The translations under genes were made by a program, and so were the position numbers. Shown here one piece after another: positions 1 through 64,000 of a stretch of 64,000 nt of DNA. Under the pieces are notes generated by a model. The model was not told the DNA's origin. It was given only the letters and a program-made list of their open reading frames with translations, and ran no database searches. Positions within the stretch are counted from its first letter, which is position 1; each line of letters starts with the position of its first letter. This DNA comes from Woeseiaceae bacterium (lineage in GTDB: Bacteria > Pseudomonadota > Gammaproteobacteria > Steroidobacterales > Woeseiaceae), in assembly GCA_028289545.1 (NCBI GenBank), contig JANQPG010000107.1, positions 62,001 to 126,000 of the forward strand, given 5' to 3'.

Positions 1-1
1 C

Positions 2-652
2 CTGGCCAACAACGGCCTTGTGTATGTTCCCCAGGGTTTGCCCGCGCCGTCGGATCGCTCCCACACCGCCGCGTTCCTCGAGGCGGTCGCGGCTTTGTTC
101 ACCGCCACCGAGGGCGGCTTCTTCTGCCTGTTTACGAGCCACCGGGCGTTGAATACCGCTCGCGACTGGTTCGAGCGGAATGGCGAGCACGTGCTCGACG
201 GCCGGCCCTTGCTCGTGCAGGGTTCAGCACCGCGCGACGATCTGATCCGGCGGTTCCGCGAGGCCGGCAACGCCGTGTTGCTCGGTACCGGTAGCTTCTG
301 GGAGGGGATCGACGTCCGCGGCCCGGCGTTGACGGTGGTGGCAATCGACAAGCTGCCGTTCGCGTCGCCGGGAGACCCGCTGACGATGGCTCGCCTCGAG
401 TTCATTCGCCGCGAGGGCGGCAACGGATTTATGCAGCACCAGGTGCCGCAGGCGGTATTGGCGTTGAAACAAGGCGCGGGCCGGCTGCTGCGCAGCGAGA
501 CGGACTTCGGCGCCGTTGTGCTCGGCGATCCGCGTGTGATCGGTAAACGCTACGGACAGCTGTTCCTCGACAGTCTTGCGCCGATGCCGCTCCGCCGCGA
601 GCGTGACGAGGTGACCGCTTTTTTTGCCGCGCAGAAGAGAGACGCTGCTTGA
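2..652 (+). CDS. ATP-dependent helicase, YoaA/DinG family (3' part only)
   Basis: Only the C-terminal part of the gene is present; its reading frame is open from the window edge. The family comprises XPD-like superfamily 2 DNA helicases with an iron-sulfur cluster that act in DNA repair. What is visible is the second helicase domain: a segment FCLFTSHRALN, then GSFWEGIDVRG (motif V-like), then the QGAGRLLRSETDFG stretch, which matches the motif VI Q-x-x-G-R-x-x-R pattern. The Fe-S cysteines and Walker A would lie outside the window. The stop overlaps the TTG start of tsaB, the usual yoaA-tsaB arrangement in gammaproteobacteria. YoaA is more likely than DinG because of this neighbour. Confidence 0.88.
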   Translation: MANNGLVYVPQGLPAPSDRSHTAAFLEAVAALFTATEGGFFCLFTSHRALNTARDWFERNGEHVLDGRPLLVQGSAPRDDLIRRFREAGNAVLLGTGSFWEGIDVRGPALTVVAIDKLPFASPGDPLTMARLEFIRREGGNGFMQHQVPQAVLALKQGAGRLLRSETDFGAVVLGDPRVIGKRYGQLFLDSLAPMPLRRERDEVTAFFAAQKRDAA

Positions 653-1344
653 AACTGCTGGCACTCGATACCTCCTCGCTGGCCTGCACGGTTGCACTCT
701 CGGTGGACGGTCGGGTATCGGCACGTCACGAGACCGAGGCCCGACAGCATACTGCGCTGCTGGTCCCGATGATTCGCGCGCTCAGCGAGGAGACGGGAGT
801 GGCGCTCAAGGAGCTCGACGCCGTGGTTCTCGGCAACGGTCCCGGATCGTTTATCGGCATGCGGATTGCCGCGTCGGTGGCTCAGGGTATTGCGTTTGCG
901 GCAAACAAGCCGCTGGTGCCGGTGTCGTCAATGGCGGCTCTGGCTGCCGCGGTCATCGAAACCACGGATCGCGCCTGCGTTGCCGTTGCCCAGGATGCTC
1001 ACATGGGGCAGGTCTACTTCGGGCTGTACCGAAGGTCCGAGGGCGGAGTCGAGCTCGCCTGTCCCGAACGGATTGCCGACCCCGGCGTTCTCGGCGAACT
1101 CGAGTCCCTGCCGCCGGGCAGTTGCGCCATAGCGGGCGTGGGCTGGGCAATGTACCCGCAGCTGGCGTCGGCCAACCCGGCTGTGGCCTCGGCGGAGGCG
1201 AGGCTCCTGCATCCGGATGCGCGCTACCTGCTCGAGCCAGGCAGGCGCGCCCTGGCCGCCGGGGAGGGAATTGCGCCGGAGACGCTCGAGCCCGCCTACC
1301 TGCGGGACCGGGTGGCCTCGATTCAGGCGCGCAAAACCCCGTAA
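649..1344 (+). CDS. tsaB: tRNA threonylcarbamoyladenosine biosynthesis protein TsaB
   Basis: TsaB is the non-catalytic partner of TsaD in making t6A at position 37 of ANN-decoding tRNAs. The 231-residue product opens with the ASKHA-fold strand LLALDTSSLACTVAL and carries the GNGPGSFIGMRIA segment typical of the family. The start is a TTG that overlaps the stop of the upstream helicase gene, so translation is probably coupled. Length matches the usual 225-235 residues. The C-terminal segment PAYLRDRVA is also characteristic of TsaB. Identity is secure. Confidence 0.95.
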   Translation: MKLLALDTSSLACTVALSVDGRVSARHETEARQHTALLVPMIRALSEETGVALKELDAVVLGNGPGSFIGMRIAASVAQGIAFAANKPLVPVSSMAALAAAVIETTDRACVAVAQDAHMGQVYFGLYRRSEGGVELACPERIADPGVLGELESLPPGSCAIAGVGWAMYPQLASANPAVASAEARLLHPDARYLLEPGRRALAAGEGIAPETLEPAYLRDRVASIQARKTP

Positions 1345-1349
1345 CCGTG

Positions 1350-1367
1350 CTGTAATATGGCACTGAT
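1350..1367 (+). promoter_or_regulatory. possible degenerate Pho box upstream of phoB
   Basis: A CTGTAAT heptamer, a 4-base spacer and CACTGAT lie about 60 bases before phoB. The first half differs from the PhoB half-site CTGTCAT at one base; the second half matches at only four of seven. Autoregulation of phoBR by PhoB is well known, which is why the site is listed, but the match is weak and could be chance. Confidence 0.22.
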
Positions 1368-1428
1368 CTAATGCGCCGAATTCGGTCCGGTCGTGGCCGG
1401 CAGTCCCTTGTAAGAGCAGGACACACTC

Positions 1429-2121
1429 ATGGCTTCCAGCAAGATTTTGATCGTTGAAGACGAGGCGCCCATTCGTGAAATGATCGCTTTTCATCTCGTT
1501 CGCGCCGGCTACGAAACGGTGGAGGCCGGCGATTGTCGCAGCGCCCGGCAAATGCTCGCGGACGAACGTCCCGACCTTGCGCTCGTCGACTGGATGCTGC
1601 CCGACATGAGCGGCCTCGAGCTCACGCGGATGTTGAAGCGTGACGAGGACAATGAGGATCTCGCCGTCATCATGCTGACGGCGCGCGCTGACGAGTACGA
1701 CAAGGTGGCGGGCCTCGAGGGGGGTGCGGACGACTACATTACCAAGCCGTTTTCGCCGCGCGAACTCGTTGCCCGCATACAGGCCGTGCTGCGGCGTGCC
1801 AAGAACGTCGAAGGCGAAACGGTTCGGGCAGGTGTGCTCGAGCTGGACGCGGCGGGACACCGGGTCACGGCGGACGACGTGGAGGTCCGTCTCGGCCCGA
1901 CCGAGTATCGGCTGCTGCGCTTTCTCATGACGCACCCCGACCGTGTGTACAGCCGCACCCAGCTGCTGGATCGCGTGTGGGGCGCGAACGTGTACGTTGA
2001 GGAGCGGACGGTCGACGTGCATGTCCGCCGCCTTCGCAAGGCGCTGACCGACGCCGGCGCGGCGGAGTACATACAAACCGTTCGAGGTGCCGGCTATCGC
2101 TTCTCGACTCGCGGCAACTAG
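1429..2121 (+). CDS. phoB: phosphate regulon response regulator PhoB
   Basis: This is an OmpR/PhoB-family response regulator of 230 residues. The receiver domain spans about residues 5-120, with acidic pocket E10-D11, phospho-acceptor D54 in VDWMLPD, T84 and K106 in the TKPFSPREL stretch. The winged-helix DNA-binding domain covers about 130-228 and includes the LGPTEYRLLRFL and ERTVDVHVRRLRKAL segments typical of PhoB. It is followed by phoR and phoU, so it very probably controls the pst genes a few kb downstream. The product activates the Pho regulon when phosphate is scarce. Confidence 0.96.
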   Translation: MASSKILIVEDEAPIREMIAFHLVRAGYETVEAGDCRSARQMLADERPDLALVDWMLPDMSGLELTRMLKRDEDNEDLAVIMLTARADEYDKVAGLEGGADDYITKPFSPRELVARIQAVLRRAKNVEGETVRAGVLELDAAGHRVTADDVEVRLGPTEYRLLRFLMTHPDRVYSRTQLLDRVWGANVYVEERTVDVHVRRLRKALTDAGAAEYIQTVRGAGYRFSTRGN

Positions 2122-2189
2122 CAGCGGTCTCACGGCAGTTCGCGGCCGCAAGCCTTTGGGCCGGCTGAACGCCGCGGCAGAAGCGTGCC

Positions 2190-3509
2190 ATGCCTGAATC
2201 CTGGCGCAAGTTACTCGTCGGGCTGACGCTATTCCTGGGCGCCGGCATGGCGATCGGCTGGCTGTACGATCGCCCCGAGACGGGACTGCTGATTGCGGCG
2301 CTCATTGCGCTGGCGTGGCAGGTCCGCCAGCTGCTGGCGTTCGACCGGGCTCTGCGCACACGCAATTTCGAAGCGTTTCGCTACGGCGACGGCATCTGGG
2401 AGCAGATCTTCGCGCGGTTCGTGTTCCACAGCGAGCGCAGCCTCCGGCACAAACGTCGCTACAGGGAACTGCTGCGTGAAATCCGCAAGTCGACGGACGC
2501 CATGCCGGACGGCGCCGTGGTGATCGATACCAACAACGAAATTGTCATGAGCAATCGCGCTGCCAAACAATTGGCCGGCCTGCGTCCGAAGAAGGACCGC
2601 GGTCAACGCGTCGACAACATCCTCCGCGACCCCGGGCTGACGGCGCTGCTGCAATCCGGGGATTCCGAGGCCTCGATCGAAATTGCATCGCCCGTTCGCG
2701 TCGGCGACTGGCTCAACTGCCGGGTTGTGCCCTACGGCGCGGATCAGAAGATGCTGTTGTTGCGGGACGTGACCGATCGACTGCGCCTCAACAAGATGCG
2801 TCGCGATTTCGTGGCCAATGCGTCGCACGAACTGCGCTCGCCCCTCACCGTGATCTCCGGCTACCTGGATTCGATCGCCGAAGAGCCGGAGTTCGAGGAG
2901 TGGCGCATGCCGATTGCGCAAATGCAGTCGCAAGCGCAGCGGATGCAGCAGATCATAGCGGAACTCATGGAGCTGTCGCGGCTCGAAAGTGCAGGGCGTG
3001 CGGGTACTCGCGACGTCGTGGACGTGGCGGGGCTGATTGCGTCGAGCGTAAAGGCCGTGCAGTCGAGAGGCACAACGCCTGCGATCCACGTCGAGGCGGA
3101 TCGCCGTCTGAAAATTCGTGGCAACGGAACTCAGATCGAATCCGTTATCACGAACCTGGTATCGAACGCTGCAAGACACACTCCAGAGGACGGCTCGATA
3201 ACGGTTCGCTGGGAGGCATCCGGCAAATCTGGCTTGTTGAGTGTCGAAGATACGGGAGAAGGGATTGCGGCGGAGCACATCCCCAGGCTGACGGAGCGGT
3301 TTTTTCGTGTTGACCGCGGCCGCAGCCGGGACGACGGCGGGGTGGGTCTCGGCCTGGCCATCGTCAAACACATTTTGAGCAGGCATGACGCGAATCTTTC
3401 GATCGACAGTACGCCGGGTGTCGGCAGCGCCTTTCGCTGCGAGTTTCCCAAGGACCGTGTCGAACTCGAGGAGACCGCGGAGGCTGCGCTCAAGTCGGCG
3501 GAAGGTTGA
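2190..3509 (+). CDS. phoR: phosphate regulon sensor histidine kinase PhoR
   Basis: PhoR is the membrane kinase that phosphorylates PhoB under phosphate limitation. The 439-residue product has two closely spaced hydrophobic segments near the N terminus (about residues 8-50), a PAS-like region (about 100-195), and the HisKA dimerisation helix with phospho-acceptor H213 in ASHELRSPL. The HATPase domain has N-box NLVSNAARH, DTGEGIAAEHI and the GVGLGLAIVKHI glycine box. The gap to phoB is 68 bases. The very short periplasmic loop is typical of PhoR, which senses through the Pst-PhoU complex rather than directly. Confidence 0.95.
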   Translation: MPESWRKLLVGLTLFLGAGMAIGWLYDRPETGLLIAALIALAWQVRQLLAFDRALRTRNFEAFRYGDGIWEQIFARFVFHSERSLRHKRRYRELLREIRKSTDAMPDGAVVIDTNNEIVMSNRAAKQLAGLRPKKDRGQRVDNILRDPGLTALLQSGDSEASIEIASPVRVGDWLNCRVVPYGADQKMLLLRDVTDRLRLNKMRRDFVANASHELRSPLTVISGYLDSIAEEPEFEEWRMPIAQMQSQAQRMQQIIAELMELSRLESAGRAGTRDVVDVAGLIASSVKAVQSRGTTPAIHVEADRRLKIRGNGTQIESVITNLVSNAARHTPEDGSITVRWEASGKSGLLSVEDTGEGIAAEHIPRLTERFFRVDRGRSRDDGGVGLGLAIVKHILSRHDANLSIDSTPGVGSAFRCEFPKDRVELEETAEAALKSAEG

Positions 3510-3590
3510 CGTGCTAAACTCCCGTTTCATAAAGTTTTTTTGTGGCCGGCGCGCTGGCGCGACGGCTCCCGCACCGAAGAGTGGGTTCGA

Positions 3591-4301
3591 ATGGAAGCAT
3601 CACACCTGACCGATCACATTTCGCGTCGCTACAACAAGGACATCGAGGACCTCCGCAACAGCGTCATGACGATGGGCGGTCTGGTCGAAGATCAGCTCTC
3701 GCGCGCGATTGCCGCGATCGTCAGCGGTGACTCCGAACTGGGCCTCAAAGTGGCCAGCGACGACTACAAGGTCAACAATCTCGAGGTCAACATCGACGAG
3801 GAGTGCAGCCGCATCCTCGCAACGCGTTCGCCGGCGGCAAGCGACCTGCGCCTGATTGTCGCCATCATCAAGACCATTACCGATCTCGAGCGCATAGGCG
3901 ACGAGGCGGAAAAGATCGGCTACCTGGCCAGTCAGCTTGCGGCAATGGATCGGCCGTCCGATTCGTATCGAGAGCTCAAGTATCTGGGGAATCACGTTTC
4001 GCAGATGTTGCGGGCCGCGATGAATGCGTTTGCAAGGCTGGATGTCGAGGCATCACTCGAGGTTGTGAAGGAAGACGATCGTGTTGACGAGGAATACGAC
4101 GCGATCACGCGGCAATGCATCACCTTCATGATGGAAGATCCACGCAGCATTCGGCGTTTCATGAACGTGACCTGGGCAGCGCGTTCGCTCGAGCGTATCG
4201 GCGACCACGCAAAGAATATCGGCGAATATGTCATCTACATGGTGCAGGGCAGGGACATCCGTCATACTGAGACGTCCGACCACTTCGAGTCACCTGCATG
4301 A
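3591..4301 (+). CDS. phoU: phosphate signalling protein PhoU
   Basis: PhoU is a cytoplasmic helical protein that links the Pst transporter to PhoR and restrains phosphate uptake. The ATG at 3591 gives 236 residues beginning MEASHLTDHISRRYN, which matches the family start; an in-frame start at 3540 would add an unlikely Arg-rich stretch. Two repeated three-helix units are visible, each with an E-R-I-G-D metal-binding motif (LERIGDEAEKI and LERIGDHAKNI). Placement after phoR rather than after pstB differs from E. coli, where phoU ends the pst operon. It ends in a 4-base overlap with dsbB. Confidence 0.95.
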   Translation: MEASHLTDHISRRYNKDIEDLRNSVMTMGGLVEDQLSRAIAAIVSGDSELGLKVASDDYKVNNLEVNIDEECSRILATRSPAASDLRLIVAIIKTITDLERIGDEAEKIGYLASQLAAMDRPSDSYRELKYLGNHVSQMLRAAMNAFARLDVEASLEVVKEDDRVDEEYDAITRQCITFMMEDPRSIRRFMNVTWAARSLERIGDHAKNIGEYVIYMVQGRDIRHTETSDHFESPA

Positions 4302-4786
4302 ATTTGCCTTCCGTTCGTCTGCTCAACCTGGCGGGCTTTCTCGCCTGCGCCGGCATGATGGCTTACGCGTTGTATGCGCAACACATGCTGTTCCTGGAGC
4401 CGTGCCCGTTGTGTTCGTTTCAGCGGATTGCAGTGATTGTGCTCGGCGTGGTTTTCCTGGGCGCGGCGCTGCACAATCCCGACGGGGTCGGACGTCGCGT
4501 TTACGGCGGGTTCATTGCGCTCGTGGCGCTGGCCGGAACGGGCATTGCCGGTTGGCACGTCCGCATGCAAAACCTGCCGCCTGACGAAACGCCGGCCTGC
4601 GGGCCGGGCCTTGGCTACATCCTGGAGAACAACACCTTCGGGAACGCGCTCAAAATGGTGTTCGGCGGCTCCGGTGAGTGTGCGGACGTCGACTGGCAGC
4701 TCCTGGGGCTGTCGATGCCGGCGTGGGTGCTGATCGGGATGCTTGGGCTCGGTATCTTTGGGGTCGCAAACAGCTTGAGGCGTTGA
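4298..4786 (+). CDS. dsbB: disulfide bond formation protein DsbB
   Basis: DsbB is an inner-membrane quinone reductase that reoxidises DsbA. The 162-residue protein has four hydrophobic segments and both redox cysteine pairs: C36/C39 in EPCPLCSFQR and C101/C128 in the second periplasmic loop. The N-terminal start overlaps the end of phoU by four bases (ATGA), so it is probably co-transcribed with phoBRU despite the unrelated role. Its 3' end faces dapE across a 21-base gap. Confidence 0.95.
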   Translation: MNLPSVRLLNLAGFLACAGMMAYALYAQHMLFLEPCPLCSFQRIAVIVLGVVFLGAALHNPDGVGRRVYGGFIALVALAGTGIAGWHVRMQNLPPDETPACGPGLGYILENNTFGNALKMVFGGSGECADVDWQLLGLSMPAWVLIGMLGLGIFGVANSLRR

Positions 4787-4807
4787 GACGGTCCCGCCCG
4801 CTACCCG

Positions 4808-5992
4808 CTACGCAGACGGGTCCTTTTCGAGCAGCATAATCTCCAGTATGCGCTGATACATGGCGGTCAAACGCGCCACGTCGGCGATTCGCACGTGTTC
4901 GTCGATCTTGTGAATGGAAGCGTTGACCGGACCCAGCTCCACGACGTCGACGCCGGCGGGTGATATGAAGCGACCGTCGGATGTGCCTCCGCCGGTGGAA
5001 AGTTCGGGAGAGATGCCCGCGACGTCGCGGATTGCCGCCGCGGTCGCATCGGTCAGGCGCCCGGGTTTGGTCAGGAACGGCTTTCCGGACAGGTGCCAGC
5101 GCAATTCATACTCCATGCCGTGTCGGTCGAGTATGTCACCCACCCGGCGCTGAAGGTCTTCGTGAGTCCACTCGGTGCAGTAACGGAAGTTGAAACGCGC
5201 ATACAGCTCCGCTGGCGTAACGTTGGGCGCGCCCACACCGGCCTCGAGCTGCACCACCTGAAAGCTTGTCGGCGGGAAATGCTCGTTGCCGTTGTCCCAT
5301 TCGATCTCGTGCAGCTCCGCCAGCGCCGGAGCAAAACGGCGAATGGGGTTGTCGGCAAGCTGCGGATAGGCAACGTGCCCCTGCACACCTTTCACCGTGA
5401 GCATACCGCTGAGCGAGCCCCGCCGGCCGATGCGCACGGTGTCGCCCAGCGTCTCCAGGCTGGACGGTTCGCCGATGACGCACCAGTCGATCTGCTCGCC
5501 GCGCGCGCTCAAGGTTTCCATGACCTTGAGCGTGCCGTCGCGCGCCGGTCCCTCTTCGTCGCTGGTGATGAGCAGGGCAATGGAGCCGCGATGTTCGGGG
5601 TGGCTGCCAAGGAACTGCTCGATAGCGACGACCATGGCGGCGAGACTGGCTTTCATATCCGCTGTGCCGCGCCCGAACAGGAATCCGTCGCGTTCGATCG
5701 GTGTAAACGGATCGCTGCTCCAGGCGTCGAGATCGCCTGCAGGCACGACGTCGGTGTGTCCGGCAAAACAGAGCACGGGGCCGTCGCCGCCGCGACGCGC
5801 CCACAGGTTCTCGACCTCGCCAAACGGCATGTGCTCTATGTCGAAGCCCAGTTTCTCGAGCCGCTCCGCCATGAGCGCCTGGCAGCCCTGATCGTCGGGC
5901 GTTATCGATGGCCTGGCGATCAGCGCTTCGAGAAGCTCTACGGTCGGGTCGCTCGTGGATTGAGGTTCGGCGTGGCTGTGTGTTTCCGTCAT
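4808..5992 (-). CDS. dapE: succinyl-diaminopimelate desuccinylase
   Basis: This M20-family zinc enzyme hydrolyses N-succinyl-LL-diaminopimelate to LL-diaminopimelate and succinate, in the succinylase branch of lysine and peptidoglycan precursor synthesis. The 394-residue product has the metal ligands H79 in [13 protein letters not shown]112 in GTADMKAS and the E146-E147 pair in SDEEGPA. The C-terminal stretch [10 protein letters not shown] is also typical of DapE. It lies on the minus strand between dsbB and pstS, while dapD, the earlier succinylase-branch gene, lies about 5 kb further on. The N terminus has about 15 extra residues before the conserved start, so initiation could be slightly downstream. 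Confidence 0.95.
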
Positions 5993-6088
5993 GCTTTGTC
6001 CGTTCAGGGGGGCGGGCCCGGTATTTTCGCGTATTATCTGGGCTTATCTGCAACAATTCGATCACAATTCGCTGTTAGTGTCCCGCCG

Positions 6089-7180
6089 ATGAAGCACTCC
6101 GTCATCACGACACAAAGCAGCATGCCGAGCCCGCGCCGACTGTTATCGTTGGCGCTGCTCGTATTCGCGCTTTCGCCGCTCGCGGCGAACGCTCAGAGCG
6201 GTCGAGACTATGTCTACATTGTCGGCTCGTCCACTGTTTATCCGTTTGCCACGATCGTGGCGGAACGGTTTGGCCGCGGCAGCGCCTACCGGACCCCCAA
6301 AGTCGAATCCACGGGATCGGGCGGCGGCTTCAAGTTGTTCTGCGACGGGATAGGCGTCGATTATCCCGACATCAGCAATTCCTCACGAGCGATCAAATCG
6401 ACTGAACTCGAGGCCTGCCGGAGCAACGGCGTTGTCGACATCATCGAACTCAAGATCGGCTACGACGGCATTGTGTTCGCGAGCGCGCTGAGCGCGCCCG
6501 ACGTGATGCTGACGACGGCCGATATCTATCATGCCCTCGCAAAAGAGCTGCCGGGCAGCGAGCCGGGCTCGCTGGTCGCAAACCCGAACCGGCGCTGGGC
6601 TGATATTCGCGACGGGTTGCCCGCGCACCGGATCGAAGTGCTGGGGCCGCCGCCGACTTCGGGCACACGTGATGAATTTGTCGAAATAGCCATGGGTGAG
6701 GGCTGTCGGCAGGTGCCGTGGATTGCGGCGCTGGAGACAAGCGAGCCGTCGCGATTCCGCGCGATCTGCCACACGATTCGTGAGGACGGGGCGTTCATCG
6801 AAACCGGCGAAAACGACAACCTGATCGTGCAAAAACTCGAAGCGAATCCGCGTGCGTTCGGCATCTTCGGATTCAGTTTTCTCGATCAGAACACCGATAA
6901 GGTCAAGGGCGCCGGTATCGACGGCGTGAAGCCCGGTTTCGAGGCAATCGCCGACGGCCGCTACCCGGTCTCACGGCCGCTGTACTTCTACGTCAAGAAA
7001 GATCATGTTGCGACGATTCCCGGGCTTCGGGCGTTTCTTGCCGAGTTGACCAGTGAGCGTACGCTGGGAGAAGACGGCTACCTTGTCGACCGCGGCCTCA
7101 TTCCGATGCCCGTTGCGGAGCGCCGGCTCGAAGCGGACAACGCGCGCACGTTGACCAGTCTGTCGCTGGCTCGGGAGTAG
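6089..7180 (+). CDS. pstS: phosphate ABC transporter, periplasmic phosphate-binding protein
   Basis: The ATG at 6089 gives 363 residues with a signal peptide (hydrophobic core LLSLALLVFALSP, likely cleavage after ANA near residue 35). The mature protein opens with YIVGSSTVYPFA, the phosphate-binding loop of PstS-type proteins, and has GSGGGFKLFC and the PTSGTRDEFVE loop. The frame is open far upstream over dapE, but that part is antisense to a real gene and is not coding. A second ATG at 6122 would still keep the signal peptide. It heads the pstS-C-A-B run and diverges from dapE. I did not find a convincing Pho box in the roughly 95-base gap. Confidence 0.93.
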   Translation: MKHSVITTQSSMPSPRRLLSLALLVFALSPLAANAQSGRDYVYIVGSSTVYPFATIVAERFGRGSAYRTPKVESTGSGGGFKLFCDGIGVDYPDISNSSRAIKSTELEACRSNGVVDIIELKIGYDGIVFASALSAPDVMLTTADIYHALAKELPGSEPGSLVANPNRRWADIRDGLPAHRIEVLGPPPTSGTRDEFVEIAMGEGCRQVPWIAALETSEPSRFRAICHTIREDGAFIETGENDNLIVQKLEANPRAFGIFGFSFLDQNTDKVKGAGIDGVKPGFEAIADGRYPVSRPLYFYVKKDHVATIPGLRAFLAELTSERTLGEDGYLVDRGLIPMPVAERRLEADNARTLTSLSLARE

Positions 7181-7269
7181 CCGCCGGGCCTTGATCGGCT
7201 TTGCTGGCGCTGCCGTAACGGTCGGCAAAACTGGCGCGAGCGCCGAGCAACCGGCAAGATTCGCGCTTC

Positions 7270-8655
7270 ATGAACATGACCACCGTCGTTTTGCTGCTCT
7301 CGGGCGTGGGTATTGCTGCGTTCTATGCAGGGCGCTCGCGCGCCCTCAGGCTGGGCGGCGGTATCGACGCCGCGCGGCATCTGCATTCGCTGCCGGGCTA
7401 CTACGGCTACTTTGTTGCAATCTGGGCCACGCTGCCCGCCGCTTTTGTTCTGCTGGGCTGGTTGCTCGTTCGCGAACGCCTGCTGATTGCCTGGGTTGTT
7501 ACGGGCCTGCCTGAGTCGATTCGCGAGCTTCCGCCCGGACAGCTCGACCTGTTGCTCAACAACGTACTCAACCTGGCGGTGCTGCCTGATGCCGTCGCCG
7601 CCGATCCGGTCATTGCCGCCGCGACCGAACACTATCGGGCGGCGGTCGAGATCAGTCAGTGGAGCGTGGCTGTCGCCGTCGGCGCGCTCGCGATGCTCGG
7701 TACCTGGCTTGCATTGCGACTCGTGCGCCCCGGCTTTCGCGCGAGAAACCGGGTTGAGGCCGTGATTTCGCGGTTTCTCGTGGCTGCGTCGAGTATTGCG
7801 ATCCTGACGACGATAGGCATCGTCTTATCGGTGCTGTTCGAGGCATTGCGGTTCTTCGAGCAGGTGCCGCTGCATGAGTTTCTTTTTGGCACGTCGTGGA
7901 GTCCGCAGACCGCCATTCGCGACGACCAGGTCGGTTCCTCGGGGAGTTTTGGGATTGCGCCCCTGCTGGCCGGCACCTTGCTGATCACGCTCATTTCGAT
8001 GCTCATTGCGCTGCCGATTGGCCTCATGAGCGCCGTTTTTACGGCCGAATACTCGACCTCCAGAATCCGTGGCGTGGTCAAACCACTGCTGGAAGTACTC
8101 GCCGGCATTCCCACGGTTGTGTACGGTTTTTTTGCCGTGCTGAGCGTCGCTCCGTGGGTGCGCGGCCTTGGCGAAGCGCTGGGCCTCGACGTTGCGTCCG
8201 AGAGCGCGCTGGCAGCCGGGCTCGTGATGGGCGTCATGATCATTCCGCTGATTTCATCGTTGGCCGACGACGCCATCCGGGCGGTGCCCGACAGTCTGCG
8301 GGAGGGGGCGACCGCGCTTGGCGCCACGCGCTACGAGACGATTGTCGGCATTATTCTTCCGGCGGCAATGCCGGGGATTGCCGGCGGTGTGCTGCTTGCC
8401 GTGTCGCGCGCGATCGGCGAAACAATGATTGTCGTCATGGCGGCCGGTCTCGCGGCCAATCTGACGGCGAATCCCCTGGAGGCGGTGACAACCGTCACCG
8501 TGCAGATCGTTACGCTGCTGGTCGGCGATCAGGAGTTCGAGTCTGCGAAGACGCTGGCGGCCTTTGCGCTGGGGCTGATGCTGTTTGTCATTACGATGCT
8601 GCTGAACGTACTGGGTCTCACCTTCGTGCGTCGCTACCGAGAGCGTTATGAGTAA
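7270..8655 (+). CDS. pstC: phosphate ABC transporter permease PstC (long form)
   Basis: PstC is one of the two permease subunits of the high-affinity phosphate importer. At 461 residues it is well over 100 longer than E. coli PstC. The extra N-terminal part holds additional hydrophobic segments (about residues 3-20, 42-65 and 130-160) before the canonical six-helix permease core, which starts near residue 225. The core has the inner-membrane signature EGATALGATRYETI, which contacts PstB. Long PstC proteins of this kind are known in many proteobacteria. The gene ends in an 8-base overlap with pstA. Confidence 0.94.
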   Translation: MNMTTVVLLLSGVGIAAFYAGRSRALRLGGGIDAARHLHSLPGYYGYFVAIWATLPAAFVLLGWLLVRERLLIAWVVTGLPESIRELPPGQLDLLLNNVLNLAVLPDAVAADPVIAAATEHYRAAVEISQWSVAVAVGALAMLGTWLALRLVRPGFRARNRVEAVISRFLVAASSIAILTTIGIVLSVLFEALRFFEQVPLHEFLFGTSWSPQTAIRDDQVGSSGSFGIAPLLAGTLLITLISMLIALPIGLMSAVFTAEYSTSRIRGVVKPLLEVLAGIPTVVYGFFAVLSVAPWVRGLGEALGLDVASESALAAGLVMGVMIIPLISSLADDAIRAVPDSLREGATALGATRYETIVGIILPAAMPGIAGGVLLAVSRAIGETMIVVMAAGLAANLTANPLEAVTTVTVQIVTLLVGDQEFESAKTLAAFALGLMLFVITMLLNVLGLTFVRRYRERYE

Positions 8656-9925
8656 GATCGAGCGCCGCAGACGTATCGAGGCAAGGCTCGGTGGCCGGCA
8701 TCGCCGCGAGCGCTGGTTTCGCCTGCTCGGCATCACGGCCGTGGGGCTGGCGTTGTCGTTCCTCGTGCTGATCCTCGCCAATCTCGTCGGGGAAGGCGCC
8801 TCGGCCTTCACGCAAAGCAAGCTGGACCTACCGATCCGGTACGAGGTGACTGCTTCGCCCACGGGGGGGGCGCCGGACGTTCGTTACCCCGACGTGGATT
8901 ACGACGCGCTGGTCCTCGATGCTCTGGCCGGTTTGCTCGCGGTCGAGCCCGACAGGCAAATGCGGCGCGAGTTGCGGCAACTCGTGAGCATCGATGCGGG
9001 TTTTGTCGTTCGCGACAGCCTTGGGAGTGCGGAACAAGCGCCGGGTGCTCGCCTTACGGTTACTGTGCCGGCCTCGTCCAATGTCGACATGCTTGTCAAA
9101 GGCCAGCTGGATCGGTCATTGCCGGCGGTGCAGCGGCCTTTGAGCGATCGGCAAATTGCCTGGGTTGACACTCTGCGTGACTCGGGTGTGCTGGTGCGAC
9201 GCTTCAATACCGCCCTGTTTACCAACGGCGACTCCCGGGAGCCGGAGCTCGCCGGGATTCGCGGCGCGGTGGTTGGCTCGTTCTACATGCTGGCGGTGAC
9301 GCTGTTACTCGCGTTTCCGATCGGCGTGGCGACGGCCGTGTACCTGGAGGAGTTTGCGCCGCGAAACCGCTGGGCGGACGTTGTGGAAATCAGCATCAAC
9401 AACCTGGCGGCGGTGCCTTCCATCGTGTTTGGCCTGCTCGGGCTCGCCGTGTTTATCGACTGGCTGGGTTTTCCCCGTTCGGCGCCGCTGGTCGGCGGGT
9501 TTGTGCTTGCGCTTCTGACCTTGCCGGTTGTGATCATCTCTTCGCGGGCCGCGATACGCGGTGTTCCCGGCTCGATCCGAGAGGCCGCGCTCGGCGTGGG
9601 CGCATCGCGGATGCAGGTTGTGATGGATCACGTTCTCCCGCTCGCGCTGCCGGGTGTGCTCACCGGCACGATCATCGGCATGAGCAGAGCGCTGGGGGAA
9701 ACGGCGCCGCTGTTGATGATCGGCATGGTGGCGTTTATTGTCGACGTACCAACAGGTCTGGGAGACCCGGCGACGGCGCTGCCCGTGCAAATCTATTTGT
9801 GGTCCGACAGTCCGGAACGCGCGTTTGCCGAGCGCACTTCGGCCGCAATACTCGTGCTGCTGGGTTTCCTGTTGCTCATGAATCTCCTGGCCGTGTTGAT
9901 TCGGCGTAGAGTCGAAAACAAATAG
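8648..9925 (+). CDS. pstA: phosphate ABC transporter permease PstA (long form)
   Basis: PstA is the second permease subunit. The 425-residue product begins with a cytoplasmic basic stretch and one hydrophobic helix (about residues 27-47). A soluble periplasmic-type domain of about 130 residues follows, then the permease core from about residue 210, with the EAALGVGASRMQVV coupling motif. The N-terminal insertion resembles the DUF3333-type extension found in long PstA proteins; this assignment is from memory of the family, not a search. It overlaps pstC by eight bases and is followed by pstB after 40 bases. Confidence 0.94.
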   Translation: MSKIERRRRIEARLGGRHRRERWFRLLGITAVGLALSFLVLILANLVGEGASAFTQSKLDLPIRYEVTASPTGGAPDVRYPDVDYDALVLDALAGLLAVEPDRQMRRELRQLVSIDAGFVVRDSLGSAEQAPGARLTVTVPASSNVDMLVKGQLDRSLPAVQRPLSDRQIAWVDTLRDSGVLVRRFNTALFTNGDSREPELAGIRGAVVGSFYMLAVTLLLAFPIGVATAVYLEEFAPRNRWADVVEISINNLAAVPSIVFGLLGLAVFIDWLGFPRSAPLVGGFVLALLTLPVVIISSRAAIRGVPGSIREAALGVGASRMQVVMDHVLPLALPGVLTGTIIGMSRALGETAPLLMIGMVAFIVDVPTGLGDPATALPVQIYLWSDSPERAFAERTSAAILVLLGFLLLMNLLAVLIRRRVENK

Positions 9926-9965
9926 CGTCGAAAACGAATAACGGGACCGGGTACGGCAAAGCAAC

Positions 9966-10796
9966 ATGACCGCAAGCACTGACGAGACAGGCGCCGGGCC
10001 GCGCGAGGCAACAACCGGGCCGACGGCCGATGCAATCCGGGAAACGTGCATCGCAATACGCGAACTCGACGCCTGGTACGGCGATATTCATGCCTTGCGG
10101 TCGATCTCACTCGATATCGCTTACGGCGAGGTCATTGCGCTGATCGGCCCTTCAGGCTGCGGCAAGACCACCTTGTTACGCTGCCTGAATCGACTCAACG
10201 ACGAAGTCGAAGGGGCGCGGGTTGCGGGCAGCGTCAGGCTGGACGGACAGGAGATCTATGCGCGCCCGGTCGATCCGGTCGCGTTGCGGGCGCGGGTCGG
10301 CATGGTTTTTCAGAAACCGAACCCGTTTCCCAAAAGTATCTACGACAACGTGGCGTACGGTCCACGTATACACGGGCTTGCGACCGACAGGGCGCAGCTC
10401 GACGACATTGTCCATGTGAGCCTGGAGCGGGTCGGCCTCTTGAAAGAGGTTCGCGATCGCCTGGACGAACCCGGGACGGACCTGTCCGGGGGGCAACAGC
10501 AACGGTTGTGCATTGCCCGGACCATTGCAGTGGGTCCCGAGGTTATCCTCATGGACGAGCCGTGTTCGGCGCTCGATCCTATTGCGACCGCGCGCATAGA
10601 GGACCTGATCGACGAACTGGCGGAAGACTACGTCATCGTCATTGTCACGCACTCGATGCAGCAGGCGGCGCGGGTGTCCAGTCGTGTGGCCTACCTGAAT
10701 CACGGGAGCCTGATCGAAGTCGGGGAGACGAACCGCATATTCACGAACCCGCAACACAAGCTGACTGAGGATTACATTACCGGCCGCATTGGTTGA
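9966..10796 (+). CDS. pstB: phosphate ABC transporter ATP-binding protein
   Basis: PstB supplies ATP hydrolysis to the PstCA permease. The 276-residue sequence shows Walker [10 protein letters not shown] (residues 61-69), the Q-loop in [10 protein letters not shown], the ABC signature LSGGQQQR (from residue 173), Walker B VILMDEP and the switch histidine in IVTHSMQQA. The [20 protein letters not shown] stretch is specific to PstB. The N terminus is about 20 residues longer than usual and low in complexity, so an inner start is possible. It ends the pst operon; unlike E. coli there is no phoU downstream. Confidence 0.96.
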
Positions 10797-10800
10797 CGAG

Positions 10801-10819
10801 CCGCTGGTCGGGCCAGCGG
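10801..10819. terminator. hairpin between convergent pstB and yffB-type gene
   Basis: A perfect 7-bp stem, CCGCTGG against CCAGCGG, with a 5-base loop lies directly after the pstB stop and before the 3' end of the facing gene. There is no clean T-run right after it on either strand (a TTTT occurs 16 bases on). It may act as a bidirectional terminator or simply protect the mRNA ends. Confidence 0.35.
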
Positions 10820-10841
10820 AGGGATGTGCGGCGGTTTTGCT

Positions 10842-11195
10842 TCAGGCGAGTTTGTTCAGAAAATTGGCGAACCGCTGCTCGGAAAATCCGACGGCAAAGT
10901 AGGCGTCGTGTTCGAAAACCGGGCGTTTCATTAGCGTCGGTTGTTCGATCATCGTGGCAAACGCCTTGTTGCGGCCCATGTTCGCACGATCGACTTCCGG
11001 TATTTTTCTCCAGGTCAGGCTTTGTCGGTTGACGAGCTTTTCCCAGTCGATGCGTTCCGACCAGCGTTCGAGCATCTGGATGTCGAGGCCGTCGTCCCGG
11101 ACATCGTGAAAGCGAAAGTCGATGTTGTGTTCGGTGAGATACTTCTTCGCTTTGCGGCAGGTATCGCAGCTCTTGATTCCGTATACCGTCAGCAT
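10842..11195 (-). CDS. ArsC/Spx-family thioredoxin-fold protein, YffB type
   Basis: The 117-residue product belongs to the arsenate reductase-like/Spx family, with a CxxC at C10 and C13 in YGIKSCDTCRKA and the RPV segment KRPVFE near residue 90. Proteins called YffB are small reductase-like members without a firmly assigned substrate; they sit beside dapE or dapD in many gammaproteobacteria, as here next to dapD. A role in arsenate reduction is not implied by the sequence. The gene is 16 bases downstream of dapD on the same strand, so it is probably in the map-glnD-dapD transcription unit. Confidence 0.88.
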   Translation of the reverse strand: MLTVYGIKSCDTCRKAKKYLTEHNIDFRFHDVRDDGLDIQMLERWSERIDWEKLVNRQSLTWRKIPEVDRANMGRNKAFATMIEQPTLMKRPVFEHDAYFAVGFSEQRFANFLNKLA

Positions 11196-11211
11196 TGTCT
11201 GACCCTCGCCG

Positions 11212-12036
11212 CTATTTCGCTTCCCTGAGCAGATCGTTCAGGCTGGTTTTTGCGCGTGTTTTTGCGTCGACCCGTTTTACGATCACGGCGCAATAAAGCG
11301 AGTAGCTGCCGTCGCTGGAAGGCAGGCTGCCGGGCACGACCACGGATCCGGCGGGTATTCGGCCGTAGCTGATCTCACCGCTCTCGCGATCGTAGATTCG
11401 AGTGCTTTGGCCGATATAGACACCCATGGACAGTACAGCACCCTGTTCGACCACCACGCCTTCGACCACTTCCGAGCGGGCGCCGATGAAGCAGTCGTCC
11501 TCGATAATCGTCGGGCCTGCCTGCAGGGGTTCGAGCACTCCCCCGATACCCACGCCGCCCGACAGGTGCACGTTACGTCCTATTTGCGCGCAGCTGCCGA
11601 CCGTGGCCCAGGTGTCGACCATTGTGCCGCTGTCGATATACGCACCGATGTTGACGTAGCTCGGCATCAATACCACGTCGTTTGCCACGTAGGCGCCGCT
11701 GCGGACGATGGCGTCGGGAACAACGCGTACGCCGTCTTTTCGAAACTGCTCTTCATCGTAGCCCGCATACTTGAGCGGCACCTTGTCGAAGAAACGGCTG
11801 TAGCCGCCTTCCACCACGGCGTTGTCGTTGAGTCGGAAGCTCAACAGCACGGCTTTCTTGAGCCACTGGTTGACGCGCCACTCGCCGTCGACTTTTTCGG
11901 CGACGCGCGCCTCGCCGGTATTGAGCTTCGCCAGCGCCCCCTGCACGGTGGCTTCGAGCTTCGCCTGCCGTCCGGCGTCGTCGAGCCGGCCGCCGTGCTC
12001 GAAACCTTCGTCGATAATGTCAATGTCGCTCTGCAT
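11212..12036 (-). CDS. dapD: tetrahydrodipicolinate N-succinyltransferase
   Basis: DapD transfers succinyl from succinyl-CoA to tetrahydrodipicolinate, opening the succinylase branch of diaminopimelate synthesis. The 274-residue protein has a helical N-terminal domain and a left-handed beta-helix of hexapeptide repeats (about residues 105-235). Conserved stretches include [10 protein letters not shown]-like [23 protein letters not shown] and [13 protein letters not shown]. Length matches E. coli DapD (274). It follows glnD at 69 bases, the usual dapD-glnD-map neighbourhood. Confidence 0.96.
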
Positions 12037-12105
12037 GTGCTGGATCCTCGGGGTTTGCGGTTGTGCTTTTTCTTGTTGCCCAATAAATGGCTTCTTGAAG
12101 GTCTA

Positions 12106-14757
12106 TCAGCTGCCCAGTCGCTCGACGATGGCCGTCCTGAGCTGCTCCCTGGCATTATCGTCGAGGCTCTTGCCGGACTCGTCGCTAATATAAAACACGT
12201 CCTCCGCGCGTTCGCCGATGGTCATGATTTTTGCCGTGTCGATATCGATGCCGCAGGCGATAAACGCCCGTCCGACTTTGCTCAACAGCCCTGGCCGGTC
12301 GGCTGCAACGAGCTCCATGACGGTCTTGTCGCGAACCGTGGCTCTTCCGAAGCTGACGCTGGTTGCGGTATCGAACATGCGCACCTGGCGTGGCGCTTTG
12401 CGCGTAACCTTGAGGACGTCGTCGTCGGTCCTCGTCAGCATTGTGGTCAAAGCCTGGCGGATCTTCTGCAGCCGCAGGTCGTCCGTTTCCATGTGCTTGT
12501 CCTGCTCCATGAGTACGTACGTGTCCAGGCTGTATTCGTTGTCGAGCGGAGTGATGCGAGCGTCCACAATATTCAGGCTCAGCTCATCCAGCACGGCCGT
12601 CGCGTGCGCAAACGTGCGGTGTGACCGGGGCGTATACAAAACGACGGCGACGCCTTCACCGTCGGGCTGACGTCTGAGATCGAGTAAGCCCGTATCGCTG
12701 CGGATATCGGCGGTCGTCAGCCAGCCCGTGTGCCAGGCGATCTCCTCGCTGCGGTGCCTCAAGTAGTAGTCGTCGTTGAACAGGCTCCAGACCTTTTCTA
12801 TCTCACTGTCCCGGTGACCCTGATGGCGCAGGATGGTTCGCACCTCTTCCTGAGTTTCGGTAATCAGCTGCTCGCGGTCGATCGGGTTTTCGAGCCCGCG
12901 CCGCAGCGCCCGGGAGGTCAGTGAATGCAAATCGCGGAACAGCGAAGCTTTCCACGAGTTCCAGAGTTTCGGGTTGGTGCCGCGCACGTCGGCCACCGTC
13001 AGAATGTAGAGATAATCGAGGTGACGCTGGTCGCCAACAACCTGCGCGAACTCGTGGATAACGTCGGGATCGCCAATGTCTTTTTTCTGTGCCGTTGTCG
13101 ACAAGGTCAGATGCTGGCGCACGAGCCAGGCGACGGTCCGCGCGTCGTAACGGCTCAAGCCGTGTTCGAGGCAGAAGGCTTCGGCGTCGACGGCGCCGAG
13201 TTCCGAATGATCGCCGCCACGGCCCTTCGCAATGTCGTGGAACAGCCCGGACAAGTAGGCAATCTCCGGTTTTTCCAGCGACTGCATGATGCGGCTGCAC
13301 TGCGGGAACTCGTCATCGAATCGCGACAACGCAAAGCGACGCAGGTTGCTGACCACAAACAGCGTGTGTTCGTCGACCGTATAGGCGTGAAACAGGTCGT
13401 ACTGCATGCGTCCGACGATTCGGCCGAACGCCGGTATATAAAGTCCCAGCACCCCGTACAGATTCATGCGCCGGAGTTCGTGCGTTACGCCGGCGGGCGC
13501 GCGCAGTATGGCAAGGAACAGTCTGTGGTTGCGCGGGTTTTGTCGGAACTCCTCGTCGATCAGATGCAGGTTGCGTTTGATGAGCCCAACCGTGTAGGCG
13601 CTGACGCCGCGAATTTCCGGGTTCTGTTGCAGCAGCAGGAAGAGTTCGAGCAAGGCCGAGGGTTCGTCGGCAAATACCTGATCGGATACGGTCTGAAGAA
13701 AACCGTTCTTGACCTGGAAACGCGAGTTGAGTGCTTCCGGCTCGGCGGCCGGGTCCATGAGTATGGCTTCCTCGAACAACTGCAGCAGCATTTCGTTGAG
13801 CCGCGAGAGTTCCATGACCGTGCGGTAATAGCGCTGCATCAGCTGCTCGACTGCGAGCGTGTAAGTGGCGTCCTCGTAGCCGAGCATGTTGGCCAGCTTG
13901 ATCTGATGGTCGAACAGCAGTCGGTCTTCGCGGCGTCCCGTCAGCACGTGCAGCGCGTAGCGCACTCGCCACAGGAACGCGCGACCCTCGCTGAGCCGCG
14001 CGAGCTGACCCGGGGTCAAAAACTCGTGCGCGACGAGTTCCTCGAGGGTTTGCACGTCGAAATGCCGTTTGGCAACCCAGCCGATCATCTGGATATCGCG
14101 CAGCCCGCCGGGACTCCCCTTGACGTTGGGCTCGAGTTTGTACGCCGTATCGTCGTAGCGGTGATGCCGCGCGATCTGTTCTTTGCGTTTCGCCTCGAAA
14201 AACTGATCCGACGGCCAGAGGTGCTCAGGTCCGGTCGCGGCCTGCATGTCGTCGAAGAGCGCGACGGGGCCCGCAAGGCTCCGGGACTCCATCAGCGTGG
14301 TCGCGACCGTCAGATCGGCGCGAGCCTCCGCCACGCACTCGTCGACGGTGCGGACGCTGTGGCCTATTTCGAGGCCGGCGTCCCACAAGGAGGTGACGAA
14401 GTCGGTCAACGCGGCTGCGCCGTTCTCGTCGGGTTGCTCGGAGACGAGCACCATGACGTCCACGTCGGAGTGCGGGTGCAGCTCGCCGCGCCCGTAGCCG
14501 CCGACGGCGATCAGCGCCGAGGTCCGCTCGAGCGGCTGCATGTGACGGTGCCACAGATACAGCAGCGCATTGTCGACAAGCGTGGACCGCAGGCACACGA
14601 GATCGACGACAGACGCGCCGTCCACAAAACGCTGCTTGAGCGCTTCGTCCGCCTTTGCAAGCGCCTCCCGGCAGTTGCCGGATTCGAGGCAGTCGAGGAA
14701 CTCGGCGAGCGTCGGGTCCTCAGACCGTGTGGTGGTCGCGGAGAGCGATTCGGACAT
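12106..14757 (-). CDS. glnD: bifunctional uridylyltransferase/uridylyl-removing enzyme GlnD
   Basis: GlnD adds or removes UMP on the PII proteins in response to glutamine, and so sets nitrogen assimilation. The ATG at 14757 gives 883 residues (E. coli 890). Domain order is: nucleotidyltransferase with GGYGRGELHPHSDVD (D98 and D100 as metal ligands), linker helices, an HD domain with FHDIAKGRGGDHS, and two C-terminal ACT domains (from about residue 690). The open frame continues upstream into map in another frame and should not be included. Start and stop share one base with map (TGATG), implying coupling. Confidence 0.96.
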   Translation of the reverse strand: MSESLSATTTRSEDPTLAEFLDCLESGNCREALAKADEALKQRFVDGASVVDLVCLRSTLVDNALLYLWHRHMQPLERTSALIAVGGYGRGELHPHSDVDVMVLVSEQPDENGAAALTDFVTSLWDAGLEIGHSVRTVDECVAEARADLTVATTLMESRSLAGPVALFDDMQAATGPEHLWPSDQFFEAKRKEQIARHHRYDDTAYKLEPNVKGSPGGLRDIQMIGWVAKRHFDVQTLEELVAHEFLTPGQLARLSEGRAFLWRVRYALHVLTGRREDRLLFDHQIKLANMLGYEDATYTLAVEQLMQRYYRTVMELSRLNEMLLQLFEEAILMDPAAEPEALNSRFQVKNGFLQTVSDQVFADEPSALLELFLLLQQNPEIRGVSAYTVGLIKRNLHLIDEEFRQNPRNHRLFLAILRAPAGVTHELRRMNLYGVLGLYIPAFGRIVGRMQYDLFHAYTVDEHTLFVVSNLRRFALSRFDDEFPQCSRIMQSLEKPEIAYLSGLFHDIAKGRGGDHSELGAVDAEAFCLEHGLSRYDARTVAWLVRQHLTLSTTAQKKDIGDPDVIHEFAQVVGDQRHLDYLYILTVADVRGTNPKLWNSWKASLFRDLHSLTSRALRRGLENPIDREQLITETQEEVRTILRHQGHRDSEIEKVWSLFNDDYYLRHRSEEIAWHTGWLTTADIRSDTGLLDLRRQPDGEGVAVVLYTPRSHRTFAHATAVLDELSLNIVDARITPLDNEYSLDTYVLMEQDKHMETDDLRLQKIRQALTTMLTRTDDDVLKVTRKAPRQVRMFDTATSVSFGRATVRDKTVMELVAADRPGLLSKVGRAFIACGIDIDTAKIMTIGERAEDVFYISDESGKSLDDNAREQLRTAIVERLGS

Positions 14758-15527
14758 CAAGCGCCACGATCCAGGGCGCCGAGCGTAAGGACCTCGTAGC
14801 CGTCTTCGGTGATCAGCACCGTGTGCTCCCACTGGGCGGACAGGCTGTGATCCTTCGTGACCACGGTCCAACCGTCGCGCAAGAGCTTCACGTCCGCCCG
14901 CCCGGCGTTGACCATGGGCTCGACCGTCAGGGTCATTCCCGCTTTGAGTTCCATGCCCGTGCCGCGCGTACCGTAGTGCAGCACCTGCGGGTCTTCGTGA
15001 AAGCCCCGGCCGATGCCGTGGCCGCAATATTCACGCACGACGGAGAAGCGGTTTTTTTCGACGTGTTTCTGTATTGCGGCACCGATGTCGCCGAGCTGCT
15101 TCCCGGGCTTCAGCTCCTCGATACCCAGCCACATACTCTCCTTGGCAATGGCGGCGAGCCTTTCGGCCTGAATACCGGCCTTGCCGACGAGGAACATGCG
15201 GCTGGTGTCGCCGTGGTAACCGTCCTTGATGACCGTGACGTCGATATTGACGGCGTCGCCGGATTTCAGCTTCTTTTCACCCGGAATGCCGTGGCAAACC
15301 ACATGATTCACCGAGGTGCAGATGGATTTCGGGAAGCCTCGATAGTTGAGCGGGGCGGGTATCGCGTCCTGTTGCTCGGTGATATATCGATGAGCAATCT
15401 GATTCAGTTCGTCCGTGCTGACGCCGGGCTTGACATATTCTCCAATCATATCAAGCACTTCCGCGGCAAGTCGGCCGGCGACGCGCATTTTTTCCTGCTC
15501 TTCTGGGGATTTGATTTGTACCGTCAT
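14757..15527 (-). CDS. map: type I methionine aminopeptidase
   Basis: Map removes the initiator methionine from nascent proteins. The ATG at 15527 gives 256 residues starting MTVQIKSPEEQEKMRVAG, the classic Map opening; an upstream in-frame start at 15629 would add an implausible 34 residues overlapping the rpsB promoter. The metal-binding acidic residues lie in DAVNIDVTVIKDGYHGDTSR, with HGIGRGFHEDP and the final E in EPMVNAG. It diverges from rpsB, as in E. coli, and leads the minus-strand unit map-glnD-dapD. Confidence 0.96.
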   Translation of the reverse strand: MTVQIKSPEEQEKMRVAGRLAAEVLDMIGEYVKPGVSTDELNQIAHRYITEQQDAIPAPLNYRGFPKSICTSVNHVVCHGIPGEKKLKSGDAVNIDVTVIKDGYHGDTSRMFLVGKAGIQAERLAAIAKESMWLGIEELKPGKQLGDIGAAIQKHVEKNRFSVVREYCGHGIGRGFHEDPQVLHYGTRGTGMELKAGMTLTVEPMVNAGRADVKLLRDGWTVVTKDHSLSAQWEHTVLITEDGYEVLTLGALDRGA

Positions 15528-15581
15528 TCCGTGCCTGGCGTTCCTGTTGCCGTAGTTGCGAAAAATCCTTAGGTTTTCACA

Positions 15582-15610
15582 TTGTTGCTTGCAGCCGGCT
15601 ATGGTATAAA
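15582..15610 (+). promoter_or_regulatory. sigma-70 type promoter of rpsB
   Basis: TTGTTG (15582-15587) and TATAAA (15605-15610) are separated by 17 bases. The -10 is followed directly by a GC-only stretch (gcgcgcgccc), the type of discriminator found in stringently controlled ribosomal promoters. It lies about 115 bases before rpsB, leaving room for a leader. Confidence 0.68.
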
Positions 15611-15639
15611 GCGCGCGCCCTAGAGGCAACGACTACACA

Positions 15640-15701
15640 CGCATACCGTCACAGAGCACTGGGTGCCCCACCTGAAAAGGGGTTGTGCAATGGGGTATGC
15701 G
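15640..15701 (+). ncRNA. structured rpsB leader (probable S2 autoregulatory element)
   Basis: The leader between promoter and rpsB can fold. An outer 8-bp perfect stem pairs CGCATACC (15640-15647) with GGTATGCG (15694-15701). Inside it GCAC (15656-15659) pairs with GTGC (15685-15688) and CCCC (15666-15669) with GGGG (15679-15682). The Shine-Dalgarno CCCGGAG follows at 15711. In E. coli the same interval (t44/tff) is part of the rpsB leader and S2 represses its own operon; the position and nested stems fit that role, but the function here is inferred. Confidence 0.55.
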
Positions 15702-15725
15702 GAGGCTTAACCCGGAGAAACAACA

Positions 15726-16733
15726 ATGGCAGACGTATCTATGCGCCAGATGCTAGAGGCTGGCGTGCATTTTGGGCATCAGACCCGCTACTGGAACCCG
15801 AAGATGGCCCCGTACATCTTCGGCGAACGTAACAAAATCCACATCATCAATCTCGAGAAGAGCGTGCCGCTCGCTCGCGAGGCGTGCGCGTTCGTCAAGG
15901 CGACCGTCGCCGACGGCGGCACGGTGCTGTTCGTCGGCACCAAGCGCGCCGCCAGGGAGGCGATTCGCGCCGAAGCGGACCGCGCCGAGATGCCGTTCGT
16001 CAGCCAGCGCTGGCTCGGCGGCATGCTGACGAACTACAAAACGATCCGACAGTCCGTCAAACGCCTCATGGCGCTTGAAGAAATGGCCGAGGAGGGCGGC
16101 TTCGACGGCCTGACCAAGAAGGAAATTCTCGGTCTGACCCGCGAGCGCGAAAAGCTCGAGAAAAGCCTGGGCGGCATCAAGGCCATGAAGTCGCTGCCCG
16201 ACGTCATGTTTGTCGTCGACGTCGATCACGAAGACATTGCGATCCGCGAGGCTCAGAAGCTCGGCATCCCCGTGGTTGCCGTGGTGGACACGAACTGCTC
16301 GCCGGAAGGCGTCGACTACGTGATCCCGGGTAACGACGACGCAATGCGCGCCATCCAGCTGTATGCGGCAATGGTTGCCGACGCCGTCGTCGACGGCAGA
16401 GCGTCGCTGCCCGAGGTGGCTCTGGGCGAAGACGAGTTCGTCGAGCTGGACAGCGAGGGCAACGTCAAGAAGGCGCCGTCCCGCAAGAAAGCCGCCAAGA
16501 AGACGGCGCGCAAGGCGCCGCGTAAGGCGGCGCCCAAGAAGGAAGCGGACAAGCCCCAGGCGGACAAGAAAGACGCCGACAAGCAAGACGCCGACAAAGC
16601 GGATGCCGACAAAAAAGCAGCCGGAGAGCCTGCGGCCGAAGCCGCTCAGGCCGCGGACGCTTCCGCCGAAGCGAAGACGGATGCGCCTGCAGCGGAGGAC
16701 GCTGAGGCGCCAGCGGCCAAGGACGCGGAATAG
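15726..16733 (+). CDS. rpsB: 30S ribosomal protein S2 with long charged C-terminal tail
   Basis: S2 joins the small subunit at the head-body neck with S1. The core (residues 1 to about 230) is canonical, with [19 protein letters not shown], the [13 protein letters not shown] stretch and [13 protein letters not shown]. Usual length is about 240; here the protein has 335 residues. The extra tail begins near residue 231. Residues 248-274 are Lys/Arg/Ala-rich, 275-299 contain repeated D-A-D-K units, and 300-335 are Ala/Glu/Asp-rich. The tail is in frame and ends with a normal stop, so it is not a frameshift artefact by appearance. tsf follows 82 bases on. Confidence 0.97.
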
Positions 16734-16815
16734 CGCGTCGGCCGGACTATCGGGCCGTGACCTGCCAGTGGCGGGGCGGCCCTGCATCTACCGAACATTT
16801 AAGAGGACATGAGAA

Positions 16816-17691
16816 ATGGCAGTCACGGCTTCCATGGTGAAAGAACTGCGTGAGCGTACCGGTGCCGGCATGATGGAATGCAAAAAGGCGCTGGTCGAGA
16901 CCGGCGGCGATCTGGACGCGGCCGCGGAGCTCTTGCGCAAGTCCGGCCAGGCCAAGGCGGACAAGAAAGCGGGACGGGTCGCGGCTGACGGCCGCGTCGT
17001 GATCGTGCACGAGGGCAACCGGGCGGTCATCCTCGAGGTGAATTCCGAAACCGACTTTGTGGCCAAGGACGAAAACTTCGTGTCATTCGCGGAAGCGGTT
17101 GCCGCGGCGGCTGTCGCCGCCGGCGCTGCGTCGGTTGACGATCTGGCGGACGCCACGCTGGCCGACGGACGTACGGTCGAGGCGGCCCGCACCGAACTCG
17201 TGAGCAAGGTTGGCGAGAACATCAGCGTGCGGCGGCTGACCGCCGTCGATACGGACGGCACGATCGGTTACTACACCCACGGAGCTAAAATCGGCGCGAT
17301 CGTGGCGCTCGACGGCGGAGACGAGGCGCTTGCGCGCGACGTCGCCATGCACGTGGCGGCGATCAACCCAACCTGCATCGACGAAGACGGCGTGCCGGCC
17401 GAAGTGCTCGAAAAGGAACGCAGGATCCTGACCGAGCAGGCACAGGAATCCGGCAAGCCGGCTGAGATCATCGAAAAAATGATCGGCGGCCGCATCGCCA
17501 AGTTTCTCAAGGAAATCACGCTCGTCGGGCAGCCTTTCGTCAAGGATCCCGACGTGACCGTCGGCAAACTGCTCTCCAGCAGCGGCGCCAAGGCGACGGA
17601 GTTTGTCCGCTACGAAGTCGGCGAGGGTATCGAGAAAAAGGCCGACAACTTTGTCGAGGAAGTCATGGCGCAGGTCAAAGGCGCCAGTTGA
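16816..17691 (+). CDS. tsf: elongation factor Ts
   Basis: EF-Ts exchanges GDP for GTP on EF-Tu. The 291-residue protein has the UBA-like N-terminal module with [16 protein letters not shown], then the core domain with [14 protein letters not shown] (the TDFVA loop contacts EF-Tu) and the C-terminal dimerisation module. The gene has a good Shine-Dalgarno (AAGAGGA) eight or so bases before ATG. Between rpsB and tsf a short hairpin (CGGCC at 16739, GGCCG at 16753) without a T-run may modulate read-through. Confidence 0.97.
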
Positions 17692-17725
17692 TTCCGCGGA
17701 CGAAGCAGGCGTACGGCCGGAATGC

Positions 17726-17754
17726 TTGATCGTGGCTTCAGGATTCGTGATAAA
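17726..17754 (+). promoter_or_regulatory. candidate sigma-70 promoter of pyrH
   Basis: TTGATC (17726-17731) and GATAAA (17749-17754) are spaced by 17 bases and lie 40 bases before the pyrH ATG. The segment is clearly more A/T-rich than the flanking genes. It would let pyrH and frr be expressed separately from rpsB-tsf. Confidence 0.5.
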
Positions 17755-17794
17755 CTCCTGAAATAAAAGAAATTTCGGCTTGCAGGGATTGACT

Positions 17795-18517
17795 ATGTCC
17801 GACGCCAACAGCCCCTACGGGCGCGTACTCCTGAAACTCAGCGGGGAAGCGCTCATGGGTGATCTCGAGTACGGCATCGAGCCGACGGTCATCAAGCGAA
17901 TGGCCGCCGAGGTCGCGGAGGCGCGGGGTCGAGGCACCGAGATTGCCATTGTCATTGGCGGGGGCAACATCTTCCGCGGGGCGGGTCTGGCGCGGTCGGG
18001 AATGGATCGCGTGACCGGCGACCACATGGGTATGCTGGCGACCGTCATGAACGCACTGGCGATCCAGGATGCTCTGGAGGCGCTGGAGGTGCATGCCCGC
18101 GTGATGTCGGCTTTGAGGATCAATGAGGTCTGTGAGGACTACATACGTCGCCGAGCAGTCCGGCACCTCGAAAAGGGCAGAGTTGTGATTCTCGCCGCTG
18201 GCACGGGTAACCCCTTCTTCACTACCGACACGGCGGCGAGCCTTCGCGCCATCGAGATCGGCGCGGACGTGCTGCTGAAAGCAACCAAGGTCGACGGCGT
18301 GTACGATGCTGATCCGGTGACGCACCCTGACGCGGTGCGCTACGACACCGTGAGTTTCGATCAGGTGCTTCGCGACAAGCTGTCGGTTATGGACGCAACG
18401 GCGATAGTCATGTGCCGCGACAACGGGTTGCCGCTGCGCGTCTTCGATCTGACCCGTCCCGGCTCACTGGTCGATGCGGTAGCGGGTGCCGAGGTCGGCA
18501 CACTGGTGACAGCGTAG
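17795..18517 (+). CDS. pyrH: uridylate kinase
   Basis: PyrH phosphorylates UMP to UDP and belongs to the amino-acid kinase fold, not the NMP kinase fold. ATG at 17795 gives 240 residues; it has AGGGA at 17784 as ribosome site, whereas an in-frame TTG at 17780 overlaps that site and is rejected. Visible motifs are [12 protein letters not shown] (phosphate-binding), [12 protein letters not shown], and [14 protein letters not shown]. coli PyrH is 241 residues. The gene sits in the conserved tsf-pyrH-frr order. Confidence 0.96.
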
Positions 18518-18590
18518 ATAGCCGCTCACGTCGGTCAGGCAGACACTTTGCGAATCGAAATCTAATCAACCACAGCGAGAGGCCAACAAC

Positions 18591-19148
18591 GTGCTGGACG
18601 AAATAAAGAAAGACGCCGGGGAACGTATGGCCAAGAGTGTGGCATCGCTCAGGCAGGAACTGACCAAGATTCGTACCGGGCGTGCACACACCAGCCTCTT
18701 GGATCACATTACCGTGGAGTACTACGGTAGTCAGGTGCCGCTCAACCAGGTCTCCAACGTTGGCGTTGAAGACTCGCGGACGCTGACCGTGACGCCATGG
18801 GAGAAAGACATGGTGCAGCCCATCGAAAAAGCCATCATGACGTCGGATCTCGGCCTCAATCCCGCTTCGGCCGGAACAGTGATCCGGGTCCCGCTGCCCG
18901 CGCTGACCGAAGAACGCCGTAAGGACATGATTCGCGTCGTCCGTCAGGAGGCGGAGGGCGGCCGGGTTGCGATTCGCAACATTCGCCGCGACGCGATTGG
19001 TGACGTCAAGGACCTGATGAAGGAAAAAATGATTGGCGAGGACGACGAGCGCCGTGCTGAAGAGGACATTCAGGGCATCACCGACAAGTACGTGGCGGAA
19101 GTCGATCAGGTCTTGGCTGACAAAGAAGCGGAGCTGATGGAAATCTGA
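18591..19148 (+). CDS. frr: ribosome recycling factor
   Basis: RRF splits the post-termination ribosome with EF-G. The 185-residue product (the usual length) starts at a GTG preceded by GAGAGG. It shows the two-domain composition: the helical bundle with [13 protein letters not shown] and the small beta domain with [14 protein letters not shown]. The C-terminal helix contains [19 protein letters not shown]. In E. coli frr is followed by dxr; here uppS follows directly. Confidence 0.97.
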
Positions 19149-19194
19149 ACGGCGACTGCCGCCGCCGGATTTCAGACAGCACCGCCGATTCCTC

Positions 19195-19953
19195 ATGAGC
19201 ACACCGATACCCAGCATTCCAGCCCCGCGCAACGTGCCGCGGCACGTTGCGGTGATCATGGACGGCAACGGTCGATGGGCAAATCTGCGCGCGATGCCCC
19301 GTCAGGCCGGACACAAGGCGGGCGTGAAGGCTGCGCGGCAGCTGGTCGAATACATGGCGGAACGGTCGATCGAGTGCCTGACCCTGTTTGCGTTTTCGAG
19401 CGAGAACTGGGCGCGGCCAAGGGAAGAGGTGGGTGCGCTCATGACCTTGTTTGTCGAGGTGATGAAACGCGAGGCTGACAACCTGCATAAGAACAACGTT
19501 CGCCTGCGGTTCATCGGCAATCGCGACAGCCTTGGCTCGCGCCTGGTGAAACGCATCGACGAGGCTGAGCAGCGCACCCGGGACAACACGGGTTTGCAGC
19601 TGAACGTTGCGATGGCATACGGCGGCCGCTGGGATATTGTCGAGGCGGCGCGTGCGATGGCGGAGCAGGTTCGCAACGGCGTGCTCACACCCGAGCGGAT
19701 CGACGAGACGGCGTTTGCCGAAACCCTGGAGCTGGGCGGCTGTCCCGACGTCGATCTGCTGATTCGCACCGGCGGTGAGAAGAGGATCAGCAATTTTCTT
19801 CTCTGGCACCTGGCTTACGCCGAGCTGTTCTTCTCGGACGTATTGTGGCCGGAGTTTTCGTCCGAGCACGCGGCGGAGGCGATACGGTTCTTCGAGGCAC
19901 GACAGCGGCGTTACGGGCGCACGGGTGATCAACTCGAGGCTCAGCCATGCTGA
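19195..19953 (+). CDS. uppS: (2E,6E)-farnesyl-diphosphate-dependent undecaprenyl diphosphate synthase
   Basis: UppS elongates farnesyl diphosphate with eight IPP units to make undecaprenyl diphosphate, the lipid carrier for peptidoglycan and LPS. The 252-residue protein contains the catalytic VIMDGNGRWA motif (metal-binding Asp), FAFSSENWARP, and RTGGEKRISNFLLW. It needs IPP, yet the MEP gene dxr that normally neighbours it is missing. It overlaps cdsA by seven bases. Confidence 0.96.
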   Translation: MSTPIPSIPAPRNVPRHVAVIMDGNGRWANLRAMPRQAGHKAGVKAARQLVEYMAERSIECLTLFAFSSENWARPREEVGALMTLFVEVMKREADNLHKNNVRLRFIGNRDSLGSRLVKRIDEAEQRTRDNTGLQLNVAMAYGGRWDIVEAARAMAEQVRNGVLTPERIDETAFAETLELGGCPDVDLLIRTGGEKRISNFLLWHLAYAELFFSDVLWPEFSSEHAAEAIRFFEARQRRYGRTGDQLEAQPC

Positions 19954-20735
19954 AGCAGCGGATCGTTACTGCGTTGATTGCGCTTGCGGTGCTGCTGCTG
20001 GTGATGTTCGTGCTGCCGGCGAATGCCGCGAAGGCGTTTATTGGACTGCTGGTCCTCGGCGGCGCCTGGGAATGGTCGGCGTTTCTTGGCGGCGCCAGGC
20101 CGCTGGTTCGCGCCGGGTACGTGTTGTTGATAGCGGTGCTCGTTTTGTTCACCGGTCTTGCGTTGCCGGTCGTGACCGAGCCGATTCTGTTTGCGTCGCT
20201 CGTCTGGTGGCTGCTCGCGCTGATCTGGACCTTCCGCTTCCCCACGCCAATACCCGAACCGCTGCGCTGGCTGTGCGGTGCGTTTGTTCTGTTGCCGCTA
20301 TTTGTAGCGCTGGTGACTCTGTACACGGCCAATCCCGTGACCCTTTTGTTTGCGCTGATCATCGTCTGGGCTGCCGACGTCGGCGCCTATTTTTCCGGCA
20401 AACGTTTCGGCCGCGTCAAGCTCGCGCCGGAAATCAGCCCGGGAAAGACCTGGGAAGGCGTGCTCGGCGGGCTGGTCGTCGTGTCGCTGGTCGCCATAGC
20501 GTTTGTCACCTATCGCGATCTGTCGTACGCCGTGCTCGTGCCGTTCTGCATGGCAGCGGCGGCGTTGTCGATTGTCGGCGATCTGACCGTCAGCATGTTC
20601 AAGCGGACCGCCGGGGTGAAGGACAGCGGCGCGCTGTTTCCCGGGCACGGGGGGATTCTCGACCGTATCGACAGCGTTTCGGCCGCCGCTCCGCTGTTCG
20701 CGCTCGGTCTCGCGTGGACGGGACTGGGCCAATGA
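19947..20735 (+). CDS. cdsA: phosphatidate cytidylyltransferase
   Basis: CdsA makes CDP-diacylglycerol from phosphatidate and CTP, the branch point for all phospholipids. The 262-residue protein is strongly hydrophobic with about seven to eight membrane segments. The family signature region is present: WAADVGAYFSGKRFGR, then PEISPGKTWEG and, near the C terminus, KRTAGVKDSGALFPGHGG with DRIDS. It overlaps uppS. The next conserved gene in pseudomonads would be dxr; instead a short orphan stretch precedes rseP. Confidence 0.95.
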   Translation: MLKQRIVTALIALAVLLLVMFVLPANAAKAFIGLLVLGGAWEWSAFLGGARPLVRAGYVLLIAVLVLFTGLALPVVTEPILFASLVWWLLALIWTFRFPTPIPEPLRWLCGAFVLLPLFVALVTLYTANPVTLLFALIIVWAADVGAYFSGKRFGRVKLAPEISPGKTWEGVLGGLVVVSLVAIAFVTYRDLSYAVLVPFCMAAAALSIVGDLTVSMFKRTAGVKDSGALFPGHGGILDRIDSVSAAAPLFALGLAWTGLGQ

Positions 20736-20869
20736 GGCGTTCAGCGGACATTCAGGTTGGGGGTGAAAGCCTCAATTCTGTTGGAACTGCGCGCCCCCGG
20801 ATAGCTCCAATACGGGATGAACTCGGCGATTCGCCGAGGTTCGGGCGCGATCATAAGGGACGCATTTAG
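20732..20869 (+). other. dxr-less cdsA-rseP gap with a 45-codon orphan reading frame
   Basis: An ATG overlaps the cdsA stop (ATGA), the position where dxr starts in pseudomonad-type clusters, and opens a 45-codon frame ending just before rseP. The predicted peptide (beginning MRRSADIQVGG) is rich in Arg and Gly and shows no DXP reductoisomerase motif. A hairpin lies near its end: CTCGGCG (20822-20828), loop ATT, CGCCGAG (20832-20838), with no T-run. It may be leader RNA for rseP, a deletion scar, or a small gene; the sequence does not decide. Confidence 0.35.
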
Positions 20870-20873
20870 CACG

Positions 20874-22235
20874 ATGGGGACAATTTTCGGCAACGCACTG
20901 GCGTTTATCGTGGCGATCAGCATCCTGGTGGCCGTACACGAGTACGGGCACTACATAGTGGGTCGCTGGTGCGGAATGAAGGTGCTGCGGTTCTCCATCG
21001 GCTTCGGCAAACCCATCTGGATGCGGGTAGGCCGCGGTCCCGATCGAACGGAGTACTGCATTTCGGCGATTCCCCTCGGCGGCTACGTGCGTTTTCTCGA
21101 CAGCCGCGAAGCGGACGTGTCCCCCGAGGACGTCGGCCGTGCATTCGACCAGCGCCCCATTCCGCATCGTATTGCCGTTTTGTTTGCCGGCCCGCTGTTC
21201 AATTTCCTGTTTGCGATCCTCGCCTACTGGGCGCTGTTCGTTTACGGCATCCCAACCGTCGTTCCAGCCGTCGGCGACGTCCAGCCGGCGTCTTATGCCG
21301 ATCGCGCGGGTCTCGAGTACGGCGATCGCATCGTGGCCGTCAACGGCCAGGCCAGCCCTGACTGGGAGACCACGCTGTTGGCGATGCTCGACCAGCTCGT
21401 GGCCGAAGGCCGGGTCGATATGACGCTCGAAAAGAGCGACGGTTCGACAGAACGGGCAACACTGGACGTGGGTGACGATCGCGCGCGTCTCACCGAACCC
21501 GGCATGCTGTTCGACGGGCTCGGTTTTTCGGCGTGGCAGTTTCCGGCCGTCGTGGGCAGCGTCGTCGAGGAGGGCGCTGCGGAGCGCGCCGGTATTCGCG
21601 AGGGCGACCGCATCGTGTCGATCGACGGTGAGCCCGTGCGGCATTTCAACGACCTGATCGCTCTGGTTGCACCGCGCCCCGACGAGGCCGTCGAAGTTGG
21701 CGTCATCCGCGAAACGACACAGAGCGAAGAAACTCTGTCGCTCGTGCTCGGCAGCGCAGAGCGCGACGGCAGGACGGTGGGCATGCTCGGGATCGGCAGC
21801 GCCGAAGCGGCGGGCGACTTCGTTTACCTCAGGAAGTTCGGGCCGCTGGAATCCGTCAGCCGGGCCATCGAGCGCACCTGGGCGTCCACCGTGTTCACCG
21901 TGAAGATGCTCGGCCGGATGCTGACGGGCGACGTGTCGATCAAGAACATCAGTGGGCCGATCAACATTGCCCAGTTTGCCGGCGAGAGCGCTGAGCGCGG
22001 CGTCGATTACTTCCTCGGTTTCCTGGCCATCGTCAGCATCAGCCTGGGGGTTCTGAACCTCCTGCCCGTGCCGGTGCTGGATGGTGGACAGATCGTTTAC
22101 CAGACCATAGAACTTCTCAAAGGCAGTCCGTTGTCCGAGCGGGCACAGATTATCGGTCAGCAGGTCGGCATCCTTGCCCTGATCATGCTGATGAGTTTCG
22201 CTTTCTACAACGATATTGCGAGAATACTGGGCTGA
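20874..22235 (+). CDS. rseP: site-2 protease RseP (RIP metalloprotease)
   Basis: RseP cuts anti-sigma factor RseA inside the membrane during sigma-E activation, and clears signal peptides. ATG at 20874 gives 453 residues (E. coli 450). The zinc site is HEYGH (H22, E23, H26) in the first helix, and the second motif is PVLDGGQIV near the C terminus. Two PDZ domains lie in between (about residues 115-195 and 205-290), the second containing GIREGDRIVSIDG. A start at 20817 is possible but would add 19 polar residues. Its target rseA is in the rpoE operon at 56 kb. Confidence 0.95.
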   Translation: MGTIFGNALAFIVAISILVAVHEYGHYIVGRWCGMKVLRFSIGFGKPIWMRVGRGPDRTEYCISAIPLGGYVRFLDSREADVSPEDVGRAFDQRPIPHRIAVLFAGPLFNFLFAILAYWALFVYGIPTVVPAVGDVQPASYADRAGLEYGDRIVAVNGQASPDWETTLLAMLDQLVAEGRVDMTLEKSDGSTERATLDVGDDRARLTEPGMLFDGLGFSAWQFPAVVGSVVEEGAAERAGIREGDRIVSIDGEPVRHFNDLIALVAPRPDEAVEVGVIRETTQSEETLSLVLGSAERDGRTVGMLGIGSAEAAGDFVYLRKFGPLESVSRAIERTWASTVFTVKMLGRMLTGDVSIKNISGPINIAQFAGESAERGVDYFLGFLAIVSISLGVLNLLPVPVLDGGQIVYQTIELLKGSPLSERAQIIGQQVGILALIMLMSFAFYNDIARILG

Positions 22236-22260
22236 TGCGCCCGCAGGGGGACACACTACG

Positions 22261-24693
22261 ATGACGCGTCTGGTTCACTCTTATTATTACTCGCGGTTGC
22301 TCCGCCACGTGCTGTCGGTTGCGGCCATGCTCACTATCGTGGCGAGCGGCCCGGCGGCGGCGGCTGACGACGAAGCCGAATTTGTCGTCCGCGACATGCG
22401 TGTCGAGGGTTTGCAGAGAATCTCCGAGGGTACGGTATTCAACTATCTGCCCGTGAATATCGGCGACGAAATCGATCGAATTCGAATTCGCGAGGCGATC
22501 GAGTCGCTGTACGGTCAGGGGCTGTTCGACAACATCGAGATGCGCCGCGAAGGCGATACGCTTGTGATCGCCGTGCGCGAGCGTCCGTCGATCGAAAGCT
22601 TCGAGATCGATGGCAACAAGGACATCAAGACCGAGGACCTGACCGAATCCCTGCGCGGCGTCGGTCTTGCCAAGGGCCGCACTTTCGACCGCTCCGTGCT
22701 GGACAACGTAACGATGTTCCTCCGCGAGCAGTACTACGATCGCGGCAAGTACGCTGTCAAAATCAGCACGCAGGTCATCGACCGCCCCAACAACACCGTA
22801 CAGATCCGAATCGATATCGACGAAGGCAAGCGGGCCAAGATTCGTCAAGTCAACATCGTCGGCAACACGCAGTTCAGCGATAAACAGATCCGCGAGGGTT
22901 TTAATCTCGATACGGCGAACTGGCTGTCGTGGATTCGCCAGGACGATCGCTACGAGAAACAGGGGCTTGAAGGCGATCTCGAGACGTTGCGGTCGTTCTA
23001 CATGAATCGGGGTTACGCCGACTTCGACGTTGCATCGACGCAGGTTGCGATATCGCCGGACAAGAAAGACATCTACGTCACGATCACGATTCGCGAGGGC
23101 GATCGCTATACGGTCTCCGACGTCCGCCTGGTCGGCGAAATGGTGATCCCCGAGCAGTTTCTGAAAGCGCTGATCCTTGCGCGGCCCGGTTCCACGTTCA
23201 ACCAGGCCATGCTGACGCAGACCTCGGAGCTCATGTCATTGCGCCTCGGCGAGGAAGGCTACGCAAACGCCGAGATCAATCCGGTCTGGGACCTCGATCG
23301 CGACACCCTGGAGGCCGAAGTGACGTTCTTCGTCAATCCGTCCAACCGGGTGTACGTGCGCCGCATCAACTTCAACGGCGTCGACGAAATCGATGACGAA
23401 GTCCTGCGCCGTGAAATGCGCCAGCTCGAGGGTTCGTATCTGTCGAACATTCTGGTCGACCGTTCGCGAATTCGTTTGCAGCGTCTGCCCTACATCGAAA
23501 ACGTCGACATCAGCAACTCGCCGGTTCAGGGCAGCCCCGACCTGGTCGACGTCGACGTGGATCTTGAATACCGGATGCCCGGGCAATTCTCGGGCGGCAT
23601 CGGTTACTCCGAGGCGCAGAAGCTGCTCTTGAACGGCAGCATTGTGCACACCAATTTCCTCGGCAGCGGCAACCGTGTTGCGCTGGAGCTGAATTCCGGC
23701 CGTTTCTCGAAGCTCTACAGTCTGTCGCATACCGATCCGTATCGGACAATGGACGGCATCCGCCGCACGGTCGCGCTGACCTACCGCGACATAACGCAGT
23801 TCACGTCGGCAACATCGGATTTTTCGACCGAGACCATTGGCGCGACGGTTGACTACGGTTATCCGATCGGAGAGTTCCAGACGCTGACCTTCGGCTTGAG
23901 CTACCAGAGCGCGGAACTGCTGTCGTCGAGTAGTAGCACGCTGCAGGCGCAGGAGTGGGTGCAGAACAACGGCAACCAGTTCACGACCGAAGGCAGCAGC
24001 AACATCGAGTTTTTTGGGACGGAATTCGAAACTCTGGATTTGCTGGCGGGCTGGATCTACGACAGCCGCAACCGGGCGCTGTTTGCGACCCGCGGCACCC
24101 GCCAGCAGCTGTTTCTTGGCGCGACGATTCCCGGCGTGAGCGACGTGGAGTATTTCACTGCGCGCTACAATTTGACCAAATATCAGCCATTATTCGGCCG
24201 TTTTGCGCTGCGCTGGAACGTCGAGCTGGGTTATGGCGAAGCCATGGGCGAAACGACGGCGTTACCACCGTACAAGCAGTATTTTGGTGGCGGACCGCAG
24301 TCGATACGCGGTTATCGCGAGTCTTTCCTCGGTCCACGGGACAGTTTCGGCAACCCCTATGGCGGTAACGTGTTGGTTGCGAGCCAGTTAGAGCTTATAC
24401 TCCCGCTCCCGGAGAAATGGGCCAGGCAGGCCAGAGCAACCCTGTTTTACGACGCGGGCAACGTGTTCAACACCGGCGAGGTCGAGTTTTTCGACCGGCT
24501 GGGTAGCCCGGTCGAATACAAGCCGGATTTTCAGGAACTTCGGACATCGGTCGGTATTGGCGTACAGTGGTTGGCGCCTCTCGGGTTATTCCGGTTTAGT
24601 TACGCTTATCCGTTGAACGCGTACAGCGGCAACGACCGGTTTTTCGGGGATGAACTGGAACGGTTCCAGTTCTCCATTGGACAAGCGTTTTGA
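22261..24693 (+). CDS. bamA: outer membrane protein assembly factor BamA
   Basis: BamA is the essential Omp85 insertase of the outer membrane. The ATG at 22261 gives 810 residues with a signal peptide ending near AAAADD (about residue 36). Five POTRA domains follow (about residues 40-440; first one FVVRDMRVEGLQRIS), then a 16-strand barrel. The barrel carries the conserved loop-6 region with GGGPQSIRGYRE (the VRGF-like IRGY motif) and ends in the aromatic-terminated strand FQFSIGQAF. It overlaps skp by one base. Confidence 0.96.
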   Translation: MTRLVHSYYYSRLLRHVLSVAAMLTIVASGPAAAADDEAEFVVRDMRVEGLQRISEGTVFNYLPVNIGDEIDRIRIREAIESLYGQGLFDNIEMRREGDTLVIAVRERPSIESFEIDGNKDIKTEDLTESLRGVGLAKGRTFDRSVLDNVTMFLREQYYDRGKYAVKISTQVIDRPNNTVQIRIDIDEGKRAKIRQVNIVGNTQFSDKQIREGFNLDTANWLSWIRQDDRYEKQGLEGDLETLRSFYMNRGYADFDVASTQVAISPDKKDIYVTITIREGDRYTVSDVRLVGEMVIPEQFLKALILARPGSTFNQAMLTQTSELMSLRLGEEGYANAEINPVWDLDRDTLEAEVTFFVNPSNRVYVRRINFNGVDEIDDEVLRREMRQLEGSYLSNILVDRSRIRLQRLPYIENVDISNSPVQGSPDLVDVDVDLEYRMPGQFSGGIGYSEAQKLLLNGSIVHTNFLGSGNRVALELNSGRFSKLYSLSHTDPYRTMDGIRRTVALTYRDITQFTSATSDFSTETIGATVDYGYPIGEFQTLTFGLSYQSAELLSSSSSTLQAQEWVQNNGNQFTTEGSSNIEFFGTEFETLDLLAGWIYDSRNRALFATRGTRQQLFLGATIPGVSDVEYFTARYNLTKYQPLFGRFALRWNVELGYGEAMGETTALPPYKQYFGGGPQSIRGYRESFLGPRDSFGNPYGGNVLVASQLELILPLPEKWARQARATLFYDAGNVFNTGEVEFFDRLGSPVEYKPDFQELRTSVGIGVQWLAPLGLFRFSYAYPLNAYSGNDRFFGDELERFQFSIGQAF

Positions 24694-25247
24694 TGAATGG
24701 ACAGTTTATGATTTTTGCAAAACTTCAGCTGGGTAAAGTTGCGGCAGCCGCAGTACTGCTGTGTGCTTTCGCTCTGCCGGCAGGCGCCCAGGAACTCAAG
24801 ATCGGCGTCGTCAACGTACCTGCGCTGATGGATCGTGCGCCGCAGACCAAGGCTGCCATGGATGCGTTGCAGGAAGAATTTGCACCGCGTCAGCGCGAAA
24901 TACTCGCCAAACAGACCGAGCTTCAGGAGCTGGTCGAGAAGGCGCAGAAAGACGCCGAAGTGATGAGCGAAGCGGAACGCCGCGCTCTCGAAAAGAGCAT
25001 TCGCGATTCGCGCCGCGAAGTCACGCGACTCGACACGGAATTCCGCGAAGATCTCAACCTGCGGCAGAACGAAGAGCTGGGCAAGCTACAGCGCTCCCTG
25101 CTTTCGGAAGTGCAGGCGTACGCCCAGGGTGAAGGCTACGACATAGTCGTTGGTGACGGCGTGTTGTTCGCCTCGACCGCGGCGAACATTACTGACGAGG
25201 TTCTGCGCGCAATCGAAGCGAGCTATCAGGCGACGAGCTCGCGCTAG
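24693..25247 (+). CDS. skp: periplasmic chaperone Skp/OmpH
   Basis: Skp holds unfolded outer-membrane proteins in the periplasm and hands them to BamA. The product is 184 residues from the ATG that overlaps the bamA stop, or 179 from ATG 24708, which is the tidier signal-peptide start (IFAKLQLGKVAAAAVLLCAFALP). Mature sequence begins near QELKIGVVNVPALM. The long Glu/Lys/Arg-rich stretch (about residues 60-140) forms the coiled-coil tentacles of the family. Directly followed by lpxD. Confidence 0.93.
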   Translation: MNGQFMIFAKLQLGKVAAAAVLLCAFALPAGAQELKIGVVNVPALMDRAPQTKAAMDALQEEFAPRQREILAKQTELQELVEKAQKDAEVMSEAERRALEKSIRDSRREVTRLDTEFREDLNLRQNEELGKLQRSLLSEVQAYAQGEGYDIVVGDGVLFASTAANITDEVLRAIEASYQATSSR

Positions 25248-25252
25248 CCGCC

Positions 25253-26266
25253 ATGCCGGAAAGTCTGGGCGCGCTCGCAAGCCGCTTCGGCTGCGAACTC
25301 AAGGGCGATCCGGATACCGTCGTCAGCCGCGTTGCCACTCTGGCCAACGCCGATAGCGACGCTCTGAGTTTTCTTGCCAGCGACGCATACCGGCCGCAGC
25401 TTGCCAATACCCGGGCTGCGGCTGTTGTCCTGCGGCCGGCTGATCTGGAGCTGGCGCCGACCGCGGCGCTCGTATCTTCCAACCCGTATGCGAGCTACGC
25501 GCGTATGGCGGCAGTGCTGCATCCGCCCGCGCCGAGTGCCGCGGGCGTACATCCCTCCGCCGTTGTGCACGAGTCCGCCGAACTCGCGGACGACGCGAGT
25601 ATTGGCCCCAACGCCGTTATCGGCGAGCGCGTGCGAATAGGGTCCAGGACCATCGTGCACGCGGGCGCTTTTGTCGGTCCCGACTGCGAACTCGCCGACG
25701 CTTGCGTGGTGCACGCCAATGCGTCACTCGTTCGCGCTGTCCGTCTGGGGGCGCGGTCGATTGTTCACTCGGGCGCCGTCATCGGTGCGGACGGGTTCGG
25801 CAACGCCATGAGCGACTCCGGCTGGGTCAAAGTGCCGCAAGTCGGCGGCGTGCGTGTTGGCGCCGACGTGGAGATTGGAGCCAATACGACCATCGACTGT
25901 GGCGCCGTCGACGATACGGTGATTGAAGACGGTGTGCGCATCGACAACCTCTGCATGATCGCTCATAACGTACACATCGGAGCGCACACGGCCATAGCGG
26001 CGATGGTCGGCATCGCCGGGAGCACTCGCGTCGGCAAGCGCTGTATGTTTGCCGGGCAGGCAGGTGTGGTTGGCCACGTGTCGATTTGTGACGACGTGAT
26101 CGTGAGCGGTCAGGCCGTCGTCTCGAAGGACATCCGCGAACCCGGCACCTATGCCGGTAGCTTCACGGCCGAGAAGGCCGGCGAGTGGACGCGCCGGGTC
26201 GCGCGCTTCAAGCGATTGGGTGCGCTGGCCGATCGTGTTCGCAAACTCGAAAAGGGCGGCGCGTGA
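25253..26266 (+). CDS. lpxD: UDP-3-O-(3-hydroxyacyl)glucosamine N-acyltransferase
   Basis: LpxD adds the second hydroxyacyl chain from acyl-ACP in lipid A synthesis. The 337-residue protein has an N-terminal uridine-binding domain (to about residue 100), then hexapeptide repeats of a left-handed beta-helix (from GVHPSAVVHESAELADDASIGPN), and a C-terminal helix. The catalytic His is in the CMIAHNVHIG stretch, and GADGFGNAMSDSG is also conserved in LpxD. Five-base gap from skp and a 4-base overlap with fabZ indicate one operon. Confidence 0.96.
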   Translation: MPESLGALASRFGCELKGDPDTVVSRVATLANADSDALSFLASDAYRPQLANTRAAAVVLRPADLELAPTAALVSSNPYASYARMAAVLHPPAPSAAGVHPSAVVHESAELADDASIGPNAVIGERVRIGSRTIVHAGAFVGPDCELADACVVHANASLVRAVRLGARSIVHSGAVIGADGFGNAMSDSGWVKVPQVGGVRVGADVEIGANTTIDCGAVDDTVIEDGVRIDNLCMIAHNVHIGAHTAIAAMVGIAGSTRVGKRCMFAGQAGVVGHVSICDDVIVSGQAVVSKDIREPGTYAGSFTAEKAGEWTRRVARFKRLGALADRVRKLEKGGA

Positions 26267-26706
26267 GCGAAGTGCTCGACCAGTTGCGGATTCGCGAGCT
26301 CATCCCGCATCGCTATCCGTTCCTGCTTGTCGATCGGGTACTGGCATACGTGCCGCACGAGAGTCTCAGCGCCGTCAAGAACGTCAGCGCTAACGAACCT
26401 TTCTTCCAGGGGCACTTTCCCGAACGTCCGGTCATGCCCGGCGTGCTGATCGTCGAGGCGCTTGCGCAGGCGGGCTGCCTGCTGTCGCAGCTGAGTCACG
26501 ATCATGACGGTAAGGGAGAAAGGCCGCTGTATGTGCTTGCCGGAGTCGACAATGCGCGTTTCAAGCGCCCCGTCACACCCGGAGACAGTCTCGCGCTCGA
26601 CATCGAGGTCGAGAAAACCCGCCGCGGCCTTTGGTGGTATCGTTGCGAGGCGAGCGTCGACGGCAACCTGGCGGCCTCGGCGACGATTATGAGTGCACCG
26701 GGCTGA
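26263..26706 (+). CDS. fabZ: 3-hydroxyacyl-ACP dehydratase FabZ
   Basis: FabZ dehydrates 3-hydroxyacyl-ACP in fatty acid elongation and competes with LpxA/LpxD for hydroxyacyl-ACP. The GTG at 26263 overlapping the lpxD stop (GTGA) gives 147 residues. The frame extends further upstream, but that stretch lies inside lpxD. The hot-dog helix has the catalytic His in [19 protein letters not shown], with Glu two turns later, and [11 protein letters not shown] at the N terminus is typical. Neighbours lpxD and lpxA fit. Confidence 0.96.
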
Positions 26707-26739
26707 GTGCACGCGGTTGAGTGCATGCTCGGAGACCCA

Positions 26740-27510
26740 ATGATTCATCCAACAGCGCTTATCTCGGAAAAGGCCGAACTTGCGGACGACGTAGAGATCG
26801 GACCGTACGCCGTCATCGGCGACAACGTGAAAATTGGTCGCGGCACGCGCATCGACAGTCACGTCGTGGTCAACGGTCCGACGACCATTGGCGAGAACAA
26901 CCGGATCTACCAGTTTGCTTCGATCGGCGACGACCCGCAGGACCGCAAGTATCGGGGTGAGCCGACGCGGCTGGAGATCGGCGACAGCAACACAATACGT
27001 GAATACTGCACGATCAGCCGCGGCACCGTGGACGACGCCGGCGTCACGCGCCTCGGCAACGACAACTGGATCATGGCCTACGTGCACATTGCGCACGACT
27101 GCATGATCGGCAATCACACGATCATGGCGAACAACGCAACGCTTGCGGGTCACGTCCACGTCGGCGACTGGGCTATTTTTGCGGGTTTCTCCGGCGCGCA
27201 TCAGTTCTGCAGGATCGGCGCGCATGCCTTTCTGGGAATGTATGCGGGAGCCAACCGCGATATTGCGGCCTACGTAACGTGTTCCGGCGTGCCGGCGAGG
27301 CCCAGGGGGATCAACAGCGAGGGACTCAAGCGGCGCGGTTTCGATGCGGCGCAGATTCGCAATATCAAGAACGCGTATCGCCTCGTGTTCCGCGAGAATC
27401 GGAAGCTGGCCGACGCCATCGACGAGTTGTCTTCGCGGGTCGACGACGAGCCCGAGCTTCGCCTGTTTCTGGAGTCTCTCCAGCAGTCGGACCGCGGCAT
27501 CGCGCGGTAG
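26740..27510 (+). CDS. lpxA: acyl-ACP--UDP-N-acetylglucosamine O-acyltransferase
   Basis: LpxA catalyses the first acylation of UDP-GlcNAc in lipid A synthesis. ATG 26740 has GGAG five bases upstream and begins MIHPTALISEKAELADD, the usual first hexapeptide coil; 256 residues against 262 in E. coli. The catalytic His lies in IAHDCMIGNHTIMANNATLAGHV. The helical C-terminal domain follows GINSEGLKRRGF. A frame start at 26707 would add 11 residues before the conserved start and is less likely. Confidence 0.96.
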   Translation: MIHPTALISEKAELADDVEIGPYAVIGDNVKIGRGTRIDSHVVVNGPTTIGENNRIYQFASIGDDPQDRKYRGEPTRLEIGDSNTIREYCTISRGTVDDAGVTRLGNDNWIMAYVHIAHDCMIGNHTIMANNATLAGHVHVGDWAIFAGFSGAHQFCRIGAHAFLGMYAGANRDIAAYVTCSGVPARPRGINSEGLKRRGFDAAQIRNIKNAYRLVFRENRKLADAIDELSSRVDDEPELRLFLESLQQSDRGIAR

Positions 27511-27529
27511 GGTTAACAGGCCCTAGAAG

Positions 27530-28672
27530 ATGCGCATCGGCATCATTGCCGGCGAAGCCTCGGGCGACCTGCTTGGCGCAGGGCTGATTCGGCAGATTCG
27601 CTTGAGGGTCCCGCAAGCTCACTGTGAGGGTGTTGCCGGCCCGGCAATGATTGCGGCGGGCTGTGAAGCGCTTGCGGACGCCGAGGAACTCGCCGTCATG
27701 GGGCTGATCGAGCCCCTGAAGGAGATCCCGCGATTGCTGCGCCTTCGCGGCCGGCTGATCCGCCACTGGATAGAAAACCCACCGGACGTGTTTGTTGGGA
27801 TCGACGCACCCGATTTTAACCTGGGCCTCGAGCGGCGCCTGCGCTCGGCGGGAATACCTACCGCTCACTATGTGAGCCCCTCGGTCTGGGCCTGGCGTCA
27901 GTGGCGCATCAAGACGATTCGCCGCGCCGTCGATCGTGTGTTGTGCCTGCTGCCGTTCGAGAAGCAGTTCTATGACGAACAGGGCGTCGACGCCGTGTTT
28001 GTTGGCCATCCCAAAGCGACGGAATTGTCGCCGGACTACGACGCCGCGGCGCTCCGCGAGCGGTATTCGATCCCCGCTGCCGCGAGTGTCGTGGCGCTGT
28101 TGCCCGGCAGCCGTATGAGCGAGGTGGAGCGGCTGATACCCGAGTTCGCCGGGGCGGCAGCGCAATTGCTCGAGGATGCGCCGGAACGACGTTTTGTGCT
28201 TCCGGTTGCGACGCCGAAGCTCCGCACCGTCGTGGAGCGGACGGTGTCGGCCGCCGGCATTGCGGAGTCGGTCCGATTGCTTGACGGATGTTCGCTCGAT
28301 GCCATGCGGGTTGCGGACGTCGTGCTGGTCGCGTCGGGAACGGCCGTGCTGGAGGCCGCGTTGCTCGGCAAGCCCACGGTTGCCGCTTATCGGGTTGCGC
28401 CGCTGACAGCGCGTATCGTGCGTGCGCTCGGTCTCCTGAAAGTGCAGCACTACACGCTGCCGAATCTGCTGACCGAAGAGCCCCTGGTTCCCGAGTTCAT
28501 TCAGGAGGAGGCCACGGGTGAGAATCTCGCGCGGGCGGTTCAGAGCCTCCTCGATGATCCGGAACGCCGTGCCGGCATCCGCGACGGTTTTGCTAAACTG
28601 CGCACCAGCCTCGCGCTCGACGCCGACGAGCGGGCAGCGGCCGCCGTTCTCGAGCTTGCCAAGTCCGAATGA
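27530..28672 (+). CDS. lpxB: lipid-A-disaccharide synthase
   Basis: LpxB is a GT19 glycosyltransferase that joins UDP-diacylglucosamine with lipid X to form the lipid A disaccharide. The 380-residue product opens with IGIIAGEASGDLLGAGLI, then GIDAPDFNLGLE, HYVSPSVWAWRQWRI and LLPGSRMSEVERL, all characteristic. The C-terminal nucleotide-binding half has SGTAVLEAALLGKPTV. It lies 20 bases after lpxA, completing the lpxD-fabZ-lpxA-lpxB block. Confidence 0.96.
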   Translation: MRIGIIAGEASGDLLGAGLIRQIRLRVPQAHCEGVAGPAMIAAGCEALADAEELAVMGLIEPLKEIPRLLRLRGRLIRHWIENPPDVFVGIDAPDFNLGLERRLRSAGIPTAHYVSPSVWAWRQWRIKTIRRAVDRVLCLLPFEKQFYDEQGVDAVFVGHPKATELSPDYDAAALRERYSIPAAASVVALLPGSRMSEVERLIPEFAGAAAQLLEDAPERRFVLPVATPKLRTVVERTVSAAGIAESVRLLDGCSLDAMRVADVVLVASGTAVLEAALLGKPTVAAYRVAPLTARIVRALGLLKVQHYTLPNLLTEEPLVPEFIQEEATGENLARAVQSLLDDPERRAGIRDGFAKLRTSLALDADERAAAAVLELAKSE

Positions 28673-28705
28673 GGCTTTTCGGCAACCCACGTATTTCGAG
28701 GAGTC

Positions 28706-29332
28706 ATGCAGAAGTCATTGTCATGCACAAGCCGTCCAGGGAGTGTTGAGCGCCGCGGTGTTGCCGGTGTGGACGAAGCGGGGCGCGGGCCGTTGGCGGG
28801 CCCGGTGGTTGCGGCCGCCGTCATCCTCGACACCCACGCCGTGCCCGATGGCTTGAGGGATTCGAAGAAGCTGAGCGAGCGGCGCCGAGTCGAGCTTGCC
28901 GAGGTCATTCGTCGTTCAGCGCTGGCCTGGTCCGTTGCGTGGGCCGATCGCGCCGAAATCGATTCGCTGAACATACTGTCGGCCACGTTCCTGTCGATGC
29001 GTCGGGCCATCCTCGGCCTGAATCGCTCGCCGACTCACGTGATGGTCGACGGCAACCGACTGCCGAACCTCGAGTTCTTCGGCCGACAGATCGACGGCAC
29101 GGCAATCGTTGGCGGTGACGACCAGGTGCCCGCCATCAGCGCCGCATCGATACTTGCGAAGACAACCCGCGACGACATCATGCGCGGCTACGATCGCCTG
29201 TATCCCGACTATGCGTTTGGTCAGCACAAGGGTTACGGCACGCGCCTGCACCGGGAGCGGCTGCAGGCGCACGGTCCGTGCAATGAACATCGGCTGAGCT
29301 TTGCACCGGTAAGACAGGCGCTCAGTCAATGA
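28706..29332 (+). CDS. rnhB: ribonuclease HII
   Basis: RNase HII nicks DNA at embedded ribonucleotides and RNA-DNA junctions. The 208-residue protein has the active-site stretch [19 protein letters not shown] (Asp-Glu), then [11 protein letters not shown], and the third and fourth acidic positions around MVDGN and AKTTRDDIM. Start ATG 28706 has GAGGAG six bases upstream; the first 15 residues are variable. It overlaps dnaE by four bases. Confidence 0.95.
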
Positions 29333-32300
29333 GTGCCTCGCGCTTTGTGCACCTGAGTGTGCACACGGAATATTCGCTCGTCGACTCGACCGTGCGAATA
29401 CCGGCGTTGATGCAGGCGCTTAGGGCGGACGGCATGCCTGCCGTCGCGTTGACCGACCAGAACAACCTGTTTGCGATGGTCAAGTTCTACACCAAAGCCA
29501 TAGCCGGCGGCATCAAACCCCTCATCGGCGCGGACCTGAGGCTGGTCAACGAAGAGGACGCCAACCGGCCGCATCGCTTGCTGTTGTACTGCCAGAACAA
29601 CGTGGGCTACCGGCGGCTTTCCGAACTGCTGACCCGTGCCTACATCGAAGGCCAGGTCCGCGGCGAGCCGCTCGCCCGTCGCGAGTGGCTCACGACGGAG
29701 AGCGTCGAGGGTCTCCTGGCGCTGTCGGGTGGTCTCGGCGGTGACGTCGGGCAGGCACTCGCCTCGGGACAGACAGACCTTGCGCGCGAGCGGCTGGATC
29801 ACTGGCGTCGTTTGTTTCCCGAACGTTTCTACCTCGAGCTGACCCGCACCGGCAGGCCGCAGGAAGAAGACTGCGTACAGGAATCGCTCAGGCTGGCGAG
29901 CGAGACGGGCACGCCGGTGGTCGCCAGCAACGACGTGCGTTTCATCCGCAAAGAGGATTTCAACGCCCACGAGGCCCGCGTGTGTATTCATGAGGGGCGG
30001 GGGCTCGCTGATCCGGACCGGCCGCGCGCTTACAGCGCCGAGCAGTATCTGAAAAGCAGTGAGGAAATGTGTTCGCTGTTCGCCGACGTTCCGGAGGCCA
30101 TCGAAAACTCGCTGGAGATTGCAAAACGCCTGAATCTGGATCTTGAACTCGGCAAGAGCGTGCTGCCTGCATTCCCGGTCCCCGAGGGACAGGACGAGGC
30201 CGAGTTCCTGACGCGCACAGCCGAGGCGGGCCTCGAGGAGCGCCTGGAGCCGATCCTGGCCGGGCGCGACGACGACGTTCAAGGCGTGAAGTCGGTTTAT
30301 GTGGACCGGCTTGCCACCGAACTCGACGTCATCAAGGGAATGGGTTTTCCGGGGTACTTCCTGATCGTCGCCGACTTTATTCGCTGGGCTCGCGATAACG
30401 GCGTGCCGGTCGGGCCGGGCCGCGGCTCCGGCGCCGGGTCGCTGGTGGCATGGGTACTCGGCATCACGGACCTCGACCCGATCGAGCACGATTTGCTGTT
30501 CGAGCGTTTTCTGAATCCCGAGCGCGTATCGATGCCGGACTTCGATGTGGACTTCTGCATGGAAGGCCGCGACCGTGTCATCGACTACGTTGCGGAACGC
30601 TACGGACGCGAGCGGGTTGCGCAGATTATTACCTTCGGCACGATGGCGGCCAAGGCCGTCATACGCGACAGCGGCCGGGTACTTGGACAGCCTTACGGCT
30701 TTGTGGACCGCATTGCGAAGCAGGTGCCTTTCGAAATTGGCATGACGCTCGACAAAGCGCTCGATCAGTCCGACGAGCTGAGCGAAATGTATCGCAGCGA
30801 CGAGGAGGTTGCGGCGATCATCGACCTGGCTCGCTCGCTCGAAGGCCTGGTGCGCAATGCCGGCAAACACGCGGGCGGCGTCGTCATCGCACCCGACCAG
30901 CTGACCGACTTTACGCCGCTCTACTGCGAGGAGGGCGGTGTCAACGTCGTAACCCAACTCGACAAGGACGACGTCGAGGCCGCGGGGCTGGTCAAGTTCG
31001 ACTTCCTTGGCTTGAAGACGCTGACGATCATCGATTGGTCGGAGCGCATCATCAACCAGCAGGACGACCGCGATAGTCGCGAGCGTTTTGACGTCGGCCG
31101 GATACCGCCGCGCGATCCCGCCACGTTCCGGCTGCTGCAGAGCACCAAGACCGCGGCCGTGTTCCAGCTCGAATCGAGCGGTATGCGCGACCTCATCGGC
31201 CGCCTCAAACCCGACCAGTTCGACGACCTCGTCGCGCTGGTTGCTCTGTTTCGGCCCGGCCCCCTGCAATCGGGAATGGTCGACGACTTCATCGAGCGCA
31301 AACACTCGCCGGATGCCGGCGACATCGACTATTTGCACCCGGACCTGAAGCCCGTGCTGGAGGCCACCTACGGCGTCATTCTGTACCAGGAACAGGTCAT
31401 GCAGATTGCCCAGGTACTGGCCGGCTACACGCTGGGCGGCGCCGACCTCCTGAGGCGCGCGATGGGCAAGAAGAAGCCCGAGGAGATGGCGAAGCAGCGC
31501 GAAATCTTCGTCAGCGGTGCCGTCGCTCGCGGCGTGAACGAAGCCAACGCAACGCGGATCTTCGATCTCATGGAGAAGTTTGCGGGTTACGGCTTCAATA
31601 AGTCGCATTCGGCGGCGTACGCTGTGCTGTCCTATCAGACCGCGTACCTGAAAGCCCACTATCCGGCCGCGTTCATGGCGGCGGTCATGAGCGCCGACCT
31701 CGACCATACCGACCGCCTCGTGACGCTCAAGGACGACTGTCGCCAGCTCTGTCTCAAGCTGGTACCGCCCGACGTCAATCGATCGGCCTATCATTTCAGC
31801 GTGGCAGACGAAAAGACGATTCTCTACGGACTCGGTGCGATCAAGGGTGTTGGCCGGGCGGCCGTGGAGGCGCTTATCGAGGAACGTGAGCGCGGCGGTC
31901 CGTACGCCGATCTCGCCGAGTTTTGCCGCCGCGTCGATGCCGACAAGCTGAATCGGCGAACCCTGGAGGCGATGATCAAGTCGGGTGCGTTCGACGGTTT
32001 TGACGATACCCGCCGCGGGCTGATGCAGCAGGTCGGATCGGCGCTCAAAGGGGCCGAGCAGGCCGCCCGTGCCGCCGCCGCAGGGCAAAACGACATGTTT
32101 GGTCTCGAAACGCCGCCTCCGGCGATCGTCGAGGAAACGCGCGCCCCCGAGATGAGCGAATGGCCCAAGCTCGTGCTACTGCGTAATGAAAAAGAGGCGC
32201 TGGGCCTGTACCTGACCGGCCATCCTTTCGACGAAGTGCGGCATGACGCCGGTTTTTTTGTCGATCGCAAGCTTGGCGACTTTGCCAAGGAGCCGGCGCC

Positions 32301-32853
32301 AAAAACGGCAAGCGGCGAGCGTGACTATTCGAGGGGGCGCCGTGAAGCCACCGTCGCCGGCTTGATCGTGGAATTCAAGAAACGCGGCAATCGGGTCAGC
32401 GTCGTCATCGACGACGACACCGGGCGCATGGAGATTGCGCTGTTTTCCGAGGCGTACGAGGAGTTTCGCGACCTGCTGGTCAAAGAGGAAATTGTGGTTG
32501 TTAGCGGCGGTCTTCGGTACGACGATTTCATCGGCGGCTGGACGCTGAACGCGAGGTCGGTGGAGCCCATCGACCGGGTAATCGAGGCTCAGGCCCGTCA
32601 CATGCTGCTTCGCCTGTCGCCGAACGGGCAGGGTACCGCGCTGTTGACCGAGCTGCAGCGGCTGCTCAAACCGTACCGCAACGGCAGCTGCGACGTAGCC
32701 GTTCAGTATTGCGGCAGCGACGCCTCGGCGCGCCTGGCTCTCGGGGCCGAGTGGAGCGTCCGCCCGAGCCGCGAACTCAGGGACAAGCTCGACGAACTCC
32801 TGGGGCACGGTAACGTCAAGCTGCAGTACGCACGTGGGCGGGAAATCATGTAA
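29329..32853 (+). CDS. dnaE: DNA polymerase III subunit alpha
   Basis: This is the replicative polymerase catalytic subunit, 1174 residues (E. coli 1160). The N-terminal PHP domain begins [17 protein letters not shown]. The palm has catalytic aspartates in MPDFDVDFC (about residues 404-408) and [16 protein letters not shown] upstream. The tandem helix-hairpin-helix region lies near [16 protein letters not shown], followed by an OB fold ([25 protein letters not shown]) and a C-terminal tau-binding region. The start ATG overlaps the rnhB stop. A very long reverse-strand frame opposite it is a composition artefact. Confidence 0.97.
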
Positions 32854-32934
32854 TGTCCCCGCTTTATGCGCCTTGGCAAGACGACCATCAGTGGCTCTGA
32901 AATCATGCGAATTAACGACTCAGGACACTAGCCT

Positions 32935-33894
32935 ATGGACCTCAAGTTTCTCGACTTCGAACAGCCGATTGCGGAACTCGAAGCAAAAATCGATGAGCTG
33001 CGGTACGTCGGAGACGATTCCGAGATCAACATCAACGAAGAGGTGGCCCGGCTCAAGAGCAAGAGCGAGTCGCTGACCCGGAGCATTTTTTCCAAGCTGA
33101 CGGCGTGGCAGATTGCGCAGGTTGCGCGCCACCCGATGCGTCCCTATACCGCTGACTACGTGAAGGCGCTCGCCGCCGATTTCCAGGAGCTCCACGGCGA
33201 TCGGATGTATGCCGACGATCCGGCGCTGATCGGGGGGATCGGTCGCATCGACGGCCGCGCCGTCATGCTCATTGGACATCAGAAAGGCCGCGATACCAAA
33301 GAACGCGTGCGCAGGAATTACGGCATGCCCAAGCCGGAGGGTTATCGCAAGGCGCAGCGGCTCATGCGGCTCGCCGAAAAATTTGCGTTGCCCATCGTTA
33401 CGCTGATCGATACGCCGGGCGCGTATCCCGGCGTGGGCGCTGAGGAACGCGGCCAGAGCGAGGCCATTGCGCAGAGTCTCTACCAGATGTCGCAGTTGAA
33501 AACGCCGATTCTAAGTATCGTTATCGGCGAGGGCGGTTCCGGCGGTGCATTGGCGGTAGGCGTGAGCGATCGGCTGCTGATGCTGCAGTACGGCATCTAC
33601 TCGGTGATCTCTCCGGAAGGATGCGCCTCGATACTCTGGAAAAGTGCGGACAAGGCGGAAGAGGCCGCGGAGGCCATGCGGATTACGGCCGAGCATCTCG
33701 AAGGTTTCGGACTCGTCGACGAAGTACTGGAAGAGCCGCTTGGCGGGGCGCACCGTAATCCAGCAGCCATGGCGGAGCTCATGCAAAACGCCATTGGCCG
33801 GCATCTCGACGCGCTGTCGAATCTGCCCATCGAGCAACTGCTCGAGGAACGACAACGCAGGCTGGACGCCTTCGGCGCCTTTCGAGAGGTCTGA
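32935..33894 (+). CDS. accA: acetyl-CoA carboxylase carboxyltransferase subunit alpha
   Basis: AccA with AccD transfers carboxyl from carboxybiotin to acetyl-CoA, the first committed step of fatty acid synthesis. The 319-residue protein matches E. coli length. Recognisable segments are [64 protein letters not shown] and [10 protein letters not shown] (oxyanion-hole glycines), and [15 protein letters not shown]. It shares one base with tilS at the stop. Confidence 0.97.
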
Positions 33895-35195
33895 TGCCGC
33901 CTGCAGGCGCCAGCGTCGAGCGCCTTGTCGAGCGGCTTGAGGAACTGGCTCTCGAGCTGGGCAAGCCCGGCTGCTGTCACCTGGCCTTCAGCGGCGGGCT
34001 CGATTCGACGCTGCTCTTGAATCTGCTGACCGAAGCGTGGCCCGGTCGCCTGCTCGCCGTTCACGTCGACCACGGTCTGCACCCTTCGTCGCGGCACTGG
34101 GCGGACCGCTGCGAAGCCGAAGCCGGGCGGCTCGGCGTCGAGTTCCGGCGTATCGAAGTGGCTGTCGATCGCGACTCCGGTATCGGCGTCGAGGCGGCGG
34201 CGCGGAAAGCACGTTATGCGGCAATGGCCGAGTTGCTACGGCCCGGGGACTGGTTGCTGACGGCACATCATCTGGACGACCAGCTTGAAACGCTGCTGTT
34301 GAATCTGCTGCGCGGCAGCGGTCCGGACGGCCTCGCGGCGATGCCCGAGTATCGTCGCTTCGCCAACGGCTGGCTGGTGCGTCCGCTACTCGGGCAGTCT
34401 CGCGCGGTACTCGAGGATGAAGCCCGGCGCCGGAACCTCACGTGGATCGACGATCCCGGGAATTTTGTTCAGCATTTCGATCGCAACTACCTGCGCAGCC
34501 AGGTGGTTCCCGTGCTGCGTGAGCGCTGGCCGGATCTCGACGCCCGTCTCGGCGTGACGGTCGAGCGGGCGAGCGAAGCCAGCGAACTCTTGCGGGACCT
34601 CGCCGCCATTGACCTGCGCGGGCTGGGTGAGCCTCAGACCCTGGACCTGGGCGGGCTCAAGGCGCTCTCGCCGGCACGGCGGCGCAACGTGATCCGCCAC
34701 GCGCTCCGGGAGCTGCAACTGCCACTGCCGCCGGGTCGCATGCTCAGCTCGCTCGCCGCTGCGGTGGTCGATGCCGCCGACGACCGCGCGCCGCACGTCG
34801 CCTGGGCCGGCGCCGAAGCGCGGCGGTATCGCGGGCGACTGTATCTGATGCGGCCGCTTGAGCCCGAGCCCTCGGGCACCATCGCCGTGCGCGAGAGCCG
34901 CGTTGTGCTGCCGACGGGCCTGGGTGAACTGACTATCGTCGGCGGTTCCGCCGATTCGCTCAGCGTTGCGTGGCGCAAGGGCGGCGAGCGTCTGCGGCTC
35001 TACCCGGGCGGGCCCGCGCGCAAACTCAAGACACTGTTGCAGGAGCGCGGCATCGTGCCATGGATGCGTAACCGGTTACCGCTCATCTATCGGCAGGGCG
35101 AACTGGTTGCCGCGGCGGACTGCCTGGTTGCGCGCGAGGCCGGCGGCAAGCCCGTGGTCGACGTCAACTGGACCGGGCATCCGCCGCTGCACTGA
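33894..35195 (+). CDS. tilS: tRNA(Ile)-lysidine synthase
   Basis: TilS converts C34 to lysidine in the CAU-anticodon isoleucine tRNA so that it reads AUA. The 433-residue protein has the PP-loop ATP motif SGGLDST (residues 33-39), HVDHGLHPSSRHWAD and TAHHLDDQLETLLLNLLRGSG, then the mid-domain and the C-terminal TilS domain with WRKGGERLRLYPGG. The accA-tilS order is standard. About 170 bases of non-coding sequence follow before pyrG. Confidence 0.95.
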   Translation: MPPAGASVERLVERLEELALELGKPGCCHLAFSGGLDSTLLLNLLTEAWPGRLLAVHVDHGLHPSSRHWADRCEAEAGRLGVEFRRIEVAVDRDSGIGVEAAARKARYAAMAELLRPGDWLLTAHHLDDQLETLLLNLLRGSGPDGLAAMPEYRRFANGWLVRPLLGQSRAVLEDEARRRNLTWIDDPGNFVQHFDRNYLRSQVVPVLRERWPDLDARLGVTVERASEASELLRDLAAIDLRGLGEPQTLDLGGLKALSPARRRNVIRHALRELQLPLPPGRMLSSLAAAVVDAADDRAPHVAWAGAEARRYRGRLYLMRPLEPEPSGTIAVRESRVVLPTGLGELTIVGGSADSLSVAWRKGGERLRLYPGGPARKLKTLLQERGIVPWMRNRLPLIYRQGELVAAADCLVAREAGGKPVVDVNWTGHPPLH

Positions 35196-37028
<1,833 letters not shown>

Positions 37029-37071
37029 GGTCCGCGGGCTTCTTTCCAGGGAACTGCAATAGGGTAATACG

Positions 37072-37905
37072 ATGCAGCTCGATCGTTACGAGGTAGGCAA
37101 CGACAAGCCTTTCTTCCTGATTGCCGGCACCTGCGTGATTGAAAGTGAGGCAATGGCTATCGACACGGCGGGCACGCTCAAGTCCGTGTGCGACGAACTC
37201 GGCATTCCGCTGATCTACAAGTCATCGTTCGACAAGGCGAACCGCAGCTCTCAGAACAGCTTTCGCGGCCCGGGAATGGAAGAGGGGCTGCGGATACTGG
37301 GAGAAGTGCGGCGGCAACTGGGCCTGCCCGTGCTGACCGACGTGCACGAGGACACGCCGATGAGCGAGGTGGCCGAGGTTGCCGACGTTCTGCAGACCCC
37401 GGCGTTCTTGTGTCGTCAGACCAACTTCATCTTGCGTGTCGCCGCGGCCGGCAGGCCGGTAAACGTCAAGAAAGGCCAGTTCCTGTCGCCGTGGGAAATG
37501 CAGAATGTCGTCGACAAGGCGCGGTCAACCGGCAACGAGCAGATCATGGTGTGCGAGCGTGGCTTCAGCTTCGGTTACAACAACCTCGTTTCCGACATGC
37601 GCAGTCTCGCCGTGATGCGCGCCACGGGTTGCCCCGTGGTTTTTGACGCAACACATTCCGTGCAGCTGCCGGGCGGTAAAGGCTCGGCGTCGGGAGGGCA
37701 GCGGGAATTCATACCGGTGCTCGCGCGGGCGGCTACCGCCGCCGGTGTGGCCGGGCTGTTCATGGAAACGCACCCCGAACCCGAAAAGGCCCTGAGCGAC
37801 GGACCCAATGCGATGCCGCTGGCGCGGATCGCCGATCTGCTCGGGACCCTCAAGCAGATCGACGCCGCGGTAAAAGCGGGAACCTGGCTCGAGGACGAGC
37901 TATAG
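37072..37905 (+). CDS. kdsA: 3-deoxy-8-phosphooctulonate synthase
   Basis: KdsA condenses phosphoenolpyruvate with arabinose 5-phosphate to make KDO 8-phosphate for the LPS inner core. The 277-residue TIM-barrel protein shows [62 protein letters not shown] and [11 protein letters not shown]. The usual IAGPCVIES appears here as IAGTCVIES, a Pro-to-Thr change near the active site that is unlikely to abolish activity. Flanked by pyrG and eno as in many gammaproteobacteria. Confidence 0.95.
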
Positions 37906-39261
<1,356 letters not shown>

Positions 39262-39308
39262 GCTGTTGCAGCGGAGCGCCAGGATAAAAGCGTGAGGGGA
39301 CGGGTACG

Positions 39309-39596
39309 GTGAATCTTCGATGGCTGACAGCGGGGTTGCTGCTGCTGGCTCTGCTATTGCAGGGTGAGCTGTGGTTCTCCGACGACGGCTATCGCAAGAC
39401 GCTCGACTTGCGCGACACCGTTGCCGAACAGCGCAGCATGAACGCCGGACTCAAGGCACGCAACGCGGCGCTCGACGCTGAGGTGATCAACCTCAAGGAG
39501 GGCGTCGAAGCGGCCGAGGAGCGCGCTCGCAACGATCTTGGCCTGATCGGCGAAAACGAAACCTTCTATCAGGTCGTCGACGCCGGTCCGTACTGA
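39309..39596 (+). CDS. ftsB: cell division protein FtsB
   Basis: FtsB joins FtsL and FtsQ in the divisome and helps activate septal peptidoglycan synthesis. The 95-residue bitopic protein starts at GTG, has one membrane helix (residues 5-21, WLTAGLLLLALLLQGEL) and a short coiled coil (about 30-75) ending in the RNDLGLIGENETFYQ motif typical of FtsB. It follows eno as usual. In most relatives ispD comes next, but truD follows here after five bases. Confidence 0.93.
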   Translation: MNLRWLTAGLLLLALLLQGELWFSDDGYRKTLDLRDTVAEQRSMNAGLKARNAALDAEVINLKEGVEAAEERARNDLGLIGENETFYQVVDAGPY

Positions 39597-39601
39597 CGGC
39601 A

Positions 39602-40645
39602 ATGCCCGCAACCGAGGCGCGCGCGCACGGCGAAGCGCTGTTTTCCGCTTGCATTCGTTCGCGCCCCGAAGACTTTCGGGTCACCGAGCAGCTGGGTTTC
39701 GAGCCGGACGGCAACGGCGAACACGATCTCCTGCTTCTGGAAAAGACCTCGACCAATACGGAATGGCTGGCACGGCAGCTTGCGCGCTTTGCGGGGGTGA
39801 GCGCCCGGGACGTCGGCTACTGCGGTCTCAAGGACCGCCACGCAATCTGCCGGCAGTGGTTCAGCGTGTATACGCGCGGCGCGCGCCCGGACTGGTCCGG
39901 ACTGGCTCTGGAGGGCGTGCGCCTGATTCAGGCTAGCCGGCATCGGCGCAAGTTGCGTCGCGGCTCTCATCGCGGAAACCACTTTCGGATCCGACTGGCC
40001 CGGCTGTCGTCCGTGCCGTCCACGGCTGAACTCACGGCCAGAATCGACGCCATTGCCGCGCGCGGCGTGCCGAACTACTTTGGGCCGCAGCGGTTCGGGC
40101 GAAACGGCGAAAACCTCGAACTCGCGGCGGCGCTGTTTGCTGGCGCAAAACTCCGGCGAGACAAGCGCGGCTTCGCAATTTCCGCCGCACGTGCGCGGAT
40201 CTTCAACGCCATCCTGAGCCATCGGGTTGGGACCGGGACCTGGGAGCGGATACTGCCCGGAGAACTCGCAAATCTCGACGGTTCCGGCAGCGTCTTCGAG
40301 GTGCAGGCGATCGACGACGAGATCGAGCGGCGCGTGCGGGCGTTCGATATCCATCCCACGGGGCCGCTGTGGGGCACATCCGGGTCGAGCGAGACATCGG
40401 CGGAGGTGGCCGCCATAGAGGCCGCCGTAGCGTCAGAGTTCGGGGTGCTGACCGAGGGTCTGTGCGCGGCTGGAGTGTCGGCAGCGGTCCGGCCGTTGCG
40501 AGTGCGGCCTTCCGCCCTGGGGTTGCGGCGCGACAAAAGCTCCGTCGAACTGACGTTCTGGCTGCCTAAAGGTTCGTTTGCGACGGCACTTCTGGCCGAG
40601 TTCGCCGACGCGGAAGACGCCGCTGCTGCCCGCCAAGGTCGCTGA
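39602..40645 (+). CDS. truD: tRNA pseudouridine(13) synthase TruD
   Basis: TruD isomerises U13 in tRNA-Glu. The 347-residue protein carries the catalytic-Asp motif YCGLKDRHAICRQWFSV near residue 80 and the second family block NYFGPQRFGRNG. The TRUD insertion domain lies between. In E. coli the order is ftsB-ispD-ispF-truD-surE; here ispD and ispF are missing and truD abuts ftsB. The 3' end faces the Smr gene. Confidence 0.94.
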   Translation: MPATEARAHGEALFSACIRSRPEDFRVTEQLGFEPDGNGEHDLLLLEKTSTNTEWLARQLARFAGVSARDVGYCGLKDRHAICRQWFSVYTRGARPDWSGLALEGVRLIQASRHRRKLRRGSHRGNHFRIRLARLSSVPSTAELTARIDAIAARGVPNYFGPQRFGRNGENLELAAALFAGAKLRRDKRGFAISAARARIFNAILSHRVGTGTWERILPGELANLDGSGSVFEVQAIDDEIERRVRAFDIHPTGPLWGTSGSSETSAEVAAIEAAVASEFGVLTEGLCAAGVSAAVRPLRVRPSALGLRRDKSSVELTFWLPKGSFATALLAEFADAEDAAAARQGR

Positions 40646-40673
40646 TCCCGTGCCGCAGGGCTCCCGATACGGG

Positions 40674-41201
40674 TCAGCGGCGCTCCAGCAGCACGTAAAC
40701 GGCGCCGGTGCCGCCGTCGGTCTGACGGGCCGAGACGAACGCCAGCACCTCCTCCCAGCGTCTCAGCCAGCGATTGACCGCCTTCTTGAGCACGGGCCCA
40801 CGCTGTCCGGAACCGAGCCCTTTGCCGTGCACGATGCGAATGCAGGTATGGCCCCTCAGAATGCTCAGGTCCACAAAGTCGCGCAGCCGCGGCCGCGCCT
40901 CGGCAACGGTCATGCCGTGCAGGTCGAGCTCACCCTGCACGGCAAAACGTCCGCGAGCAAGCTTGCGCAGCGTACGGCGCCCGACGGCGGGGCGGGCGAA
41001 GCGCAGCGCGTCGCCGTTGTCGGCCTCCATGGCTTCGATATCGGCATCGAGGCTTTCCCTGAGCGCGCGGGCTTCGTCCTCGCGCGTGAAGCGGGCACGC
41101 GGCTTAGGGCGGGGGCGTTCCAGCGGTGCTCGCGCTTCCACGTCCAGCGGAGTGGCGTCGCCGAGTTGCTTGCGGAACAGTTCGATGTCGTCGTCAGTCA
41201 T
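40674..41201 (-). CDS. Smr-domain protein (SmrA/YdaL type)
   Basis: The 175-residue product ends in an Smr domain (about residues 90-175) with LDLHGMTVAEARPRL and RIVHGKGLGSG, the two motifs of this small MutS-related nuclease fold. The first 85 residues are charged and probably disordered. Proteins of this type cut DNA or RNA in vitro; ribosome-collision roles are known for other Smr proteins. The cellular job of this one is not evident. It sits inverted between truD and surE and diverges from surE. Confidence 0.88.
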   Translation of the reverse strand: MTDDDIELFRKQLGDATPLDVEARAPLERPRPKPRARFTREDEARALRESLDADIEAMEADNGDALRFARPAVGRRTLRKLARGRFAVQGELDLHGMTVAEARPRLRDFVDLSILRGHTCIRIVHGKGLGSGQRGPVLKKAVNRWLRRWEEVLAFVSARQTDGGTGAVYVLLERR

Positions 41202-41371
41202 GGCGGGCTGGGCCTCACGGCCGGCGGCTTCCGGCGCGGTTGCCCACTATCGTCGGGCCGCTGCTTATTAATGGCTTGAACATTCAGTATAGTGAGCGGT
41301 TTCCGGGCCGCCAATCTCGGGAGCCCTCAGGGAAAACATTCGTTACAAAACACAAGTTCCCCCAAAGAATA
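41202..41371. promoter_or_regulatory. divergent smr/surE intergenic region
   Basis: This 170-base gap separates divergent genes and should hold promoters in both directions. On the plus strand a good -10 hexamer TATAGT lies at 41288-41293, with only a poor -35 (TTATTA at 41267, 15 bases away). No gene or strong hairpin was seen. Confidence 0.35.
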
Positions 41372-42118
41372 ATGAAAATCCTCGTAAGCAACGACGACGG
41401 GTATCTCGCAACCGGCATCCGGGTGCTCACGGAGGCGCTGGAGGCCGTCGCGGACGTCATCGTCGTTGCGCCGGACCGTAACCGGTCGGCTGCCAGCAAT
41501 TCCCTGACGGTGCAGATGCCTTTACGCGTCACCGAATACGCGCCCGCGCGTTTTCGCGTCGACGGTACGCCTTCCGATTGTGTTCACCTGGCGCTCAGCG
41601 GCTTTCTGGACGTTGAGCCGGACCTTGTGGTTTCGGGCATCAATCACGGCGCCAACCTCGGCGACGACGTCATTTACTCGGGTACGGTTGCCGCCGCCAC
41701 CGAAGGGCGTTTCCTGGGGCTGCCGGCGATTGCCGTCTCGCTGGCCGGTGAGGGCAAGCTCACGCATTTTGAGACCGCCGCGCGCGTCGTGACCGATCTG
41801 ATCGGCAGACTCGAGAACGAGCCCCTGCCTAAAGACCTGACGCTCAACGTCAACGTCCCCGACATTCCGTTCGAGGCGCTGCAGGGGGTCCGCTCCGCGC
41901 GGCTCGGTTTTAGACATAAGTCGGAACCCATCATTCGCGAGACCGACCCGTTCGGTCGGCCGATATACTGGGTCGGTCCAGCCGGTCGCGGTCAGGACGC
42001 CGGCCCCGGCACCGATTTTCACGCGATCGCGTCGAACGCGGCGGCAATTACGCCGCTCAAGGTCGACCTGACCCGCCACGAAGCCGTCCCCGATCTTGCG
42101 GCCTGGCTGGAGCGTTAG
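41372..42118 (+). CDS. surE: 5'/3'-nucleotidase SurE
   Basis: SurE is a metal-dependent nucleoside monophosphate and exopolyphosphate phosphatase linked to stationary-phase survival. ATG 41372 gives 248 residues beginning [16 protein letters not shown] with the metal-binding SNDD; the frame extends 82 codons upstream, but that part is intergenic and antisense to the Smr gene. Other motifs: [44 protein letters not shown]. It overlaps no gene; pcm follows 31 bases on. Confidence 0.95.
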
Positions 42119-42149
42119 TCGCCGTGCGCGGGTACAGGGTGATGACCCC

Positions 42150-42815
42150 ATGAAGGCCGGCGGCCACACGCTTCGAGGTATCGGCATGACGTCGGCGCGT
42201 ACCCGCGACCGCCTGGTTCGCCGCCTGATCGAGCAGGGCATACGCTCCGAGGCTGTGCTCGAACAAATCCGCAACGTGCCCCGTCATTTGTTCGTCGACG
42301 AGGCGTTGGCCAGCAGAGCCTACGAGGACACGGCCCTGCCGATCGGTCACGGGCAGACGATCTCGCAGCCGTTTGTCGTTGCGCGCATGACCGAGGCGCT
42401 GCTCGACGGTTTCAGCGGCGAAAAAGTACTCGAGATCGGAACAGGCTGCGGCTACCAGACGGCGGTGCTTGCGCCGCTGGTCAAGCGGATCTACTCGGTG
42501 GAACGGATTTCGGAATTGCTCAGGAAGACCCGGCAGAGGCTTCGCGATCTCAACATCTACAACGTGCAGTTCCGACCCGGGGACGGCTGGCAGGGCTGGT
42601 CCAAGTACGCGCCGTACGATGGCATCATCGTAGCGGCTGCTGCGTCCCGGCTGCCCGAGAAGCTCCTGGACCAACTCGCCCCGGGCGGCCGTCTCATCAT
42701 GCCCGTGGGGCCGACCGGGCGGCAGGAGCTGACCCTCGTCACGCGTCGCGACGATCACTTTGAGCAGCAGTCGCTGGGTGCGGTAAGCTTTGTTCCGCTG
42801 GTCCCCGGAATCTAG
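42150..42815 (+). CDS. pcm: protein-L-isoaspartate O-methyltransferase
   Basis: Pcm methylates isoaspartyl residues in damaged proteins to start their repair. I chose ATG 42150 (221 residues) because it keeps the [14 protein letters not shown] stretch that relatives also have; ATG 42186 (209 residues) is the alternative. The SAM-binding motif is [18 protein letters not shown], with [17 protein letters not shown] and [12 protein letters not shown]. The surE-pcm pair is conserved. It is followed by an A/T-rich gap. Confidence 0.94.
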
Positions 42816-42898
42816 ATAAACTACTATATTTCAATTATATAAGGTCTCTTTCTAAAGTGATTCTTCTTGCTGTGAGTGTGTCCTGGAGTGGCGGCTGA
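42816..42898 (+). promoter_or_regulatory. A/T-rich gap upstream of the YqaA-type gene
   Basis: These 83 bases are much richer in A/T than the neighbourhood, with overlapping TATATT and TTATAT stretches at about 42825-42842. No -35 at good spacing stands out. A GGAG at 42885 serves the next gene. Probably the promoter region for the YqaA-type gene and nlpD. Confidence 0.35.
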
Positions 42899-43483
42899 AT
42901 GAAGCTTTTCGAACCGCTTTACGAACGTGTGCTGGGCTGGTCGAGGCATCGTCACGCCGAACGCTATCTCGCTGCGATGAGCTTTGCCGAGTCGTCTTTT
43001 TTCCCGATTCCGCCGGACGTCATGCTCGCGCCGATGTGCCTCGCCGATCGTGCCCGGGCCTGGCGCTACGCGCTGGTGACTACCGTCACCTCGGTGTTGG
43101 GCGGCGTCGCGGGCTACATGATCGGTCTGCTGTTGTTCGAGGCCATCGAGCCCTGGCTGGTAACGTCTCACTACTGGGGCGCCTACGAGACCAGCCGAGC
43201 GTGGTTCGACTCCTACGGGGCCTGGGTTGTGCTGATGGCGGGATTCAGTCCGGTACCCTACAAAATCTTCACGATCGCGGCCGGAGTTGCCGTATTGAAT
43301 CCCGTGGTATTCGTACTGGCGTCGGCGTTGGGCCGCGGTGCCCGATTCTTTCTCGTCGCGGGCCTGATACGCGCCGGCGGTGAGCGCTTCGAGGCCGGGC
43401 TTCGGCAAAACGTGGAACGTCTTGGCTGGGCGGCTGTGGTTTTGATCGCGGCGGTCATCGGATGGCTTACGCTCCGGGGCTGA
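42899..43483 (+). CDS. YqaA-family (SNARE-associated/DedA-like) membrane protein
   Basis: The 194-residue product has four to five hydrophobic segments and the family pattern of YqaA: FAESSFFPIPPDVMLAPM near the start, then GGVAGYMIGLLLFE and the reentrant-type AGFSPVPYKIFTIAAG. The last carries the PFK/R-like motif used by DedA-superfamily lipid transporters. No specific substrate can be assigned. Its end overlaps the start of nlpD by 22 bases in another frame, implying co-translation. Confidence 0.9.
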   Translation: MKLFEPLYERVLGWSRHRHAERYLAAMSFAESSFFPIPPDVMLAPMCLADRARAWRYALVTTVTSVLGGVAGYMIGLLLFEAIEPWLVTSHYWGAYETSRAWFDSYGAWVVLMAGFSPVPYKIFTIAAGVAVLNPVVFVLASALGRGARFFLVAGLIRAGGERFEAGLRQNVERLGWAAVVLIAAVIGWLTLRG

Positions 43484-44184
43484 CAGGGCGGCTTCGGCTT
43501 GCGCTCATTCTGGCGGCGTGTCTCGCCGTCGCCGGCTGCGGTTCGGCGGCGCGCTGGGACGGGCGCACGGCCGCCGATACGCATGTCGTGCGCAAAGGCG
43601 AAACCTTGTACTCGATCGCGTTTCGCTACGGTAAGCGAGCGGAAGACGTGGCTCGCTGGAACCGTCTCGGCGACGGTTCGCTAATCTATCCCGGGCAGGT
43701 CCTCGTGCTGTCGCCCGGCGGCGCCGTGCGGCAGACAGCCGGTTCGAACAAGCGCACAACGACGACGTCGTCCTCGCGGCCCCGGCCGCTACCGGATATA
43801 CCCGAGCAGCCGGCTCCGGGCTGGACATGGCCGACTTCGGGCAGCATCGATGTCGAGTTCGGCGGCAAGCCGGGGCCCGGCACGGGTGTGCTGATCGACG
43901 GGCGCCCGGGCCAGCCTGTGCTGGCGGCCGCACCGGGGCGGGTTGTGTACGCCGGCAGCGGCCTGATCGGCTACGGCCAGCTGATCATCGTCAAACACAA
44001 CGATACTTACCTGAGTGCGTACGGCTACAACCAGACGCTGCTGGTCAGGGAGGGACACAGCGTGAAGCGGGGGCAGCGTATCGCAACGATGGGAGCCGGG
44101 CCTGAGCGCAAAGCCCGCCTGCATTTCGAAATCCGCAAGAACGGCGAGCCGGTCAACCCGCGGCCTCTGTTGCCTCGGCGCTAG
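43462..44184 (+). CDS. nlpD: lipoprotein NlpD-type murein hydrolase activator
   Basis: The 240-residue protein has a lipoprotein signal with lipobox LAVAGC (C26), a LysM domain (about 41-85, HVVRKGETLYSIAFRYG) and a LytM/M23 domain (about 140-235). The M23 metal site is degenerate: the usual first His is missing in GVLIDG, and the H-x-H motif reads RLHFEI. That fits NlpD, which activates AmiC rather than cutting peptidoglycan itself. In many relatives rpoS follows nlpD; here the next gene is inverted and unrelated. The stop overlaps that gene's stop. Confidence 0.92.
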   Translation: MAYAPGLTGRLRLALILAACLAVAGCGSAARWDGRTAADTHVVRKGETLYSIAFRYGKRAEDVARWNRLGDGSLIYPGQVLVLSPGGAVRQTAGSNKRTTTTSSSRPRPLPDIPEQPAPGWTWPTSGSIDVEFGGKPGPGTGVLIDGRPGQPVLAAAPGRVVYAGSGLIGYGQLIIVKHNDTYLSAYGYNQTLLVREGHSVKRGQRIATMGAGPERKARLHFEIRKNGEPVNPRPLLPRR

Positions 44185-44555
44185 TCGGCGGCGGGGAACA
44201 AAACAGCCGCAACCCGGCGATCCTCGCCAGCTAGAACGTTGAAGGTGCGCGCCGCCGCCTTGGTGTCCATCGTTTCGAAGCCGATACCGAGACGGGCAAA
44301 GCCGAAAGTGAGCTCGCGCGGCGCAAATCGGTTGCTGGCGCCGGTCCCGAGCAACACGACTTCCGGTTGCTGATCGAGCAGGTCTTCGAAGTCTTCGACA
44401 ACGAGTTCGCTCAGTGATTTTTGCGTCCAGCTTTCGACGACGCTGTCCGGGGTAACGGCGATTGTGCCGTCGTAGAGTGTATCGCCGATCCGAACACCCT
44501 CCGCCGATACCTGGCGAACCGTCGTTGCCGGGAGCATTTCGCGATGGAATTTCAC
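44181..44555 (-). CDS. Mth938-like domain (DUF498) protein
   Basis: The 124-residue product starts at GTG and matches the small Mth938/NDUFAF3-like fold: IGDTLYDGTIAVTPDSV, then VVLLGTGASNRFAPRELT and GIGFETMDTKAAARTFNVLAGEDRRVAAVL. Mammalian relatives assist respiratory complex I assembly; the bacterial function is not established. Its 3' end overlaps the nlpD stop, and it diverges from the RpfE-type gene. Confidence 0.85.
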   Translation of the reverse strand: MKFHREMLPATTVRQVSAEGVRIGDTLYDGTIAVTPDSVVESWTQKSLSELVVEDFEDLLDQQPEVVLLGTGASNRFAPRELTFGFARLGIGFETMDTKAAARTFNVLAGEDRRVAAVLFPAAD

Positions 44556-44685
44556 AGCACGCGTTCTCCTGTTCGTCGGAAAACCCTTGCCGCCACTAGA
44601 GCGTCGATTCCGCTACCATTCGTTTGCATGGGTACAATTTTACAGTGCCGCGAGAGCGGGTGACAGGTGCCGTCGGCAGCCAACG

Positions 44686-45705
44686 ATGAGTTCTCCGGAA
44701 GAGTATAAAGCCAAGCCGGCGGCAAAGACGCCGGGAATGGCCGCGGTATGGATGCCGTTGCCCGGATCTCTCGCCGGCGGCGATCATGCGCTGCTTGACT
44801 GGTTGAGTCGCGGCGACATCGAACGGCGGGCGCTGCCTTCGGAGCCCCTGGACGGGTTGCTGTACCTGCTCGGCCGGCGCGCGGACGTGACTGGACGTGC
44901 CGCGATCAGGTTCTACGGTCAGACCGGGGACAGGCCGAACGTATGGATGGCGGCGGCGGATCCGGTGTATCTGGAGCCTCGGCTCGATCATCTGTTTTTA
45001 CACGCGCTGCCCGCACGCGAGTTCGAAGCGGGCACCTTGCGCAAACTCTTCGATCACCTGCACGACAAGCTCGCCGACGACGGTTCGGCGGATTTTGCGC
45101 GAGTCGGCCGCATGGGTTATCTGCGCGCCGACGAGCCGCTCGAGACAGCCACTTTGTCCGCGGCGGCAGTGGATCAGCGGGTGCCGAACGACTGGATGCC
45201 CTCGGGCCTCGCGGCAGCCCGTTTTCGCCAGCTGTTGTCCGAGATCGAAATGGCGCTGCACGATCACCCCGTCAATGCGGCGCGGGTCGAGGCAGGCCGG
45301 TTTCCCGTCAATTCCCTGTGGTTATGGGGAGGCGGCATGCTGCCCACCGCAATATCGGAGAGGCTGCCACCGCTGTTTAGCAACGATCCGCTGCCTCTGG
45401 GTTTGTGGCGCCTGAACGAGTCGCCCGCGGCGGCCTGGCCAGGGTCGGTCGAGCGTTGCCTCGATGCATCGGCAGACGGCTTTGCGGCGCTGATTCCTTT
45501 TGCGGCCGAACATGTGGACGAACTCGAGCCCGCGCTCGAAGCTTTGCATGACGCGCTCAGGCGACGGGAGCTGGCCGAAGTGCGGTTGTTTTTCGCGAAC
45601 GGAGCCGTCGTGAAGCTCCGTCGGGCCCATCGCTGGCGCTGGTGGCGGAATGCGCGCAAGTACCCCCTGACCGGCAACGGAGGAATCGATGCGCCCGATC
45701 GTTGA
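44686..45705 (+). CDS. RpfE-type / cofactor-independent phosphoglycerate mutase-like protein
   Basis: The product is 339 residues from ATG 44686. It resembles proteins annotated as RpfE in Xanthomonas, with the features WMPSGLAAARFRQLLSEIEM, HPVNAARVEAGRFPVNSLWLWGGG and a basic C-terminal stretch (RRAHRWRWWRNARK). This class is sometimes linked to cofactor-independent phosphoglycerate mutases, but the full metal-binding motifs are not visible, so enzymatic activity is unproven. It overlaps recJ by 17 bases. No rpfF, rpfC or rpfG genes are present in the window. Confidence 0.72.
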   Translation: MSSPEEYKAKPAAKTPGMAAVWMPLPGSLAGGDHALLDWLSRGDIERRALPSEPLDGLLYLLGRRADVTGRAAIRFYGQTGDRPNVWMAAADPVYLEPRLDHLFLHALPAREFEAGTLRKLFDHLHDKLADDGSADFARVGRMGYLRADEPLETATLSAAAVDQRVPNDWMPSGLAAARFRQLLSEIEMALHDHPVNAARVEAGRFPVNSLWLWGGGMLPTAISERLPPLFSNDPLPLGLWRLNESPAAAWPGSVERCLDASADGFAALIPFAAEHVDELEPALEALHDALRRRELAEVRLFFANGAVVKLRRAHRWRWWRNARKYPLTGNGGIDAPDR

Positions 45706-47431
45706 GCGTCCGCATGCGGTGACTTCATCGGCCGACCTGTCGCGGATCGTCGAGCAACTGTATCTGAGCCGCGGGATCACGACCTCCGAGGAGGCAAGCA
45801 CGGATCTTCGTGGCCTCCTGCCGGTGGGCTCTCTGGAGAACACGGCGGAGGCCGTCGAGTTGCTGCTGGCTCATCGGCGGCAGCGGATTGTGGTGGTCGG
45901 CGATTTCGACGCCGACGGTGCAACCAGCGCAGCCCTCATGCTGCGTTGCCTCAAGGCCTTCGGTTTTGCCGATGTCAGCTACCTGGTACCCAACCGCTTC
46001 GATTTTGGCTACGGCCTCAGTCCGGAGATTGTTGCCGTCGCGGCAGAGCGGCAGCCGTCGCTGCTGATTACGGTCGACAACGGCATTTCCAGCATCGACG
46101 GCGTAAGGGCAGCACGCAAGGCCGGCATCGACGTGCTCGTCACCGATCATCATTTGCCGCCCGCCGAGTTGCCGGAAGCCAACGTGATCGTCAACCCGAA
46201 CCTGCCCGGCAGCCGCTTCGGCAGTGGCAATCTTGCGGGTGTCGGGGTTGCCTTTTACGTGCTCGCGGCGCTGGGCCGTGCGCTTTCGAAACAAGGGCAA
46301 CCCGGTGCCGAGCGCGTGCCCGCCCGTTATCTGGACCTCGTCGCGCTGGGTACGGTTGCCGATGTCGTAGCGCTGGACCGCAACAACCGTATTCTGGTCG
46401 AGCAGGGGTTGCGGCGTATCCGTGCGGGATCGCTCGTGCCGGGCCTCCGCGCGTTGCTCCAAATGTCGGGACGCGCGCTGGAGGATACCGTGAGCTCCGA
46501 TCTCGGTTTTGTCGCAGGACCGCGTATCAACGCGGCCGGCAGGCTGGACGATATCTCCGTCGGCATTGAGTGTTTGCTGACCGACGACATGGCGCTCGCG
46601 GGCCGGCTGGCGGGGACGCTGGACGCCATCAATCGCGAACGCCAGGATATCGAGGCGGACATGCGTGAACAGGCGTTCGATTACGTCGCGCGCATGAACA
46701 GCCAGGGCTTGCCGGCCTGCGTTTGCGTGTTCGACGAAAACTGGCACCAGGGTGTGGTCGGGCTGATCGCCTCGCGTGTGCGCGAACGCTGCCATCGGCC
46801 GGTCGTTGCCTTCGCGCGCGACGGCGACGGGCAGCTCAAGGGCTCGGCCCGGTCCGTACCCGGCGTGCATGTGCGCGACCTCCTCGAGGCCGTTAATGCG
46901 GCGGAGCCCGGACTCATGGGCAAGTTCGGCGGCCATGCAATGGCCGCAGGGCTGAGTCTCGGCGCGGGGCAGCTGGAACGGTTTCGGAGCCTGATCAGTC
47001 GCACCTTGCTCGAGCGGTACCCCGATGCCGATTTTTCAGGCGCAATCGTGAGCGACGGCGTGTTGCCGGGCGATGCGTTGACCTTGCCCTTCGCCCGGGA
47101 GTTGCGTCACAGCGGGCCCTGGGGTGCCGGTTTTCCAGAGCCGATGTGGCACGGCAACTTCGAGGTTGTCGAGCAGCGAACGGTGGGTGAGCGGCACCTC
47201 AAACTGAAAGTGCGGCCCCTCAATCCACACAACAGGAATCCACACAACAAGGATTCTGGCGGCAAGAGCCCACACAAAGTGATCGACGCCATTGCGTTTG
47301 GTCAGGCGGGTCCCGTATGGCGCGGGCCCGTGCAGCTGGCCTACCGGCTCGACGTCAATGAGTTCCGCGGCACGAGTTCGCCGCAACTCGTCGTGGAGCA
47401 GATTGCCGTGGCCAATGCCGGACCTGCCTGA
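45689..47431 (+). CDS. recJ: single-stranded-DNA-specific exonuclease RecJ
   Basis: RecJ is a 5'-3' ssDNA exonuclease for recombination and mismatch repair. The 580-residue product has the DHH-family motifs VVVGDFDADGATSAAL, TDHHLPPAELPEANVIVNP and the DHHA1 block with GKFGGHAMAAGLSL. An unusual insert near residues 512-526 carries two copies of an NPHN-R/K unit. The gene starts 17 bases inside the RpfE-type gene, and the stop is followed by a strong hairpin. Confidence 0.95.
   Translation: MRPIVERPHAVTSSADLSRIVEQLYLSRGITTSEEASTDLRGLLPVGSLENTAEAVELLLAHRRQRIVVVGDFDADGATSAALMLRCLKAFGFADVSYLVPNRFDFGYGLSPEIVAVAAERQPSLLITVDNGISSIDGVRAARKAGIDVLVTDHHLPPAELPEANVIVNPNLPGSRFGSGNLAGVGVAFYVLAALGRALSKQGQPGAERVPARYLDLVALGTVADVVALDRNNRILVEQGLRRIRAGSLVPGLRALLQMSGRALEDTVSSDLGFVAGPRINAAGRLDDISVGIECLLTDDMALAGRLAGTLDAINRERQDIEADMREQAFDYVARMNSQGLPACVCVFDENWHQGVVGLIASRVRERCHRPVVAFARDGDGQLKGSARSVPGVHVRDLLEAVNAAEPGLMGKFGGHAMAAGLSLGAGQLERFRSLISRTLLERYPDADFSGAIVSDGVLPGDALTLPFARELRHSGPWGAGFPEPMWHGNFEVVEQRTVGERHLKLKVRPLNPHNRNPHNKDSGGKSPHKVIDAIAFGQAGPVWRGPVQLAYRLDVNEFRGTSSPQLVVEQIAVANAGPA
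47222..47251 (+). repeat. 15-bp tandem duplication inside recJ
   Basis: Two adjacent 15-base units (47222-47236 and 47237-47251) match at 14 positions and encode NPHNR-NPHNK in the C-terminal OB-like region of RecJ. The frame is preserved. A third related PHK occurs a few residues later. Confidence 0.8.
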
Positions 47432-47448
47432 GCGCCCGGCCGTGTGCG

Positions 47449-47471
47449 GAAAAAAGCCGCTTGCGCGGCTT
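47449..47471. terminator. hairpin between recJ and prfB
   Basis: AAGCCGC (47454-47460), loop TTGC, GCGGCTT (47465-47471) forms a perfect 7-bp stem preceded by a run of A. Read on the minus strand it is a textbook intrinsic terminator (hairpin then T-run), while on the plus strand the T-run is missing. It sits 20 bases after recJ and may terminate partially or protect the 3' end. Confidence 0.45.
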
Positions 47472-47497
47472 ACTGACGTGGCCCGTAGTGATACTAT
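47470..47497 (+). promoter_or_regulatory. candidate promoter of prfB-lysS
   Basis: TTACTG (47470-47475) and TACTAT (47492-47497) are 16 bases apart, and TG one base before the -10 makes an extended -10 (TGATACTAT). It lies 28 bases before the prfB ATG. Confidence 0.45.
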
Positions 47498-47524
47498 CGC
47501 GCGTCGCCGTCAACCGGACCCATC

Positions 47525-48620
47525 ATGGAAAGCAGTCAGATCAACCAGGCAATTGCCGACCTCAAAGAACGCACGATCGCGTTGAGGGGGTATCTTTGAC
47601 TACGATCAGAAGCGCGAACGCCTGACCGAGGTCCAGCGCGAACTGGAACAGCCGGACGTCTGGAACGAACCCGAGCGGGCGCAGGCGCTCGGCCAGGAGC
47701 GGGCCGCGCTCGAAGCGGTCGTCGTGAACCTCGACGAACTGACCAGCGGCCTGGAAGACGCGGGAGATCTGCTCGAGCTGGCCGTCGAAGAGCAGGATCA
47801 AGACACGCTCGACGAACTGACCGGCGATGTCGGCACGTTCGAAACACGTGTCGCCGCTCTGGAATTTCGTCGAATGTTTTCCGGAGAGATGGACGGCAAC
47901 AGCGCGTACCTGGACATACAGTCGGGAGCGGGCGGCACGGAGGCACAGGACTGGGCCGAAATGCTGCTCAGAATGTATCTGCGCTGGGCCGAGGCGCACG
48001 ACTTCAAGGCCGAGGTCATCGAGGCGTCGGCGGGTGAAGTGGCCGGCATCAAAAGCGCCACCGTGCACCTGACCGGCGAATACGCCTATGGCTGGTTGCG
48101 CACCGAAACCGGCGTGCATCGGCTGGTGCGCAAGTCGCCGTTCGATTCGGGCAACCGGCGGCACACGTCGTTTGCGTCGGTGTTCGTCTCGCCGGAAGTC
48201 GACGACAACATCGATATCGAAATCGATCCGTCCGATTTGCGTATCGACGTCTACCGCGCGAGCGGCGCCGGCGGTCAGCATGTCAACCGGACGGAGTCGG
48301 CCGTGCGCATTACCCATTTGCCAACCAACTCGGTCGTGCAGTGTCAGAACGATCGCTCGCAGCACAAGAACAAGGCGCAGGCGATGAACCAGCTCAAGGC
48401 GAAGCTCTACGAGCTGGAGCTGCAAAAACGCAAGGCTGACGCATCGGCGCTCGAGGACAGCAAAGCGGACGTCGGCTGGGGCAGCCAGATCCGCTCCTAC
48501 GTGCTGGATCAAAGCCGCATCAAGGATTTGCGCACCGGCGTCGAAACCGGTAACACTCAGGCTGTGCTGGACGGCGGCCTCGACAGCTTCATAGAGGCAA
48601 GCCTGAAGCAGGGCCTGTAG
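47525..48620 (+). CDS. prfB: peptide chain release factor 2 (programmed +1 frameshift)
   Basis: RF2 reads UAA and UGA. The ATG at 47525 opens a 24-codon zero frame ending in CTT followed by in-frame TGA at 47597-47599. Reading resumes in +1 from GAC at 47598 and runs to 48620, giving a 364-residue protein (E. coli 365). The AGGGGG three bases before CTT is the internal Shine-Dalgarno that stimulates slippage. The +1 part has the peptidyl hydrolysis motif [17 protein letters not shown] and the SPF tripeptide in RKSPFDSG. The gene is not a pseudogene: the slip site is the classic RF2 autoregulation device. Confidence 0.96.
47588..47599 (+). promoter_or_regulatory. prfB +1 recoding site (slippery CTT-TGA)
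   Basis: The bases GGG TAT CTT TGA with following C reproduce the RF2 recoding signal: SD-like AGGGGG, spacer TAT, slippery Leu codon CTT, UGA stop and a C after the stop, which weakens termination. When RF2 is scarce, UGA is read slowly and ribosomes shift +1 to make more RF2. Confidence 0.95.
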
Positions 48621-48677
48621 CGACACACGAACATAGATGGCAGATCAGAACGGCGACAACGGATTGGCAATAGGCAA

Positions 48678-50207
48678 GTGACCCAAAAAGACAACAACGG
48701 AAAAGACTCGAACCGCAAGGACGAGAACAAGCTGATCGCCGAGCGGCGCGGAAAACTCGCGGCGCTCAGAGAGACGGGCAACGCATACCCGAACGACTTC
48801 CGTCGCAATGCGCTGGCGGACGAGCTGCTGCGCACTTACGGTCAGCACGACGGCGAACACCTGGAGGAGGAAGCCGTCGAGGTTGCGGTTGCCGGCCGCA
48901 TGATGGTGAAGCGTGTGATGGGCAAGGCGAGCTTCATCAAGATCGCGGACCGGTCCGGGCAGATCCAGGTCCGCCTGGAGCGCGATCGTCTGCCGGAGGG
49001 TGTGTATCAGCAGTTCAAGAAATGGGACGTTGGCGACGTCGTCGCTGCGCGCGGTCCGCTGTTCAAAACCCAGACCGGCGAACTGACCGTGCTGGCCGAC
49101 GAGTGCAGGTTGCTGAGCAAATGTTTAAGGCCCCTGCCCGAGAAGTTTCACGGTCTCGCCGATACCGAGATTCGCTACCGTCAGCGCTACGTCGACCTGA
49201 TCGTGAACCAGGATAGCCGCCGCGTGTTTCGTACGCGCTCGGCAATTGTCGCGTACATCCGTGCGTTTCTGGACGCGCAGGATTTTCTCGAAGTCGAGAC
49301 GCCCATGATGCAGACGACGCCCGGCGGCGCCATTGCGCGGCCGTTCACGACGCATCACAACGCGCTCGACATGGCGCTGTATCTGCGTATTGCGCCGGAG
49401 CTCAATCTCAAGCGGCTGATTGTCGGCGGTTTCGAGCGGGTCTACGAAATCAACCGGAATTTCCGCAACGAAGGGGTTTCGACTCAGCACAACCCCGAGT
49501 TCACGATGCTCGAGCTGTATCGCGCCTACGCCGAATACACCGACCTCATGGATATGACCGAAGCGCTGCTGCACGGCATGGCCGACGCCATCCTCGGAAC
49601 CACCTCGGTCGAGTATCAGGGCGAAACCTTCGATTTTGGGACGGCTTTTGCACGGATGACGGTCGAGGAGGTCATTCGCGAGTACAACCCCAATATCGAT
49701 ATCGACAGGCTCCGCGATCGCGACTACCTGGCTCAGGTTGCCGACGAGCTCGGCATACCGGTCAAGGACAACTACGGGCCGGGCAAGCTGCAGATCGAGA
49801 TCTTCGAGAAAACCGGCGAGCAGCGACTACGTCAGCCGACGTTCGTCACTCACTATCCGACAGAGGTGTCGCCGCTGTCGCGTCGCAACGACGACGATCC
49901 CTTCGTCACGGACCGCTTCGAGTTTTTTGTCGCGGGCCGCGAGATCGCCAACGGTTTCTCCGAGCTGAACGACCCCGAGGATCAGGCGGAGCGTTTTCGC
50001 GCCCAGGTCGAGAGCCGGGAGCAGGGCGACGACGAGGCCATGGCGTTCGACCACGATTACATACGCGCACTCGAGTACGGTATGCCGCCGACGGCCGGCA
50101 TTGGCATCGGCATCGACCGGCTCGTGATGCTGCTGACCGATTCGGCGTCGATTCGCGACGTGCTGCTGTTTCCGCACATGCGGCCCGAGGCCCCGGATTC
50201 GGACTAG
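48678..50207 (+). CDS. lysS: lysyl-tRNA synthetase, class II
   Basis: This class IIb synthetase charges tRNA-Lys. The 509-residue product has the OB-fold anticodon domain (about residues 55-160, [19 protein letters not shown]). Class II motif 1 is at [21 protein letters not shown], motif 2 at [20 protein letters not shown] and motif 3 at [14 protein letters not shown] lysine- and asparagine-rich N terminus is usual. It follows prfB (57 bases) as in many gammaproteobacteria. The stop overlaps the ygfZ stop on the other strand. Confidence 0.97.
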
Positions 50208-50899
50208 CCGGTAGCGTCGTCGCCGTAGGGCAGCGTTTCGGGAACCAGCGGCTCGCCGGCAACGCTGAAGTCGTTGCCGTCGACCGGGACCACCGCAAGC
50301 AGCTCGTTGCCCAGCGCGTTGACGATCTCGCCCGCGTCACGGTCGGCCATCTGCACCTTGTCGCCCGGATTGTGCTCGGCGTTCGCCGAGAATCGCCGTA
50401 GACGGCGTTTGCTGACGCCGCGAAAGTGTGTTCGCGCAACAATTTCCTGGCCGGGATAACAGCCTTTGTCGAAATCCACGACGCCGAGCAGATCGAGATT
50501 CAGCATGTGGGGTGTAAAGCGTTCGGACTGGGCCGAATCGACGTAGGGAACGCCCGCAACGATCAGGCTCTTACGCCACCCGGTCTCGCTGTCGCCTTCC
50601 GGCACCCCGAGGTCCGCCGCACTCGCGGTTTCACGCTCGATGCCGACCTTCGAGCGGAACCGGTACATGAGGAGCCGCTGGCTGACGGGATCGGCGAGTT
50701 CCACCGGCAGCGTGAGCCGCCAGTCGCCGCCGTGGCGGCGCACGCGGAACAGGCAAATGACCCGGCCTTTGGGACTGCACCAGGCGGACAGGGCCGGCGG
50801 CTGGTCCTCGGAGACCTTGCCCAGGTCGCTCGTGAGCTGCGCCTGAAGAAACTCGAGGGCGTCCGGGCCGCTCACGACCAGTGAGGTGTTGTCGAACAT
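50204..50899 (-). CDS. ygfZ: folate-binding protein YgfZ
   Basis: YgfZ uses tetrahydrofolate and supports iron-sulfur enzyme maturation, including MiaB-type proteins. ATG 50899 gives 231 residues, shorter than E. coli (326) but typical of compact homologues. The family motif [13 protein letters not shown] with its key Cys is present (around residue 155), and the start [23 protein letters not shown] is typical. The upstream extension of the frame to 51685 is antisense to the SDHAF4-type gene and is rejected. It diverges from that gene across 77 bases. Confidence 0.93.
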
Positions 50900-50976
50900 G
50901 AGCCGTTTCCGTCTGGGACGTACCGTTTCGGTACGGGAGTCCTGAAAGCGCCCGGGGAGTCTGGCATACTCCGCGC

Positions 50977-51159
50977 ATGACCGAAACCATCCCACAGCGA
51001 CCGGCGCCGCAGCCTGCCGAGAAGGACGAGACGGCAGCGGCGGACAAAAGCTCCGACGCGGAAGCGTCTCCCGACCGTCGCGAAATCGGCGGCCGCAAAG
51101 GGCCGGATCCGACACGCTACGGAGACTGGGAAAAGAACGGTCGTTGCATCGATTTTTAG
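50977..51159 (+). CDS. DUF1674 protein, SDHAF4-type succinate dehydrogenase assembly factor
   Basis: The small 60-residue product has a disordered acidic N-terminal half and a C-terminal block EIGGRKGPDPTRYGDWEKNGRCIDF, split here as GRKGPDPTRYGDWEKN plus GRCIDF, which is the DUF1674/SDHAF4 signature. In mitochondria and yeast SDHAF4 (Sdh8) binds flavinylated SdhA before it joins SdhB. Location just upstream of sdhC supports the same role here. Start ATG has no strong Shine-Dalgarno. Confidence 0.9.
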   Translation: MTETIPQRPAPQPAEKDETAAADKSSDAEASPDRREIGGRKGPDPTRYGDWEKNGRCIDF

Positions 51160-51197
51160 ATCGTCTACTTCGATCACCTATTCTGATCGTCTGTTGT
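51159..51197 (+). repeat. three tandem 13-mers each starting with GATC
   Basis: Three contiguous 13-base units begin at 51159, 51172 and 51185, each opening with GATC followed by a pyrimidine-rich tail (patterns GATCGTCT.., GATCACCT.., GATCGTCT..). Two further GATC sites follow at 51204 and 51210. The first unit starts on the last base of the SDHAF4-type stop codon. The block is more A/T-rich than its surroundings. Confidence 0.7.
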
Positions 51198-51268
51198 GAG
51201 GTAGATCCTGATCTTTCGGTCGTTTCGAATCTTTCAAACTCCCGTTTCACTGCTACGTAGCGGACGCT

Positions 51269-51296
51269 GGACGCGACGCGCTCGCGTTCGACTTTT
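51269..51296 (+). terminator. hairpin with short T-run after the SDHAF4-type gene
   Basis: GGACGCGA (51269-51276) pairs with TCGCGTTC (51282-51289), one G-T pair included, over a 5-base loop; a TTTT follows at 51293. The stem is strong and the T-run short, so this is a moderate intrinsic terminator candidate that would separate the SDHAF4-type transcript from the sdh promoter. Confidence 0.4.
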
Positions 51297-51302
51297 GGCG
51301 TC

Positions 51303-51330
51303 TTGTGCGCCGCAGCGTATTCGGGATAAT
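51303..51330 (+). promoter_or_regulatory. candidate sdhC promoter
   Basis: TTGTGC (51303-51308) and GATAAT (51325-51330) lie 16 bases apart, about 55 bases before the sdhC ATG. The -10 matches the consensus at five of six positions. Confidence 0.45.
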
Positions 51331-51385
51331 ACGTGGCGAGGCGAGGACCTCGCTCCCGATCACCGGCAAACAAAGCGAAAACCCC

Positions 51386-51763
51386 ATGAGACAACCTGAC
51401 CGGCCGCTTTCGCCCCACCTGTCCGTTTACCGCTGGCCGGTCACGATGGCCCTGTCGATTCTGCACCGGGCAACCGGCCTGGCCAACGCCGTCGGCCTGT
51501 TGGTATTCGCGGTGTGGCTTACCCAGGCGGCGTCCGGCCCTGAAGCTTACGGCTGCCTCGTTCAGATGCTGGGCAGCGTGCCCGGATTGCTGATTCTCGG
51601 CGGCTTCAGCTTTTCGTTTTTCTATCATTTGTGTAACGGCGTCAGGCATCTGGTCTGGGATAGCGGGCGTGGCTTCGAGAAGCATCAGGCCAACGCCTCG
51701 GCGTGGGTTGCGATTGTCGTGGCGGTGTTGCTGACCGCCGTTTTCTGGGGAGTTGTCCTATGA
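51386..51763 (+). CDS. sdhC: succinate dehydrogenase cytochrome b556 subunit SdhC
   Basis: SdhC is one of two membrane anchors of succinate dehydrogenase and binds heme b and ubiquinone. ATG 51386 gives 125 residues with three membrane helices. Family marks are RPLSPHLSVYRWPVTMALSILHRATG (with the quinone-site Ser and Arg) and the heme-ligand His in FYHLCNGVRHLVWD. The in-frame extension to 51305 overlaps the promoter and is rejected. The stop TGA overlaps the ATG of a following 17-codon frame. Confidence 0.95.
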   Translation: MRQPDRPLSPHLSVYRWPVTMALSILHRATGLANAVGLLVFAVWLTQAASGPEAYGCLVQMLGSVPGLLILGGFSFSFFYHLCNGVRHLVWDSGRGFEKHQANASAWVAIVVAVLLTAVFWGVVL

Positions 51764-51813
51764 GCCAACAATCGACGTTGCTGACCGACCTGTGCCGGGG
51801 GAGCGTGCTATGA
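51760..51813 (+). CDS. 17-codon mini-ORF between sdhC and sdhD (first)
   Basis: ATG at 51760 overlaps the sdhC stop (ATGA) and the frame ends in TGA at 51811-51813, where the next mini-ORF starts. The peptide reads MSQQSTLLTDLCRGSVL. A GGGGGAG precedes the next start. It may be a coupling relay, or a degenerate copy of the sdhD start; no function is known. Confidence 0.35.
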   Translation: MSQQSTLLTDLCRGSVL

Positions 51814-51863
51814 GTCTCAGGCCACAATGGTTGAGCACAGTCTTGTGGAGGAACATCCTGTGA
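51810..51863 (+). CDS. 17-codon mini-ORF between sdhC and sdhD (second)
   Basis: ATG at 51810 overlaps the preceding TGA, and the frame ends in TGA at 51861-51863, overlapping the sdhD GTG at 51860. The peptide reads [17 protein letters not shown]. Its first four residues match those of SdhD (SLR after the start), and the DNA start region matches the sdhD start at 11 of 15 bases. A GGAGG inside it serves as the sdhD ribosome site. Confidence 0.38.
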   Translation: MSLRPQWLSTVLWRNIL

Positions 51864-52252
51864 GTCTCCGGTCCCCCTTGAGCCGCGTGCTGGGTCTTGG
51901 CTCGGCCAAAGCCGGCACTGAACACTGGTGGGCGCAGCGGGTGTCCGCGGTGGCGCTGTTGCTGTTGGGCATCTGGTTCGTGATCGCGCTCACGCAGTTG
52001 TCCCCGGGCAGCTATGACGAGGTCATCCGGTTCATTGCCGCGCCCGTTAACGCCGTGCTGCTCATCCTGCTCGCGGCAACTCTCGCATACCACTCTTACC
52101 TTGGTGTGCAGGTTGTCATCGAGGACTACCTGCACACTCACGGAGTCAAGGTTCTGGCGCTCATGCTGTCGCGTTTTATTCACGTGCTGGTTGCGGTCGC
52201 GTCGATTTACGCCATTTTGCGAATTGGAATTACTGCTGGAATTGCCGCATGA
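51860..52252 (+). CDS. sdhD: succinate dehydrogenase membrane anchor subunit SdhD
   Basis: SdhD pairs with SdhC to anchor the enzyme and carries the second heme ligand. The GTG at 51860 gives 130 residues beginning [19 protein letters not shown], the common opening in relatives, with GGAGG nine bases before; ATG 51827 in the same frame would add 11 atypical residues. Three membrane helices and the conserved HHWWAQR-like [12 protein letters not shown] and [15 protein letters not shown] segments are present. It overlaps sdhA by four bases. Confidence 0.93.
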
Positions 52253-54033
52253 GCGACTACGAGTTCATCGACCACAGCTATGACGTTGTGGTGATAGGCG
52301 CCGGGGGCGCGGGTTTGCGCGCAACCTTCGGTCTTGCCGAGGCCGGCTTCAAGACGGCGGCGATCACGAAGGTGTTTCCGACCCGCAGCCATACGGTTGC
52401 CGCGCAGGGCGGCATCAGTGCCGCGCTGGGCAACATGGGCGACGACGACTGGCGCTGGCACATGTACGACACGATCAAAGGATCGGACTGGTTGGGTGAC
52501 CAGGACGCGATCGAGTACATGTGCAAGGAAGCGCCCGACGCCGTGATCGAACTGGAGCACTACGGCGTTCCGTTTTCGAGAACCGAAGACGGCCGCATCT
52601 ATCAGCGGCCGTTCGGCGGCATGACGACGCACTATGGCGAAGGCACCGCGCAGCGAACCTGTGCCGCGGCCGATCGTACCGGCCACGCCATGCTGCATAC
52701 GCTCTACCAGCAGTCGTTGAAACACGATGCCGAATTCTTTATCGAGTTCTTCGCGGTCGACCTGATCATGGAGGACGGCGCTTGCCGCGGAGTGGTTGCG
52801 ATCGAAATGGCGACCGGCAGGCTGCATCGCTTCCGGTCGCACCAGGTGGTGCTTGCGACCGGCGGCTATGGCCGCGCCTACTTCTCCTGCACGTCGGCGC
52901 ATACCTGCACGGGTGACGGCAACGGGATGGTATTGCGCGCCGGGCTGCCGATGCAGGACATGGAGTTTGTGCAGTTCCATCCGACCGGCATCTACGGCGC
53001 GGGTTGCCTGATCACGGAAGGTGTCCGGGGCGAGGGCGGCTATCTGACCAACTCGGAGGGCGAACGCTTCATGGAGCGCTACGCGCCCAACGCGAAAGAC
53101 CTCGCATCACGCGACGTCGTCAGCCGGTCGATGACGATCGAGATTCGCGAGGGCCGTGGCGTCGGCGGCGAAAATGATCACATTCACCTGCACCTCGAAC
53201 ACCTGGGACCGGAGGTTATCGAGGAACGCTTGCCCGGTATTGCCGAAACCGCGCGCATCTTTGCGGGGGTTGACGTCACCAAGGCGCCGATCCCCGTGCT
53301 GCCGACCGTGCACTACAACATGGGCGGTATACCCGCCAACTACAAGGGTGAAGTCGTTACCTTGAAGGACGGCGATCCTGAGTCGGTTGTGCCGGGCCTG
53401 ATGGCCGTCGGCGAAGCCGCTTGCGTCTCTGTGCATGGCGCCAATCGGCTGGGTTCGAACTCGCTTCTGGATCTTGTCGTGTTCGGGCGTGCGGCGGCAC
53501 ATCATCTCAAGGAAACCCTGGAACCGGATCAGCGTCACCGGCCGCTGGCAAAGGACGCGGGGGAGAACAGCGTGGAACGCATCGACCGGTTGCGTCATGC
53601 CGACGGCAGCCGACCGACTTCGGAGATACGCCTCGAGATGCAAAAGATTATGCAGAACCACGCGGCCGTATTCCGCACGGGCGAGACGCTGGACGAAGGC
53701 GTCAAACTATTGCGCGAGACGTTCGCGTCCTTCGAAGAGGTGAAAGTAGCCGATCGCTCCCTGGTCTGGAATACGGATCTCATCGAGACGATGGAGCTCG
53801 AAAATCTGCTTTTGAATGCTGCCGCGACTATCGAGTCGGCGGCGAATCGACTGGAGAGCCGCGGGGCGCATGCTCGCGAGGACTATCCGGATCGCGACGA
53901 TGGCACGTGGATGAAACATACCTTGTCGTGGGTGAACGAAAACCGTGAAGTGCGTTTCGACTATCGACCGGTCCATCAGGATACCCTGACCGACGAGGTT
54001 GCGCCGGTGCCGCCGAAAGCGCGGGTTTACTAG
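52249..54033 (+). CDS. sdhA: succinate dehydrogenase flavoprotein subunit
   Basis: SdhA oxidises succinate to fumarate with covalently bound FAD. The 594-residue protein has the dinucleotide fold [19 protein letters not shown], the FAD-attachment His (H48) in [11 protein letters not shown], and the substrate-site [13 protein letters not shown] near residue 395. The capping domain and C-terminal helical domain (DRHDGTWMKH-like [12 protein letters not shown]) follow. FAD attachment needs SdhE, whose gene closes this cluster, and SDHAF4-type help is encoded upstream. Confidence 0.97.
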
Positions 54034-54062
54034 CGGGTCTACCAGACCAGGAGAGTATTGAG

Positions 54063-54854
54063 TTGGCAGAGTTCAGGCTTCCAAAGAATTCCCGGATTAC
54101 CAAGGGCAAGCACTTCGCCGCGACGGGCGGTAATGCCAAATCGGGCAGGATCAAACAATTCGCCGTGTACCGTTACGATCCGGACGGCGGCGCCAACCCG
54201 CGTATCGACACCTACGACGTGGACCTGGACAGCTGCGGCCCGATGGTTCTCGACGCGCTGATCAAGATCAAGAACGACATCGATCCGACCTTGACGTTCA
54301 GGCGTTCGTGCAGAGAGGGCATCTGCGGAAGCTGCGCCATGAACATCGACGGCGGCAATACCCTGGCCTGCACCAAGGCGATCGACGAGGTAGGTGGCGC
54401 CGTCAAGATCTACCCGCTGCCGCATATGCCGGTCGTGAAGGATCTTGTCCCGGATTTGACCAATTTCTACGCGCAGTACGCGTCGATAAAGCCCTGGCTG
54501 CAAACCCGCACGCCGCCGCCGCCCGATCGCGAGCGTCTGCAGAGCAAGGAAGACCAGGAGCTCATTGACGAGCCCTCCGCCTGCATATTGTGTGCCTGTT
54601 GCTCGACGAGCTGTCCGAGCTACTGGTGGAACAGCGACCGCTATCTCGGGCCCGCAACGCTGTTGGCCGCCTATCGCTGGCTGGTCGACAGTCGCGATGA
54701 GGCGACCGGCGATCGCCTGGATTACCTGGAGGATCCGTTCAAGCTGTATCGCTGCCACACGATCATGAACTGCACCCAGACCTGCCCCAAGGGCCTGAAC
54801 CCGGCAAAGGCGATTGCGGAGACCAAAAAGATGCTCGCGTCGCGGAGCCATTGA
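54063..54854 (+). CDS. sdhB: succinate dehydrogenase iron-sulfur subunit
   Basis: SdhB passes electrons through three Fe-S clusters to the quinone site. The TTG at 54063 with AGGAGA seven bases upstream gives 263 residues. The 2Fe-2S cysteines lie in [15 protein letters not shown] with a later Cys in TLACTKA; the 4Fe-4S and 3Fe-4S ligands in [12 protein letters not shown] and [21 protein letters not shown] start may keep translation moderate relative to sdhA. An N-terminal basic extension of about 25 residues precedes the ferredoxin domain. Confidence 0.95.
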
Positions 54855-54903
54855 CCCGGCCGGCGACGGTCGGCAGAACGCCGGCGGCGGGAGCGGGATC
54901 CGT

Positions 54904-55143
54904 GTGACTGAGGAACTCGCCAGGCTCCGCTGGCAGTGCCGTCGCGGCATGCGCGAGCTGGACCAACTCCTCGGCAGCTATCTCGAGAGCCGGTACCCGC
55001 AGGCGAGTGACGCCGAAAAGGCCGTTTTCGAACGAATACTGCGGTTGCCCGACCCCGAACTGGCCGGCTACTTTCTGGGGCGGCAGGTTCCGGGCGACAC
55101 GGCCATTGCGAGAGGCATCGAACGCATACTCGGCAGAGATTGA
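54904..55143 (+). CDS. sdhE: FAD assembly factor SdhE
   Basis: SdhE (YgfY family) promotes covalent FAD attachment to SdhA. The GTG at 54904 gives 79 residues with the hallmark RGMRELD (residues 14-20) and the LPDPELAGYF block. The frame is open further upstream to 54814, but that stretch overlaps sdhB and is Arg-rich. It completes the sdhCDAB-sdhE arrangement. Confidence 0.92.
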   Translation: MTEELARLRWQCRRGMRELDQLLGSYLESRYPQASDAEKAVFERILRLPDPELAGYFLGRQVPGDTAIARGIERILGRD

Positions 55144-55561
55144 GCCTTCCGGTGCAGGACGGGCGCTGATATTCGGCTGCGCCGTGCTGGGCGGGATTCT
55201 CGGGTTCGCAGCGATGGCGACGATCGATGCCGGCGGGGCTGTCGTGGCCACGTCGAGCGTCGCGTGGCTGATATTCTGTGCGGCCGACCTGGGCTCGAGA
55301 TGGCAGCGGTTCCGTCGCGTTCGTCGACTCAGGCTGAACGCCGATCTGGAGCTTGCGCTCGAGGTCCGCGGCCTGGGGTGGCGACCTGCCAGGGTTCTGG
55401 ACGGTTCGGCCGTACTCGGCGATATTGTGTGGCTCAGGTATCGTGAGATCGGCGGCCGGAAGGGCGCCGAACTGCTTTTCGGCGAGCGCCGCGCATGCCA
55501 CGGCTGGCGGCGCTTCACGGTGATTCTGCGCCTGGCCGAAAGGCCCGGGAAAGGACCATGA
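55139..55561 (+). CDS. YgfX/CptA-family inner-membrane protein (start uncertain)
   Basis: The open frame downstream of sdhE encodes two hydrophobic helices close together (ALIFGCAVLGGILGFAAM and VVATSSVAWLIFCAAD) followed by a soluble domain of about 80 residues ending RFTVILRLAERPG. This matches the layout of YgfX, commonly encoded beside SdhE (YgfY), about 135 residues long. No ATG, GTG or TTG stands at the expected place; an ATT overlapping the sdhE stop at 55139 is the best-positioned start, and a GTG at about 55182 would cut off part of the first helix. The toxin label sometimes given to YgfX is not supported by the sequence itself. Confidence 0.62.
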   Translation: MEPSGAGRALIFGCAVLGGILGFAAMATIDAGGAVVATSSVAWLIFCAADLGSRWQRFRRVRRLRLNADLELALEVRGLGWRPARVLDGSAVLGDIVWLRYREIGGRKGAELLFGERRACHGWRRFTVILRLAERPGKGP

Positions 55562-55717
55562 AGAGGGCCTTGAAACCGCCCTGAAACGCTAACGATGGCA
55601 GTAGCTTACCTGCTAGACTTCCGGGCGGGACGATGGCCTGCCAGGGCGATCCGGAGGAGGGGGCAGCCGCCTCGGTAACCACGTCACAAAAAAGCTATGA
55701 ACCGTAACCGTTTGACA

Positions 55718-55744
55718 GAACTTTCCGATCACCCTCCGGTCTAT
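55718..55744 (+). promoter_or_regulatory. sigma-E type promoter of rpoE
   Basis: GAACTT (55718-55723), a 16-base spacer and TCTAT (55740-55744) match the sigma-E consensus (GGAACTT and TCTRA) closely. It lies about 45 bases before the rpoE start, so rpoE is very probably autoregulated as in relatives. The rest of the gap back to 55562 holds no gene I can support. Confidence 0.65.
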
Positions 55745-55790
55745 CCGGGTGTCGAGGAGCTGTCAGTCGGATTCTGCAGGACGCTACGGG

Positions 55791-56366
55791 ATGTCGAATG
55801 AATCGACTGACACCCGACTCGTAAGACGAGTTCAGAAGGGGGACAAAGGCGCGTTCGACTTGCTGGTGCTCAAGTATCAGCACAAGATCGTCAATCTCGT
55901 GATGCGCTACGTCCGGGACCAGGAACAGGCGCTGGACATAACCCAGGAGGCTTTCATCAAAGCCTACCGGGCGCTACCGAGATTTCGCGGCGACAGCGCG
56001 TTTTACACCTGGTTGTACCGGATTGCGGTCAACACGGCGAAGAATCATCTGGCGGCTCAGCGGAGGCGGCCGTTGGATATCGAGCTCGATCTGCAGGATC
56101 CGGAACAGTACGGCCTGCACGCGAAGTTGAAGGAGACCGATACGCCCGAAGGGGTGACCATTTCAGAGGAACTGAAAAGCACGGTCGAAAAGGCTATTCA
56201 GGCTTTGCCGGACGATCTACGCACCGCCATTGTGCTGCGGGAGCTGGACGGCATGAGTTATGAAGAAATCGCACAGACAATGGAGTGCCCGGTCGGTACT
56301 GTGCGATCAAGAATATTCCGGGCACGTGATGCGATCAGCAAACGTGTGGGAACGCTGATCAAATAG
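55791..56366 (+). CDS. rpoE: RNA polymerase sigma factor RpoE (sigma-E)
   Basis: Sigma-E directs the envelope-stress response. The ATG at 55791 gives 191 residues, the same as E. coli. Region 2 has FDLLVLKYQHKIVNLVMRYV, DQEQALDITQEAFIKAYRAL and FRGDSAFYTWLYRIAVNTAKN; region 4 has YEEIAQTMECPVGTVRSRIFRARDAI. It heads rpoE-rseA-rseB-rseC. Confidence 0.97.
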   Translation: MSNESTDTRLVRRVQKGDKGAFDLLVLKYQHKIVNLVMRYVRDQEQALDITQEAFIKAYRALPRFRGDSAFYTWLYRIAVNTAKNHLAAQRRRPLDIELDLQDPEQYGLHAKLKETDTPEGVTISEELKSTVEKAIQALPDDLRTAIVLRELDGMSYEEIAQTMECPVGTVRSRIFRARDAISKRVGTLIK

Positions 56367-56476
56367 GGTCTAAGCGGCTCCCGGGTGGGGGCGCAGAGTG
56401 TAAGATTGGCATTCGCGGCTGGCAGGTCGCGGATGCGGCAAGCAGGCGCAGTGCGCCGAAGGCTTGGTGGGAGCAC

Positions 56477-57109
56477 ATGAACGAAACAATCAGGATGCAG
56501 TTGTCCGCGTACGTCGATGGAGAGCTGCCAGATAGCGAATCCGAACTCTTGATTCGCCGTCTGAGCCAGGATTCCGAGCTGCGCGGCCAGGTGGCGGAGT
56601 ACCTGGAACTCGGCCGGATCATGCGTGGCGAGCAGTCTGTCGCCGGCATTCACAGACTTCGGCAGCGCGTCGCGGCGGAACTGGGCGACAGTCCGGAAGT
56701 GCCGGCGGACGTCGAGGTTGAGAAACCGTCGACCAACCTGTGGCGGCCCGTGGGCGGAGTTGCCGTCGCGGCCACCGTTGCGGTGCTGGCTATCCTCGGT
56801 CTGCAGCAGTTTCCCGCCGATGCGCCGGACGTTAGCGCAAGCGCGGCCAGCGAAGAGGCCACTGCGCCTCCGGCGGAGTATGTCGTACCGCCCGACGGTT
56901 CGGAACTTCGCGAATATCTGCGGATGCACGGCGAGTCGAGCACGGCGCAAGGTGCGAACGGCATCAACGCGCGGCTGGCGAGCTTCGAATTGCTCGACGA
57001 GGCGGGTGTTGGCGAGTCGGAAGACGATAGTTCCACTGACGAGAGCGCGGCCGACGATCTGACGCCGGAACTCTCGGTCCAGCCCGCAGTCGGCGAAGAG
57101 CAAGAGTAA
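56477..57109 (+). CDS. rseA: anti-sigma-E factor RseA
   Basis: RseA holds sigma-E at the membrane until DegS and RseP cut it. The 210-residue product starts with a sigma-binding domain (LSAYVDGELPDSESELLIRRL, about residues 9-75), has one membrane helix (about 95-111, VGGVAVAATVAVLAILG) and a periplasmic acidic C-terminal half for RseB. The acidic tail is longer than usual. The RseP that would complete its cleavage is encoded at 21 kb. Confidence 0.93.
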   Translation: MNETIRMQLSAYVDGELPDSESELLIRRLSQDSELRGQVAEYLELGRIMRGEQSVAGIHRLRQRVAAELGDSPEVPADVEVEKPSTNLWRPVGGVAVAATVAVLAILGLQQFPADAPDVSASAASEEATAPPAEYVVPPDGSELREYLRMHGESSTAQGANGINARLASFELLDEAGVGESEDDSSTDESAADDLTPELSVQPAVGEEQE

Positions 57110-57114
57110 GGATC

Positions 57115-58104
57115 ATGCGGTCGGCAAATCGACTAGCCTGGGTTGCAGTTCTGGCCGCAACGGGCGGTCTCTGCCACGCCGCCGAATCGCCGCACGAATG
57201 GCTCGACCGTATGTCGGGAGCCGTTCAATCCATGAGTTACGAAGGCACCGTAATCCGCCTGCGGGAGGGGGACACGGAGTCTTTGCGCGTAGCGCACGCC
57301 ATAGTCGATGGCGTCGTGCTGGAGCGTGTTGTTGCGCAGGAGGGCAGCGGCCTCGAGATTGTCCGCAACGGCAACGAGGTGTATTGCATCCTGCCCGACA
57401 AGAAAACGGTGCTGGTCGAGCAGTGGAACGATCAGAGCACGCTGTTTTCCACGCTTCCCAAAAGCGACCTGCGGTTTGGCAACGAATACGACCTGGTGAT
57501 GAAGCGCAAGGCCAGGGTCGCCGGCCGAATGGCACTGGAAATTGCGATCCAGCCGCACGACAACTACCGCTACGGTCACCGTCTGTGGCTGGATACTGAA
57601 ACGGGTTTCCCGTTGAAAACTCAGCTCATCGGCGATGACGGGCAGCCGCTCGAGCAGGTGCGGTTTGTCGAAATCAACCTGAACACGGAACTTGCCGAAC
57701 AGGCATTGAGCACGAGTCACCAGATCGAGGGTTTTACGTGGTTTGCGCAGCCCGGGAGGCCGCTCAAGCAAAACGTCGAGAGCGACTGGGTGGCTGACCT
57801 GCCGGCCGGTTTTTACCAGGTTTCTGCGGCGGAGGAGACACTCTCTGTAACAAACGACGCCGGCGAGACAAAACTCGGCGATTCTCCGTTGACGCACATC
57901 ATGTACAGCGATGGCCTCGCCAACGTCTCCGCGTTTATCGTCGCGTCCGGCGACTCCGACGGCAAGCCCGTCGAAAGTGTCCATACACGACTGGGCGCCA
58001 CCCGCTCGTTTACGACCGTGACCGACGACACCAAGATCACCGTCGTGGGTGAGGTGCCCGCGGCGACACTCGAACGCATAGCCCGATCGCTGCGCCGCCG
58101 CTGA
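57115..58104 (+). CDS. rseB: periplasmic regulator RseB/MucB
   Basis: RseB shields RseA from cleavage and senses mislocalised lipopolysaccharide. The 329-residue protein has a signal peptide (LAWVAVLAATGGLCHAAE, cleavage near residue 22), the N-terminal LolA-like domain with MSYEGTVIRLREGD and the C-terminal domain with HIMYSDGLANVSAFI. Five bases separate it from rseA. Confidence 0.94.
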   Translation: MRSANRLAWVAVLAATGGLCHAAESPHEWLDRMSGAVQSMSYEGTVIRLREGDTESLRVAHAIVDGVVLERVVAQEGSGLEIVRNGNEVYCILPDKKTVLVEQWNDQSTLFSTLPKSDLRFGNEYDLVMKRKARVAGRMALEIAIQPHDNYRYGHRLWLDTETGFPLKTQLIGDDGQPLEQVRFVEINLNTELAEQALSTSHQIEGFTWFAQPGRPLKQNVESDWVADLPAGFYQVSAAEETLSVTNDAGETKLGDSPLTHIMYSDGLANVSAFIVASGDSDGKPVESVHTRLGATRSFTTVTDDTKITVVGEVPAATLERIARSLRRR

Positions 58105-58105
58105 C

Positions 58106-58606
58106 GTGTCCGTCGAGCAGGTTTCGGGGCACATAGTCAGGCTGACAGAGCGCCCTTCGCCGGGCGGCGGCGCGGTGAGCCGCTCCGCGGAACTCGATAT
58201 CGAACCCGCATCCGCTTGCAAACGCTGCGCGGAAGGCCGGGGTTGTGGTGCGGGTCTCCTGGGCGCAGGGGCAGCCGGCCTCCCGAAACGGCTCCGGCTC
58301 GACGTCGACGAGCGACAGGACTTTCGGCCGGGTGACAGTATTGTCGTCGAGGTCCCGGCTCACTGTCTCAGGCAGGCCGCCATCAGCGCCTACGGGCTGC
58401 CGTTGGCCGGGCTTTTGAGCGGTGCGTTGCTGGGAGCCACCGTCGCGGGTAGTGTGCCGGCGGACGGCGACGTTGCCGGGATCGTGTGCGCGCTGGCCGG
58501 TCTGGTGTTGGGCGCGGCGCTGAGCCGTTTGCGGTTGGCGCGTGCAGCCCTGTTCGATGATACGTTGGTGCTGAAGCCCGGGAACGGCGCCGAAACGGCC
58601 AAATAA
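58106..58606 (+). CDS. rseC: RseC-type SoxR-reducing/positive regulator protein
   Basis: The 166-residue product starts at GTG directly after rseB. It has the N-terminal Cys cluster (C38, C41, C47 in ACKRCAEGRGCGAG) and two hydrophobic helices (about 92-112 and 121-140), the RseC layout. Known members aid SoxR reduction and relate to sigma-E and thiamine functions; the exact role here is inferred from family and position. Confidence 0.88.
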   Translation: MSVEQVSGHIVRLTERPSPGGGAVSRSAELDIEPASACKRCAEGRGCGAGLLGAGAAGLPKRLRLDVDERQDFRPGDSIVVEVPAHCLRQAAISAYGLPLAGLLSGALLGATVAGSVPADGDVAGIVCALAGLVLGAALSRLRLARAALFDDTLVLKPGNGAETAK

Positions 58607-58635
58607 GGTCCAAAAACCGTTCGAAGGAAGCGATC

Positions 58636-58875
58636 GTGGGGTTTGTTGTGTATTCGCGGCGCGGCTGCCACCTGTGCGAGGTGTTGATCGAGCAGCTCCT
58701 CGAGGAGCTGGCCGGCAGTCAGCGGCCGGAAGTGCGAGATATTGACACCCGTCCGGAGTGGCGCGAACGCTTCGACACGCGCGTGCCGGTACTCGAATAC
58801 GACGATCAGTGGGTTTCCGACTATCCTTTGGACCGCGCCGCGGTTCGCCGTCGCCTGGAACGCGCTGCCGGCTGA
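58636..58875 (+). CDS. glutaredoxin-like protein (DUF836 type)
   Basis: The 79-residue product starts at GTG and has a thioredoxin fold with CHLC in YSRRGCHLCEVL, then the cis-Pro in TRVPVLEYDDQWV. Small glutaredoxin-family proteins of this sort stand before lepA in many pseudomonads and relatives; no substrate is known. The degP/mucD gene often found in this interval in pseudomonads is absent. Confidence 0.85.
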   Translation: MGFVVYSRRGCHLCEVLIEQLLEELAGSQRPEVRDIDTRPEWRERFDTRVPVLEYDDQWVSDYPLDRAAVRRRLERAAG

Positions 58876-58881
58876 AAAGGC

Positions 58882-58907
58882 CTCCAGACAGGGTTTCCAG
58901 ACAGGGT
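58882..58907 (+). repeat. perfect 13-bp tandem duplication upstream of lepA
   Basis: CCAGACAGGGTTT occurs twice back to back (58882-58894, 58895-58907) and is followed by a partial third copy (CAGACA). It lies just after the glutaredoxin-like gene, about 95 bases before lepA. A TATACT at 58937-58942 further on could be the lepA -10. Confidence 0.8.
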
Positions 58908-59001
58908 TTCAGACACAAGGGTGGCGCAGTATCCGGTATACTTCGCGCCTTCGCGGGCTCCACCGAGCCGTAGACACCGGCAGTCATCCTTCCCAGCTAG
59001 C

Positions 59002-60792
59002 ATGCAGTACATTCGCAATTTTTCGATCATTGCTCACATCGATCACGGCAAGTCGACGCTGGCCGACCGTTTCATCCAGCTGTGCGGTGGCCTGTCCGAT
59101 CGCGAGATGGCCGAGCAAGTGCTGGATTCGATGGATCTCGAGCGTGAGCGGGGCATTACGATCAAGGCGCAAAGCGTGTCCCTGGACTATCCGTCCAAGG
59201 ACGGCCACACGTATCAGCTGAACTTCATCGACACGCCCGGGCACGTCGATTTCAGCTACGAGGTGTCGCGTTCGCTTGCCGCTTGCGAAGGCGCGTTGCT
59301 TGTCGTGGACGCAGCCCAGGGGGTCGAGGCACAAAGTGTTGCCAACTGCACCACGGCGATCGACCAGGGTCTCGAAGTGCTGCCGGTCCTCAACAAGATC
59401 GATCTGCCGGCCGCCGACCCCGAGCGCGTCACGGCGGAAATCGAAGACGTCATTGGCATCGATGCACAGGACGCGGTCAAGGTTAGCGCCAAAACGGGGG
59501 CAGGCATCGAGGAACTGCTCGAGAAACTCGTGGCGTTGATTCCGGCGCCGGAAGGCAATGCCGAAGCGCCCCTGCAGGCGCTGATTATCGATTCGTGGTT
59601 TGACAACTATGTTGGCGTTGTCTCGCTCGTGAGGGTCGTCAACGGCAGCCTGGGCAAAGGCGACAAGGTAACCGTCATGTCGACGGGACAGTCTTACACG
59701 GCGGATCGTGTAGGCGTATTCACGCCGAAGATGACCGACCGCGGTGCGCTCGAGACCGGCGAAGTCGGCTTCGTCATTGCGGGCATCAAGGACATCTACG
59801 GCGCACCCGTGGGTGACACACTCACGCTGACTCGCGCGCCCTGTGGGGAGCCCCTGCCGGGTTTCAAACAGGTTCAGCCGCGAGTGTTTGCCGGGTTGTT
59901 CCCGATTTCATCCGACGACTATGAGAATTTTCGCGAGGCTTTGCAGAAGCTTCGCCTGAACGACGCGGCGCTGCACTTCGAACCCGAAAGCTCGGCTGCG
60001 CTCGGCTTCGGTTTCCGCTGCGGCTTCCTCGGCATGCTGCACATGGAGATTGTCCAGGAGCGACTCGAGCGCGAGTACAATCTGGAGCTCATTACGACGG
60101 CGCCCACCGTCGTATTCGAGATCGTGGACACAACCGGTAACACCGTGCACGTCGACAATCCGTCGAAGCTACCGCCCGCAAACGAAATAGCGGAGCTCAG
60201 GGAGCCGATCATTACGGCCAATATCCTGGTGCCCGAAAACCACGTTGGGTCGGTGATCAAGCTGTGCATAGAGAAGCGCGGCGTGCAGAAGCAGATTCGC
60301 TATCTGGGCACACAGGTGTCGCTGGAATACGAGATGCCGCTCGCCGAAGTGGTGCTCGATTTCTTCGACCGTCTGAAGTCCGTGAGCCGCGGTTTTGCAT
60401 CCTTCGATTACCACTTCGAGCGTTTCGAGCCCGCGCAGCTGGTCCGGCTTGACGTACTCATCAACAAGGAGCGCGTCGATGCGCTATCGGTTATCGTGCA
60501 TCGGGCGAGCGTCAAGCACCGTGGGCGCGAGCTGGTCGACAAGATGCGCGAGCTCATACCCCGGCAAATGTTCGACGTCGCAATACAGGCGGCCATTGGC
60601 AGCCAGATTATCGCGCGGAGCACAGTCAAGGCGTTGCGCAAGGACGTCACCGCCAAATGTTACGGCGGCGACGTGTCGCGAAAGCGTAAGCTCCTGGAGA
60701 AACAGAAGGCCGGCAAGCGGCGAATGAAGCAGGTGGGTTCGGTCGAAATCCCCCAGGAAGCTTTTCTTGCGGTGCTGCGGGTGGACAAATAG
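59002..60792 (+). CDS. lepA: elongation factor 4 (LepA)
   Basis: LepA is a ribosomal GTPase that helps back-translocation or 30S maturation. ATG 59002 gives 596 residues beginning [19 protein letters not shown], aligned with E. coli (599); an upstream frame to 58921 lacks family resemblance. G motifs: HIDHGKST (G1), DTPGH (G3), NKID (G4). The C-terminal CTD specific to LepA includes [21 protein letters not shown]. lepB follows at 49 bases. Confidence 0.96.
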
Positions 60793-60841
60793 TGGCGTTG
60801 AGGCTGCTTCCGGAACAAAAGGGTAAGTGGGAGGACTGCCG

Positions 60842-61591
60842 TTGAGTCTGAACCTCGCTTTGATACTGACGCTGTTGACGGCGGTGACCGGTGTCGTATT
60901 GATGGTCAATCGTTGGCTGTGGAAAGAGCCGCGCCATATCGATGAGAAACTGACAGGCCGACAGACGCTCGTCGAGTACTCCCGGTCGTTTTTTCCGGTA
61001 CTGCTGTTCGTGCTTGTTGTGCGTTCTTTCCTGTTCGAGCCGTTCCGGATTCCGTCGGGGTCGATGATGCCGACGTTGCTGAGGGGCGACTTCATTTTTG
61101 TGCAGAAGTTTGCCTACGGCCTACGCCTTCCGGTTCTGGAAACCAAGGTGATCGATACCGGTTTGCCGGAACGCGGCGATGTCGTGGTGTTTCGTCTGCC
61201 CGACAACCCCTCGATCAACTACATCAAGCGCGTCGTGGGTCTCCCGGGCGATACCGTCGTATACGAGCGTCACAGGCTCATTATCAACGGCGAGCTCGTG
61301 CCACTGGATGACAGCGAGTACGCGGAACCGCAGCGCTACTCGGAACAACTCGGCGAACGGGGTCACGACATTCTGATCCAGGATCCGTCCAGTGATCGTG
61401 GCGATGCGGCGTACACCGTGCCGGAGGGTCACTACTTCGTTCTGGGCGACAATCGCGACAACAGCCAGGACAGCCGATTCATCGGCGCCATACCGGAGCA
61501 AAACCTGGTCGGCAAAGCCGTACGGATCTGGTTACACGTCGACGGCTGGAACTGGCCCCGCTGGGACAGAATCGGGGACCGGATCGACTAG
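60842..61591 (+). CDS. lepB: signal peptidase I
   Basis: LepB removes signal peptides from exported proteins. I chose the TTG at 60842 because GGGAGG lies eight bases before it; a GTG at 60827 would add five residues. The 249-residue product has two N-terminal membrane helices, the catalytic Ser (S74) in PSGSMMPTLL and catalytic Lys (K129) in YIKRVVGLPGD. Box E is GDNRDNSQDSRFIG. It is shorter than E. coli LepB (324). Confidence 0.94.
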   Translation: MSLNLALILTLLTAVTGVVLMVNRWLWKEPRHIDEKLTGRQTLVEYSRSFFPVLLFVLVVRSFLFEPFRIPSGSMMPTLLRGDFIFVQKFAYGLRLPVLETKVIDTGLPERGDVVVFRLPDNPSINYIKRVVGLPGDTVVYERHRLIINGELVPLDDSEYAEPQRYSEQLGERGHDILIQDPSSDRGDAAYTVPEGHYFVLGDNRDNSQDSRFIGAIPEQNLVGKAVRIWLHVDGWNWPRWDRIGDRID

Positions 61592-61738
61592 TGGGCCCTG
61601 CTTGTCCCGCGCCGTCCGGGCGATTTTCGGCGATAAGGGGTCCGAATGCGTTTTTTTGAAGCAAGTCACTGAAATTCGGTGGCGCCTGACGCAAATTATG
61701 GTAAACCCTGCCTCGGGCAGGAGACCAGGGAGTACGCG

Positions 61739-62164
61739 ATGATGTTGAAAAACGTAGCGAGTGGGCGATCGCGCCGGCTGTCGGCGGGCCGTTCTGTGAT
61801 GCCCCGTCAGCAGCGCGGCATGACGACGCTCGGCCTCATCATTTTGGTCTGCTTCCTCGGACTGTTTGCGTTCGGTTTCATCCGGCTGACGCCGGTCTAC
61901 CTGAATTACTTCAAGGTGGCCGGTGTCGTCGACGGCGCGGTCGAGGAATTCGACGGCAGAGGCGCATCGGCGGGTGCGATTCGGCAGTACGTTCAGCGGC
62001 GTTTCGACATCGAAAGCGTGTCCGAACTGCGGTCGCGAGACGTGGCGGTGAAGGCGGTTGACGGCGGCTTCGAAGTCAGTGCACAGTACAGTCATAAAGT
62101 GCCGTTCATTGCCAACGTATCGTTCGTCGTGGACTTCGATAAGCGCGCAACGGTTCGGCGTTAA
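61739..62164 (+). CDS. DUF4845 membrane protein
   Basis: This 141-residue product from ATG 61739 (AGGGAG upstream) has a basic N terminus with QRGMTTLGLIILVCFLGLFAFGFIRL, a type IV pilin-like hydrophobic segment, followed by a small soluble domain (about residues 65-141). Proteins of this DUF4845 type lie between lepB and rnc in pseudomonads and relatives; function unknown. The pilin-like start could mean processing, but I see no clear prepilin cleavage site. Confidence 0.82.
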   Translation: MMLKNVASGRSRRLSAGRSVMPRQQRGMTTLGLIILVCFLGLFAFGFIRLTPVYLNYFKVAGVVDGAVEEFDGRGASAGAIRQYVQRRFDIESVSELRSRDVAVKAVDGGFEVSAQYSHKVPFIANVSFVVDFDKRATVRR

Positions 62165-62226
62165 GCGGACCCGGCTTTAGAGGCCGGCAGCCATACACGC
62201 TCCGCGCGGGAGCGACCGAGCGAACC

Positions 62227-62910
62227 ATGCAGACAGCCGAGCGCTGGCTCAAGCATTCACTGAACTACGAGTTTTCCGAACCCGGCCTGTTCCGGCAGGC
62301 GCTGACGCACCGCAGCGCCCGCGGACAGAGTAACGAGCGTCTGGAGTTTCTCGGCGACGCCATTCTCGACTTTGTTATTTCGGAAGCCATTTACGCGCTT
62401 CGCCCCGACGCCGCCGAAGGTGACCTGAGCCGTCTGCGTGCCCATCTGGTCAGCGACGCTTCGCTGGCCCAGCTGGCGGGCGAGCTGAAGCTTGGGGAAC
62501 ACCTCGTGCTGGGCGGCGGTGAGAAGAAGAGCGGCGGGCACCGACGGGAGTCGATTCTCGCCGATGCGCTCGAAGCGATTTTCGGCGCGGCGTTTTTGGA
62601 CGGCGGTTTTGAGGCTGGGCGCGATCTTATCCTGCGCTGTTTCGAGCAGCGCCTCGCTGCACTACCGGATGCCGAGGAACTGCGTGATCCCAAGACTCGT
62701 CTGCAGGAATGGTTGCAGGGGAGAGGCCTGGGATTGCCTGTCTACACGCTCGACGAGATAAGCGGGCAGGCTCACCGGCAGACCTTTCAGGTCAGTTGTT
62801 CGCTCGGCGAAGAGGGCCTGAAGGCCGCGGGAAGCGGGAGTTCACGACGGGGGGCGGAGCAACAGGCCGCACGGCGTTTGCTGGCGCTCCTTAGGGAGAC
62901 CGGGCAATGA
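62227..62910 (+). CDS. rnc: ribonuclease III
   Basis: RNase III cuts double-stranded RNA in rRNA maturation and mRNA decay. The 227-residue product has the signature ERLEFLGDAILDFVI (catalytic Glu/Asp) and the second acidic site in LADALEAIFGAAFLD, then a dsRNA-binding domain (from about residue 155, DPKTRLQEWLQGRG). It overlaps era by four bases. Confidence 0.96.
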   Translation: MQTAERWLKHSLNYEFSEPGLFRQALTHRSARGQSNERLEFLGDAILDFVISEAIYALRPDAAEGDLSRLRAHLVSDASLAQLAGELKLGEHLVLGGGEKKSGGHRRESILADALEAIFGAAFLDGGFEAGRDLILRCFEQRLAALPDAEELRDPKTRLQEWLQGRGLGLPVYTLDEISGQAHRQTFQVSCSLGEEGLKAAGSGSSRRGAEQQAARRLLALLRETGQ

Positions 62911-63803
62911 CCGGCGTTTTCAAAGCGGGTTTTGTCGCCGTGGTCGGCCGGCCCAACGTGGGGAAGTCGACGCTGATCAATGCCATTGTGGGACGTAAGG
63001 TCAGTATCGTTACCTCGAAACCGCAGACGACTCGTCACCGCATTCTGGCGGTCCACTCGACGGCCGACTGCCAGATGATATTCATCGATACCCCAGGCCT
63101 GCACCGCAAGGCGGGGAAAGCAATGAACCGGCTGATGAACCGAACGGCCGTGTCGGCGCTGGCTGATGCCGACCTCGTGCTGTTCGTGACGGACGCTGAG
63201 CGCTTCAACGAGGAGGACGGTGACGTACTCAAACGGCTCGAGAACCTGAAAGCGCCGGTTGTCGCGGTACTCAATAAGGTCGATCGGGTGCATCCCAAGG
63301 AGCGCCTGCTCAAGAGCATCTCGGCAATGAACGCGCGCCGTGAATTTGCGGCGATCGTGCCGCTGTCCGCTCGGCGGCGCAGCAGTATCGATCCGCTGCT
63401 GAAGCTGATTCCCGACTGGCTGCCCGAGTCGCCGCCGTTGTTCCCGGACGACATGCAAACCGACAGGAGTGCCGATTTCCACGCGGCAGAAACGGTTCGC
63501 GAGAAACTGACGGTATTACTGCGCGACGAGCTTCCCTACGGCCTGACCGTACAAATCGAAAAGTTCGAACAGGATGCCGGCGCCTACACAATACATGCCG
63601 TGGTCTGGGTCGAGAGAGACAGCCAGAAGGGGATTGTGGTCGGAAAAGGCGGGAGCATGCTCAAGAAAGTAGGTCGCGCGGCGCGTCTCGACCTCCGCGA
63701 GCAGCTGGGTGTGCCGGTCCATCTCGAGCTCTGGGTGAAGGTCAAGGATAATTGGGCCGACAGCGAACAGGACCTCATGAGCCTCGGCTATGAAGCGCCG
63801 TAA
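62907..63803 (+). CDS. era: GTPase Era
   Basis: Era binds the 3' end of 16S rRNA and assists 30S maturation. The 298-residue product has G1 GRPNVGKST, G3 DTPGLH, G4 NKVD and the C-terminal KH domain with GIVVGKGGSMLKKVG. It follows rnc with a start-stop overlap, the standard arrangement. Confidence 0.97.
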   Translation: MTGVFKAGFVAVVGRPNVGKSTLINAIVGRKVSIVTSKPQTTRHRILAVHSTADCQMIFIDTPGLHRKAGKAMNRLMNRTAVSALADADLVLFVTDAERFNEEDGDVLKRLENLKAPVVAVLNKVDRVHPKERLLKSISAMNARREFAAIVPLSARRRSSIDPLLKLIPDWLPESPPLFPDDMQTDRSADFHAAETVREKLTVLLRDELPYGLTVQIEKFEQDAGAYTIHAVVWVERDSQKGIVVGKGGSMLKKVGRAARLDLREQLGVPVHLELWVKVKDNWADSEQDLMSLGYEAP

Positions 63804-63824
63804 CCTCGCCGGGGGAACGTGGTC

Positions 63825-64000
63825 TTGAGCGGGCGCCGCGTCGAACTTGAAAGTGCCTACATCCTGCATCACCGGCCGTTCCGCGACAATAGTCAGATCA
63901 TCGACGTCTTCAGCAGCGGCCACGGCAAACTTGCGCTGGTTGCGCGCGGCAGCCGCGCGGGCAAGTCGCGACTCAAAGGGATACTTCGGCCGTTCCAGCT
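63825..64000 (+). CDS. recO: DNA repair protein RecO (5' part only)
   Basis: The window ends after the first 58 codons. The start is TTG at 63825, with GGGGGA eight bases upstream; a GTG at 63819 is only three bases from that site and less likely. Residues RVELESAYILHHRPFRDNSQIIDVFS and VARGSRAGKSRLKGILRPFQ match the N-terminal OB fold of RecO, whose gene follows era in most gammaproteobacteria. RecO loads RecA with RecF and RecR. Confidence 0.88.
   Translation, partial: MSGRRVELESAYILHHRPFRDNSQIIDVFSSGHGKLALVARGSRAGKSRLKGILRPFQ

Follow-up and report, generated by a model that had tools for sequence, protein, structure and literature searches.

Very probable loss of the MEP pathway in a Woeseiaceae lineage and its predicted replacement by a mevalonate gene cluster encoding a fused HMG-CoA reductase-mevalonate kinase

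We conclude with high confidence, from gene content, that the lineage of a Woeseiaceae bacterium has lost the MEP pathway and would obtain IPP and DMAPP by way of the classical mevalonate pathway, the genes for which form one cluster on a different contig. Exchange of MEP for mevalonate is an already known kind of event; the new part is an enzyme in which HMG-CoA reductase (HMGR) is fused to mevalonate kinase (MVK). The window, a stretch of 64,000 nucleotides (positions 62,001 to 126,000 of contig JANQPG010000107.1), holds two sites that are occupied by MEP genes in relatives and are vacated here:

19195..19953, plus strand: uppS (undecaprenyl diphosphate synthase; Pfam PF01255, 275 bits), which uses isoprenoid precursors
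19947..20735, plus strand: cdsA (PF01148, 183 bits), bordering the vacated dxr site on the left
20736..20873, no strand: 138-base interval at the position of dxr in MEP-bearing relatives, with no evident dxr remnant
20874..22235, plus strand: rseP (PF02163, 228 bits), bordering the vacated dxr site on the right
37963..39261, plus strand: eno, conserved neighbour of ftsB, present in 11 of 12 ispF loci of relatives
39309..39596, plus strand: ftsB (PF04977, 72 bits), bordering the vacated ispD-ispF site on the left
39597..39601, no strand: five-base interval at the position of ispD-ispF in MEP-bearing relatives
39602..40645, plus strand: truD (PF01142, 202 bits), bordering the vacated ispD-ispF site on the right

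Neighbouring genes in the window are presumed to be bamA, eno and surE. The original prediction, which had cdsA followed by a 138-base gap and rseP, and ftsB followed by truD after five bases, agrees with these coordinates. The start of rseP was placed at the ATG at 20874, residue 20 of the listed open reading frame and approximately where the alignment of most rseP homologues begins; an alternative in-frame upstream ATG at 20817 would leave a gap of 81 bases. As had also been predicted, dxr adjoins uppS-cdsA-rseP in relatives, and the order uppS-cdsA-dxr-rseP was found in all 12 dxr-bearing loci (L108-L119). We then considered 80 named relatives of the window's rseP, which are the best 80 of 190 confirmed matches and thus a sample biased to near relatives: 79 of them have both genes, cdsA and rseP, at a spacing of 19-197 bases, which leaves no room for dxr, and the remaining one is without cdsA. 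Remnants of dxr were searched for in the 138-base interval using 12 dxr queries, three of which had wrong frames (L111, L113 and L116), and one wrong-frame query aside no match was better than an E-value of about 0.5; two further queries (L117 and L119) extended out of frame over cdsA, and their matches to cdsA were disregarded. For the second site, the predicted placement of ispD-ispF between ftsB and truD in relatives held with both flanks (ftsB upstream, truD downstream) at 8 of 12 ispF loci; of the other four, two had ftsB and gave no match to truD (L143 and L145), and two were pieces at a contig edge with a single flank (L146 and L147).

The suggestion that mevalonate use could plausibly replace the lost route is borne out by a mevalonate gene cluster at C38:7815-14189, on a contig other than the window's, comprising mvaS, idi-1, the HMGR-MVK fusion, a PMK-like kinase and mvaD; the original prediction had thus anticipated the mevalonate genes, and the fusion lay outside what the window could reveal. 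In the proposed route, HMG-CoA synthase would produce HMG-CoA, the class II HMGR domain of the bifunctional protein would convert it to mevalonate, and the MVK domain of the same protein would phosphorylate the mevalonate. The PMK-like GHMP kinase would add the second phosphate, decarboxylation by MvaD would yield IPP, and type I Idi would yield DMAPP, with uppS and others as consumers. We infer these enzyme activities, and the flux through the cluster, from sequence. Four assignments passed their NCBIfam cut-offs: the HMGR domain (TIGR00532, 365.8 vs 259.95), the MVK domain (TIGR00549, 234.1 vs 163.05), MvaD (TIGR01240, 257 vs 171.35; residues conserved in 14 of 14) and Idi (TIGR02150, 153 vs 105.8). 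HMG-CoA synthase (TIGR01835, 162.8, cut-off 360.35) and the PMK-like protein (TIGR01220, 85.5, cut-off 165.7) scored under theirs, and their assignments therefore depend on Pfam, the solved structures nearest to them, residue conservation and position. The former, whose Pfam N and C domains are over cut-off and whose Glu/Cys/His are kept in 10 of 10, would at best be a divergent member of the TIGR01835 family. In the latter, the Lys, Glu, Ser, Asp and Lys columns are kept in 15 or 16 of 16, and the best solved-structure match was recorded as the Lin0012 protein, which we take to be a Listeria PMK-family protein. Among 21 fetched loci with both HMGR and MVK domains, mvaD, the PMK-like gene and idi were also present in 13 (in a single run in 12 of these 13), and mvaS in 10.

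The sub-threshold score of the PMK-like protein would also suit a modified, archaeal-type mevalonate route, using a phosphomevalonate decarboxylase and an isopentenyl phosphate kinase, in which the PMK-like protein has another role, and MvaD does match NF040704 (139.6 bits, under the cut-off of 475). We regard this reading as improbable, given that MvaD exceeds the cut-off of the classical TIGR01240 family, and that both the conserved columns and the best structural match of the PMK-like protein fit a PMK.

The fusion is a single frame, with the HMGR domain at about residues 1-421 and the MVK domain at about residues 434-733. The catalytic Glu/Lys/Asp/His of HMGR and the catalytic Lys/Glu/Glu/Asp of MVK are each invariant in 51 of 51, and Pfam detected HMGR and GHMP kinase domains only, with no thiolase domain. 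The nearest solved structures of the fused HMGR are 9v7y and 1qax, the latter presumably the Pseudomonas mevalonii enzyme; the motifs holding the four catalytic residues align with these class II (P. mevalonii-type) reductases, which are standalone chains of 423 and 428 residues, whereas the present HMGR is followed by a kinase domain after about 12 residues. A natural bifunctional mevalonate-pathway enzyme containing a bacterial HMGR is likewise described, in PMC5764709, for MvaE of Enterococcus faecalis. MvaE differs in joining thiolase to HMGR, which catalyse non-consecutive steps, whereas the present fusion joins the consecutive HMGR and MVK.

We infer that an ATP-driven kinase joined to the reductase pulls this reversible enzyme toward biosynthesis. 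The opposite role, in which the fused reductase breaks mevalonate down and isoprenoids are imported or obtained by some other means, finds some support in the TIGRFAM name of TIGR00532, which says "degradative", and in standalone relatives of the fused HMGR found in five ispG-bearing genomes (G220, G321, G443, G453 and G589). It is very improbable: fusion to MVK and clustering with the PMK-like, MvaD and Idi genes fit synthesis, and apart from the fused reductase the genome is without a known IPP route.

Absence of the MEP pathway was assessed by profile searches over the whole source genome (5.07 Mb, 110 contigs, completeness rating of 100%). There were no matches to dxr (PF02670), ispG (PF04551), ispH (PF02401) or ispF (PF02542), and none of these four was present in any of the 49 genus genomes searched; the same searches were positive in MEP-bearing members of the order. 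For dxs, one partial match of 24.6 bits was over the Pfam cut-off of 21.2, true dxs scoring about 392-414 bits (13 among 80 genomes). For ispD, two weak and partial matches (30.1 and 28.3 bits) passed the cut-off of 27, true ispD scoring 185-242 bits (n=11). Both were rejected as real genes on score, partial coverage and occurrence in controls. The genome encodes four GHMP kinases, three in the mevalonate cluster and one elsewhere that is probably thrB since it adjoins a bifunctional aspartokinase-homoserine dehydrogenase, so that among the four there is no spare kinase for ispE. Loss of MEP is shared with several other families of the order. The prediction that the lineage dropped the MEP route is thereby supported.

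Its stated alternative, that dxr, ispD and ispF moved to other places in the genome and MEP remains functional, could appeal to the ispD and dxs matches over Pfam cut-offs; these are partial and at least 150 bits under true ones, no intact copies were found elsewhere in the genome, and with the four-gene absence from a genome rated complete and from its genus we hold relocation to be extremely improbable. That MEP genes are hidden by assembly gaps or binning losses in a genome of 110 contigs has next to no chance of being right, as each vacated site is closed within continuous sequence of the window, 79 of 80 named loci have a closed cdsA-rseP junction, and the four-gene absence is repeated throughout the genus.

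Dependence on mevalonate appears to characterise much of one gammaproteobacterial order. One match spanning both fused domains was found in 97 of the 247 order genomes with a completeness of at least 90%, and in 6 genomes of the class outside the order. The order mixes MEP and mevalonate families, both states occurring even inside one family (f4), so that the swap of an essential pathway is open to study with the two states side by side. Neither the fusion nor ispG was found in two members of the order, G097 (99% complete) and G253 (94%). In a tree of HMGR domains, one branch (SH-aLRT 96) has the fused domains on the same side.

ispG was absent from 73 of the 74 fused genomes tested. The exception, G310, belongs to another order and carries the fusion together with dxr, dxs, ispD, ispF, ispG and ispH (1.83 Mb of about 2.6 Mb searched), so a genome with the fusion need not lose MEP. 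The mevalonate cluster of G310 is carried by a 77-kb contig; GC content over the first 20 kb of this contig is 0.55, compared with about 0.6 for most stretches; as two other contigs start even lower (C8, 0.50; C11, 0.53), this is no sign of foreign origin. Its ispG lies on a 6.3-kb contig, and mis-binning may be at play in G310. Both pathways occur in some bacteria, such as Streptomyces and Mycobacterium marinum, according to PMC13001223; G310 seems to resemble these, unlike the window's genome and the 73 fused genomes without ispG. Tentatively, and with rather less than even confidence, we propose that HMGR and MVK were fused once in Gammaproteobacteria, that direct hand-over of mevalonate would make the reversible reductase one-way, that the cluster may have displaced MEP in many families of one order and some lineages outside it, and that G310 may represent a stage before MEP loss.

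Fosmidomycin is an inhibitor of DXR, and lineages dependent on mevalonate are expected to be insensitive to such inhibitors. Surveys presuming MEP in Gammaproteobacteria would misread these lineages. The HMGR-MVK protein, in which two enzymes acting in succession at the committed step are naturally joined, offers a simple channelling test and is a possible part for laboratory strains that produce isoprenoids.

Mevalonate use in Legionella and Coxiella, invoked in the original prediction, agrees with PMC9803151, in which these Gammaproteobacteria have mevalonate and lack MEP genes, as does the present lineage. They are intracellular pathogens, whereas the relatives considered here are metagenome-assembled genomes, some bearing the label Woeseiaceae and some other labels; set beside Legionella and Coxiella as described, the present lineage has the fused HMGR-MVK. 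Among the matches listed in open-licence literature (titles and abstract starts), none concerned an HMGR-MVK fusion. Woeseia and mevalonate came up together in one paper among the matches listed, a sponge microbiome survey.

As the original prediction had it, dxr, ispD and ispF are missing from their conserved sites: in the window no dxr separates cdsA (end at 20735) from the conserved start of rseP at 20874, and no ispD-ispF separates ftsB (end at 39596) from truD (start at 39602). Relatives keep these genes there, with the order uppS-cdsA-dxr-rseP at all 12 dxr loci and ispD-ispF flanked by both ftsB and truD at 8 of 12 ispF loci (2 others have ftsB without a truD match and 2 are contig-edge pieces). 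The two without truD, L143 and L145 of family f9, have ispD-ispF after ftsB and no truD match in the stretch covered, and differ in this from the other families for which both flanks are available. Among 80 named loci related to the window rseP (the best 80 of 190 matches, hence skewed towards near relatives, with labels such as Woeseiaceae, Chromatiales and Nevskiales), the cdsA-rseP interval is 19-197 bases in 79, and one lacks cdsA. The window also holds an ordinary t44 RNA (15618-15711, 70 bits, over the Rfam gathering score).

We searched the whole assembly (5.07 Mb, rated 100% complete with 0.9% contamination, the window being on contig C42) by family and obtained zero matches to dxr, ispF, ispG and ispH. 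The dxs family gave a single weak match (a 326-residue frame scoring 24.6 bits) and the ispD family two (30.1 and 28.3 bits), all exceeding Pfam cut-offs; true dxs, found in 13 of 80 genomes, scores about 392-414 bits and true ispD, found in 11, 185-242 bits. The weak matches probably belong to thiamine-diphosphate enzymes and nucleotidyltransferases of other kinds: they cover the families only in part, similar matches occur in most genomes (dxs family in 58/80, ispD family in 75/80, true genes counted in) and each family was matched in 13 of 14 control genomes. Relocation of dxr, ispD and ispF within the genome was rejected, dxr and ispF being unmatched and ispD represented only by weak partial matches. 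Four GHMP kinases were found, three within a mevalonate cluster and one adjoining thrA, which from its position is probably thrB; none is left over for ispE. With dxr, ispF, ispG and ispH unmatched and a mevalonate set present, the interpretation as loss of the MEP route proved right.

Among the 80 genomes searched, dxr was found in 12, ispG in 13, ispH in 12 and ispF in 12; all carriers lie outside the genus of this bacterium, in which 0 of 49 genomes had any of the four. MEP-bearing families of the order in this sample are f2, f4 (one of two genera), f7, f9, f10, f11 and f14. The f7 genome (82% complete) yielded dxs, ispG and ispH and no dxr, ispF or true ispD, G037 has MEP genes without a full ispD, and G039, from outside the family of this bacterium, has an intermediate ispD-like match (86.7 bits).

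The mevalonate cluster lies on contig C38 (locus L097):

7815-9365, + strand, HMG-CoA synthase
9371-10036, - strand, type I Idi
9952-12174, - strand, 740-residue HMGR-MVK protein
12159-13178, - strand, GHMP kinase (PMK-like)
13227-14189, - strand, MvaD

In one frame, the 740-residue protein exceeds the cut-offs for both class II HMG-CoA reductase (residues 2-384; TIGR00532, 365.8 bits) and mevalonate kinase (residues 436-713; TIGR00549, 234.1 bits). MvaD and Idi exceed their cut-offs; HMG-CoA synthase is below its NCBIfam cut-off with both of its Pfam domains over theirs, and its closest solved structures are HMG-CoA synthases. The PMK-like kinase is also below its NCBIfam cut-off, and its closest solved structures are GHMP kinases, first the Lin0012 protein (presumably from Listeria), then mevalonate and phosphomevalonate kinases.

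We located catalytic columns from alignments, using residue types that we take to be catalytic (HMGR, MVK, HMG-CoA synthase, MvaD, PMK-like). All 51 fused proteins keep the HMGR Glu, Lys, Asp and His and the MVK Lys, Glu, Glu and Asp; HMG-CoA synthase keeps Glu, Cys and His in 10/10, MvaD Lys, Ser, Arg and Asp in 14/14, and the PMK-like columns are kept in 16/16, or 15 with one gap. In Idi two Cys are kept in 20/20, and a column guessed to be the His is mixed (14 His, 5 Asn, 1 Ser). The MVK loop has one variable serine column (29 Ser, 17 Gly, 5 Ala), followed by a column that is Ser in 51/51.

On sequence grounds, the absence of MEP genes, the replacement set, the fusion and its conservation are established. 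The fused protein would carry both HMGR and MVK activities and the gene set would feed uppS; coupling reduction to ATP-driven phosphorylation could pull the reversible reductase in the direction of synthesis. Replacement of MEP by mevalonate is described for Legionella and Coxiella (PMC9803151) and for other bacteria (PMC13001223). The swap is a known kind of event, and among the matches listed in the open-licence literature we found no report for the present group, either of mevalonate use in Woeseia or of an HMGR-MVK fusion. A known HMGR fusion, MvaE, joins thiolase with HMGR (PMC5764709), whereas the partner here is MVK; the fused bifunctional enzyme is the new and most interesting part.

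We screened 247 genomes of the order, each at least 90% complete, for the fusion and found a single match across both domains in 97, two of which (G057, G066) stop short within the kinase. In two further genomes the halves share a frame; in one (G119:C50:30182-32378) the HMGR and MVK halves adjoin in differing frames, as a split gene or a frameshift; and in 6 only part of the fusion is present. Most of the remainder gave at best weak matches, and standalone reductases (45-47% identity) occur in three f10 genomes. An even draw of 370 class genomes added 6 fusion carriers from outside the order, plus one genome, G436, in which the kinase is accompanied by just the end of the reductase at a contig edge.

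ispG was tested in 157 genomes, the second 80 hand-picked in favour of those with HMGR or the fusion, and was found in 1 of 74 fusion-bearing genomes and in 34 of 83 others, counts that come from related genomes and do not represent independent events. The 49 others without ispG comprise 27 outside the fusion screen (<90% complete; most in the genus of this bacterium, several with fusion-length frames), 17 genomes of the class having either a separate reductase or a weaker kinase-like match (G531 placed here despite a 25.9-bit ispG fragment, below cut-off), three with only part of the fusion in hand (G006, G114, G436), and G097 (99% complete) and G253 (94%), both of the order, where neither fusion nor ispG was found.

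G310, from outside the order, carries the fusion together with dxr, dxs, ispD, ispF, ispG and ispH, within 1.83 Mb of about 2.6 Mb (loci L218, at G310:C4:22000-38000, L314-L333 and L258). Its MEP genes stand in the usual order (uppS-cdsA-dxr-rseP-bamA and eno-ftsB-ispD-ispF-truD), and a 77-kb contig bears the mevalonate cluster. Either this is a dual-pathway genome or the 77-kb contig is mis-binned: GC is 0.55 in the contig's first 20 kb and about 0.6 in most stretches elsewhere, which does not decide the matter because two other contigs start lower still (0.50 and 0.53).

In a quick, unrooted tree built from 77 HMGR domains, a single branch (SH-aLRT 96) has all 57 fused rows to one side (51 distinct genomes and 6 repeated loci), with standalone class II reductases next to them; very long rows include L213, L212 and L006. 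A single fusion event, by descent or transfer, would fit these sequences. Both domains occur at 21 of the loci retrieved, and 13 of these also carry mvaD, the PMK-like gene and idi, in one run in 12 of the 13; one-run clusters occur in families f1, f5, f6, f8, f51 and f159, and mvaS is present at 10 of the 21 (f1, f6, f159). G254 (f1) has no idi beside the fusion; of the two f116 contigs one is short and the other has PMK on the opposite strand; f12, f13 and f15 have only HMGR-MVK-idi together, with one weak PMK match in f12.

A standalone HMG-CoA reductase accompanies the fused one in the same-genus genomes G002, G013, G016, G022 and G023 (L005, L007, L008, L011, L013). The standalone reductase of L011 (G016) and that of L012, in a genome of another family (G032), barely differ in the tree, suggesting transfer or cross-binning. 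Other standalone class II reductases group near the fused ones in the tree (L233 in G220, L197, L198, L203, L204); among the genomes bearing them, G220, G443, G453 and G589 have ispG, and G531 (L197) has only the fragment. These reductases perhaps serve mevalonate breakdown.
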